From Romanomermis culicivorax (Eukaryota; Nematoda; Enoplea; Mermithida; Mermithidae): a DNA stretch of 64,000 nt. A program made the position numbers and the translations under genes. Within the stretch, counting starts at the first letter, position 1. Each line of letters opens with the position of its first letter. Of the stretch, positions 1-64,000 are shown piece by piece. The DNA is taken from NCBI GenBank assembly GCA_963922205.1, contig CAWUHX010000010.1, positions 1,550,001-1,614,000 of the forward strand. Direction: 5' to 3'. Under the pieces are notes generated by a model, which worked only from the letters and a program-made list of their open reading frames with translations, ran no database searches and had not been told where the DNA came from.

Positions 1-999
1 GCAAAACCCAGCAAGGACCAAAAACCTGGAGTCGCAGCTAGTCAAGTGCAAGGGACTGCTCCTAGCAAAATTAAGCAGGCACAGGCTGCTCAGGTAACTG
101 AAACGCCGGAAGTGACTGCGGAAAAATTCAAGGACAGTCTCTTGGACTTCTGGGACGTCTATCAGCCAAAAGCCAGAGAAGCTGGCCCAATATCATTTTT
201 TACGAGTGCAGTGGCCAAATATTTTGCTTTCGAGCAATTTGAGTCAGAAAGAGTCTTCTTCATGGTAAACGACGCCGTTAGGGAAATCTACCGGGACTAC
301 GAACAACAGTTCAGAGTCCAGGGAGCGTTTCTCTATGATCGGACAAATTTACCTGAAGAACTCTGGGAGAGGGTCATGTATGACTTTCTCCCCAGGTGGC
401 TCAAGTCGGAGAGAGCACCTGATGCTTTTTCCTCGGTAAGGTATTTGGTTATGATGCTATTCCTCGTGTTGGAATGCGCCCCGCTATCCCCGATGCATAT
501 TGGAAACATTTATGCCAGGGCGATGGTGGCGGCGAATAACCGACTGTTGAGGGTGTATAATAACCACGATACCCCCTTGGAATATAAAACGGCCTTTCGA
601 TCTGTGATGCTTAGTAGCAATCACCAGGTCGGAGTGATGGGAGCCAAAAGGAGTGCCAGTTCAGACTTGCAAAGCTCTGTTAAGTTCAGTAAAGCTCAAG
701 ACGGAAAAACTGGCGCTACTTTGAAGGTTCCCGGACCTCAAGGTCAGGGTCAAGGCCAAGGAAGCCAGGAAATAGCTCCGAGTACGCAAGGAAAGGTGCA
801 AAAGACTGGTAACCGAGGCCGAGGCCAGTTTCAGTTCCACAACCCCAACCGGGGTGGTCGTGGAGCGGTGCGTGGCAGAGGTGCCGCGCCTCAGGTGCAA
901 GGCAGAGGAGGCCAGCAGGGCCAGTGGGTATGGAGACCTTACGGAGGTCGTGGAGGAGCCCAGAGAGGGGCGCAAGGAGGCGGCGGGCCGCAACAGTAA
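1..999 (+). CDS. Partial basic RGG-rich ORF, gag/nucleocapsid-like, retroelement-associated
   Basis: The frame is open from base 1 to the TAA at 997-999, so the true start lies upstream; an apparent start at 46 is only a GTG codon. About 332 residues are visible. The first ~200 look globular and helical, with aromatic clusters such as [11 protein letters not shown] and a hydrophobic stretch [11 protein letters not shown]. The last ~110 are low-complexity Gly/Gln/Arg with repeated RGG, RGRG and GQGQ, typical of RNA-binding tails. GC content is far above the flanks. A candidate LTR begins 446 bp downstream, so a gag or nucleocapsid-like protein of an LTR element, or an endogenised viral protein, is my best reading. 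I recognise no named family and see no Cys-rich zinc knuckle. A host last exon encoding an RGG protein is the alternative. Confidence 0.5.
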
Positions 1000-1444
1000 A
1001 TTAGCCGCATAATTTTGGCCAAAAAATATTGTTTTCGCATTTATTTTTCACAAAAAACACAAAATACAAAAAAATACAAAACCACAAAAATACAAAAAAA
1101 AATATAAAATACAAAAAAAAAAAAAAAAAAAATTTTTTCTTATTTGTTGCGTGCTTTAAATTTTTATTCGTTTTCGTACCTCGCATCGCCAAACGGGCAT
1201 GTACAAAAAATTTATTTTTTCACTTAATCTCATTTAAATCTCGCCTTATTTTCTTTTTTTTTTTTTTTGCTCAAATCGATACGCCCGGGAGATTTTGATT
1301 TTTTTTTGTGTGATATGCGTACTAATGTATATATTTTGTAAATTATTTAGATATTTTAGAAAATGTTTTTGGCGAGGGCAACGTTGGAAAAAAGGCGGGG
1401 GCTTCACGGCGAAACACACAACCGGAAAGAGATAGACAGACAAA
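1000..1444. other. Low-complexity A/T stretch between the RGG ORF and the candidate LTR
   Basis: Long A runs (about 1060-1135) and T runs (about 1250-1310) dominate, with no credible coding. The last 25 bp before 1445 are purine-rich (GGAAAGAGATAGACAGACAAA), as a polypurine tract next to a 3' LTR would be. Confidence 0.5.
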
Positions 1445-2682
1445 TGTTCTGTCCCTGGCGTCCAGCGTAAAGCACGAAACGAAAGGTCACGGGATGGACG
1501 GCAACCGAAGACCCTCGGCCCTGGTGCAGGTCAAATTGGATTTCGGCGGTACGCCAACAAAGTCAAGCCGACGCGGAGTCGTCGATCCGTCGGCGTCCAG
1601 ACCAAGAGGTAGCGCACCCGGACGGCCTTGTGGACATTCCGGTATGCCTGGTAAAAGACTTGACGTAAGAGGGTGGTCATTCGGAAAGCTTTCCGCAAGG
1701 GGGCATGAATGACCAAAAAGGTTCAGAAAACTGCCTTGACTGTATTAGGGCCTGAAAAGGTTCCAAAATTGTCATTGCAGCGTAATATGAATCTTTTTAA
1801 CCTCCCGTTGGTCAGTTTCGAGGCTCGAGGGATGTCAGGGATGGACATAGTCTATCTCAAAGTTGTGAAGAAATAGCCGAAGTCGACGCGTTTTGCGTCG
1901 ACGCCGATTTGCATAGACACCGTGCATAAATATGCCGGTCGTCTATGTTTTTGGTCATTTCAGTGATTATTGTTTTGTTTTTATTGAAAGAAAAATATCG
2001 GCGGCCCGATTGGGCATTAATTTATATTATTTTGTTATATTATTGTGGTCGAGCATTTCCGCCTGCAATACAACGACCCCCGGCCGACAGCTTTGGAATT
2101 ACTCGCAGCGGAGGGAACGCAGGTTAGACCCCGGATCTCTGGAGAGCCACCCAGCGTGCAAGTCTACATTTACAACTCAGTTCTCGGCCCGACTTCTGAT
2201 TTTGCCCCTGGTTTGAAGTTACTTGAGCTCAGGGTGTTATCATTTCTTCTGCAGTTCTTCGGGACGAAAGCAGGAGATCTTTGTTGATTTAGAGACTGAC
2301 CGAACTGTTGCAATCTGATTCTACCTAAGGTTTCGGCCTGATTAGGTGAATTAGCTAGTAACTGATTAGGTCTATTTTTGGTATCAAATCCTTTATTTAT
2401 ATTTCTCTATCTAACCCCAAGTCTCATTTCAACAAGGGGTTTAAGTATATTTATACATCACAAAGCAATAAAGATACTGTACGAAACGTAATATTCACTT
2501 ATTTTCTGTAGTATTTATGTCAGCAGATAAAGCTCGTAAAACGTAGAGTGTCTTTGTGACCATCACATTATTGTCTGTATGTGCGGTTAATTGTTAAAAG
2601 TTCCAGACGACGCTTATGAGGAATCAAGGACCTAGTGAGAGCTATGTTACAAGAAAAGTTTCAGGCTCGGGTCGCCACAACA
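1445..2682 (+). mobile_element. Candidate 3' LTR (TGTT...AACA)
   Basis: A 1.24 kb block begins TGTTCTGTCC and ends CGCCACAACA, giving a perfect TGTT/AACA terminal inverted repeat. It follows a purine-rich tract. Inside are a TATA-like ATAAATAT near 1926 and an AATAAA-type signal near 2467, in the order expected for U3-R-U5. GC content is high to about 2290 and then drops. The partner 5' LTR and any target duplication lie outside the window, so the boundaries are inferred from the termini alone. Confidence 0.4.
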
Positions 2683-4086
2683 TAGTGCAGCCCAATGCAA
2701 ATCTTGTTATGCATGAAAATCAATAAATCTGAACTCTGATGGCGTGCATAACATGAAGCATGTGGGTTCACGTTTTAATGCTTTTTTGTTTTTCTTGAAC
2801 CATAATGCTAATTAATACATCGGATGAGAGAGAGAATCAAAATACTACCGGAGGTCAAATTTTAGGATATAGCTCTGTTGATGTCCGCACAGCATAATCT
2901 TTTCTGGCAAAATGCGATAAAAATTCCAACTTTGTCATTCTGTAGCTCAATGAATTTTCGTTTTTAGCTCAAATGCATATCATATTATCAGTGCATAATA
3001 ATACGTATACAAAGTTCTGAGGGCCACTTTATTCTTTACTTCTGTCATGGACAGCCGCTCATGTGATATTACAGTATAACTTTTAATCTCGTACAGTATG
3101 CTCGTTTATTATTATATTTGTCCGCTTTCATGTTCACAACTTTTTGGAACTATTTATGTACTCCACAAATGACTCTAGCAAATAGAGTCGGCATTCCTCC
3201 AGAGGCCTCCTTCCCAGTCTCTTCAGGAATGCACGTGCACTGGACTGTTCTTGACTAAGAAAAGCCAGCTCCAACTATGTTTGGCCATCAACTCGATCGA
3301 CCGTCTTCTCCTTCAAGAAGTGTTGACGATTACTGTAGTCACCTCCTCTTACAGTGCTCCAGAGCAACTGACACTCCTACTCCCGCTAGCATAAATCATA
3401 AATCCACCAAGCTCGTATATTGGTACTCCGGAATGGGATCGACTGAAGCGTCCAACTACGTGAACGCCGTTTTTATATTGATAAAGAATTAAATTTAAAT
3501 ATTGCTTGGTAAGTCTTCTCCATAATCTACATCAGTGTGATTGGGCTCCAGCTCTCTCTCTCACTCCTCCATTCCATTGTCGATTTACCCTTTCAGTCTT
3601 CAATCAGGTTTCTTGCCCTCCTGGAACTCCTTATTAAGACTAAGGTTCCAGCTCTCCACAAGGCCCTTTCAATCTAGGACTGGGATTTCTGACGTCTCTC
3701 TCATCATTCACGGACAGTCACTCTATGTGATAGGCTCTGTGGTAGAACATGCTCTCTGTGAATAGTTTGGTGAATTTTATTATTCTTCTCTCGCGTCGTC
3801 GTCTATGTTTCATTATCGATTTCGGCCTGTGCGTTGCCGTATATATTTTATGAAAAACGTTATATTGTAGATGGGGTAATTTAAGGAGGTAAGTTTATAA
3901 ATAAATAGTTAGAAAATCGTCTTATTTGTGTCCCAAAGTCAGTTACCAAGTCTGGCTAATTCTAATCAGGCTTTTCTTGGGTAAGAAGGTTTTCTGTTCT
4001 TGACTTCTCGTCCCTAAAAGGGGAGTCATCCCAAAGTTGAAAACAGGCGCAGGGAAGCACTGATGTTAAGGTCGAATCCTGAAAAA
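2683..4086. other. Intergenic, no gene recognised
   Basis: No conserved ORF or RNA gene is seen. Bases 3150-3850 are richer in GC and pyrimidines (runs of CTCTCTCTC and CTCC) than the surroundings and may be a decayed LTR or other repeat, but I found no matching ends. Confidence 0.4.
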
Positions 4087-6052
4087 TTGTCTTAAGACAC
4101 GATTTCTGAGAGATTCTACCTTCTGCTCCATTGACCTATGATAAGTTGATAATGAATAATATCTGGAAAAAGGATACTTCGGATAGTTTTACAGGCTGAG
4201 CATTGTGGCAGCATTCATTTCGCATGAAAGTCAGAATTCGCATAGCTACAGAATCACAAAGTTTGCAATTTTTACAATTATTGACATTTTTCAGTCTTTA
4301 TACGTGTTTTCAAAGTATCAGCTCAGAAAAGGCGTTACTGAAATATCCATTACATGGAGAAGACAATGCTCTATATTCGGATATATAAAAAAGAATTTAC
4401 AATCCCTTACTTTACACTTTATGCTGTTTTGAAATGTCAAAATGTGAGTCGAAATAAAAGGAAAAAGTCATTTGGAGCCTTACTTGGGCACCTTCCCATA
4501 GGATGCCGCAGAATTTTGTTCTTGATTTCTGTAGCCACTACTAATGTCTGACATATTGTGTTGAAATTTCAATCAAATTAATATACTGTTTTGGGAGCTG
4601 TAGGTGTCTGCACATTCTGAAAGTTGATACAAAAATGGTGTTTAACGCCACTGTTAGAATTTCATCGATCAATTTACGATGGTTGCCCAACAGGATGTCT
4701 CAGAAGAGATGCATCAAAAATTTATCTTTTCAGTAATTTGACCGAAAAAAAATCGAAGCTGCGAGTTTAATGTTACAAAGTAAATGCCGGCTGTCTGCCT
4801 CCGGCCTATGTTATAAGCTGTGCAAAAGTGCTCTACAGTTGAAGGCACCCTGTTTCACATCATGTGATATAACCAGACGAAAATATAGCAAATGATAGTG
4901 GATTGCGGTGCATTTACAACATAAGTATCCGAATACCTCTTGCCGTTTTTCTGTAAATGGGTTTCAAACAATCACTCAATTTGTGGAATTTGGAGAAAAT
5001 TTTCGAAATGTTCGATTTTTCATTTGAAGTACCTTTTTAGAAACCATCAAACCTAGATCGCCACATTTTTTCTTATGATGCATTGGGTAAAGACGCATCC
5101 TGTATTCCCAGAATTTTATTGATCGGACTTTTATCCAGATTCAAAAATACATTTGAATGACGGAGCAGTGCATGGTCTACAGCTGCCAAAATGGTGCGCA
5201 ATGGTGAGGTGTTACTTTTGCAGCTCTGTAAGAATGTATGAACTGAAGAATGAAAAAAATAAATTCCTGGGCATTATAGTCGAAGGTGCTCCGGAGTGCC
5301 ATAAACAGGATTTTTCTTTTTTTGCCTCTCATTATCGACAGTTTAAACTTTTTTGCAGAGTGTAAAATGTTCGTTTTTGAAAAAATGAGTATATCAAGCA
5401 TTAATCTATTAGTCATTTGATAATTTTACAGTACATATATTAAACGTATCACATGTGGTAGACAAGGGCCACCAGGAAAATGCAGTGACTTCTGAGTGAT
5501 TTCCATTTGCCTTGTTCAGAGTTGTGCAGCTCCCCAAATGGTACAAAAATCCTGATGAAAATTTCTCAAATGCAGTAAAAACGCATGAGCTATAAAATAA
5601 GAAAATAAAATTTTGCGGCATTTGATGGGTAGGTGCTCGGGAGAGCCCATAAACAAAATTTTTTCATTTCTGACAGTCCACTTTTGACACTTTAAACTCT
5701 ATGAAAAAGTGTAATATGCAGTAATTTACTGCAAATCAACAGAACTTATTCTCTCCTCTGTAAAATGAATATTCATTCATCGAATAAGATCAATTTGATC
5801 CTGAAATATCGCTTGGCTATAGCATGAGCACTGAAAAATGCCAGAAATAGATCAATTTTTAAACTTTGGCATGCTGTAGTAGCGTGAATTTGTGTTTTCA
5901 AGCAAAACCAATGATACCATGGAACTCAGCGTACGAAACTATCCAAAATATCTCATATTTAGGTATGATTAATTCTCAACTTATCATAGGGAAAGTAGAA
6001 CTCCTGAGAAATCATGTCTTACAAGACTCTTATCAGTTGGAGACACATGTGT
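4087..6052. mobile_element. ~2 kb inverted-repeat DNA element, copy 1
   Basis: The left end (GTCTTAAGACACGATTTCT) is repeated inverted at the right end (AGAAATCATGTCTTAC). The inverted similarity continues inward for about 200 bp, including TATGATAAGTTG on the left against CAACTTATCATA on the right. The interior has no transposase-like ORF, so the element is non-autonomous or decayed. A second copy in opposite orientation lies at 26195-28355; for example, 5410-5680 matches the reverse complement of 26560-26830. I could not define a target duplication. Confidence 0.65.
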
Positions 6053-6230
6053 CACTTCGTGCTGTGTTATAACTGGGCCGGTGATCACATGGTCGCTCTA
6101 GATTTTCTTAGCATCCGCAACTCGTGTTTGTTAGCTGTGAAATGCGACAGAAAACGCATGTCATAAAGTGTACAGAAGCTTAGCAAATTATCAATCTTCA
6201 TACTGTAGTAATCGACTGAGGGGTTTCCAG

Positions 6231-7134
6231 CAGTGTTTTTTTTTGTGCCAAAACATGGTTTTTGGCACAAAAAAATTTGAAATGGCACAAAAAATTTTGG
6301 GCGTTTGTGCCAATTGGCACAAATTTTTTGACTAGTCGAATGCCGAATTTCTTTAATTTTCAGTCATTTTAGGGGCTGAAAACGCAAAATTTTCTCGGCG
6401 CTCCGCGCCGAGTCGTCAATTACTTAAGTGTACTATTAGTCAAATGTCAGGAATCTGAAAGAATTGTTTTCTAATAGTAGATTTGTATGATCGCAACAAA
6501 CCTTGAGATTGTCAATGATTGAAAAATGAATTAGTTAACTTCCACTGTTCATTCACTGTGATTGGAAACCGAAATTTTCATCTGTTTGATTCGAACAGAA
6601 AAATTTACCCTGTTGGCACAATTTTTCAACCAAAAATTTACGCGACGTGACTTCCGTTCTACTTTTTTCAGGAAAAATCATTATGGACATCCTTAATTTA
6701 TTTACATCGGTGTTATGAAGAAATCCGTAGCCGAAAATTAAAGAAAAATATAAAATGCCTGAAAAAAATAAACTAATAAACTAATAAAAATAAAATAAAA
6801 AATTAAAGAAAAAAAAATAGAAAAAAATGTATAAAAATTTCTGAATTCTCGCAGCATCTGATTTCTTTCCGAATCGTATAAACTGCTTTCTTCATCAGTT
6901 TTTCTTATCGCACTGACGTGCTTAAGATAAAACAGAGTTGGCACGATTTTTTATGCAAATTAGTGCGGCAAAAGTAACCTTTAGTTATGTACTTTTTATC
7001 AAACTTTTGGCATAAAACTTTTTAAAAGTTTTCAGTGTGTTTTTGGGCTGGAAAAAATTTTTCGTGCCATTGGCACAAATTTTTTTGGCCCTTTGTGCCA
7101 ATTGGCACAAATGTCCGTGCACAAAAAAACGCTG
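6231..7134. mobile_element. hAT-like MITE, TTGGCACAAA family, complete
   Basis: A 904-bp element with ends CAGTGTTTTTTTTTGTGCC and GTGCACAAAAAAACGCTG. An exact 8-bp target duplication GTTTCCAG lies at 6223-6230 and 7135-7142. Both subterminal regions carry repeated palindromic blocks of TTGGCACAAA/TTTGTGCCAA. The GC hairpin motif, here CTCGGCGCTCCGCGCCGAG, lies at 6394-6412. No coding capacity is seen. The 8-bp duplication and CAG ends are hallmarks of the hAT superfamily. Confidence 0.88.
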
Positions 7135-7152
7135 GTTTCCAGAGTCCAGACT

Positions 7153-7395
7153 GAAGGGTTATTTATACTTGCGTTTTCGGCGGAACGGAACGGAAAGGAA
7201 TCGGTACAACGTTACTGAACGAAAGGGAAATTTTCGTTCCGTTTGATTCGGTTCGACGTTACCGTCGGCCATTTTCTATAAAATTGCAGTTATCTTTTCC
7301 GATCGAAAGTGGATTTTCAGGCTGAACGTTTCAAACTGTTGGCGATCGGTTCCGTTCCGTTCCGTCGAGAAAGACAAGTATAAATGACCCTCAAG
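7153..7395. mobile_element. Short inverted-repeat element with GGAACGGAACGG ends
   Basis: About 40-bp imperfect terminal inverted repeats: AGGGTTATTTATACTTG on the left and CAAGTATAAATGACCCT on the right. Inside each lies a GGAACGGAACGG or CCGTTCCGTTCC block. No target duplication is obvious. It is a separate family from the hAT-like MITEs. Confidence 0.6.
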
Positions 7396-7447
7396 AATTA
7401 GGGACGAAGTGTTAGCCCTCTTTTGATTGGCCGAAATTACCGCCCCT

Positions 7448-7632
7448 CATACCTGTAAGACCTCCAATCAGTTGGGGGAGGGGATAGAAAAAATTCGAAA
7501 TTTTTCCCAAAAAAGGCCAAAAAACATCCGATTTTTTGCAAATTTTTTTAGTTTTTTTCAAACTGGGGGGGGGGGTTGGATGATTTTGGGTACAGGTTGG
7601 CAACCCCCCCCCCCCCCCCAAGTACAGGTATG
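7448..7632. mobile_element. Poly-G hAT-like MITE (CATACCTGTA ends)
   Basis: A 185-bp element starts CATACCTGTAAGACC and ends AAGTACAGGTATG, with G-run and C-run blocks next to each end. The flanks read CGCCCCT on the left and CGCCCCCT on the right, an 8-bp duplication that has lost one C. The same ends recur at 9913, 35616, 35619, 36741, 40424 and, as a remnant, near 44535-44650. Confidence 0.75.
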
Positions 7633-7695
7633 CGCCCCCTTGTTGATTAGTCAAAATTTTTGAGATGTTGAAAATCCATTTTATGCGTTTTAAAT

Positions 7696-7799
7696 GGTTT
7701 TAACTAACAACTTCATTTGGAAGAGCCCCAACAGTACCCTAAGTACCCTAAGGTTTTAACTAACAACTTCATTTGGAAGAGCCCCAACAGTACCCTAAG
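7696..7799. repeat. 48-bp tandem duplication
   Basis: The 48-bp unit at 7696-7743 (beginning GGTTTTAACTAACAACTTC) is repeated identically at 7752-7799, separated by TACCCTAA. Its core also occurs inverted at about 9117-9143 and in diverged form near 46140. Confidence 0.85.
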
Positions 7800-7926
7800 C
7801 CTAAGGAAAATTTTAAAAGAAAAATTAATGAGAAATACATACTAGGCGAAAAACCGTCTGGATGCGGTAATTTCGGCCAATTAGAAGAAGGCTTACACTT
7901 CGTCCTTAATGCTTAGTGGTTTCCAG

Positions 7927-9106
7927 CAGCGTTTTTTTGTGCACCGACATTTGTGGCAATTGGCACAAGGGCCAAAAAAATTGTGCCAATGGCACAAAAA
8001 ATTTTCTGCAGCCTAAAAACATACTGAAAATTTTTTAGAAGATTTATGCCAAATGTTTGATAAAAACAGAACTAAAGATACTTTCGCCGCGTTAATTGCA
8101 TAAAAATCGTGCCAACTCTACTTTATCCAAGCACGTCAGTGCGATAAGAAAAACTTATGGAGAAAGCAGTTTACGCGATTCGAAAAGAAATCGGATGCTG
8201 CGAGAATTCAGATATTTTTATAGAATTTTTTAAGCTTTCTGTATATTTATCTTTAATTTTCGGCTACGGATTTCTTCATAACACCGATATAAATAAGAAT
8301 TAAGGATGTCCATAATTGCTATCTCCTGAAAAAAACTAAGCCGAAAGTCGCATCGCGTAAATTTTCGGTAAGAAAATTGTGCCAACAATGTCAATTTTTC
8401 TGTTCGAATCAAACACCAAATAAAAATTCCGGTTTCCAATCACACTGAATGAACAGTGGAAGTTAACCATTTCTATTCATTTTTCAGCCATTGTCAATCT
8501 TAAAGTTACTTGCGATCATACATGCACGTGGGGGGGGTTTGACCCCAGCAGGTTTTTATTGACCCCCAGAAGATTCTTGCTGACCCCCAGCAGATTCAAC
8601 TTTTCCAGCAATGATTGAGAGGATGACGAAGGAAAATGAGCAAGAGAGAAAAAAAGTCGTCATAAAAATGGAAATGACTTTGTAGTTTGACAATTTTTCT
8701 AAACAAATCATACTTGATTCCAAAAAAGTAACATGGAAACTTTAAAAAGTGCTGTCTAAGCAAATTGTTTCACATATCTGACTAATATAGGTTGAAGAAT
8801 ATGCTGCTTGGATGTTAGAAGACTTTCTGAGACCTTTCTTTTCATTATCAAGAATGAAAGAAAAATTTGTATTCCACCCCCTGTCCTGGCTGACCCCCCG
8901 CAGAATTTCTATGCTGTGCATGTATGCTTGCGATCATACAAATGTACTATTCGAATACAATTTCTCAGGTTCTCGACAAACAAAAGTAACTAGTATATTA
9001 TATTTATTGCCTTCAGCCAGTCAAAAAACTTGTGCCAATTGGCACAAACGCACAAAAATTTTTGTGCCATTTCAAATTTTTTTGTGCCAAAAACCATGTT
9101 TTGGTA
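7927..9106. mobile_element. hAT-like MITE, TTGGCACAAA family, right-truncated
   Basis: The left end CAGCGTTTTTTTGTGCACCG is preceded by GTTTCCAG (7919-7926). The right side carries the family's subterminal repeats but breaks off at ATGTTTTGG before the final CACAAAAAACACTG. A second MITE (8517-8926) is nested inside. It is inverted relative to the copy at 6231-7134. Confidence 0.75.
8517..8926. mobile_element. CATACATGCAC-end MITE, nested
   Basis: A 410-bp element with perfect terminal inverted repeats CATACATGCAC/GTGCATGTATG and an exact 8-bp duplication CTTGCGAT at 8509-8516 and 8927-8934. Near each end are runs of GACCCCCAGCAGATT-like sequence. A related copy lies at 31950-32328, and a fragment lies near 28550-28690. 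Confidence 0.85.
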
Positions 9107-9189
9107 CGCTTTTGAGGCTCTTCCAAATGAAGTTGTTAGTTTAAAAAGTATCGAGGGTCTTAAAGGAATTTAGTGTCTATACTTTCTGA

Positions 9190-9252
9190 TGAAATTGTAT
9201 AGTGGTAAACGCATTAATTCCATAGGCTTGTGAACCAGGTTCGATTCTTGAA
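9190..9252 (+). repeat. tRNA-like fragment: possible tRNA-derived SINE or pseudogene
   Basis: GTATAGTGGTAAACGC resembles a tRNA D-arm/A-box, and GGTTCGATTC, about 30 bases downstream, matches the B-box/T-loop consensus. The T-stem pairs imperfectly, and I cannot fold a convincing anticodon stem or acceptor stem. A working tRNA is therefore unlikely; a decayed tRNA or SINE head fits better. Confidence 0.35.
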
Positions 9253-9429
9253 GTAGGTAGGATTTTTCTATAGTGACAAGGACCAGGTGAGCTGTGTACA
9301 GATATTCAAATGAGTTTCTGAATGCCATGAGCGCCTGGATTTTCGAACTGATCTGCATAGCTGGCATCTTGAGGAGTCCAAAAATGCCAGTTTAGACCAT
9401 AAATTGGAAGGGAACCGACTTGTATAAAA

Positions 9430-10290
9430 ATTCCGTTTTAATCTTGAATATTTTATCTTGATATTTGATGTAGATCCTCATTTTTTCCTTGACACATTTT
9501 TTGAGAAAGATCAATACGTAAGCAATTCAAAAGCTTCATGGGTGTAGTTTTCGGAAATTTCTACCCTTCCTACTGATACCTTTTCGGCCAAGTTCATGAG
9601 AGTTAAATAATAAATTTCTGGTTTTAAACTTTTTCAAATAATAGAATTCTAGAAATTACAACTTTTGAACACAAAATTCGGATCTAATTCTTGGAATAAG
9701 TGTTCGGAAAATAGATTTTCCAGCGTCGCAGAATGTCAATCACCAAAAAAAATTTCCGACGCTTGGCGCTGGAAAGATTAAAATATTGTTTGGGTTATCA
9801 CTTGCCATCATCAAGGACTTGACCGTCGATTTTTTATGTAATTCAAAGTCATTATGCTTTTGGACATTTTGCTAGAAAATTTGTTCCACAATGCTTGTAT
9901 TAGACTTCAAACCATATCTGTAAGAGGTCCGACCAGTTGGGGGAGGGTAAACCCTAAATTTTGGGGAGGGGGTTCTAACATTCCCTAAATTTTGGGGAGG
10001 GGTGTCGAAAAACCCCTGAAAAATTGCGGAAAATTTCCTGAAAAAGGCCAAAAAACTACTTTTTCCTAATTTTTCCCGAGTTGGGGGGGGGGTTGACCAA
10101 GTTGGCGGTGGGAGTCCCAACATTAGGATACAGGGTTCAATCAAGTTGGGGGTGGAGGTTCCCCGTTTCAAACTCGAAAATTTCAATTTTTTCCTCAATT
10201 TTAATGAATTAACGCAACGCTCTAAAAACATCAGAAGGCTTGAAAAATCTCAAAAACACTTGAATAAAGCCATACCCGTATCCAGAATTT
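9430..10290. mobile_element. Remnant of hAT-like core A, reverse orientation
   Basis: The sequence matches, in reverse, the interior of the complete element at 57175-58179; for example, TTCGGCCAAGTTCATGAGAG and TTCCACAATGCTTGTA occur in order. A degenerate GC hairpin (GACGCTTGGCGC) lies near 9760. Neither end is preserved. A poly-G MITE is inserted at 9913. Confidence 0.65.
9913..10165. mobile_element. Poly-G MITE inserted in core A remnant, right end shortened
   Basis: Starts CATATCTGTAAGAGG, a variant of CATACCTGTAAG. The left flank is CTTCAAAC and the right flank TTTCAAAC, an 8-bp duplication with one mismatch. The interrupted host sequence (ACTTCAAAC...TCGAAAATTTC) is seen intact in related copies. 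The final ACAGGTATG of the family is missing. Confidence 0.65.
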
Positions 10291-10369
10291 TCAAAAAAGG
10301 GCGGGGGGAAATTTTTCAAAATTTTTTTAGAATTTACCAAATAAAAAAAAATCATTTTTGTTTGCCGAA

Positions 10370-10853
10370 AATTTTTAAGTATTTGGATATTCTGAAACGC
10401 TAGAAAATGAATCTTTTCATTTTTTTATTTAATTTTTCAGTGAAGTTCGATGAATTTTCAGTCGGGCAAACTACAAATTAAAAACTGGGAAAGCAACCAA
10501 GAATTTTAATTCTTCAACCACCAAGAATTTCGACTTGGACTAAAAATGTTTTAATCACAAAAGTGTCAAAATTTTTGTTAAGATCGCAAAAAAATTTTGG
10601 GAAAATAACCGAGGAAAATCTTTCTTTTCGTCAAATTCGCCAAAAAACAACACAGGATCATACCTTTATCCATAATATGTTGATAATTAAAAGCTATGTA
10701 GAAGTATTAGCTAGAATGACATTTTCTAACCGCCCATTGTAATAATATAGAAAAATTATTGAATAATTAAAATCCGGCGCGAAGCGCCGGAAAATTTTCA
10801 CTATATTCCAATTAATAACGGAAGAACCCACTTATAAAATTTAGCCCTTCAAT
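10370..10853. mobile_element. Remnant of hAT-like core B with GC hairpin
   Basis: Matches the interior of the complete element at 38172-39035, in the segments around ATGAATTTTCAGTCGG and AAAAATTTTGGGAAAAT. It carries a perfect GC hairpin CCGGCGCGAAGCGCCGG at 10774-10790. No ends are recognisable. Confidence 0.55.
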
Positions 10854-12350
10854 CACTGTTTTTTTCCCCAGCCCGGGCCTCTTTCCCAAATGGAGAATGG
10901 GGTAAAAATTTTCCTCCTCATTTTCCCGAAATTTTTTGCTTAAAAATGCTCTAGGTATTTTATTTAAGTGCCTGAGCTTTTTCAAACCTTCTGGTGTTTA
11001 GAGCTGTTAATCCATTAAAATTGAGAAAAAAATTGAAATTTTTGAGTTTGAAGTCTAATCTACAAGCACTGTTTTTTTCCATGAACTTTTTTCCACAAAT
11101 GTGGAAAGAGGTCAAATTTTTTTCCACACATGGAAAATTTTTTTGTCGATAATTTTTCGTCCTAAAATCCTCGTTTTTCGCTTGAAAATGCTCATAAACG
11201 CTTTATTTAAGTGTTTTTGAGCTTTTTAAAGCATTCTGATAATCATTCTGAACATATATCTCAAAAATTAGATTTAAATTTTGTGTTCATAAATCGTAGT
11301 TTCTAGAAATGTATCATTCGAAAAATTTTAAAACCATTAATTTGTTCGTAACCCTTCATAACTTTGGCCGAAAAGCTATGGGTCAGAAGCGTAGAAATTT
11401 TCCAGAAGCGTAGAAAATACTTCCATGAAGCTTTTGAATTCAATTTACGTTAAAAAAAGAACAAACGCTTCAAAAAGTTTAGAAAGTTGACGTGTTGATC
11501 CTTTTCATAAAATCTCTTAAGGAAAAAATGTGGATATCGTCATTAAATATAAAGATATAATATTCAATATTGCCAATTAAACATGAAATAATACGTTTAA
11601 GATTATGAAAACTATTAAAGGTTAAATGGTAAGTAAAGGTAGACATGCTAAAAGACGCGCCTGGGCTTGGTAATAAATAATACCTAATGAGTATCAAAGT
11701 TATAACCGGCGCGAAGCGCCGGAAAATTTTGAGATTTAGACCTCCTAAAATGCACCAAAATGTTTCTTTTCAATATGAAAACCCCAAATTTTTCTTCCAC
11801 ATTTGTGGAAAGACCTCAAAAGTTTTTTCCACATTCCAGATATCCACATTATAGTGCAATTGTGGAGAATAAAACAGTGTCTACAAGCACTGCGGAATGC
11901 GTTTTCCTACAAACTATCCAAGATCATAATGACATTGAATTAGTAAGAAAGTCCTCTATGATGACAAGTGAGAGCTCAAAAAAAAGATGTTTTAATTTTT
12001 TGGGTGGTTGGCATTCGGCGACGCTGGAAAATCAATTTTCCGAACATTTATTTCAATAATTAGATTCGAATTTTGTGTTCAAAAGTCGTAATTTCTAGAA
12101 TTTTATTTTTTGAAAAATTTTAAAACCAGTAGCTTATTCGCAAACTCTCATGAACTTGGCCGACTTATAGTAAGAAGAGTAGAAATTTTCGAAAACTACT
12201 TCCATAAAGCTTTTGAATTGATTTTACGTTAAAAAAGGAATAATGGCTTCAAAAAGTTTGGATACTTGATATATTGATCTTTCTCAAAAAATATGTCAAG
12301 CAAAAAATGCGAATCTTCATTAAATATCAAGATAAAAGACTTCTCCAATC
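10854..12350. mobile_element. hAT-like MITE with CCCC..GGGG ends, right-truncated, with nested insertion
   Basis: The left end is CACTGTTTTTTTCCCC, with a subterminal CCCAAATGGAGAATGGGG block. Core A then runs to about 12350, where similarity stops before a right end. The element is split by a complete MITE at 11067-11879; the host sequence reads continuously across it (CTACAAGCACTGCGG against CTACAAGCATTGTGG in the copy at 57175). Confidence 0.65.
11067..11879. mobile_element. hAT-like MITE, TTTCCACA/TGTGGAAA family, complete and nested
   Basis: An 813-bp element with ends CACTGTTTTTTTCC and AATAAAACAGTG. An exact 8-bp duplication TCTACAAG lies at 11059-11066 and 11880-11887. The subterminal palindromes are TTTTTTCCACAAATGTGG on the left and ACATTTGTGGAAA on the right. 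A perfect GC hairpin lies at 11706-11722. The interior belongs to core A. Confidence 0.88.
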
Positions 12351-12359
12351 ATAACTTGT

Positions 12360-13138
12360 TATACAAGGGGAATTCATAAAAATGTTTCATGGCACTCATA
12401 TGTCAAAAATGTTGGACAAATCAATTAAACACATTGTTTGATTAGTAGCATGCAGATTTAACCTACCGTAGATCATTGGAAAGGGCTCACTTTGTGACCA
12501 GTGTTGCTCACCATGGTGCTCAACTTTGGTCACCATTATAATTTCTGTTCAAGTTACTTTTTCGACAAGTAAAATGGCTATATCTCATCACAGCAACAAA
12601 ATGCAACAAAACAAATATTGAGTATGAGGTACCATAGCCATCGACCTTTGCTGTCACAGAATCTCAGCTGAAAATGATGAATATCATCAACAGCAAAAAA
12701 GTTTTTTCGTTAATCTACTCCCGGCAGTCGCTATGGTTGGTAACTTTGGTCAATTGACCTAAAAAAAGTGCCTGACGTGAAAAATATTGTTTTATTCAGA
12801 TGAAAAAAATAAAAAATACACGAATTAAGACTCAAAACCCGTCAATATTGTGTTTCACTTATTTATGAATATAACATTTTAATTTCAATCGATGATCAAA
12901 AAATCCTCGGCCTTGTTGAAAAATTCATCCAACCGACGCCGGGGATTTAAACTTGCCGGGGCCGGGGACCGGCCGATCCCTACCTATGGCCAAAGCAGCA
13001 AGTTTGTCAAAAAAAACTGAAGGAGTCGATAAATTTTTTTGACTAATAAAATTGATGACTGATCTCCCTCGGCAATGCTTAATATCCGCAAAGGCAGGTG
13101 GAGTGTATACCATTAGGTGATGAATGATGGCGTGGCGG
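12360..13138. other. Intergenic, no gene recognised
   Basis: No conserved coding sequence. A GC-rich tract at about 12935-12985 (CGGGGCCGGGGACCGGCC then GATCCCTAC) resembles the end of another MITE, but I found no partner end. Confidence 0.4.
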
Positions 13139-13958
13139 CGGCGTTTTCTTGTGCGCGGATTATCTGTGCCGATGTTACAAAAAAAATTTTGAAAACATAC
13201 TGAAAACTGGCCCATCACATTTTTCATTTGTTCACTCCACTGAGATATAAAAACTATCATGGTAAACGGCCTCTGATTCACGAAGAAATAGAATGCTGAG
13301 AAAATTCACATCTCTGGAATTATTCAGGAAGTTTGTATTTCCCTGCCAGTCCGGCTACGAATTTCTTTCTAACAAGGATGAAAATATTGAGGGTGTTTTG
13401 TAAATTTGTGGTCGAAAAATTGTGGTAACAATCAGACATGCACGGCAAGAATGTTCCAGAAGGGAGGGTCCTTGGACTTTTTATCAAGGGGGTAGGGGGG
13501 TGGGCGAGCAAAAAAACAAAAAAAGGTTTTGCAAGCTTGTTTTTCATACAAAATATGCACAAAAATCATCAAAAATGCTGTCTTGGAAAAAGTTCAGGGG
13601 TGATGTTTGACGATTTTTTGGGGTCAGGGGGGTGGCCACGGTCTCAGATAAGGGGGTTTACCCCCTATGTGCATGTGTGGTAACAATGTTAATTTTCTAG
13701 TTTGAATCAAATATCGGGGAAAGAAGAAATAATTCATTATCAAACGAAAACACATAAGTAGACACAATGATAACGATGAGCTTATAGGCAACGTCATTGC
13801 TCGAAATTGAGCTCTAAGAATTTCATCGGTCTAGTTTTAAAGGTTTCTATATTTGGTCTAGGGATAATAGATTCGGGTAACTGTAGCCTATTCCGCACGT
13901 AAAATAATGACATAATAATAGGGATGCCTAAAACCATGCTTTGGTACAAAAAACACTG
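13139..13958. mobile_element. Degenerate TTGGCACAAA-family MITE
   Basis: The left end is CGGCGTTTTCTTGTGCGCGGA and the right end TTTGGTACAAAAAACACTG. The flanks CGTGGCGG and CACGGCAG agree at 5 of 8 positions, and all differences are transitions, consistent with an old duplication. The interior matches the family core at, for example, CATACTGAAAACT. A 247-bp MITE is nested at 13433. Confidence 0.6.
13433..13679. mobile_element. CAGACATGCAC-end MITE, nested, 247 bp
   Basis: The ends are CAGACATGCACGG and CTATGTGCATGTGTG, with an exact 8-bp duplication GTAACAAT at 13425-13432 and 13680-13687. A second copy of identical length lies at 28739-28985 in opposite orientation. The inner part has G runs and no coding content. 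Confidence 0.8.
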
Positions 13959-14626
13959 CACGGCAGCACAATTCTTATGACTTGTGAGAGCCATTGAACT
14001 CCGTCAAAATTCCATTTCTATGTGAATTAGAAATTGTTCTTACATAAGTTGCGTGGATGGTACTCGCGACATTTCATTCCATTATGAAAAATGGGCAAAA
14101 ACGACTTTTAGGCTTTTTTCGACTCTTTTCTTGAAATTTGGGGTTGGCACCCCAAATAGTCGTATCTCTATCAGGTATGGTTCGTGTAGTTTTTGAAAAC
14201 GCATAAAAAGTATTGAATAATTGGTCCGTCGATTTTTCGTCGCGTGTTACTTGTCAAACTTTTCTTTTTTGTCTGAATTTTGCAAATCGCTAATTTCGGC
14301 CCATTGGAATGCCTGAATATTTTTAAAAATACATTGTAAAACCACGGTATCCATTTTTGATTGAACAATGGCAGTTTCCGAGTTACCCCTCATCAAGTAA
14401 AGCAAAAATTAAAAAATTTCTCTGGGTAAAGTGCTCTTTTTTTGGGTGCATGCCGTGATGTGATTACATAGCAAACATCAGCTGATCTGATTAAAACTAC
14501 GCTTTATACATATGCTGCTTTGTCAACTAGGTTAAGACCACCAGGACTAGAACTTGGCACAACCCTCTCATTTAGTCTCTTTTAGTTTAATAGATTTACT
14601 AGATATTTAATTCATTATTTTGTTCA
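13959..14626. other. 5' flank of the ubiquitin protease gene
   Basis: AT-rich, with no other gene visible. The 5' UTR and promoter must lie in or upstream of this stretch. I see no TATA box or initiator I would defend. Confidence 0.4.
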
Positions 14627-25945
<11,319 letters not shown>

Positions 25946-26134
25946 CCACCAATTAATTTTTCGATTTTTATTCGTCTAATTATTAATTTTTAAACGCAAG
26001 TACCACGAACTCGCGCAGATTTCACGCGAGTTCGTGAGATATAAGCTTGGTGATCGCTCGATTTTGGATTTTTCTCTGTAAACCACTCTTTGAGATTGGT
26101 TTCGAGTTTTAGTTCGAACTTTTCGCTTGTTTTC

Positions 26135-26140
26135 AATAAA
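26135..26140 (+). promoter_or_regulatory. Polyadenylation signal of the USP gene
   Basis: AATAAA, 190 bp after the stop codon at 25945, is the first canonical signal downstream and implies a 3' UTR of about 200 nt. Confidence 0.6.
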
Positions 26141-26194
26141 AAATTAATGAGTCCGACATGTTCGATCTACGTTTTCTGTATCTATAGTTGATTT

Positions 26195-28355
26195 ATTTTA
26201 AGGCACGATCTCTGAGAAGTTCTACCTTCCCTATGATAAGTTGAAAATTAATCATATCTCAAAATGAGATATTTTGGGTAGTTTCGTGCGCTGAGTTTCA
26301 TTGTATCATTCGTTTTGCTTGAAAACGAAAATTCAAACAGTTACGGTAAGCCAAATTTTAAAAATTGTATTTTTGGCATTTTTCAGTGGTCTTGCTACCC
26401 AAGCGATATTTCAGGATCGAATTGATCTCATTCGGTAAATGAATACTCTTCTTACACAAGAGAGAATAAGCTATCTTTTGATGTAATATTTGCTGTAAAT
26501 TATTGCATATTACACTTTTTAAGAGAGTTTAAAGTGTCAAAAATGAGCCGTTAAAATTAGAAAAAATTTTGTTTATGGACACTCCCGAGTACCTTCCCAT
26601 CGGATGGCGCGGAATTTTATTTTCTTATTTTATAGCTAATTCATTCTTACTGTATTGGTAAATTTTTGTACCGTGACGGAGCTGCACAGCTCCGAAGAAG
26701 GTATACTCATCGAAATAACTCGAAAAGTCACTGCATTTCCCAGGTAGCCCTTGTCTACCACATGTAATACATTTATTATCTGTACTATAGAATTATCAAA
26801 TAACTAACAGACTATATTTTGATGTACTAACAATTTCACAAACGAACATTTTACACTGCAAAAAAGTTTAAACTATCGAAAATGTGTATCAAAAAAAAGA
26901 AAAATCCAGGGGCCGGTTCCATCAAAGAGACTTAAGCTCCAGCAGAGCTGCAGCAAGCTGTAGTTTAACTTTATATGTTATGTCATAGCCGTCAACCTGC
27001 AGCTCAACTTTCCCGATATATTTTGTGTGTATGAGTTAAGCTACAGCTGAGCTGCAGCTTAACGACAATGGTATAACGTACAGAGTTAATTTACAGTTAA
27101 GTTAAGCTGGAGCTTAAGTCTCATTGATGAAATCGGCCTCTGTTCATGGGAACTTCGGAGCACCTTCAACTATGATGCCGAAGAATTTCATATTTTTATT
27201 CTTTAATTCATACATTCCTGCAGTAGCTACGAAAGTTACATCTCATCATCGCGCACAGTCTTGGCGACTGTAGAGATTTTCATCTACTGCACTGTCATCC
27301 AAATGTATTTTTGAATCTAGATAAATGTCCAATCAATAAAGTTCTGAGAACACAGGATACGTCGCTGATTCGAAGTCCTGATAAATTTCCATCTAGATTT
27401 GATGGTTTCTGGAACGAAGTCCGTCAAATAAAAAATCTAAAACTTCGAAAATTTTCGAGTGATTGTTTGAAATCCATTTAAACAAAAACGGCAAGAGGTA
27501 TTCGGATAACCTTTGCTTTACTTAAAAGGCACTGCAATACTATCATGTGCTCTATTTTCGTCTGGCTAACATCACGTGGTGTGAAGCAGAGTGGTCTCTT
27601 CAACTGAAGAGCACTTTCACACAGCATAATAGCATAGGCTGGAGTCAGACAGCCGGCAATTATTTTGTAACATTAAACTCGCAGCTTAGATTTTTTCCAG
27701 TCAAATTACTGGAGGGTAAAATTTTTGTTGCATCTCTTCTGAGACATCCTGTTGGGCGACCATCGTAGATTGATCGATGAAATTTTACCAGCGATTCGAC
27801 TCACATCTTTTCTTTTTATTCACCTAACTTGAACGTTTTCGGTGTTTCCTGCATCAACTTTCAGAATGTGCAGGCACCTACAGCTCCCCAAACGGTTCAT
27901 AAATTTGATTGAAATTTTAACAACATACGTCAGCGCGAACCTATGGGAAGGTGCTCAAAAAGGGTCCCAAAAAACTATTTCGGTTTATTTTGACTTCCGT
28001 TTTGACACTTTAAAATTAAATAAAAAGTGTTAAATAAGGGATCAGAAAATGTTTTTCATACCTGCATATAGAGCATGGTCTTATACAATAAACATTTGGC
28101 CTCAGAGTCACATCTTCTCTGAGCTGTGATATTTCGATACACATGTTCAGACCGAAAAATGCCAAAAAATGTAAAAATTTTAAACTTTGGAGTACTGTAG
28201 CTATGCGAATTTTGATTTTTATGCGGAATAAATGCTATCACGACACTCAGCATGTAAAACCACTCAAAATTTCTCTTTTTCAGGCATTCTTAATCTTCAA
28301 CTTATCATAGGTCAATAAAGCAGAAGGTTGAATCTCTCAGAAATCGTCTCTTGAA
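26195..28355. mobile_element. ~2 kb inverted-repeat DNA element, copy 2
   Basis: The left end AAGGCACGATCTCTGAGAAG and right end TCTCAGAAATCGTCTCTTG mirror each other and match copy 1 (4087-6052). The internal sequence is the reverse complement of copy 1. It carries an extra insertion at 26909-27141. No transposase is visible. Confidence 0.65.
26909..27141. mobile_element. Short palindromic MITE inside the 2 kb element
   Basis: The ends GGGGCCGGTTCCATCAAAG and TTGATGAAATCGGCCTC form an inverted repeat that continues as GAGACTTAAGCTCCAGC/GCTGGAGCTTAAGTCTC. Copy 1 lacks it and reads continuously at the matching position (AAAAATCCTGTTTATGG), which confirms an insertion. The interior is rich in AGCTGCAGCT-type palindromes. 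Confidence 0.75.
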
Positions 28356-28738
28356 ATGAAAAACGAAAGGGAAATGCGTTGTAGAAACCTCCAATGCTCT
28401 TGGAGATCGTTTTATTTCAAGACGTAAAGATGACCGCGAGTGTATAGGCTTTTTCTCTGTAAGCACTTTTTTCCCTTCCAAGTCTCAAGAACAAAAATTG
28501 AAAGAGATTTCAGAATAAGTTTCATTCAGAGATTCGATCATATACATTCCCAGCATAGAAATTCTGCTGTAGTCAGCCAGGACGGAGGGTGGGATAGAAA
28601 AAATTTTTTACTTGATAACGAATAGAAATATCATTTCACCATCCGAGCAGCATATTCTTCAATCTATATTACTCAACCATGAGTAACTATTTGCTTGTTA
28701 CTCTCCTTATTGGTCATTCCACGTAGAGGAATCTCCAC

Positions 28739-28985
28739 CATACATGCGCAAAGGGTAGACCCTCTTACCTAAGACCCTGGGCACCCCTCCCCTAGCCCGA
28801 AAAAATCGTCAAACATCCCCTGAACTTTTTCGAAGACAGCCTTTTTGATCATTTTTATACATATTTTGCATGAAAAAGAAACTTGCGGAACTTTTTTTTG
28901 TTCTTTTGCTCGCCCACCCCCCTCACCCCCTGAATAGAAAGTCCAAAGACCCTCCCCCTCGGAAAATTCTTGCCGTGCAAGTCTG
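28739..28985. mobile_element. CAGACATGCAC-end MITE, second copy, 247 bp
   Basis: Same length as, and reverse orientation to, 13433-13679. The ends are CATACATGCGC and CCGTGCAAGTCTG. The flanks ATCTCCAC and GTCCCCGC match at 5 of 8 positions, with only transitions, as for an old duplication. The fold-back arm continues on both sides. Confidence 0.65.
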
Positions 28986-30099
28986 GTCCCCGCTCAACCA
29001 TCTCAGATTTTTAGAAAATTCTGCGTACATGTCATCCAAGGTTCTAAATTAAATATAGTAAAATTTTTACATCCAATTCACAAAATTGCAGGAGCTATGG
29101 GTTTTTTGTGGACCCTACTTTTTATGTAGGATTTATGTAGGTTTCCTGCTTTAAGCGCCACACTTTCACACTGAAAATTTAGCTTCGAATTCAAAGGTTT
29201 GCATTCTTGAACACTTTTTTGCTCTTATTCGAGCCATGCGTAGTTTTGCATATTGTGTAGCTTTTTGAAAAATTTATTAAATGGTTGTAAAATCGAAGTT
29301 GATAATTCATGCAAGAGTGGCCACAACTTAAGACATGTAGAGAAGAAATTTACAGTATGTCACACCAGTTCGCTTCATACCTAAAAATTTTAGGTTTCTA
29401 CTGATAAGTTGTCAATGGATCACTACTTGAATTTGTGATAAAATTCAAAACATGCAAATGTATGCACTTTTGAAACGCGAATAACAAATATACATGTTCT
29501 TCAAATTTTTTTATTTTTCAATTTAGTTAGATAACAATTTCATCTGCCAAACATGAAAAAAATTTCGTTGTCGCATGATGCGTGCCGTTCAGAATTTGAT
29601 TATCAGAGCTCCTAGTGCCTTCTGCGATTCTCACTTTATTCATAATTTCTGATAGATGCTCTCATTAAAATCAAAACCAAAACATAGCAATGTAATATTT
29701 TTAAACCAAAAATCGCTACATTTGTCCGTCGTGGTGTAAGCGACCACCAGCTGTCAGAAGCTGGTAACCCCATCACCTAGAACTCATGCCCGATAGCCAG
29801 GCTCAACCATCTATACTTACCTAAAATACAATACATGGTAAGAAAACGAGTGCGGTTTTTTAGGCAGATTTGGGCTCTTTGTCATGGACTCCAAATCTAA
29901 AATGGCTATCTTAAAGGTTCCCAATGCAGTTTTAAACATTTTCATTCGGCATAGTGTCACGTGCCGATCAATTCTGCCCAATGTCACGTGATTTACATCA
30001 TGTTGATATTTTATGTTTTTTGCCACTTTTTGTTTGACAGTTACTTACTTTTATTTGGTTTCGTGCATTTTGTGTGTCATTTTCGTTACGTTTTTGTTA

Positions 30100-31230
30100 T
30101 TTTCCATTCCACACTTAGAGTACAGTGTGTGACCCTTTAATCAGAATTTCCGCCAGATAATCTCTATGGGCTTATGGACATGATTGGAGCATCACGTGCA
30201 CCTCTTATCAGTATAAACTAGCGACGTTTTGCACTGCAAAACAACTAGTTTGGAAGTTCTCATTAAAAGATGTTCATATGTTTAGCATGGGGAGTGAAAC
30301 TCACCCCAATGCTTAAGGTATTCGAACTGGAAAATGTCTATGTGACCATAGGCATCTTCTGCACCGATTTTGGCTGCAGAAGTTAGCTTGTGCGTCTTTA
30401 GCTCCACCCAGGGCATACTGTAGGTCTACAAGGTCCTTAAAAGGGCCTGTTTTGTTAGTTTGTGATTTCTTTTGGGCTCTCCAACTTTGCTTTCTATCTT
30501 AGCTCCATGTTTGTCGTCGAATTTAAATATATTTGTTATTCCCTTGTATCGCGTCCGCTGCCTTATCTTTTGTCAATAAATTTGCATACGTCTAGTTTGT
30601 TCACTGCATTTGTCGCCCGACTCTCACCCAGGAATATACCCGTCACCCCTAGCGCCTAGTTACTCTCTCCATTCCATTCTTGGACTGTTTGTGCCTCGCC
30701 TGCCGACCTCTCAAGCTAACCCACTGCGCCGAACTAACCAGATCATTTCCACTCCCGTTCCCGCCGACTGATACCCGTGAACCAACAGGGACCCATCACC
30801 CTCGCGCCGAATCATATTTGAGAACAGGACTATGTAAGTCTTCTCAGGGGATTATTGTTGTTGAGGGTGTATTTTGGGGAACCCTTTCCTAAGTCGGTTT
30901 TCCCTTGAGATTCCCCTCAGTTAGAAAAGCCCTTGTACCTTTTGGTTTAGGGGCTAAAAAGGGGATTTAGGTTTACAATTGGGTCCCCTACATTAGGTCA
31001 CTCCACGGGTGGCCTTGTCCTTCATTCTCACTGAATGGGACCAGGGATTGCCACCCCTGACCTGGCAGCATTGCCCATTACTCTACAGCAGAACCCCAGG
31101 ACAGCACCATAGTACCCTATAGGCCTTCCTATAGCCAGTACTAGCCGGGTCAGGTTCCCAAAGTGAAAATAACCGAGCCACCCAACAGGGTCACAGCATG
31201 TCACTCACAGTGACATGGCCGTATTTTTAT
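30100..31230. other. GC-richer interior of the fold-back element, LTR-like signals
   Basis: A TATA-like GTATAAAC near 30211 and an AATAAA near 30570, followed by a C-rich stretch, are ordered as in an LTR. I found no TG...CA boundaries with a duplication and no gag/pol. GTGACATGG-type words repeat at 31210-31310. No gene is recognised. Confidence 0.25.
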
Positions 31231-31949
31231 CAATATAGCATGGATCTCTTCAACAACGTGACTGCCCACATATTATCATTTAATGTGACATGGCTCCTAT
31301 TTCACTTAATGTGACAATAGCAAAAACATAGAAAAAGAAGAAAACACAAAACATATCTTACTCCCTTCCTTTTGAAGTCGCAACCGGATTTGATAGTCGA
31401 ATTATAATATTCTGTTCCACAATGTCACAAATATCTTTTCTGACAGACCACGAAAATGAAGTGGGTGGACCTGAACAATATATCCTGCTGTTCCGACACT
31501 TCGCACGTGTTGCCAATCCACCATTTATCATCAAACACACAAGCTACAAATTCACCTGGCTGCTAGTCAGAAATTTGCACTTTACTATGAGTAGGTAACA
31601 GAACTCGAGGTCACATCAACAATAAACTACCGGTCATATCTCAACCGATGTCGATTTTGTTGAATTGGCTTCCTCAGTCCCTACAACAATCTTTTGTATT
31701 CAAAAATTTCAACCCTTGATTCTTTGAATGTCAATACCTTTTATGAAATAAAGAATTTCATTCTTTCAACTTATTTGCCATAAAATGCAAACAGATCCAG
31801 TGGTGGAAAGATCTGGCCATGTGAAGGCGACTGCCGGTGCAGCTAGCTGCCGATTCCATAACGAGCTTTTTCCATTGCTTTTCAAAAAAATTCAAGTTGG
31901 CAGATAAATTAAAATCCATTTCATAGTGACCCATATCTAATAGGCAGCA

Positions 31950-32328
31950 TATACATGCACGTGGAGGGCTTGGGGTGTTTTGACCCCCAGTAAATTCTTG
32001 CTGACACCCAGCAGATTTGACCCTCTCAGCAATGATTGAGAAGATGACGAAAGAAAATGAACACGGAGAAGAAAAGGTCGTCATAAAAAAAGGAAATAAT
32101 GCTGTAGTTTAACAATTTTTCTCAGCAAAGCATACTTGATTCCAAAGAAGTAAGGTTGAAATTTAAAAAAGTGCTGTCTAAGCAAATAATTTCACATATC
32201 TGACTTACATAGGTTGAAGAATATGCTGCTTTTCTGAGACTTTTTTTTCGTTATCAAGAACGAAAAAAATTCTTTTCCACCCCATATCCTGGCTGACTTC
32301 CAGCAGAATTTCTATGATGTGCATGTGG
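31950..32328. mobile_element. CATACATGCAC-end MITE, related to 8517-8926
   Basis: The left end TATACATGCACGTGG and the right end CTATGATGTGCATGT match the complete copy at 8517, as does the interior (AGCAATGATTGAGA, GTGCTGTCTAAGCAAAT). The target duplication is not clear. Confidence 0.65.
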
Positions 32329-34432
32329 GGAGACCATGTTTTTCCCTTTTCTACTTTTAAATTTTTGAGTAAGTCAGGCTCGGGATCCTAGATAAAGAGT
32401 CCAATGAAGGCTTTAGGATCTTGACTAAGAATCAACTTGAACTCTCGGAAACCTTCCAAAGAAAACCCTGCTCATCTACGTACCATATGTATCGTTGTAC
32501 AGGTAGGCAGATGGGTGGCCCATGGCTGGACTTTGCCGGCTATCGGGCCTGACCTCTAGGCGATGGGGTAACCAGCTTCTGACCGCTGGCGGTGCGTTAC
32601 GCATCCACGGACCAAGTGCAAGGAGTTTTTTGTTTATAAATTTTACATTCATCCATTGGACATTTTCAATAAAGTGAGAATTTTAGAGGGCACTCGGAGC
32701 ACTGATAATAAAATTCTGAGAAAGGCACACATACCTGAAGTCGATATTTTTTTCATGCTTGGAGGATGACATTTTTACCTAACTTAAGGATCGATTATTT
32801 CTACCAGGAAGTGGAAGTCCTGCTAAATTCTGTTCAAGTTTCTCATATGAGAAAAAACGTTTTTTCGAACAAAATGGAAAATTAAAAAATTTGAGCACTG
32901 TATATTCTGTCATTTGCGTTTTAATGTTTATATACATTTGTTTAAATTTGTCAGAAATTCAAAATTATATGTCGTGTCTTGACAAATTATCAGCGAAACC
33001 CAAGATGTTCAGGTGTGGTGTACGCTAGTTAGCGTATTGCTAGGGAAAGTAAATTTCCACTTTCCACGTCATAAGTCATGGGACAAATTTACAGCATTTT
33101 TCGAAAAAAAGTAAGTCATGTGGAATTTTCTAAATGACACAGCTCGAATTAGAGAAGAACAGTATTCAAGCCTGCAAGTTTCAAATTCCAAGCTAGATTT
33201 GCAGGCTGACAGTAAGGCCCGAAAGTTAGCAGTTTATTAAATTGGAAATTTGAAAAAACTAGGGTTCACATTCCACAAAAAGCCCGTAACTTCCGCAATT
33301 TTGAGACTTCGATGAAAAAATTGTCGAAGTTTTTATATTTTCAAGACTCTGCACGAAATCTACACAGAATTTGGCCAAAATCTGAGGTGATCGAGCGGAA
33401 ATGCTTATCAAAATTAGACCACTTAGCGTGGAATAACTCCAAATATGATTTCGTAACTATTGGGATTCACTATTTTCGTAGTTTTATTTTGTCCATCATT
33501 GCAAGTTTGAAGATATGTTATTCACAAATCTGTATGATTGTGGTTTGTGATTGGCGCAGACTGCCGACAATCATGTTTGAACGGTTAAAAAAATTTACCC
33601 GTCGGGTATATATGCCTTAGTTTTACTGTCAATTGATAAATTTTCTCTTGCTTGTTCTCAGAGCAGCGTTTTTTTTTGTGCACGGACATTTGTGCCAATT
33701 GGCACAAAGGGCCAGAAAAATTTGTGCCAATGGCACAAAAAATTTTTTCCAGCCTAAAAACATACTGAAAACTTTTAAAAAGTTTTATGCCAAAAGTTTG
33801 ATAAAAACATAACTAAATGTTACTTTTGCCGCACTAATTTGCAAAAAAATCGTGTCAACTTAATTTTTTGTTAAGCACGTCGGTGCGATAAGAAAAACTG
33901 ATAAAGAGAGCAGTTTATACCATTCGGAAAGAAATCAGATGCTGCGAGAATTCAGACATTTTTTTACAATTTTTCAGGCATTTTACATTTTTCTTTAATT
34001 TTCGGCTACGGATTTCTTCTTAACACCGATGTAAATAAATTAAAGGTGGCCCTAATGATTTTTCCTGAAAAAAACTAGAACGGAAGTTACGTCGCGCAAA
34101 TTTTTGGTCGAAAAATTGCGCCAACAAGGTAAATTTTTCTGTTCGTCGAATCAAATACCAAAAATAAAAATTTCGGTTTCCGATCACACTGAATGAACAG
34201 TCGAAGTTAACTAATTCATTTTTCAATCATTGAAAATCTCAAAGTTTGTTGCGATCATACAAATCTATTAAAGAATACAATTCTTTCTTCAGATTCCTGA
34301 CTCTTGACTAATATTACACTTGAGTAATTGACTCGGCGCGAAGCGTTTTCAGCGTCAGCCCCTAAAATGATTAAAAATCAAAGAAATTCGGCATTTGACT
34401 ACTCAAAAAATTTGTGCCAATTGGCACAAACG

Positions 34433-35483
34433 TAGGGTTGGCAAAAACCCAGTTTTTGAAATCTTCATTTTTGGGTTTTTGGGTTTTTTGGTGGGTTTTT
34501 CTGGGTTTTTCTGGGGTTTTGGTGGGTTTTTCTGGGTTTTTGGTGGGGTTTTCTAGGGTTTTTGTTCCAGTTTTGTACTAATGAATGATCATTTTACTTA
34601 AAATATATATGAGAATGTTATTTTTAACGTATAAAGTGTATTAAATTGCTGAACAGTGTTCAAGACTGACTATACATTTGGTTGTAACATATTTACACGA
34701 GTCACTCGACTGCACATTGCACAACGATTTTATCGATTTGGCTCATTAAAACGATTGGCTGTTTATTGAATTTTTTATTGCATGATCTAAACACTAAAAT
34801 TGAAATGTCACTTTAAAAAATTGAAAATTACGGAAATCAAATTTCACGCTTCGGCTTCGCTCACTTCATCAGATTCACAGTCACGGGAACTTTCTAGCAG
34901 CCCAAAGTTTGTCTTAACGAATACCAGTTTGCGCACTGTTTCCGTCGACAATTGATTTCGCAGCTTGGAATGTATGAAGCCATAGCCAAAGGTAGAGAAG
35001 TTTCTTTCCGAAGATGCGGTAGAGACAATTAGCGAAAAAACCTCAATTAATTTTTTATACATGTACTACATTGAAACAAACAACATGTTATCTATGTACC
35101 TTCAGAGCGATTCGTTGCACCAGCGGCCAGTCAGCTCCATCTGTGAGCCAATACTCAAGGACAGACTTTTTCTTTTTGACGAGCATCTGGTAGCGAAATG
35201 AGTTATTTTGTTTTTGTAATTTTGCCTCAATCATGTATTGCGTCAATTCTTGATACACAGCACTTTTTTGGTCAGCTAGTTCTGGATTTGCCACAGGGAA
35301 ATTAACGATGAAATCCTCAATCTCGTTCTGGATTTGACACAGGGAAATTAACGATGAAATCCTCAAATTAACGATGAAATCCTCATTTTAAAGAATTAAG
35401 AAAAACCCAAAAACCCAAATTTTGTCAAGAAAATGCACCCAGAAAAACCCAAAAACCTAAAAATCCAGGTCTTGCCAACCCTG
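34433..35483. mobile_element. hAT transposon, internally deleted, with transposase 3' end
   Basis: A 1051-bp element with ends TAGGGTTGGCA and TGCCAACCCTG. An exact 8-bp duplication CACAAACG lies at 34425-34432 and 35484-35491. The subterminal regions are arrays of GGGTTTTT/AAAAACCC. It contains the C-terminal part of a hAT transposase on the minus strand and must have lost the N-terminal two thirds. It is the only element in the window that still encodes a hAT domain, so it identifies the superfamily directly. Confidence 0.93.
34844..35366 (-). pseudogene. hAT transposase C-terminal fragment (hATC dimerisation domain), two exons
   Basis: Read on the minus strand, the segment above 35100 ends YWLTDGADWPLVQRIALK. 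A GT-AG intron of 58 bp (35042-35099) joins it to VFSLIVSTASSERNFSTF, followed by IHSKLRNQLSTETVRKLVF and a short acidic tail ending at 34844. SERNFSTFG and IHSKLRN are signature residues of the hATC dimerisation domain. The BED finger and the DDE catalytic region are absent, so it cannot be an active transposase. The intron keeps the frame, so the 3' exons may not have decayed much. The 5' end shows an 18-20 bp tandem duplication (TTAACGATGAAATCCTCA, three times, about 35301-35384). Confidence 0.9.
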
Positions 35484-35618
35484 CACAAACGCCCAAAATT
35501 TTTTGTGCCATTCCAAATTTTTTTGTGCCAAAGACCATGTTTTGGCACAAAAAAAAAACTGTCTCAGAGTTTTTTTTTTGTGCACGGGTGAGTAGTGGAC
35601 ATTTGTGCCAATAGGCAT

Positions 35619-36705
35619 CATACCTGTACTTGGGGGGAGGCATATCTGTACTTGGGGGGGGACCCCCCCATAACTTGGCCAACCCAGTACCCAAAATCAT
35701 TTCCCCCCCCCAACCCCCCCAGCGTTTTTTTTTTGTGCACAGACATTTGTGCCAATTGGCACAAGAGGCGAAAAAATTTATGCCAATGGCACAAAAAAAT
35801 TTTTTCTACTAGCAACATACTGAAAACTGCGGAAAAATATTAGGCCAAAAAGTTTGATCAAAAGTTAACGTTTAACGCATTAATTTTTTGTAAAAAATAC
35901 CTATTTTTCAGCTGACCATGTCATTGAGGTAAGAAAAAACTGTGCAGGAAAACAGTTCACGACGAAATGGATGCTGAGAAATTTTAATCAACTCCAGAAT
36001 TGTTCAAGAAATTCAAACTGATTTAATTCTTGACTACGAATATAAATATCAACAATGTAAAGACTAGAGAAAATAAAGTCAAAAATTGTGTAAATTTACG
36101 GTCGAAACATTGTACCATTACCAACGATATCGATTTTTCTATTGATTCTATTTGAATGAATCAAACACAAAAAGGGAAAACTTCAGTTTTAAATCCGAAC
36201 CTGATTGAATGAACAGAGAATATTCAGAATTTCTTTTCATTCATCAGTCGTTGACTTGATGGCAGCCTATAGAGTTTGCTGCAACGACACTAATACACTG
36301 TTCGGAGGGAAATCATTCGCGTTTGGGTTAAATATACGAATAGAAAATATTATATTCGTTAACTCGGCGCGAAGCGCCGAAAATTTTTTGCATTTTCAGC
36401 CCCTAAAACGTCTAAAAATCAAGGAAATTTAATGTTTGACCAGCCAAATTTTTTGTGCCAATTGGCACAAACGCTCAAAATTTTTTGTGCCATTCCAAAT
36501 TTTTTTTGTGCCAGAAACCATGTTTTGGCACAAAAAAACACTGCCCCCCCAGTTTGGAAAAAATTAAAAAAATTTCCAAAAAAGTGTATGTTTTTTGGCC
36601 TTTTTTTGGGAAAAATTTCGACTTTTTTTCTACCCCCCCCCCCCCCCCCCAATTTCGGATTTACCCCCCCCCCCCCCCCAACTGGTCGGAGGTCTTACAG
36701 GTATG
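35619..36705. mobile_element. Poly-G MITE nested in an older poly-G MITE
   Basis: Starts CATACCTGTACTTGGGG and ends GGTCTTACAGGTATG, with an exact 8-bp duplication ATAGGCAT at 35611-35618 and 36706-36713. It is itself split by the TTGGCACAAA element at 35720-36543. A second CATATCTGTACTTGGGG start at 35641 indicates duplication of the terminal segment. Confidence 0.8.
35720..36543. mobile_element. TTGGCACAAA-family MITE inserted in a poly-C run
   Basis: An 824-bp element from CAGCGTTTTTTTTTTGTGCA to TGGCACAAAAAAACACTG. It sits inside a C run of the host MITE, so the duplication reads only as C's and its length cannot be fixed. A GC hairpin (CGGCGCGAAGCGCCG) lies at about 36364-36380. The core matches 13139, 46600-49270 and 33664. 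Confidence 0.8.
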
Positions 36706-36740
36706 ATAGGCATACCTGTGCTGGGGGGGGGGGTTGAGGG

Positions 36741-36940
36741 CATACCTGTAAGACCTCCGACCAGTTGGGGGGGGGGGTAAATCCAAAATCTTGGGGGGGG
36801 GGGGGTAGGAAAAAGTCGAAAAAAATACACTTTTTGGCAAATTTTTTTAATTTTTTCCCAACTGGGGGGGGGTTGGGGGGTAAATGATTTTGGGTACTGG
36901 GTTGGCCAAGTTGGGGGGTCCCCCCCCAAGTACAGGTATG
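36741..36940. mobile_element. Poly-G MITE, complete, 200 bp
   Basis: CATACCTGTAAGACC to AAGTACAGGTATG, with an exact 8-bp duplication GTTGAGGG at 36733-36740 and 36941-36948. It contains four G-runs of 8 or more, in a layout identical to 7448-7632. Confidence 0.88.
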
Positions 36941-36992
36941 GTTGAGGGGGGACCACCCAACTTGGCCAACCATGTACCCAACATCACCCAAC

Positions 36993-38006
36993 CACCGGTT
37001 TTTTTTCCTCGAAGATTTTTTCCACATGAGAACCGGACCCAAAATTTTTTTCCTCATTTTTAAAAACGTTTATAATGTGGCTACGGATGCTTTTTTATGC
37101 ATTTTATGAGCATACCCATGCATTTCGTTGTATTTGTAGTCAGAAACCTGCAAAAATGAGGAAAAAAAATGAGAAAATTATGGTTATGTTAGTCAAAAAG
37201 AGCCCATGATGAACATATTGGTGTTCTATAGGAGCGGATAAAGCAAGTTAACGATAGAGTTGTCATGAATTTATCCGCTATCAACATTACTGTGATTCCG
37301 ATTAGAATCATCTAATTTTATTTAGTTCCTGGTCCGGCGCGAAGCGCCGGAAAAATGTTTGGATGTTTACTTTCTAAAACGCTGGAAAATGAACCTTCAT
37401 AACGTTGGGAAATAAATTAAAATCAGACGGATGAAGTGTAATTTGCTCCCCATTCTGGCGCGAGGCGCCGGAATAATTTTCTTGTTTTTATATTCTAAAA
37501 CGCTTAAAAATAAATCTCTCCAACAGGTAATTCGTGAACAAAAGTTTTAAAATCGCAGTCTAAAATGATGTCTTTAATTTCCACTTTCAATAAACGCAAA
37601 AGTTCAGATTGCAAACGTTTAAAAAATTCCAATCATAGAGAGAAAAAATTGATGAAAATTGATGAAAATTGATGAAAAATCTCTCCTTTCAGCGACATAA
37701 TTGACTGTAAACGATTAGAAAATGAAACGAGCTAGCTTGATTGATAGAAACTGTTGAGCATTAATTAGTAAGTCGAAGTAGATATGCTAACGGCCGCGCC
37801 TGATAGAATATAGTTATCATTATACCCATGACCGGCGCGAAGCGCCGGAAAATTTTGAGATTTCGACCTTTTAAAGTCCTCCAAAACGCATCTTTTCGGT
37901 TTAAAGTTCCCTAAATTTTTTTTCACAATGAGAACCACACCCAAAATTTTTTTCCTCATTTCGAAATTTTTTTCCTCAAAAGACCCCATTTGAGAAAAAA
38001 ACGGTG
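36993..38006. mobile_element. hAT-like MITE, CACCG ends with CCACATGAG subterminal motif
   Basis: A 1014-bp element with ends CACCGGTTTTTTTTCCTC and GAGAAAAAAACGGTG. An exact 8-bp duplication CACCCAAC lies at 36985-36992 and 38007-38014. Subterminal words are CCACATGAGAACC and TTTTTTTCCTCATTT. Two perfect GC hairpins lie at 37334-37350 and 37832-37848, with a third variant near 37455. A triplicated ATTGATGAAA lies near 37650. No ORF of note. Confidence 0.9.
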
Positions 38007-38171
38007 CACCCAACCTCCCCTTCCCCCCAGTTTGGAAAAAATTTAAAAAATTTGCAAAAAAGTGTATGTTTTTGGCCTTTTTTGGAAAAAATTTCGACTT
38101 TTTTCGACCCCCTCCCCTCAAATTTCGGATTTACCCCCCCCCCCCCCCCAACTGGTCGGAGGTCTTACAGG

Positions 38172-39035
38172 CAGGGTTTTTTTTGCACAGGCCAGGTTGC
38201 AATGTACAACTTGGGGAAAAATTTTGGTTGCACAGATAAACTTTTAGTTGCTCACTCTAAAATCGATAAATTTGCTCAAATTTATCGGAAAAACCATTGC
38301 AAACAAGTTTTCTTGACATTTCATTCGATCCGCGTCGGTTTTAGGCACTTAAAACCCAATTTTTTGAGTTTTAGAGATCAAATGAAAAAGTTAATATGAC
38401 TAGACTAGAGTAATTAGTTCGGCGCATAGCGTCGAAAATTTTTTTTGGATTTCAATATTCTGGAACGCTGGAAAATGAATCCTTTCACATTTTATTTCCC
38501 AGACAGAAGGTTTGATTTCTCGGTAAATTTAATGAATTTTCGGTGGGACAAACTGAAATCCAAAAACTAGGCAAGCGGCTTTCAACCGCCAAAAATTTCT
38601 AGCATTGTCTTACACTCAAAATGTTTTAATCACATGAAAGTCAAAATTCAAATTTTTTGTGAAGATCGCAAAAAATTTTGGGAAAATTATCGAGAAAAAG
38701 GTTGGTTTTTATCAATTTCGTCAAAAAACAATACAGGATCAAACATTTAACCATAATATGGTGATAATTAGAACCTTTAAGCACTAACTAGAATGACCTT
38801 TTCTAACCGCGCACTAGAATAATATAAAAAATTATTAATGAATTGAAACCCTGCGCCAGGCGCCTGAAAATTTTCACTTTTTTCCATTTTAGAACGCATA
38901 AAAATGCATCTCCGGACAGAAAATCCAATAACCTTATCAAAAGAGCAGTCAGGCCTCAAGTTGCTCTGTGCAACTTGGCAGAAAAAATCTGGTTGCACAG
39001 CCCGAAATTTGGTTGCTGTGTGCAAAAAAACCCTG
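38172..39035. mobile_element. hAT-like MITE, GGTTGCACAG family, core B
   Basis: An 864-bp element with ends CAGGGTTTTTTTTGCACAG and TGTGCAAAAAAACCCTG. An exact 8-bp duplication CTTACAGG lies at 38164-38171 and 39036-39043. The subterminal repeats are GGTTGCA and TTGCACAGN, arranged as short palindromes. The core is shared with 10370-10853. Degenerate hairpins lie near 38420 and 38852. Confidence 0.9.
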
Positions 39036-39348
39036 CTTACAGGTATGCAATAGGTCCGTATTTAGAGGGAGAAAGGGGGGAGTCCCCCTGAATGTTTTTT
39101 TAGAAAAAAAGTTTCAGCAATATCATTGTATTTATACATCACAATTCCCAAATTAAATTATTATATTTGCATAAGCTTTTCATCAAACATAGAATTTAGA
39201 CACTACACGCAAATTCATCAGTGGAAAAATTAAAATTCGTTACAGCGTTGCTACAGTAATAACGAAATGAAAAATATTTCGGATAATTACATATATCTCA
39301 ACGAAGAAGCAACCATTTTCAGCGCATGATAGTGAATTTTGCATAATT

Positions 39349-39797
39349 CAGGGTTCCCACACAACCGGGGATTATCAGGGGATTTTTCTGACGACCGGGG
39401 AAATCAGGGGAAAATCATGGTATTTTGACAAGAACCGGGGAAAATTTTTTCGTCATTGATTTTTAGTAATATGTTTATAATATACATATGTTTTTTGTCG
39501 TACGAATAAACTTTGCTGCTGCTCAACTGAAACGAAAAACCCGTCGAAAAAGAAATCAAAGAACTTGAGGAGAAAAAGAAAAAACTGGATTTAATTGTCT
39601 CGAGTGAAAAATCTAACATAGAGGTCACGATTGCCAATTTGAAAAAAAATTATGAGAATAAAGTTTTGAAGTTTGACACAGTTTTTTTATTTCGCAGAAT
39701 TTTGCCTTTTTATTCATATTATGAAAACCGGGGAAAATTTGGGGAAAAACCGGGGAAAATCAGGGGATTTTTTTTGGAGATTTGTGTGGGAACCCTG
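39349..39797. mobile_element. MITE with CAGGGTTCCCACACAA ends carrying a coiled-coil ORF fragment
   Basis: A 449-bp element with a near-perfect inverted repeat CAGGGTTCCCACACAA/TTTGTGTGGGAACCCTG and subterminal CCGGGGAAAATCAGGGG words. The flanks share ATAATT; a full 8-bp duplication is not certain. On the plus strand about 39537-39677 encode a charged, heptad-like segment (EKPVEKEIKELEEKKKKL then IANLKKNYENKVLKFD) that is open only within the element. Confidence 0.7.
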
Positions 39798-40124
39798 ATA
39801 ATTATCTATTATCTTCAACATAGCGTTGCGATATTTGAATATCACTTGCGTTTTTTCATTTTGGTATCATGGTTTACTGTAGCCGGAAATTTCAAATTCG
39901 TCTATGATAGTTACGAAACTTTTCAGGGCGGCTTTTCTGATTTGGTGTGAATTATTTCATGTCCTACTGAACTCTATCACTCGAAACTTAGATTTTCTGG
40001 TCGAAAAAAGAATGCTGATTTTAAATCAATCTTTGTTTTTTCCTATGTGTAGTAATTTTAGAGCTATCTGTTAAAGAATACGAACTATCCAACTAATCAC
40101 CTGAATCGATGTGACTAATCCAAG
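39798..40124. other. Intergenic, nothing recognised
   Basis: Short AT-rich interval between two elements. No repeat or ORF of note. Confidence 0.4.
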
Positions 40125-41362
40125 CACTGTTTTTTCCACCGGGGCCTTTCCACCAAATGGGGAAAGGGGTCAGAAATTTTTTCCCTATTTTCCCCGAAGT
40201 CGTTTTTTCGGTTAAAAATGCTAACAGACCATTATTTAGGTATTTTTGAGCTTTTTCAAGCCTTCTGGTACATTTAGAGCCGTTAATTCAATATAATTGA
40301 GGGAAAAATGAAATTTTCGAGTTCAAAGTCCTAATCTAAAAGCATTGTCGAACAAACTTTCAAGCAAAATATCCAAGAAGAGCATAATGACTTTGAATTA
40401 CATGAGAAATCGATAGTCAAGTCCATACCTGTAAGAGGTCCGACCAGTTGGGGGAAGGGTAAACCCAAAATTTTGGGGTGGGGGTTCCAACATTTTCAAA
40501 ATTTTGGGGAGGGGGGTCGAAAAACCCCCAAAAAAGTCGAAAAATTACAAAAATTTTCCCAAAAAAAGGCCAAAAAAAATCATTTTTTCTTAATTTTTCC
40601 AAGTTTGGTGGAGGGTTGGATATAGGGTTAACCAAGTTGGGGGTGGAGGTCCTCCCCCCAATTACAGGCATGGTTAAGTCCTCTATGATGACAAGTGAGA
40701 ACCCAAAAGAGATGTTAATATATCCGGCGCCTGGTGCCGGAAAGATTTTTTGGGTATTGACATTCTGCGACGCTGCAAAAGCGATTTTCCGAACATTTAT
40801 TACAAGAATTAGATTTGAATTTTTTGTTCAAAAGTCGTCATTTCTAGAATTTTACTTGAAAAACTTTAAAACCAGTATATAATTTTTTTGTAAACTCTCA
40901 TTAACTTGGTCGAAAATATATGAGTAAGAATAGTATAAATTTCCGAAAGATATTTCCATGAAGCTTTTGAATTGATTTGACGTTAGAAGAGAAATAATAG
41001 CATCAAAAAGCTTAGAGACTGACTTGACGTTATTGATCTTTCTCAAAAGGAAAAAATGACCAATGAAAACTTGAGATAACGTTTAAGATGATGAAAACTA
41101 TTATAGATTAAGTGATAAATGAAGGTGAAAGTGCTAAAAGCCGCGCCTGAGCTAAGTAATGCATAATAATGATTATTAAAGTTATAACCATCACCAGGCG
41201 CCAGAAAATTTCAAGATTATGACCTTCTAAAATGCGCCAAAATGCATCTTTTCTGTATCTGATACCCAAAATTTCGTTCCCCAAATGGGGAAAGGGCCCC
41301 GAATTTTTTTCCTTTTCCGAATTTTTTTTCCCCGAAAAAGCACGATCTGGAGAAAAAACGTG
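40125..41362. mobile_element. hAT-like MITE, CCCCAAATGGGG family, core A, with nested poly-G MITE
   Basis: The ends are CACTGTTTTTTCCACC and GGAGAAAAAACGTG. The flanks AATCCAAG (40117-40124) and AATCAAAG (41363-41370) form an 8-bp duplication with one mismatch. The subterminal palindrome is CCAAATGGGGAAAGGGG on the left and CCCCAAATGGGGAAAGGG on the right. Hairpin variants lie near 40724 and 41190. Net length without the nested MITE and its duplicated 8 bp is about 981 bp. Confidence 0.8.
40424..40672. mobile_element. Poly-G MITE nested in core A
   Basis: A 249-bp element from CATACCTGTAAGAGGTCC to ATTACAGGCATG. The flanks GTCAAGTC and GTTAAGTC form an 8-bp duplication with one mismatch. Related core A copies at 51029 and 57543 show the empty site (GACGGTTAAGT), confirming the insertion point. 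Confidence 0.85.
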
Positions 41363-41370
41363 AATCAAAG

Positions 41371-42340
41371 CACACATAAACTAACTGAAAATAAATCGTC
41401 TTTAAATGATTTTGACTTTCTTTTTATTTAGTAAATTTTAAAAAAATTTGGGAAAATTCCCCCTTTTATGCAAATCTCGAATACGGGTATGGTGCCAGTC
41501 ATACATGTAACGGGGCCCCGAGGTGTGGCGGGGGGGGGGGATTGGACCTCTTTTTCGGGACTGGGGGTCAGTGATTCCCAAAATTTTGAAGGGAGGGGTC
41601 TCTGAAGGAAAAAAAATTCGATTTTTTCACGAAAAAAGACCGAAAAAAGTGTATTCATGGCGCGAAGCACCGAGAAAATTGACGTTTTTGACTATTTTTT
41701 GTTGAGAAATTGACATTCTTCGTCAAAAAATTGACATTTTTCAATATTTTTTTGACCAAAAGTATAGGGGTCCTTGCGGCTACCATATGGCTACAAGCGT
41801 CACAGCGCAAAGTTGTTTTGAAGTGTTGTTTTGAAAATGCAAAACGTCAAACTTACTTTTGAAATCATGACAATGTCATGAAGATGACTAAAATTCTAAC
41901 TAATATTAAATAAGGCATCTATTCGTGGGCCATATGAATTCGACAGAATTATAAGCAAGTTATAAAATGTAATGACCTTTTTCAACAAAAATACAACTTG
42001 CATAGTGCAAATTAAACAATCACATTATGGAAACAACAATAAAAATATTTTAATTTTTCAACAAGGATATCACATCTATTTATCACCAAATCTCTTTTGG
42101 GCCTTCAAAGCCTAAAAAAGTTTAGGATTAATGTACATGTCAAGCTTTTTCTCTACAAAATTTTTCTTGCTCCTACAAGCAAAATCTTTTCTTGCTCCTA
42201 AAGCAAAAAACTGCAAAACAAAATATGTTTGGTGAAGTAGGCCAAAGTTGGCACAACAGTTTTGTTTTTGGGTGTTTAAAACGCACTATTTTTTGTCTGA
42301 GTTCTGAAAGCCTTTTCACAGCCGTCTACAGTTCTGCACA
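41371..42340. other. Decayed repeat interval, no gene
   Basis: Contains a G-run block (41520-41545), a hairpin variant near 41659 and a duplicated CTTGCTCCTA...AGCAAAA segment near 42165-42215. No coding sequence is supported. Confidence 0.4.
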
Positions 42341-42460
42341 GTAGGGATGCAATGGGTAGTGAATTTCGATTTATTCGGGTTCGGGTAGTCCTATTCGATT
42401 TATTTGGGTGCAGGTATTGATTCTAAAATTACTCGGGTTCGGGTAATTCAAAAAACATAG
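42341..42460. repeat. TTCGGGTA-type short repeat
   Basis: TTCGGGT or TTTGGGTG words recur about every 30-40 bp (TTATTCGGGTTCGGGTAG, ACTCGGGTTCGGGTAATTC). The preceding TAGGGATGCAATGGGTA looks like a MITE end, but no partner was found. Confidence 0.4.
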
Positions 42461-42996
42461 GTTAACTTTTTTCTAGTATTACTGCATTGCAGTATGCATA
42501 CTTGTACATGGGTTATGTTCATTGTGTCAATGCTTCTCATATAATAAAGTATCAGTACTTTTGTTAACACGATTTTTGAAGGTATGGCGAAACGATTTGG
42601 GAACATAGAACAGAATGAGTAAGAAAACATTTCAGTAGAAAGCTGAGCACAAGTTTACAGGAGTAATGACATTTCAGAATGCACATTGTCACATCGCAAA
42701 ATACCTTGATCCATGTTACAAGAATATATTTTTTTCCAAAAATTCAATAGTAAGACTGGTGACTGGCTTCATTGAAAATTCCGTTGAACAAAGTGCAATA
42801 AATATAGAACCTCAGCCAATAAAGAAATAAAACAAAACAAAACCATCTACAACTTCCGCAGGCTTGAGTATGGAAGACATTGCTCATAAATTAGATAGCA
42901 GTTCAGAAGAAAGTACTCAACAAGCCAATATACTTATCCTTAGTATAGTAATCTTGAAGATGCTTCCTAAATCATATACACTTCAATATAGCTCTT

Positions 42997-43640
42997 TCAG
43001 GAATTCAGGAATTCACTCAAGACTTCTAACTGATCTTCCAAAAGAGTACAGTCTTGCTTTTTAATACTAAATATTATTTTATATTCAGTGGATCTCTTTT
43101 GCGACATTTTTGCTGTTGCAAGAGAAACTCTATTGGAGAGAATATCTTGGTAAGGAGTTTTCCTTAATTTGGCTTTAATATTAGATTTAGTTAAAATTTT
43201 AAGTTCACTTTTACTCTCTTTCAAACATTTCAAAAATTCGAGGTTTCTTGAACTTTCCCTTATTCTGGCTTGGAATATATTTATCCTGCTCTCAAGTTTT
43301 ATTTTCTTTTGACACAACATTTTTTGTTGTAGTCTTTTGAAGCGGGAAAATTCCCTTAAAATTTCCCCATTTATCCAGTGAATCTTCGGCAGATTCACTA
43401 TTTACTCTATTCAAAAGCTTTGGAAAAGTACTTCTGATCAACTCACTCAACTTTTGATCCTTTGTTTCTAAAAGACTTACATCCATTTTCCAAAAGGATG
43501 GACCAATTTTGACATTAAGAAATTTTGTGTTAAATTTGATAACAAAACATTTATGATCATTAATTGCAAAATCAATTACACTGTGTGACTTTTTAGAATT
43601 GGGGAAAATGAATCTTCAGAAAGAAATTCTTGCAGTTATA
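42997..43640 (-). pseudogene. LINE (L1-like) ORF2 fragment: end of endonuclease and linker to RT
   Basis: On the minus strand, SHSVIDFAINDHKCFVIKF contains the SDHK-like end of an apurinic endonuclease domain. It is followed by IGPSFWKMDVSLLE, the GPGFWKLN-type motif of L1-like elements, and then by a Lys/Glu-rich helical linker to about 42997. A frame change separates the two parts near 43330-43390. The catalytic start of the endonuclease and all reverse transcriptase motifs are missing, so it is a dead 5'- and 3'-truncated copy. Confidence 0.65.
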
Positions 43641-43739
43641 AGAAAACATATTTGGTCAATGAAAAATCCAAATCTTCAAAATTCCGTAGATTATTTTTTT
43701 CAGTACAACACTGGTGCAATGTTTGTATAATCTGTATTA

Positions 43740-44560
43740 AAATAAAGTTCCTCACTTGACAACATAGAAAATGTCTGAATCATTTTTCTTTTTCACTGAT
43801 TTAACTTTCCACAAGTCATCACAAATTTGCACTCCTATCAGATCAATTTCTTCGTAACACTTATGGCAGCGTACTACACAATCTAGATAAAGTTACATGA
43901 ACTTCAATGAAATAATCAAGAGGAGAGTTTCCAGAATTCGAATCAGAAAAAGTCAATATTATATGTAAATTTACTCTTTCTTGAGGACCTTCAAAAATAT
44001 CATTAGGCTTTGTTCATTTTCTTGGTTGCACAAGAACCAAGCTATAGGCAATCCGATCCTCGCCGAGTATCATCCAATACCAAAACTGTGATAGGTAACA
44101 ATGTCTTTCGATTGGTGCCATGGGTGGTATCCATATACACAATGCTTGATGCAAATTTTCGTAACAGCGACCTCTAGGCAATCGTTTGCGAGCCTGAAAT
44201 TTAAAAAATATATTTAATCAATTTTTACCAATGGATTATGACATAATGATAAAAGATGTTTCATTATTATTGAGAAAAGTAAATAGCTAATGTCATGAAA
44301 CTTACCTAAGAAAAAATATTGCTCATCAGAATGATAACAGAGTACAGCTCCAGCATTCTTCCTGACATTCTGCCCTAGACTTTCCATTTCATCTTCACAA
44401 AGTTGGCCAGGCTGTAGGCCGAGATGTCACTTGATTTGATGAATATCTGAGCTGGTTATCAAACGCTCACGTTTGGAAATTTTTTTATTACAATTATCAT
44501 CCATATCAGCTGAAAAATCACACTGAATTTACACTTGCAAAAAGTCAAAAAGGTACTTTT
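43740..44560 (-). pseudogene. MULE-like transposase remnant (DDE core and pre-SWIM region)
   Basis: On the minus strand, MDTTHGTN (rc of 44111-44134) matches the first catalytic Asp motif of animal MULE/FAR1-like transposases. It continues as LLPITVLVLDD, then after a frameshift as LPIAWFLCNQENEQSLMIF. Upstream of an intron-like break, NVRKNAGAVLCYHSDEQYF is also in the style of the family. Further on, CHKCYEEIDLIGVQICDDL and WKVKSVKKK resemble the segment before a SWIM zinc finger. Stops and frameshifts make it a pseudogene. The LINE remnant follows directly, perhaps having inserted into it. Confidence 0.6.
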
Positions 44561-44650
44561 TCCTAATTTTTCGAGTTTGGGGGGTTTTGAGTATAGAGTT
44601 GACCAAGTTGGGTAGGTCCCCCCAATCCCCCCACCACTTACGGGTATGTG
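44535..44650. mobile_element. Poly-G MITE remnant
   Basis: The right part of the family only: GTTGACCAAGTTGGG...CCCCCACCACTTACGGGTATG. The left end is missing. Confidence 0.6.
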
Positions 44651-44682
44651 TCATATATATTGCAAAGATTCATTCCCCAGCA

Positions 44683-44722
44683 TTTTAGAATATTAAAATT
44701 TTAAAATTTTAATATTCTAAAA
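44683..44722. repeat. Perfect 40-bp palindrome
   Basis: The arm TTTTAGAATATTAAAATTTT is followed immediately by its exact reverse complement, with no spacer. All A/T except the two G:C pairs. It lies in a remnant of the hAT-like core, where ATTTTAGAAT also recurs near 44800. Confidence 0.9.
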
Positions 44723-45854
44723 AATGAGAAACAAAATTACTATCCACTAGTATGATTTTAATTTACGTTTTAATATAGCGAAAATTCGTTTTCCAGTATT
44801 TTAGAATGAAAAAACCAGAAAATTGGAACAATAAATACATGAAGAGTGTGGTTCTCATGTGGAAAGAATCTTTGAGGAAAAATGGTGTGCAGCTTGATTA
44901 TCAGAATGTAATGATCGGTGATAGACGTATATATATACCACTTTGTTTAGTTTGAATAGATGATTTCAGTCGTAGTTTAGTTAGTACCAATTCAAAAATA
45001 AATTTCGATCATGAGTCGTCTAAATTATCTGTTTTAACCATCTATTTTCGGAAATTTTCCGAACTTAAAGTAGCTAAAATTGATTTATTCTGGAGCTTCC
45101 CACTATGAGGCTTTTACCCACGCCATTCTGAACCTCTCAGCATGACATTCAGGAGCTACACAACCTCACCAGATCGAGTTTCATCTATTTCAAAGAATGT
45201 TCGAATCCGCCCCCTGAAAAAATTGCCTGAGTACGGGCCTGCTTTCATTGATCAAAAGCAAGCAACATGATAAAGAACATATTGTAAACTCCAGAATAAT
45301 GTGAGTTAGTTCTGTAATAAAATGTAATCAAAAAATCGGACTATACATAGAGGAATATTATAGAGAAAAACTTGAAGACATTGTTCTCACATGTCATATG
45401 TCATTATGCATTCTACTTACATCGTAATGTTTCGAAAATCCACTTAATTGACGTTTGATCTTGTAAATATTGAGCTATCACACGACGTGTTGCCACCGAA
45501 ATTTTTGTTCTACATAAAAGCTGATCGTGGCCATGATGGTTTTTGAAATAAATATTCGAATAATTGATTTTCCAGCGTTGGAGAATGACAATACCCGAAA
45601 AATTTTTCCGGTGCCAAGCCCCGCAAAGATGAACAGGTTTTCGGCCCCCACTTTTCATCATAAAGGCTTAACCGTCGATTTCACAAATTCAAAATCATTA
45701 TTATGCCCTTGGATAGTTTGCTGGAAAATTTGTTTCACAATGCTTGTAAATTAGACTCAAACTCGAAAATTTTAATTTTTATTAAATTTTAATATATTTT
45801 AAAAATGTTAGAATGATTGCAACAGATCAATTCATTATAGCTCAAGCTCAGGCA
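44723..45854. other. Decayed repeats, no gene
   Basis: Holds a fragment of a CACCG-type MITE end in reverse (about 44845-44890, GGTTCTCATGTGGAAAG...AAAAATGGTG), another MITE end near 45190-45242 (GAGTACGGGCCTG) and a reversed core A remnant at about 45530-45800. No ORF is supported. Confidence 0.5.
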
Positions 45855-46372
45855 CTTCTGCAGTTTAGATGGTACAGAAAAAAAATTTTTTCTCAAAAAT
45901 TTTTTTTTTAATTTTTTTTCGTGTCTTAAGAGTAATTCGATGCTGCTGATCACGAATATGTTATTCTTTTCGGCTAAATTTTATAAGTGGGTTCCCGGCC
46001 TTCAGCCTAATTACTGTATATGAGTTGTTTGGTAATTTTGAGCATGGATTTCTGTGACTAGTGAGTAGACATTTATTTTTCCTTCAAAATTTTCCTTAGG
46101 CTCAGGCTTAGGGTACAGCAGCTGCTCCAGAAGGGCGCAGTGCTGTTGAGGTTCTTCCAAACGAAATTGTTGGTTAAACTAGTATCAAAGGTCTGAAATG
46201 TGAAAACATAAAATTGATGAAAAAGCGAAAATTATAAAATCGCGATATCTCGAGTAGTTTCACGATTTGGGTGAAAAAAATAACATATTCGTGATCAGCA
46301 GCATCGAATTACCCTTATGACACGAAGAAATTGAAAAAATTTTTGGGTACCACCTAAACTGCAGAAGTAAAA
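45855..46372. mobile_element. Fold-back element with ~110-bp inverted arms
   Basis: ACTTCTGCAGTTTAGATGG on the left is mirrored by CCACCTAAACTGCAGAAGT on the right. Further in, TAATTCGATGCTGCTGATCA is mirrored by TGATCAGCAGCATCGAATTA. The centre is about 280 bp. No target duplication was resolved. Confidence 0.7.
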
Positions 46373-46805
46373 CGACTTGGGGGAAAATTTTTGACCCTTT
46401 TCCCATTTGAGGAAAAGGCCGGCGGAAAAAAATAGTGGCCCGAAATGTCTGAAATTTTTCAGATCTCGATCTTCCAATGAACGTATTTTATCCGGTTTCA
46501 ATCCAAATTTTTATTTCATTCGCAAATAGAACCCGAAAGTATATTATCTCTATAGTAGAGGATAGATTTTTTAAATAGGATGCTAAAGCTGTTACAAATT
46601 GGAGTTTTGCTTAGCGCCGCCATCGCAGATTTGTCGGAGTCAATACTTCAGATAATGTTTTGATGTTTCTGTTCAGATTTGAAATTGAAAATTAAGTTCA
46701 AAACTTTGTTATGTGAAATCTAGAAAATCGAAGTTACTGTCAAAAAATTTTGATAAAAAGTTAACGTTTAACGCATTAATTTTTTTCAAATCGTGCCCAA
46801 CCTAT

Positions 46806-47823
46806 CACTCTTATTTTTCCCCCAAATCGTGCTTTTTTGGGGAAAAATCGGAAAAGGGAAAAAAATTTTGGGCTCTTTCCCAATTCGGGGAAGAAAATTT
46901 TGGGAATCAGATACAGAAAAGATGCATTTTGGAAAGTCCAAAGCTCAAAATTTTCCGGCGCTTGGCGCCGGTTATAACTTAAATAATCATTATTATGTAT
47001 TACAATCTAGCTACGGCGCGGCTTTTAGTATGCCTACGTTCACTTATTATTCAATCTATAATAGTTTTCATCATCTTAAACGTATTATCTCATATTTTAA
47101 TTGGTAATATTCAATATTTTATTTTGTAATTTAATTTGATGAAGATCCGCATTTTTCCATTCGCGAATTTTTGGAGAAAAATCAGTCGTGTGTAAACTTT
47201 TTGAAGCGATTATTCCTTTCTTAACGTAAAATCAATTCAAAAGCTTCATGAAAGTAGTTTTCAGAAATTTCTACTCTCACTCATATGTTTTCGGCCAAGT
47301 TCATGAGAGTCAAGTTTACGAATACAATACTGGTTTCAAAATTTTTCAAATAATAAAATTTTAGAAATTAATACGACATTTGAGCAGAAAATTCTAATCT
47401 AATTTTTGAAATGAATGTTCGGATAATTGATTTTCCAGCGTCGCAGAATATCAATGGTCGAAAAAAAATTTTCCGGCGCTCGGCGCCGGTATACATCTTT
47501 TTTGGGCTCTAATTTGTCATCATAGAAAACTTCACCGTCGATTTCTCATCTCATGTAATACAAATTCATCTCTTGGATAGTTTGCTGAAAGTTTGTCCCA
47601 CAATGCTTGTAAATTAGACTCCAAACTCGAAAATTTCAATTTTTTCCTCAATTTTAATGAATTAAGGGACCTAAAAACACTAGAAGGTTTGAAAAAGCTG
47701 AAAAAACACCATAAAAAGCGTCTATGAGCATTTTAACCGAAAAAACGACTTCGGGAAGAGGGGAAAAAAATTTTGACTCTTTCCCCATTTGGGGAAAAGA
47801 CCGGCGGGAAAAAAGAAACAGTG
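46806..47823. mobile_element. hAT-like MITE, CCCCAAATGGGG family, core A, reverse orientation
   Basis: A 1018-bp element with ends CACTCTTATTTTTCCCCC and GGGAAAAAAGAAACAGTG. The flanks CAACCTAT and CAACATAT form an 8-bp duplication with one mismatch. The subterminal palindrome CCCCATTTGGGGAAAAG lies near the right end. Two GC hairpins lie at 46955-46971 (CCGGCGCTTGGCGCCGG) and 47473-47489 (CCGGCGCTCGGCGCCGG). Confidence 0.85.
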
Positions 47824-47984
47824 CAACATATTATTCAGCTAACCACGTCAGTGAGATAAGAAAAACTGTGCAACACAACATTTCACGACAACTCAAAAAG
47901 AAGAAAATTTAAATAGCTCTATAATTGTTGAGGAAGTTCAAATTTATCAATTTTCGACTAAAAATATCTATACTATATATGTAT

Positions 47985-48975
47985 CAGGGCCGTGCGCAGG
48001 ATTTTTTCATGGGGGGGGGGCGGACTAGATTTTTTCACTGAATAGCCCCAGAAAATGTTGATCTTACGCGGATATACTGTGTGCATCACCGTTTTTTTCC
48101 TCTAAGATTTTTTTCCACATGAGAACCGGACCCAAAATTTTTTTCCTCATTTTCCAAAAATTTTCCACATTTTTAAAAACGCTTATAATGTGGCTACGGA
48201 TCCTTTTTTATGCATTTTAGGAGCATACCCAAGCATTTTGTTGTATTTGTAGTCAGAAACCTGCAAAAATGAGGAAAAAATTGAGAAAATTCTGTTTATG
48301 TTAGTCAAAATGAGCTCATGAAGAATATATTGGTGTTCTATAGAATGGTCCGGCGCCGAGCGCCGGAAAAATTTTTTGATTTTCACTTTCTAAAACGCTG
48401 GAAAATGAACTTTCATAACGTTGGGAAATAAATTAAAATCAGACTGACAAAGCGTAATTTGCCTCCCATTTCGGCGCGGAGCGCCGGAAAAATTTTCGGG
48501 TTTTTGTATTCTAAAACGCTGAAAAATAAATCTCTCCATCAGATAATTCGTGAACAAATGTTTTGAAATCGCGTTCTAGAGTAATGTCTTCTATTTCCAC
48601 CTTCAATAAACGCAAAAGTTCAGATTGCAAACGTTAAAAAAATTCCAATCATCGAGAGAAAAAATTGAGAGACTTGATGAAAAATCTCTATTTTCGGCGA
48701 CATAATTGACTGTAAACGATTAGAAAATGAAACGAGCTAACTTGATTGATAGAAATTGTTGATCATTAATTAGTAAGTCGAAGTAGATATGCTAACGGCC
48801 GCGCCTGATAGAATATAGTTATAATTATACCCATGACCGGCGCGAAGCGCCGGAAAATTTTGAGATTTTGACCTTTTAAAGTCCACCAAAACGCATGTTT
48901 TCGGTTTAGAGTTACTGCCTCAATGGGGGGGGGGGCGGCCGCCCCCCCCGCACCCCCCCCTTGCGCACGGCCATG
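47985..48975. mobile_element. hAT-like chimeric element, CAGGGCCGTGCGCA ends, copy 1
   Basis: A 991-bp element with ends CAGGGCCGTGCGCAGGA and TTGCGCACGGCCATG. An exact 8-bp duplication ATATGTAT lies at 47977-47984 and 48976-48983. The interior is a nearly whole CACCG-type MITE (from CACCGTTTTTTTCCTC at about 48088) that has lost its right terminus, including three GC hairpins (48350-48366, about 48473, 48837-48853). The outer element must have captured this MITE. Confidence 0.88.
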
Positions 48976-49274
48976 ATATGTATATTTAACAACAATGTAT
49001 GTGAAGACTAGAGAGAATAAAGTCGAAAATCGTGTACATTTTCGATCGAAACATTGTACCATCAACGATATCGATTTTTCTATTTGAATCAATCAAACAC
49101 AAAAAAGTTTAAAATCCGAATCTGACTGAATGAACAGAGAATATTCAGAATTTCTTTTCACTCATCAGTCATTCACAGCCTATAAAGTTTGCTGCAATGA
49201 TACTAATGCAGTGTTCGGAGAGGAATCGTGCGCGTTCGGGTCAAATATACGAATAGGAAATATTATATTCATTA

Positions 49275-50245
49275 GGGCCGTGCGCAGGATTTTTTCATGG
49301 GGGGGGCGGACTAGATTTTTTCACCGAATAGCCCCAGAAAATGTTGATCTAACGCGGATATACTGTGTGCATCACCGTTTCTTTTTCCACTAAGATTTTT
49401 TCCACATGAGAACCGGACCCAAAATTTTTTTCCTCATTTTCCAAAAATTTTCCACATTTTTAAAAACGCTTATAATGTGGCTACGGATCCTTTTTTATGC
49501 ATTTTAGGAGCATACGCAAGCATTTTGTTGTATTTGTAGTCAGAAACCTGCAAAAATGAGGAAAAAAATTGAGAAAATTCTGGTTATGTTAGTCAAAATG
49601 AGCTCGTGAAGAATATATTGGTGTTCTATAGAATTATCCGACGCCGAGCGCCGGAAAAATTTTTTGATTTTCACTTTCTAAAACGCTGGAAAATGAACTT
49701 TCATAGCGTTGGGAAATAAATTAAAATAAGACTGATGAAGCGTAATTTGCCTACGCGCCGGAAAAATTTTCGGGTTTTTGTATTCTAAAACGCTGAAAAA
49801 TAAATCTCTTCATCAGATAATTCGTGAACAAATGTTTTGAAATCGCGTTCTAGAGTAATGTCTTCAACTTCCACCTTCAATAAACGCAAAAGTTCAGATT
49901 GCAAACGTTAAAAGAATTCCAATCATCGAGAGAAAAAATTGAGAGACTTGATGAAAAATCTCTATTTTCGGCGACATAATTGACTGTAAACGATTAGAAA
50001 ATGAAACGAGCTAGCTTGATTGATAGAAACCGTTGATCATTAATCAGTAAGTCGAAGTAGATATGCTAACGGCCGCGCCTGATAGAATATAGTTATAACT
50101 ATACCCATGACCGGCGCGAAGCGCCGGAAAATTTTGAGATTTTGATTTTTTAAAGTCCACCAAAACGCATGTTTTCGGTTTAGAGTTACTGCCTCAATGG
50201 GGGGGGGCGGCCGCCCCCCGCCCCCCCCCCTTGCGCACGGCCATG
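49275..50245. mobile_element. hAT-like chimeric element, CAGGGCCGTGCGCA ends, copy 2
   Basis: Same organisation as 47985-48975, with the left end TAGGGCCGTGCGCAGG and the right end TTGCGCACGGCCATG. It carries the same captured MITE core and shares its missing right terminus, so capture preceded duplication. The flanks ATATTCAT and AATGGAGT do not match, and the host sequence to the right is not the expected continuation, so a rearrangement has removed one flank. One hairpin (about 49755) is half deleted. Confidence 0.8.
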
Positions 50246-50671
50246 AATGGAGTCAAACTGCCATTAGCCGCACTGCTAATAGGTGTGTCGCTGAAAAAAA
50301 CACACTGGTCAGAATTTAATCCTGCAACATATTTTGTATTTTCACATTTGTGTGACTAAAACATTTTGAGTTCAAGTAGAAATTGTCGCTGGCTGAAGAA
50401 TCGAAATTCTTGGTTACCTAACTTTCCTATTTTTTTAATTGTATAGTCTGCCCGACTGAAAATTCATTGAAATCATTGAAAAATTAAACCTCTTGTCCAG
50501 GGAATAAAAGTTGAAAAGATTCATTTCGGGCACCTAGCGCCGAGAAATTCTCCCAATTACAGGTACATTAGTACTTGAGAAAGACGACAAACATGTTTCC
50601 ATGGCGCGGAAAAATACTGTCGTGAAAAAGTAAATCTACCTGTTGGTGTAGAAATCGTTTTCAGAAAACGA
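50246..50671. other. Core B remnant and short unique sequence
   Basis: About 50300-50530 matches core B in reverse style (ATTGTATAGTCTGCCCGACTG, GAAAAGATTCATTT) and ends at a decayed hairpin (GGGCACCTAGCGCC). No gene. Confidence 0.5.
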
Positions 50672-50679
50672 TCCACGGG

Positions 50680-51769
50680 CAGGGTTTTTTTGACCTACGA
50701 GTCACAAGCCAAGTGGCTTGTTGACCAAAAATTTTACAAGCCATTCCAAATTTTTACAAGCCGATTTAATATCAGTATACGTGAATAAATTCCAATGCTA
50801 GGTTATTTTTTAAAGAAATGTATATATTGAGCATCACGGCAATCGATCAAAAAAGAGATGTCCAACATTTATTCAATAACATTTTAGAGCCGTTAATTCA
50901 TTAAAATTCAGGAAACATTTGAAATTTTTGAGTTTGATCGAAGTCTGATCTACAAGAATTGTGGAAAAACATTTTTCAGCAAACTATCGAAGAACATAAT
51001 GACTTTGAATTACAAGAGAAATTGACGGTTAAGTCTTCTATGATGACAAGTGAGAGCACAAAAAAGCTATTAATCTTTCCTGCCTGAAACACTGGAAAAA
51101 TTTTTTGGGTATTGACATTCTGCGATGCTAGAAAATCAATTTTCCAACCACTTATTTCAAGAATTAGTTTCGAATTTTCTGTTCAAAAGTCGTAATTTCT
51201 GGAATTTTATGTTTGAAAAATTTTAAAACCATTAATTTATTCACACACTCTCATGAACTTGGCCGAAAAGATATGAGTAAGAAGAGTAGCAATTTCCGAA
51301 AACTACTTCCATGAAGCTTTTGGATTGATTTTACGTTAAGAAAGGAATAATCACTCTAAAAGGTTTACAGACTTGACGTATATTGATCTTTCTCAAAAAA
51401 TGTGAATCTTCATTAAATATCAAGATGAAATATTGAAGATTACCAGTTAAAACATGAGATAATACGTTTAAGATGATTAAAACTATTAAAGATTAAATGA
51501 TAAATGAAGGTAGACATGTTAGAAGCAGCGCCTGAGCTGGGAAATAAATAATAATGCTTATTTAAGTTATAACCGGCGCGAAGCGCCGGAAAATTTTGAG
51601 ATTATGACCTTCTAAAATAAACCAAAATGCATCTTTTCTGTATCCGATATGATCAAACACATGACTCAAAAAATTCTGACAAGCCATTTTGGCTTGTTGG
51701 ACTAAAATTCTACAAGCCATTTTGTCAGTCCAACAAGCCATGGCTTGTAAAATGCTAAAAAAAACTATG
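50680..51769. mobile_element. hAT-like MITE, ACAAGCC/GGCTTGT family, core A
   Basis: A 1090-bp element with ends CAGGGTTTTTTTGACC and GCTAAAAAAAACTATG. An exact 8-bp duplication TCCACGGG lies at 50672-50679 and 51770-51777. The subterminal palindromes are ACAAGCCAAGTGGCTTGT on the left and ACAAGCCATGGCTTGT on the right, with further ACAAGCC words at each end. A perfect GC hairpin lies at 51573-51589. The core is colinear with 57175-58179. Confidence 0.92.
51573..51589. repeat. GC hairpin motif CCGGCGCGAAGCGCCGG (reference copy)
   Basis: A 7-bp perfect stem with a GAA loop, directly followed by AAAATTTT. Other copies, perfect or one-off: 6394, 10774, 11706, 36364, 37334, 37832, 46955, 47473, 48350, 48837, 50111 and about 58053. 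Decayed copies lie near 9760, 23310, 34335, 37455, 38420, 38852, 40724, 41190, 41659, 45605, 48473, 49629 and 50530. Nearly all sit inside the hAT-like MITE cores. Confidence 0.9.
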
Positions 51770-51777
51770 TCCACGGG

Positions 51778-53085
51778 CAAAATTTTTTTATCTGCGGGTA
51801 GGAAAAATTCTACTTAAATCCAGCTAAAACACAAACTCGGTAGAAACAGATAGCCAATCATTGGGTTACGCCCTCCTCATCTCGAAAAATTTACGGAAAA
51901 TAACAGCAGTTTGTGGCCTTTTTTGAAAAAACCTTCGAATTTTTCCTCCAAACGTAATAAAAAAATCGGCCGTCAAGGACGGAAGAATGTCAAAGTATCA
52001 TTACTTTTGAATTATCTCAAGCGCAGCTCCTTGGAAATGTAGTACTACTTTTACTCAATACATATTTGATTCTTTCAGTTTTTCAATAATAATTATGATT
52101 TTAACCGGTCTGCGGACTTGTATTCAGTTTTTTCTCGCTTGATGAGTTAAAACGCGTGAGAAATAGCGACTGCGAGCATTTTTAGAGCGGAAAATGCATT
52201 TTACAAAAAAATTTCTTTTTTGGGAAAAAGTTTTTAGTCCTTGCCGCAATTTTTGAAAAATTGTTTTTTAAACTTAACATTTTCGATGGTTTTTTTGAGG
52301 CCCGTGACACTCATTTCCAGTCGATTTTTGCGCATTTCAGAGATTTTTCACATCTTTATCTGTCGATTTTCGCGTAAGGGAGTCCGATGAAGAAGCTCAA
52401 ATTTAACTGAGATATAAGTTCATCGAATTGAGCCGAGAAGTTTTCTGACTGTCATGTGCCTATGTTTACATTGGAAAGCATTCATTTTGACACGAATCAA
52501 ACTGCCGAAGTTTACCACTTATCAATTCGATTCATTTGTTCAAGTTTTCAAACGGCCATAGACCTGTGCAATACATTGATTTTCTGATATTTTGGGTTAG
52601 CGATATAGTGTCGTTACCGGCAAAAAACAAAAAAAAAATCAGTTGAAAAGCAATACGTATTTTTTGAACAATTTCTCGAAAAAAGGCAAAAGTTGGTTTT
52701 TTCCTTCATTGACCCCTTCCGTAAATTTGAGAAACCTCGTATGACCCCAACCATGAAAAACCTCGCTGATTCTTCGCAGACCTTCTAATTTAATTCATAA
52801 AATGCAACTTTGTCGCATTTTTCGGATTCAAGACGAAATTTTTTTGGTTAAACTGTCAAATTTCAGCATATTCAGGACTCGGAATTCTCCTAAGACATTT
52901 AGATTCGTTAGTGAGCCGACAGAATGTCATGGCACTCAACTCACTATCTACAACAAATATTAACGAAAAATTGAGTTCTAACCATAATTTACTATCAGTG
53001 AATTTTCATAGTTCCATTATAAAACATCAGCTGTCAGAAATTATATGCTATGACCTTTTTCTTGAGGCGTTGCGAAACCGTCAAC
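51778..53085. other. 5' flank of the eIF3e gene
   Basis: AT-rich, with no other gene or clear mobile element. The sequence just before the start codon (GTCAACATGG) is a good initiation context. The promoter is not identifiable by eye. Confidence 0.5.
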
Positions 53086-56000
53086 ATGGCGAAATACGAT
53101 TTAACTTGTAATATGAGTCAATATTTCGATCCTCATATGGTGATCCCGTTATTCGAATTTCTGTCCGAAAGGGAGGTTAGTTTTTCTTAGCATTGCCAAC
53201 ATTTTTTGTCTACTTATGTTTTGCTCAAGATATATGATGAAAAACATATTCTGACGGCTAAGTTGGAATTGTTACGCAATACGAATATGGTCGATTTTTC
53301 CATAGAAACTTTTGAACAGCTTCACGGAGAATCCGTAGCCGTTCCCCAAGGTAAGCTTGCCCAATATTTCAATTTCAGCAAAATTTGCATGCAAGTATTA
53401 CCGTTTTCTTTCAAGAGTAAATAAAACCTAATACTAAAATTCATACCTTAATATATAATAATCCTATCGTAAGACTCTAAATCGGGAAATATGTATGTTT
53501 TTTTTTATTCGAGAATTGAAAGACCGTCGAAATGTTGTCATCGAAAAATTGAAATCCATGCATGCTCAAACCGAAGTTATTGTCAACATTTTAGAGGATA
53601 AAGAAGTCAACGATTTAATAAAAAAGAAGTAAGATTTCCGTCACACACATACAGAACAAAAATATCGATGAATATGTTAATAAAAATTTATGTTTGATTT
53701 TGTTATATACAAATGTGTGTGCTTTAGAGATCGTGATGGTAGACAACTGTTGGATCATCTTACACAAAAATTTGATGTAAGTTTTAACACAAGTAAATTT
53801 GTTGGCTATTATTATCAATTAGAGATGTATCGCGGACCCTGACTCGAAATTACCCCACCATTTTGTTGGGCCCGGACCCGATATTCTCAAAATTTTGGAC
53901 CCGATATATCTCTATTATCAATCAAATCGTTTTTCAGTTTCATCCCGATATGCTCGATATGATGTATAAAGCTGCTAAATTCCAATTCGAATGTGGCAAT
54001 TATTCGGCTACCGCCGAGTATCTCTACTTTTATCGGTTATTGGTCGTCGTAAGTTTGTTGAGATTTCGGTTTTTTCTGTTAAAATTTTAGAGATTTCATT
54101 GTTTTCAGTCGCCTCAACAAAATGAACATTATTTAAACGCATTATGGGGTAAGTTGGCTTCCGAAATTTTGGTGCAAAACTGGGACGACGCCAGAGATGA
54201 TCTGAACCGTTTAAAAGGCTACATTGATACAAATGTGAGATTTTATACAGGATGTACTCGTACATTATTTCAAAGAAACGTAAATTCTTCTTGTGTGCAA
54301 AGTTGGAATGTAGACAGATGGGAAACCGATTTACTATTCTGTCGTAGACACTAAAATAAAATTTCTTGAATTTAGTCCTACTTTTTCTTTTTTTCAGTTC
54401 TTCTATAGTTATGTTTTCCTCTCCGTTCTAGACGTTTGAATCTGAACTTGAATTGCTGCATCAAAGAGCTTGGTGGATACATTGGAGTCTGTTTGTGTTT
54501 TTTAATCACCCGAAAGGTCGCGACGAAATTATCGAGCAATTGCTGATGAATAACAAGTAAATAAAAATGCATTATAACACTTGTCTACAGCCTACATACA
54601 TGTAGAACAGTTCCCTGACGTCCTCTTGTGGGGGGGGGGAGTGAACCAGGGATTTTTTTCCGCACAGTGCGGATTTTTTTGGGGTCGTGCGGAAAATTTT
54701 TCTAGAGTTTTCCGCACGGAACGGAAACTTTTTAATGTTTTTAGTGGTTTTTAACGGTGGTGCGAAAATTTTTCTGGCAGATTTGCGCAAGGTGCGGAAC
54801 GACCGGTGCGGAAAAAGAAAACCCCGGTGTGAACTGATACATCTTATTTGGTACAGAGGGTAGGAGTTGTCAGTTAAAGCGAATTTTTGCATCAAAATTT
54901 GTTTAAAATGACTCAAAAATACGTGTTTTAGACCCTAAAAACCCATAAAATTCTATCTTGTCAAACATTTTTGATCAAAATTGGCTTAACCTAAACACTT
55001 ATGTTTTTTCTAGATGTTGCTCTGATAGTGGTGGAGTTCAAACAACTGTCCTGAGTTTGGGTATTCCTTTGACTTATGCCAAGGGGAGCTCTCATAGCAC
55101 TTTACACCAGTGATGCCGGGCTCAAATTTACAACGGCTGTGTCTTCTTTTTCAAACTGATGAAAAACTAGCATAATTGGAGTGGTTGTGTGCTTGGCAAT
55201 CATCTCGTGAATACTCCCCGTCTTTTTGGAATACAAGGCCGAAATTTATTGATCTCGTTTTTTATTCTGTATCAGGAATCGTGGAGTTTTCCCTATTCTA
55301 ATTGAAATGTTGCAGTCGGTATTTGCTTCTGGACATATTCTATCAATGTGACTAGATTTTAGCGAGCTGTAATGACAAGTGGGTAGTAATTCATCTAGAA
55401 TATCTGTTCGGAGTGACTAAAGAAAATTGAAATTATGTATTAAGCAAGAACCTGAGTTAAATTTCTGACAGATGAGTGTAAATAAGTAAATCTTAATTAT
55501 GCTTCCTAATATGTTACGTAATTACTGAATTAGATTCTCAAGTCTATTCAAGAGTACCTTACTAAATTTCCTACTCAATAGACGAATAAAAATTTTAGTT
55601 TAGCAATGCCGGTCCAAACTTCTGGAATTAATGACTGTTGAATATTCGAAAAGATGAGACATCTAGATCGGCTGATTTTTTTCCATTGCTGAATCACTTC
55701 CTGAAAAGGATGAAAATTTCAGTAGTAGACTGTTTGATGTGATGTTCATCTTTCCATAATAGCAGAGAAAGTCCAACTATTTCCCCACCGGGCCCGGTCG
55801 ACCACTGCTTTACATCCCGAAATGCAAATATGCTTGTCAAATTTAATTAACGATTTTTCAGTTATTTAAATACAATTCAAATTTTGTGTCCTCACGTTTT
55901 GCGCTATTTGACGGCTGCTGTTGTTGTGAACAAGAAGAGGCGACAAGTTTTGAAAGAATTAGTTTCGATAGTGCAATTGGTAGGTTGATTTTACACTTGT

Positions 56001-59000
56001 GTCGTTCCTGTATTAGGATTACTTTTCCGGGGCATACGCTTCATTAAATTTTCAAGTACGCTAGATATGTTTTACTCAAATAATTATTGTTGAAAAAATT
56101 TGGTTCCAAACATTTTCTCTTTTGTGAGAATCATTGCCTTTCTCTTATCGTGTTTGTGAATTTTTTATTCTTTCTTTCCCTAGGAATCTTATCACTATAA
56201 GGATCCTATAACAGAATTCGTAGAATGCTTGTACGTTAAGTATGATTTCGATATGGCGCAACAAAAACTACGTGAATCGGAGCAGGTAAAATTTTATTTC
56301 GTACGAAATTCACATTAACGCTTATATTTGTCGTAGGTTCTCGTCAATGATTTCTTTTTAACGTCATTATTAGAAGATTTTATGGAATCAGCTCGACTTC
56401 TGGTATTCGAAATGTATTGTCGGATTCACCAGTGCATTAGCATTGAGTAAGAAATTTGAATTTGATTGGCTTAGGGTTTTCCTTTTATAACCTTTGTGAT
56501 TATTGAAGTTTTCTTATTTCCGTCCAATGTTTCTGGGAAGTAAGCTTTCCAAGTTTAAATTCTTAAATTATACGTGCTATAGGGCGTTCCTTGGCCCACA
56601 GAAAACAGAGTAATGTTACATTACCGTTTTTCCCATTGGGCCTCTTTTACACAGAAACTTGCATAAATGTGCACAACAATGGAAAGTTGGCCTGTACATG
56701 ATCTAAGCAAAAACAAAGGATGTAAGCATCATTTGATAGAATCAACATATATCAAAAAAGTACCTCGTGTTAGGAAAGACTGACGTTTACAGTACACTGC
56801 TTTAGATATCAAATCAGACAGCTTCAAACTTACTCTAAATTTAAAATTGTGTGTATTCCAAACATGAGATCGAGGATTATTCACACGAGCATTATTGCAG
56901 TTTTCTAGGTGGTCTGTCGAATACAAGTTTTGATATTAAATATGCTCCAGTGTTTGCTCAGATCAGTACTGTTTGTCACATTTATGCAAATTTCAGTGTT
57001 ACCAATGTCTGACAGAAAAAATACTTCTGCGACGTTACTCAAGTTGTAATACACTGTCGAATACACTACAATATGTTTTTTTGTTCTTCATAATTTAATT
57101 TTTTTGCTTTTTATTTTGGTTATTTCTCGAATGGTCTCAGGTATTAAATGACAATGGAAAGTGTGACACCTATGCAGTGTTTTATTCTGCACCCGGCTTT
57201 CTGCACGGTGCAAAAAAGTCAAAAAATAGATTCTGCACTACGGTTTGCTCCTGTTACCACTGTTTTCCCCCGGGCCTTCTCGTCACCAAACAAGGGAAGG
57301 AGCCAAAATTTGTCTTCCCATTTTCCCGAAACCGTTTTTCGATTAGGCATGTTCATAGACGCATTATTTATGTATTTTTGAGTTTTTCAAACTTTCTGCT
57401 GTTTTTTAGAGCCGGTAATTCATTAAGATTGAGGAAACATTCGAAATTTTTAAGATTGATCGAGGTCTAATCTACAAGCATTGTGGAACAAATTTTCCAG
57501 GAAACTATCCAAAAGCATAATGACTTTGAATTACATGAGAAACTGACGGTTAAGTTCTCTATGATGACAAATGAGAGCCCCAAAAAAAATTTGACATTCT
57601 CCGACGCTGAAAAATCAATTTGCCGAACATTTATTTCAAGAATTAGATTCGAATTTTCTATTCAAAAGTCGTAATTTCTAGAATTTTAGATTTGAAGAAT
57701 TTTAAAACTAGTAATTTCTTCGCAAACTCTCATGAACTTGGTCGAAAAGGTATGAATATGAAGAGAAGAAATTTCCAAACACTACTTGCATGAAGCTGCT
57801 GGGTTGATTTTACTTTAAGAAAGGAATAATCGCTTCAAAAAGTTTACAGACTTGACGTATTGATCTTTCTCAAAAATGTGTCAAGGAAAAAATGCGAATC
57901 TTCATTAAACATCAAGATGAAATATTGAAAATTACCACTTAAAACATGAGATAATATGTTTAAGATCTATTAAAGATTAAATGATAAGTGCAGGAAGATA
58001 TGTTAGAAGTCACGCATGAGCTAGGAAATGAATAATTATTATTAAAGTTACAACCCGCGCGAAGCGCCGGAAAATTTCGACGTTAGGACCTTCTAAAATG
58101 TACCAAAATGCATCTTTTCTGTATCCGATGTGATCAAAAACATGACTGAAAAAGTCTGCATTGTGCAGAAAAAACACTGCACCTATGAATCTCTATAGTA
58201 ATCATTCTCAAATAAGCATCAAAAAGCAACATAATCCGTCCAATAGCTGACAGTAAACCTGCATCGTACACCTAAATCTTTTTTCTCGACTTGTTTGCCT
58301 AACTGCCACAGCCCACTCAACAAAAAAGATGTCCGCATACGCAGGTTGTTTATTATTCCCATGAAAGTCTTTGTGCTCGTCGAGGCTCATTTCGAAAAAA
58401 TAGACTATATCTTGTAGCGGGTCAATAAGTACGTTTTATAGCAAAATAAATTCTTATGAAATTTGGGCTGTGTTCGACTGCTCCTTTGAAACAATGCGTT
58501 CTAAGACGTTGTTCCGTTAATTGACATCCATGATTTTGCATTTGCAGGCATCTTCCGTTTATATTTTTACCAAATTTGAAATTTGTTTAGCAATATCGCA
58601 GAAAAGCTGAACCTGACACCCGAATTAGCCGAAAAATGGATCGTCAATTTGATAAGAAATGCTCGATTAGACGCTAAAATTGATGCTAAACTAGTAAAAA
58701 CAACCACTGTTTACTCTACTGTTTTTAATATGAGAGTATGTGTTCTTGAAACTTATACGTTTCCTTCAAAAGCTTCTGTACTTGTCAAATTTCGTGAAAA
58801 GATCTTTTGGCTAAAAAGAAATACATAACAGTTGAACGTGATACTCTCCAGACCTGACTAAATCTTTTTGAACCGTGATGAATTTTTATCGATGTATAAA
58901 GTAAGCAACTATTGTTCCAGGGTCACGTTGTCATGGGCACTAAGTCGGCGAGCGTTTACGAGCAAGTTATGGAAAAAACAAAGCTTTTGTCTTTGCGGGC

Positions 59001-59040
59001 CCAGTCGACTGCGTTTCAATTAGAAAAGTTGCAAGTGTAA
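53086..59040 (+). CDS. eIF3e: Eukaryotic translation initiation factor 3 subunit e (INT6), 12 exons, complete
   Basis: A core subunit of eIF3, which binds the 40S ribosome and recruits initiator tRNA and mRNA. Exons: 53086-53175, 53230-53350, 53514-53628, 53728-53776, 53938-54048, 54109-54234, 54432-54556, 55862-55979, 56184-56285, 56337-56446, 58591-58693, 58921-59040. They join to 1290 nt, 429 aa plus stop (human 445), with matching phases and GT-AG borders. The N-terminus [18 protein letters not shown] has the family's conserved start. [36 protein letters not shown] and [15 protein letters not shown] are strongly conserved helices. The PCI domain spans roughly residues 215-395 and includes [17 protein letters not shown] and [16 protein letters not shown]. 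The C-terminal acidic tail seen in vertebrates is short. Three hAT-like MITEs lie in its introns. No neighbour is functionally related. Confidence 0.97.
53820..53914. mobile_element. 95-bp hAT-like MITE in eIF3e intron 4
   Basis: Inverted ends TAGAGATGTATCG/CGATATATCTCTA with an exact 8-bp duplication TTATCAAT at 53812-53819 and 53915-53922. It holds GGACCC/GGACCCG words. Removing the element and one duplicate leaves a 58-bp intron. Confidence 0.88.
54647..54826. mobile_element. 180-bp hAT-like MITE, GTGCGGAAA family, in eIF3e intron 7
   Basis: The ends are CAGGGATTTTTTTCCGCAC and GTGCGGAAAAAGAAAACCCCG. The flanks GAGTGAAC and GTGTGAAC form an 8-bp duplication with one mismatch. Palindromic TTCCGCAC/GTGCGGAA words fill the element, with hardly any core between the ends. 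Confidence 0.82.
57175..58179. mobile_element. hAT-like MITE, TGCACNGTGCA family, core A reference copy, in eIF3e intron 10
   Basis: A 1005-bp element with ends CAGTGTTTTATTCTGCAC and GTGCAGAAAAAACACTG. An exact 8-bp duplication CACCTATG lies at 57167-57174 and 58180-58187. Subterminal words include TGCACGGTGCAAAAA and CTGCATTGTGCAGAA. The GC hairpin CCGCGCGAAGCGCCGG lies near 58053. It is uninterrupted and is used here to define core A. It makes up nearly half of the 2144-bp intron. Confidence 0.93.
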
Positions 59041-59112
59041 AATGAGATTTATCGCAAAGTTCCGTCGTTACTCGTTATTTTATTTGCGAAATATCGGCAG
59101 TTGGAAGGAAAA

Positions 59113-59118
59113 AATAAA
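59113..59118 (+). promoter_or_regulatory. Polyadenylation signal of eIF3e
   Basis: AATAAA, about 75 bp after the stop codon at 59040. Confidence 0.6.
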
Positions 59119-59744
59119 GTTTACGATTGCCTGAAATTTTTAATTTCTCTTAAATGCGGTCCCGTTTTAGGTTTATGGGCTGTTCCCTGAATTACGGAAA
59201 CAGAAATTTTCAGCTAGTGTATAGTTTCGAAGAGAAGTCAACGAGGCTTTTGAGCACGTGATATTCTTCTGAGTACGAGAGTCTGATATTAAAGAAACTC
59301 TCTTTGCAAAATTAGCCTCGAAAAATTTTCGAGTACTCATGTTTTTGAAGCAACTAATTGCACTTCTCAGAATTTACAATCTTACTCGTGAGTTCAGCCC
59401 AGTTACAGTAATCTTTAACGAATCAGAAAGCTCTTATGTCAAACTTCAAGCTCTTTCTGAAAATACGTAACTTCTCTTGATGTTTATAAAGAGCATTCTC
59501 TTCATCATTTTTCTGAAATTTCCTGTTTATGCACAATATCGGCCATTTTGCGTGTTTCTGTTTCTATAATAAGACAAAGGCAGTTTACTTTAGGCTTTTT
59601 TATTGTAACCGTCGCGGCGCTCGCGGAAAACTGTAAAAGACAAGCTTTCAGTGTAGAAGAGAGCTAGAACCGCATTCATAAACGGTTCATACGAATTTTT
59701 CATCGGTTACTATACACCATCAATCTATTTATTCTGAAATGATA
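59119..59744. other. Intergenic, nothing recognised
   Basis: AT-rich sequence with short ORFs only. No conserved protein, RNA gene or clear repeat. Confidence 0.45.
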
Positions 59745-60800
59745 AATGCAGAAATCCAACGAAAGTAACCAGCAGGTAAAAGTTTGTAATCAATGGAAAA
59801 AAATTCCATCCATGAGTGGCAAACAGAAGAACTCCTCCAATAACTTATAGTAACAATAACATAAATAACGTAGTCAATAAATTTCGGGTACCACTCGGGT
59901 GTCGACACAGTCCTATCCAAGTCAAAAGTGGATAAGCATCATACGTCTAATTGAGAGTTGGTGCCATGGGAACCTCCTTTGGCCGTATGGCTAGTAACTC
60001 CCTCAAGATTTTCCATTGGTGTAGGGTCAGCCATTCAGAACCCCATTCATTTGTACGAAAAACTAAAAAACGTCAATTTTTTGATGGCAGTGATCACTTT
60101 GAACAAAAAATGGTGAAAATGTACATTTTTCGGCGTTTCGCACCATAAATATGTAGTTTTATGGCTTTTAAGCCACCATTTATTATTTGAACTATTTTCG
60201 GACCTTTTAGGCGAAAAATTTTTCTGTCGTGACATCTTTAAAATTATTTGCGATCGATGACCCCACCCACTAAAAAGTAGCCGTAGCCCCTTACATCTCA
60301 GAGCTTCGTTAAATGTATGATAAACATGCTTTTTCTATGATTTTAGCCTTCCCGTTGCTATGTAATGAAGGAATTCCGCTAATTTCTACAGTAAGGGTTT
60401 TCACTACATCAAAATTGCGTGTCAAATGGAACTAATACGTATTTGCTTGTCACTGCGTCTATCATTCCAAAGTAAATGGGCTATAGAATTCGTTGAGTTG
60501 TCTATCTACCTGTACATCATTAGCTGTACTAATTATTCGTACTCTGTAATGGAGTCATCTCCTAGTGAAAATGACTAGAAAAGACAGTTCTCTTCCTTTC
60601 ATAGATTAGGTTCATCGATTCCCCATATGTACAAAACTGTACCGTCTTCCTTTTTCAGTAGCAATTCCTTCTTGGCACCTATTCTTATCCTATTTTCGAT
60701 ACTATTCTAATTAAAAATTCAGCTCGTTTCTACAGAGTACACATTTTTCCGAGAAACTTTTTACTTTTTCAGTCTCAAATTATGCAAATTTGACTAAAAG
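59745..60800. repeat. Diverged dispersed repeat, copy 1
   Basis: Blocks here recur in the same order and orientation at 61880-62500: GAGTGGCAAACAGAAGAAC against GAGCGGCAAACAGAACGGC, AGTGGATAAGCATCA against AGTGGATAAGCATGA, and TGCGTGTCAAATGGAACT against TGCATGTCAAATTGAACT. About 400 bp in copy 1 (59960-60340) has no counterpart and is likely an insertion. Confidence 0.6.
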
Positions 60801-61879
60801 AAAAGTGTCTAAAACCATAAGCGATGGGAATATTTCCACGATTCTATTGTTTTTTTATTCTCAAGTCGACAAAGAACATTAGCTTTGTTAATGGTTTTCA
60901 CGAAATGGTTTTTTTCTTCTATATGTAAAATGTTCCTTAGATGGGGAAACGTGTCAAAGTTTATCTCTGCGAGGAGTCCAAAAAATTGCTCCTCATCTTT
61001 CTCTTAACGAACCTTGTCGAGCAACTGTTCATTTTTTTAAATTGAGGGAATATGGAGCTATGAAGAGAGGAAAATTAGAAAACTTTCTCGGAATAAGTTT
61101 GACGCCGCACTTGGCAAAAAACAATTTAGTTGGGATTTTCGACGATTTACTCAAACGGCGAATAGTTGTTTTGTTATGTTCATCAGTGTCATTTTCGTAC
61201 AGTAAGTTATGATACTTGAGAATTACAAAACTCTGCATATCCTGATTTCTTTATTCATTTGTTTACCACTTTTCACAAAAACTTTTTAGAGAGTCACGTG
61301 TTTTCACCGAAATAAGTTTGACTATAGTCCATTCATTTTGAAATGACAGACCTGGCGACAACCAAAAAAAGATATATTCAATTCTATACGCAATTTTATA
61401 TAACATTTATATAATATATAATTATAAGTTTATATAACATTTATATAACCGAGTGGGAAATTTTGTACCGCAGAAAAAACGCTGAATTTCTCTATAAGAA
61501 CGGGAGGAAAAGAATTTTAGAAAACCCACGATGGTTGTCCACTTTTGGATTCTATGGAACTAATCGACACCTGAGTGTTGCTCGATAAATTCTGGCCATT
61601 CAACGAGCTTATAGGAACAAATTTTCAGCTATTCTGTTTACCGCTCGTGGGGACGAAATTTTATGCATTCATTACAGTAATAAGCTGCACCAATTTTTTC
61701 GTATTGAAATTACTTTCATGGAATCTGCATAGATCATTCAGAAATAAATGGAACATAATTGAACGAGGAGAAAAATTCGTTCTTGATTGTGTCATCAATG
61801 ACTATACTGAGTGACGAATGAACTAATACTAAACGACATTTTTTTAAATCGATGCAGCAATCACATTTATATAAGTACA
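60801..61879. other. Intergenic, with an AT-rich tandem segment
   Basis: TTTATATAACATTTATATA is repeated at about 61393-61450. Otherwise nothing is recognised. Confidence 0.5.
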
Positions 61880-62500
61880 ATAATAAAAAAGTTACTAGGT
61901 TTATCACTGTAATCATTGAAAACAAGTTGTCAATGAGCGGCAAACAGAACGGCTGGAAGTTTCATCCAATAACGTGATTAAGCGGTAAGAATTTCTCAAA
62001 TAACACTCAAGTATGGATGCAGTTCTGTTCGATTCGATAGTGGATAAGCATGACTCTTTTCCAACGTATACAATATAAATATACAATTTTCTACTGAATA
62101 GAAATTGCATGTCAAATTGAACTTAGTTTTTTGGTATTCGCTGCGTCTATTACTCCAAATTTAATGGGATATAGTTTTTGCACGAATAGACTGCTCAGTA
62201 AGACACTACCTGCATGATTTCCTGAATGAGTCGACTCATTGGCGATTGTCATCTATAGCATAGACCGATTTAGAAAATTTTATTTCAGGAGTATAATACT
62301 AAACCTGATCAATGTCATATACAGTAGTTTACTTGTTACTGTATGAAATTTTGCCCACTTTTTTCACCCTAACCAATTTTTGCCATTTTTCTTCTAATTG
62401 CATACTGACAAGACAGTGGCGCTTCCGAACGAGATTCCTATTTTCAGATCATTGACCATGTTTCTACTCGTATATCTTTTGCGCATTCATAACACTTTTT
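61880..62500. repeat. Diverged dispersed repeat, copy 2
   Basis: Same block order as 59745-60800 (AACGTGATTAAGC, GTGGATAAGCATGACTC, CGCTGCGTCTATTACTCC), but shorter. No ends or coding potential. Confidence 0.6.
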
Positions 62501-62839
62501 GAAAAATGAAGCATTGCTGGTGATTTATTATTCGGAAAAGAAAAAAATTTGTCTGTCCTCGTGATATCTCAATGACAAATTAGCTGACGAACACTCGACC
62601 TACGTTTCCAACAAAAAAATTTTCGTTCAGAAAGATTTATGAAGCTTACCTACTTATACTACTTAAAGCAACAATCAGCATTTTTTCAGAAAATGAAAGG
62701 CCCTTTATAGACTTGAGAATTTTTTCGCACCCGACTAGCTTATGATGACATTCTCTGGGATTTATGTTTCAATTTGTAGTGTGGAAATCGTATATTGAGT
62801 ATGAACAAACTATAGCCTGTTTTTTATAAAACGCTCCCA

Positions 62840-63070
62840 AATAGAAAAGTGACACAAATCAGTACTGTCGTCAAAATCGTTAACATAAAATTCTTTTTGT
62901 AAAATTTTTCACTCGAAAAATTGCTAAAGGTTAGGTCAGTATGGTCACAAATTTCCAGTCCTACATGGTATTTTGTTTGTCAGAAAATCGCAAAAATCTG
63001 AAATACTACTTGCTTTCCACTTTCATTATTTGAAAGCATTTTAAGAAAAACAGACTATAGGATAGTTATT
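62840..63070. repeat. Diverged dispersed repeat matching USP intron 14
   Basis: Shares CACAAATTTCCAGTCCTA, AATACTACTTGCTTTCCA and CATTATTTGAAAGCATT with 24500-24730, in the same order and orientation. Confidence 0.55.
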
Positions 63071-63315
63071 TATGGGTTAGATAGATTTTTTGATCCACAA
63101 TACTCTGTTGTTTTATAAAATGCTTGTAAACCGAAAAATTACTTCGGCACTATCTTCCCACAACACCTTTTTTATAAAACTTCACTTGAAAAATTTCGAA
63201 CCACGCGTCTTTGATAGAACCCATCAAAAACCACGTATTTCGGACTTGGTGAAAAATTGAAAGAAGTTTATTTGACGTCAACAAGTTGCGTGTGGAATAT
63301 AGGTGAGATAACCGG

Positions 63316-63417
63316 CCGACTGTAACGAGTGACCGACTGTGCCGTCTGGCCGACTGTAGCGGCTGGCCGACCGTAACGGCTGGCCGACTGTTCCGTGTGG
63401 CCGACTGTAGCGGGTGG
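63316..63417. repeat. 17-bp minisatellite, six copies
   Basis: Six adjacent units of consensus CCGACTGTAGCGGCTGG start at 63316, 63333, 63350, 63367, 63384 and 63401. Variation is mostly at positions 9-15. The array is strongly GC-rich against its surroundings. Confidence 0.93.
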
Positions 63418-64000
63418 CCGAATTCAATTTGAAATAGTTTATATGTAAGTCGAACCTTATGTAAAACGTTTTCGCACGAAATTTGAATAAAATGTTGCTA
63501 AACAATGCACAAGATATTATCAAAAAATGCAAGAGCGACACAAAAATATGCTAATTAAGTGCAGAAATATGCCCCTCATAATTTTTCAAATTCATTATAA
63601 AAGCTTAGATTGTTTCTATTGACTTTTGTCAATATTTTTGTAGAAAAAACTATGAATAAAATATGTTAGAACTTGGCAAAAAATAGAATTTTCAAGAAAG
63701 ATAGAACAACAGCAAGGGAATTTCGTCTACTTGAGTAAATTATTCAACGGTCGTACTCTGGAATGTCACTGGCTCATCACTTTTTTCTATATATGGGTTT
63801 AGCTGTGATAAAAGCCATGGGGCCTTCACATTTGTGGAATATCAGCATGGTGCTTTTATTTCAAAAGAATATTAGCGAATTTTTTGCATTTTCTGTCATG
63901 AAAATTGAAAATAACTACTCCAAAATTAAGATTTTCTTGTATATAAATGCCAAGTATCACCCTGAGTGAAAATAGTTTCTATAAAACGTTTTAAATTCAA
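63418..64000. other. Right window edge, no gene recognised
   Basis: AT-rich sequence. One 68-codon ORF (63763-63969) has no recognisable family and is not supported. Confidence 0.4.

Follow-up and report, generated by a model that had tools for sequence, protein, structure and literature searches.

A shared core paired with different LINE tails is known from SINEs. The elements described here, from a 64,000-nucleotide stretch of the Romanomermis culicivorax genome (the window), resemble such SINEs in that several autonomous partners lend their recognition parts to one non-autonomous core lineage, although SINEs are retroelements and change in the 3' tail only, unlike the core in question, core A. 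Among the open-licence papers listed, the closest known system, and the one clear example of a common core between unlike ends, is that of the coral CMITEs, MITE families with different TIRs whose internal region is better conserved than the TIRs (PMC2872659). CMITEs are piggyBac-like elements of ~100 bp at TTAA sites, with a 75-bp core of unclear origin; one new element arose by MITE insertion, and one family has been matched to an autonomous element (PMC2872659). Core A is likewise conserved across families with differing ends, but, as far as the accessible part of that report goes, its elements are set apart by a core of ~750 bp with 6221 first-look candidates, by 8-bp duplications in place of TTAA target sites and piggyBac ends, and by word spacing that is conserved, ends that survive as relics, an empty site and events that can be ordered. 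MER6 is a composite MITE whose SINE-derived core was moved between Mariner ends (PMC6887750); in the portion of that account available to us it is one composite, whereas core A appears to have been re-ended serially across several related transposon families.

On the protein side, the Hermes hAT transposase binds, through zinc-finger BED domains, short subterminal repeats adjoining A/T-rich DNA, including a quasi-palindromic repeat pair, in an arrangement that differs between the two ends (PMC10368747). Judged from the accessible text, Hermes is one element whose words are all of the AAGT/AAGC kind, whereas here many words share one spacing and the zinc finger is PF25431, not Hermes-type BED. 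CGG-binding proteins that originated from hAT transposons demonstrate that hAT DNA-binding domains are diverse in preference, and the motifs of the hAT-encoded members match the subterminal regions of their own transposons (PMC8097297); as far as the available sections extend, that work used protein binding arrays across species, in contrast to a series of words at conserved spacing within one genome. No precedent was found among the open-licence papers listed for layered relic ends, or for conserved spacing with changing words. How MITEs survive beyond their autonomous movers, and how a transposase changes specificity when up to 10 sites must change together, are open questions. The present genome offers ordered re-endings of one core, one of which has a matching empty site, and paralogous transposase genes beside different words at similar spacing, so that both questions become testable by binding and excision assays. 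From the observed junctions, empty site, copy counts, tree, spacing and coding genes beside several words, we propose, with a probability of about 0.72, that core A is a passenger repeatedly re-ended within a hAT-like non-autonomous group, with family-specific words and, for the TGCAC ends, a route of nesting and deletion.

Twelve boundary pairs in the window were selected after terminus scans and by reading (Table 1). Eight carry an exact 8-bp duplication, three (40125-41362, 46806-47823 and 54647-54826) a duplication with one mismatch, and one (35720-36544), flanked by poly-C, none. A strict scan of the window returned 6 exact pairs plus 1 one-off pair, where ten shifted controls yielded 0 exact pairs and between 0 and 2 one-off pairs; one of its exact pairs, 6318-9034, was rejected as an artefact because what looked duplicated there was CCAATTGG, a palindromic word. 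In a looser scan of the window and 20 loci, 22 of 47 pairs were exact, against 0-6 exact among 17-27 pairs in eight shifted controls. Measured by these controls, the 8-bp target-site duplication typical of hAT elements is present in the window: exact pairs are far above background. One-off pairs alone are not, and the three one-off elements therefore depend on their matching arms. An initial annotation of this DNA had counted at least twelve elements with exact or one-off duplications; the duplications are real and, among the pairs selected here, the number is 11. The subterminal words it listed are present as given, on one strand or the other. Two of its elements, starting at 33664 and 11067, are present but differently built, the former extending as a single element to 35561 with a nested hAT remnant and the latter lying in a second core A element (~10854-12337). 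Neither an Rfam family nor a tRNA gene was detected when the window was scanned for them.

Table 1. Elements and related features, in window coordinates
Feature	Position	Strand	Remarks
Core A element, TGCAC-type ends	57175..58179	+	exact TSD CACCTATG
Core A as search query	57404..58153	+	26/42 matches confined to query 230-979 or less
Older CCCC-type terminus relic (CACTGTTTTCCCCCGGGCC...) inside outer TGCAC end	57258..57360	+	inner limit approximate
Core A element, ACAAGCC-type ends	50680..51769	+	exact TSD TCCACGGG
Core A element, CCCC-type ends	46806..47823	-	TSD with one mismatch, CAACCTAT/CAACATAT
Core A element, CCCC-type ends, G-rich insertion of ~250 bp	40125..41362	+	TSD with one mismatch
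Core A element, TTTCCACA (CCAC) ends, within another core A element	11067..11879	+	exact TSD TCTACAAG
Core A element interrupted by the 11067 insertion, CCCC-like end at 10854	~10854..12337	+	3' part not found
Core A remnant, TTTGCAC-type end, terminus at 22666	22666..23340	-	other end not found
GTGCCA (TTGGCACAAA) element	6231..7134	+	exact TSD GTTTCCAG
GTGCCA (TTGGCACAAA) element holding nested hAT remnant	33664..35561	-	exact TSD TCTCAGAG
Nested hAT remnant, TIR (C/T)AGGGTTGGCAA	34433..35483	-	exact TSD CACAAACG, Dimer_Tnp_hAT fragment
GTGCCA (TTGGCACAAA) element	35720..36544	+	no usable TSD, poly-C flank
CACCG-type element, word TTTCCTCA, shares 3' part of core A	36993..38006	+	exact TSD CACCCAAC
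GGTTGCAC-type element	38172..39035	+	exact TSD CTTACAGG
CCGCAC (GTGCGGAAA) element, 180 bp	54647..54826	+	TSD with one mismatch, GAGTGAAC/GTGTGAAC; right limit by eye

Pairwise core A alignments between elements span 806-1070 columns at 68-80%, which rules out chance similarity. The claim that the core occurs with at least four end modules is borne out by five end types in the window (TGCAC, ACAAGCC, CCCC, CCAC and TTTGCAC) and a sixth, TTTGTAC, outside it. The elements have the properties of MITEs, being short and non-coding (no reading frame of 150 aa lies within them), with TIRs, a target-site duplication and a high copy number; 40 of the genomic candidates were scored. The copies come from the window and from similarity searches, picked by likeness to one core or arriving with hAT-domain or other fetched loci. 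Within this sample, a TSD with no more than one mismatch flanks 12 of the 13 ACAAGCC copies that are complete, and in 11 it is exact; in the scans, only 2 of the 8 TGCAC composites have such a TSD, perhaps owing to their age.

The TGCAC composites retain an old CCCC terminus inside the new end. Allowing up to 2 mismatches, the filled TGCAC-CCCC junction occurs 553 times in the genome, against 6 for a reversed-pattern control, and the matching empty site 166 times, against 2. In an empty TGCAC element (locus L066, TSD CTGCAGAC) the host sequence CCTGTTAC runs directly into AATAAAATAATAG, and in the filled composites the same CCTGTTAC is followed by CACTGTTTTTTCCCC. The left junction falls exactly on the first base of the old element, adjoining the interior of the host element, and TGCAC elements without core A exist. 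The comparison with an empty site concerns this one junction, on the 5' side; as the right TSD would have been lost in the proposed deletion, we infer the insertion from a single exact terminus. At least one end, TGCAC, was thus probably gained by nesting and deletion. The ACAAGCC elements in turn keep a TGCAC relic (ACAAGCC-TGCAC junction 955 times, control 0, up to 2 mismatches) and carry a one-sided spacer of ~120 bp with no match to the other arms. One further copy, L011, looks like a core A element of TTTGTAC type in which a TGCAC copy has nested and part has been deleted, the proposed intermediate.

The order of these events can be followed on a tree of 31 of the 44 core segments (13 were excluded for too little coverage, and the labels of L010 and L011 were assigned by hand). 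End type changes 6 times on this tree, the minimum for its 7 labels; shuffled labels required 15.8 changes on average, and none of 200 shuffles gave as few as 6. The ACAAGCC (100/99), TTTGCAC (100/100) and GTACA (100/99) copies form groups, as do TGCAC, ACAAGCC, TTTGCAC and one hybrid together (100/97), with ACAAGCC, the youngest type, nested in the TGCAC clade. Comparing core and end trees had been suggested as a check on re-ending; mapping end type onto the core tree carries this out in part. Each end type is either a single group or the paraphyletic parent of others, a pattern at odds with the idea that recombination or gene conversion swapped ends between elements at common A/T-rich stretches. 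Such swapping would account for the sequence AATTTTTTGAGTCATGTGTTTGATCA that ACAAGCC and TGCAC ends have in common just inside the last word, for the position of their join close to a AATTTTTT run, and for L011, whose TGCAC core running into a TTTGTAC end fits a crossover of two cores. The TTTGCAC arm is more CCAC-like on its inner side, though the TTTGCAC core sits in the TGCAC clade, a mismatch that indicates different parents and hints at recombination. The exact TGCAC left junction beside host interior is, however, predicted by insertion and not by recombination, which we consider an unlikely explanation.

Each arm carries four or five words, and their asymmetric spacing is common to the end types while the word itself differs. 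The steps between successive words are roughly 14, 9 and 23-25 bp on one arm and roughly 20, 23 and 9 bp on the other, and the agreement in word position exceeds all 500 random placements on either arm, under a null that disregards kinship between families. The words used in the spacing and identity tests were defined by reading the arms, some of them as patterns that were degenerate or specific to one family, and the GTACA U arm, with fewer than 3 words found, is absent from the U test. One arm (L077) is spaced like the opposite arm, and GGTTGCAC is a poor fit to the D spacing. Alternatively, the arms could be unrelated and their spacing convergent, or a side effect of low-complexity ends rich in T and A; this would be compatible with the A/T-rich spacers, with scan words picked by eye and with the small difference in arm identity between word columns (0.714) and spacer columns (0.765). 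It is nevertheless very improbable in view of the random placements, of a contrast between the two arms that is alike across families and of the same layout in coding paralogues. The common asymmetric spacing despite different words indicates that the ends are not unrelated modules.

Another reading is that the ends were not replaced at all but descended with the cores while their words drifted. Such simple divergence is the better account for the CCCC, CCAC and CCTC arms, which can be aligned nearly throughout at ~66-74%, every copy of the word being changed; spacer identity (0.765) also exceeds that of shuffled spacers (0.698 ± 0.010), and three loci (L075, L076 and L078) mix CTGCAC and CCGCAC words within one arm. 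The relic end, together with the empty site, refutes it for TGCAC, and the CCCC terminus preserved within the new end, the TGCAC elements free of core A and the ACAAGCC spacer unlike other arms make it an improbable account of the whole. Both CCCC/CCAC/CCTC and TGCAC/TTTGCAC, the latter also mostly alignable with the word altered at every copy, look as if they had diverged, with their words changing in concert, and not as if ends had been exchanged. The initial proposal that cores are re-ended with motifs for different transposases therefore holds in part: one core lineage does carry ends with different words, the founder of each end type was amplified, and coding relatives exist for some words. 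The one dissected case (TGCAC) points to nesting followed by deletion and not to a clean exchange of modules, and several of the supposedly different ends are the alignable ones just described.

Arms of this kind also border genes. All ten transposase-exon paralogues fetched have one at their end (nine by pattern, one by eye; 10 of 34 distant paralogues were read, on one side only), and the words beside them include CCGCAC and TTTGTAC. Coding TGCAC elements with gene pieces were found at three loci (L069-L071; TSDs CTCATAAA/CTCGTAAA, TCAACTGG and CAACCAAC), and a coding relative with the CCGCAC word of the 54647 element at a fourth (L072). For 17 of 42 C-terminal matches an N-terminal match lies upstream on the same strand, where ~0.015 would be expected. 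Partners were found for 2 of the 7 words first listed; among the relatives read, no coding one turned up for ACAAGCC, TTGGCACAAA, GGTTGCACAG, TTTCCACA, CCCC, TTTCCTCA or TTTGCAC.

The re-ending of core A probably proceeded within one hAT-like transposon group with 8-bp duplications, its elements non-autonomous, in which each autonomous family would recognise a short word of its own, repeated four or five times in an arm, presumably through the zinc finger of the neighbouring gene. A TGCAC element would have received a CCCC-ended core A element in its interior, after which a deletion would have taken some of the host interior along with the right end of the inserted element. Bounded by TGCAC arms alone, the composite would have been mobilised by the TGCAC family, through its zinc-finger protein, to give the 553 junction copies. 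Later, a member of the TGCAC clade would have gained ACAAGCC ends and amplified (955 junction copies), and a separate line from the older CCCC stock would have gained TTTGTAC ends; these remaining re-endings may also have come about by nesting and deletion. The geometry of the protein-DNA complex would have been kept while the DNA-reading domain switched word, leaving arm spacing much the same. One could also speculate, at somewhat short of even odds, that a transposase clade holds its ~ten-site arrangement fixed while the site is repeatedly rewritten in all copies, with core A following as it is swallowed by the next family's elements and the mixed-word arms as half-way steps. If true, the words would be locks changed by autonomous families and re-picked by MITEs, an arms race within one genome.

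Membership of the group in hAT is likely. The P element and KDZ/Zisupton superfamilies also have 8-bp sites. No THAP or KDZ Pfam family was found in the partner N-terminal 223 aa or the exon pieces, and the partner gene has an N-terminal zinc finger of the kind found in hAT genes: PF25431 matches the partner gene at L082 above cut-off (E 1.2e-7) and a hAT gene at C90 just under it. At C205, the stretch separating the N and C exons gave one weak match to DUF4371 (26.7 bits, cut-off 32.1). By eye, no PF05699 place fell at partner loci among the 150 matches listed of 1837, nor did any of 54 places matching the L059 hAT protein (52 of 261 candidates scored), and a transposase search of a protein database scored no match. 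Two candidate partners were rejected: L038, considered for GTGCGGAAA, has an end that belongs to an inserted ~194-bp MITE with its own duplication (CAACGAAC), and the hAT remnant considered for TTGGCACAAA, with a PF05699 fragment (E 4.1e-6, 26.9 bits, cut-off 21.4), has a TIR and a duplication that mark it as a distinct element nested there. End and hAT positions compared by eye showed no correspondence among the matches listed, and no T-run end was clearly a hAT's own in the hAT families read (L029-L058, L059 and L061-L068). Some of these families have no clear subterminal word; several carry others, among them CGGATCC, ATATCCG, CTCCGC, TTTGCGGCCC, AAACCT and AAACCG, and standard hAT genes (PF05699) were on this ground set aside as partners.

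The genome (359,112,060 bases in 595 contigs), which a split ubiquitin-specific protease (USP)-like gene marks as eukaryotic, was searched with the element starting at 57175. Of 6221 first-look candidates 40 were scored, yielding 42 matches; 26 of these are confined to query positions 230-979 or less, that is, to the non-coding core A with the ends absent. Stretches of 7 kb were fetched at 20 of the 42 places, a selected and non-random sample, and 44 core segments 300 bases or longer were obtained from these, the window and later loci combined. According to their arms, the subterminal regions with four or five copies of one word, the segments carry six kinds of end, TGCAC, ACAAGCC, CCCC, CCAC (TTTCCACA), GTACA (TTTGTAC) and TTTGCAC, which bears out the proposal in the initial annotation that core A occurs with at least four end modules; the GTACA ends are absent from the window. 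An 8-bp target-site duplication with at most one mismatch accompanies 12 of 13 complete ACAAGCC copies, compared with only 2 of 8 TGCAC copies.

The TGCAC elements suggest how such ends may be acquired. In these, an arm of about 83 bases ending in CCTGTTAC is followed by a CCCC-type terminus (CACTGTTTTTTCCCCCGGGCC...) and then by core A, while on the other side core A continues up to ...TCTTTTCTGTATCCGA, beyond which the TGCAC arm resumes with its inner part. In L066, a TGCAC element that lacks core A (duplication CTGCAGAC), CCTGTTAC leads on to AATAAAATAATAG; compared with this empty version, the composites have lost both the old right end and 181 bases of the host's interior. Allowing at most two mismatches, the filled junction has 553 copies in the genome (control 6) and the empty site 166 (control 2). 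Junction, empty site and counts match what is predicted if a CCCC-ended core A element had inserted into a TGCAC element and a deletion had then removed the old right end and the host interior. The ACAAGCC arm retains an inner piece of the TGCAC arm (junction in 955 genome copies, control 0), and part of the CCCC arm is found inside the TTTGTAC arm; by analogy, we infer that these ends would have been acquired by the same route. One further locus, L011, looks like a TTTGTAC core A element into which a TGCAC copy is nested, part of the sequence being deleted. Coral CMITEs, MITE families with a conserved core and differing TIRs, one new element having arisen by insertion (PMC2872659), offer a precedent for both features, and in MER6 a SINE-derived core forms part of a composite MITE (PMC6887750).

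To order the events, a maximum-likelihood tree was built from 31 core copies, the 13 remaining segments having too small a coverage for inclusion. End type changes 6 times for 7 labels, which is the minimum, against an average of 15.8 for shuffled labels (0 of 200 as few). ACAAGCC (100/99) and TTTGCAC (100/100) group with the TGCAC copies in a single clade (100/97), and GTACA (100/99) and CCAC fall among the CCCC copies. End branches are shortest for ACAAGCC (0.0025-0.041), followed by TGCAC (0.048-0.087) and CCCC (0.079-0.12). Since the backbone of the TGCAC clade is without resolution, it is the tree and the relic together, not the tree by itself, that point to a derivation of ACAAGCC from TGCAC. 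By eye, the inner side of the TTTGCAC arm is closer to the CCAC arm, and recombination may therefore have had a share in its origin.

The two opposite arms, U (adjoining the gene start in L071) and D, keep their layout across changing words. Among nine tested U arms, eight have 20-21 bases between the starts of the second and third words, the distance being 16 in CCCC. Of 14 D arms, 12 have an inverted word beginning at 33-38 and, 21-25 further inward, a direct one, the exceptions being GGTTGCAC and the L077 arm, which matches the U layout; the first two words start 14-15 apart in 11 of the 12 having both. The mean positional distance between families is 2.49 for U and 2.57 for D, compared with 4.55 ± 0.46 and 4.74 ± 0.42 when words are placed at random (none of 500 trials reaching so low a value for either arm), and spacer likeness is 0.765 versus 0.698 ± 0.010 when shuffled (largest of 100, 0.726; word columns, 0.714). 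Shared word positions and spacers somewhat more alike than shuffled ones thus indicate that arms of different families are probably related, the word having been altered in all copies together. Arms in which two words are mixed look as intermediates in such a change would. In Hermes, BED fingers bind short repeats beside A/T-rich DNA, two repeats being bound as a quasi-palindrome, and the arrangement of repeats differs between the two ends (PMC10368747), which by analogy offers a mechanism for the layout. As far as our searches reach, the layered record of re-ending, the empty site and the spacing kept, beside paralogous transposase genes, despite a change of word are new relative to the literature.

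These genes emerged when the inner part of the empty TGCAC element was used as query (50 matches; of 645 candidates, 40 were scored). The search found longer TGCAC elements that carry pieces of a gene: L069-L071 contain a C-terminal exon, and L071 also has an N-terminal piece starting MSSQKTINSFF. The exon has 42 genome matches, of which 8 are 66-100% identical and 34 are 32-54% identical. Ten of these 34 distant paralogues were read, on one side each, and all ten have a T-run arm at the end, nine found by pattern (240-373 bases into the fetched piece) and L076 by eye. The N-terminal part of L082 contains a zinc finger (PF25431, E 1.2e-7) and has 89 genome matches; 17 of the 42 C-terminal matches are preceded by one of these in the same orientation, at a distance of 1.7-2.4 kb in 15 cases, where about 0.015 would be expected by chance (50 of the 89 used). 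Fingers at contigs C27 (CTGCTC), C96 (CCGCAC) and C205 (TTTGTAC) are diverged yet alignable. Among the seven words of the initial annotation, coding relatives were found for TGCAC and GTGCGGAAA, and, within the ten paralogues read on one side, none for ACAAGCC, TTGGCACAAA, GGTTGCACAG, TTTCCACA or CCCC. The N-termini of L071 and L082 contain QKTINSFF and QKDISNFF, which we take to resemble a PCNA-binding (PIP) box.

Eight-base duplications, CANNG termini, subterminal repeats and a zinc finger fit hAT elements, and from these sequence traits we call the group hAT-like. The sole domain match in the catalytic middle of the partner gene is a weak DUF4371, at C205, and the 54 places matched by an intact hAT protein from the same genome include none of the partner-gene loci. 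Ordinary hAT genes are abundant (1837 first-look candidates, the best 150 examined), and several of the families examined have words of their own; hAT DNA-binding domains vary in preference and match subterminal regions (PMC8097297). At locus L059 (G000:C77:1205800-1210800), an element with duplication AAGAGGTT whose word is TTTGCGGCCC carries a hAT-type transposase gene, open over 864 aa; further full-length copies are at 89-98%.

Within the window, 12 element boundaries picked after scans gave 8 exact duplications, 3 one-off and 1 without, so that eleven of the "at least twelve" elements claimed to have them do. A strict scan found 6 exact pairs (none in ten shifted tries), one of which is artefactual and stems from a palindromic word. 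A looser scan gave 47 pairs, 22 of them exact; eight shifted controls had 0-6 exact among 17-27, and exact pairs are therefore informative and one-off pairs alone uninformative. Core A aligns between the elements at 11, 46, 50 and 57 kb over 806-1070 columns at 68-80%, and that of the 40 kb element aligns with these in pieces. A GC hairpin, GGCGC-NNN-GCGCCGNAAAATTTT, occurs at 25 window places (up to 3 mismatches; 0.02 expected), in cores of element types otherwise unlike each other. The two adjacent CACCG-type copies look like a local tandem duplication.

Features of the window and arms at paralogue loci
Feature	Location	Remark
CCCC-type terminus inside TGCAC end	57258	sequence reading
CCGCAC arm beside C-terminal exon paralogue	L072	same word as window element 54647
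CTGCTC arm beside paralogue	L073, L074, L079	
TTTGTAC arm beside paralogue	L080, L081	
TTAGCGC arm beside paralogue	L077	
Mixed CTGCAC/CCGCAC arm beside paralogue	L075, L078, also L076	words mixed within one element's arm
GC hairpin (examples)	6387, 10776, 11708, 37834, 38421, 46947, 47465, 51575, 58056	
Nested hAT remnant, TIR (C/T)AGGGTTGGCAA	34433-35483	inside TTGGCACAAA element; GGGTTTTT repeats near ends, Dimer_Tnp_hAT fragment within
Other repeat, CATACCTGTAAGA..., G-rich interior	about 7448, 9913, 36741, 40424-40672	insertion in several elements; flanks GTCAAGTC/GTTAAGTC within element 40125
Adjacent CACCG-type copies	47976-48976, 49264-50246	94.7% identity, 1004 columns
Large repeats, both orientations	4079-6036, 26193-28352	up to 73-80% identity over 0.7-1.3 kb; differ in type from elements studied
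Ubiquitin-specific protease (USP)-like gene pieces	18323-18994, about 14785-14931	split gene; domain match below cut-off
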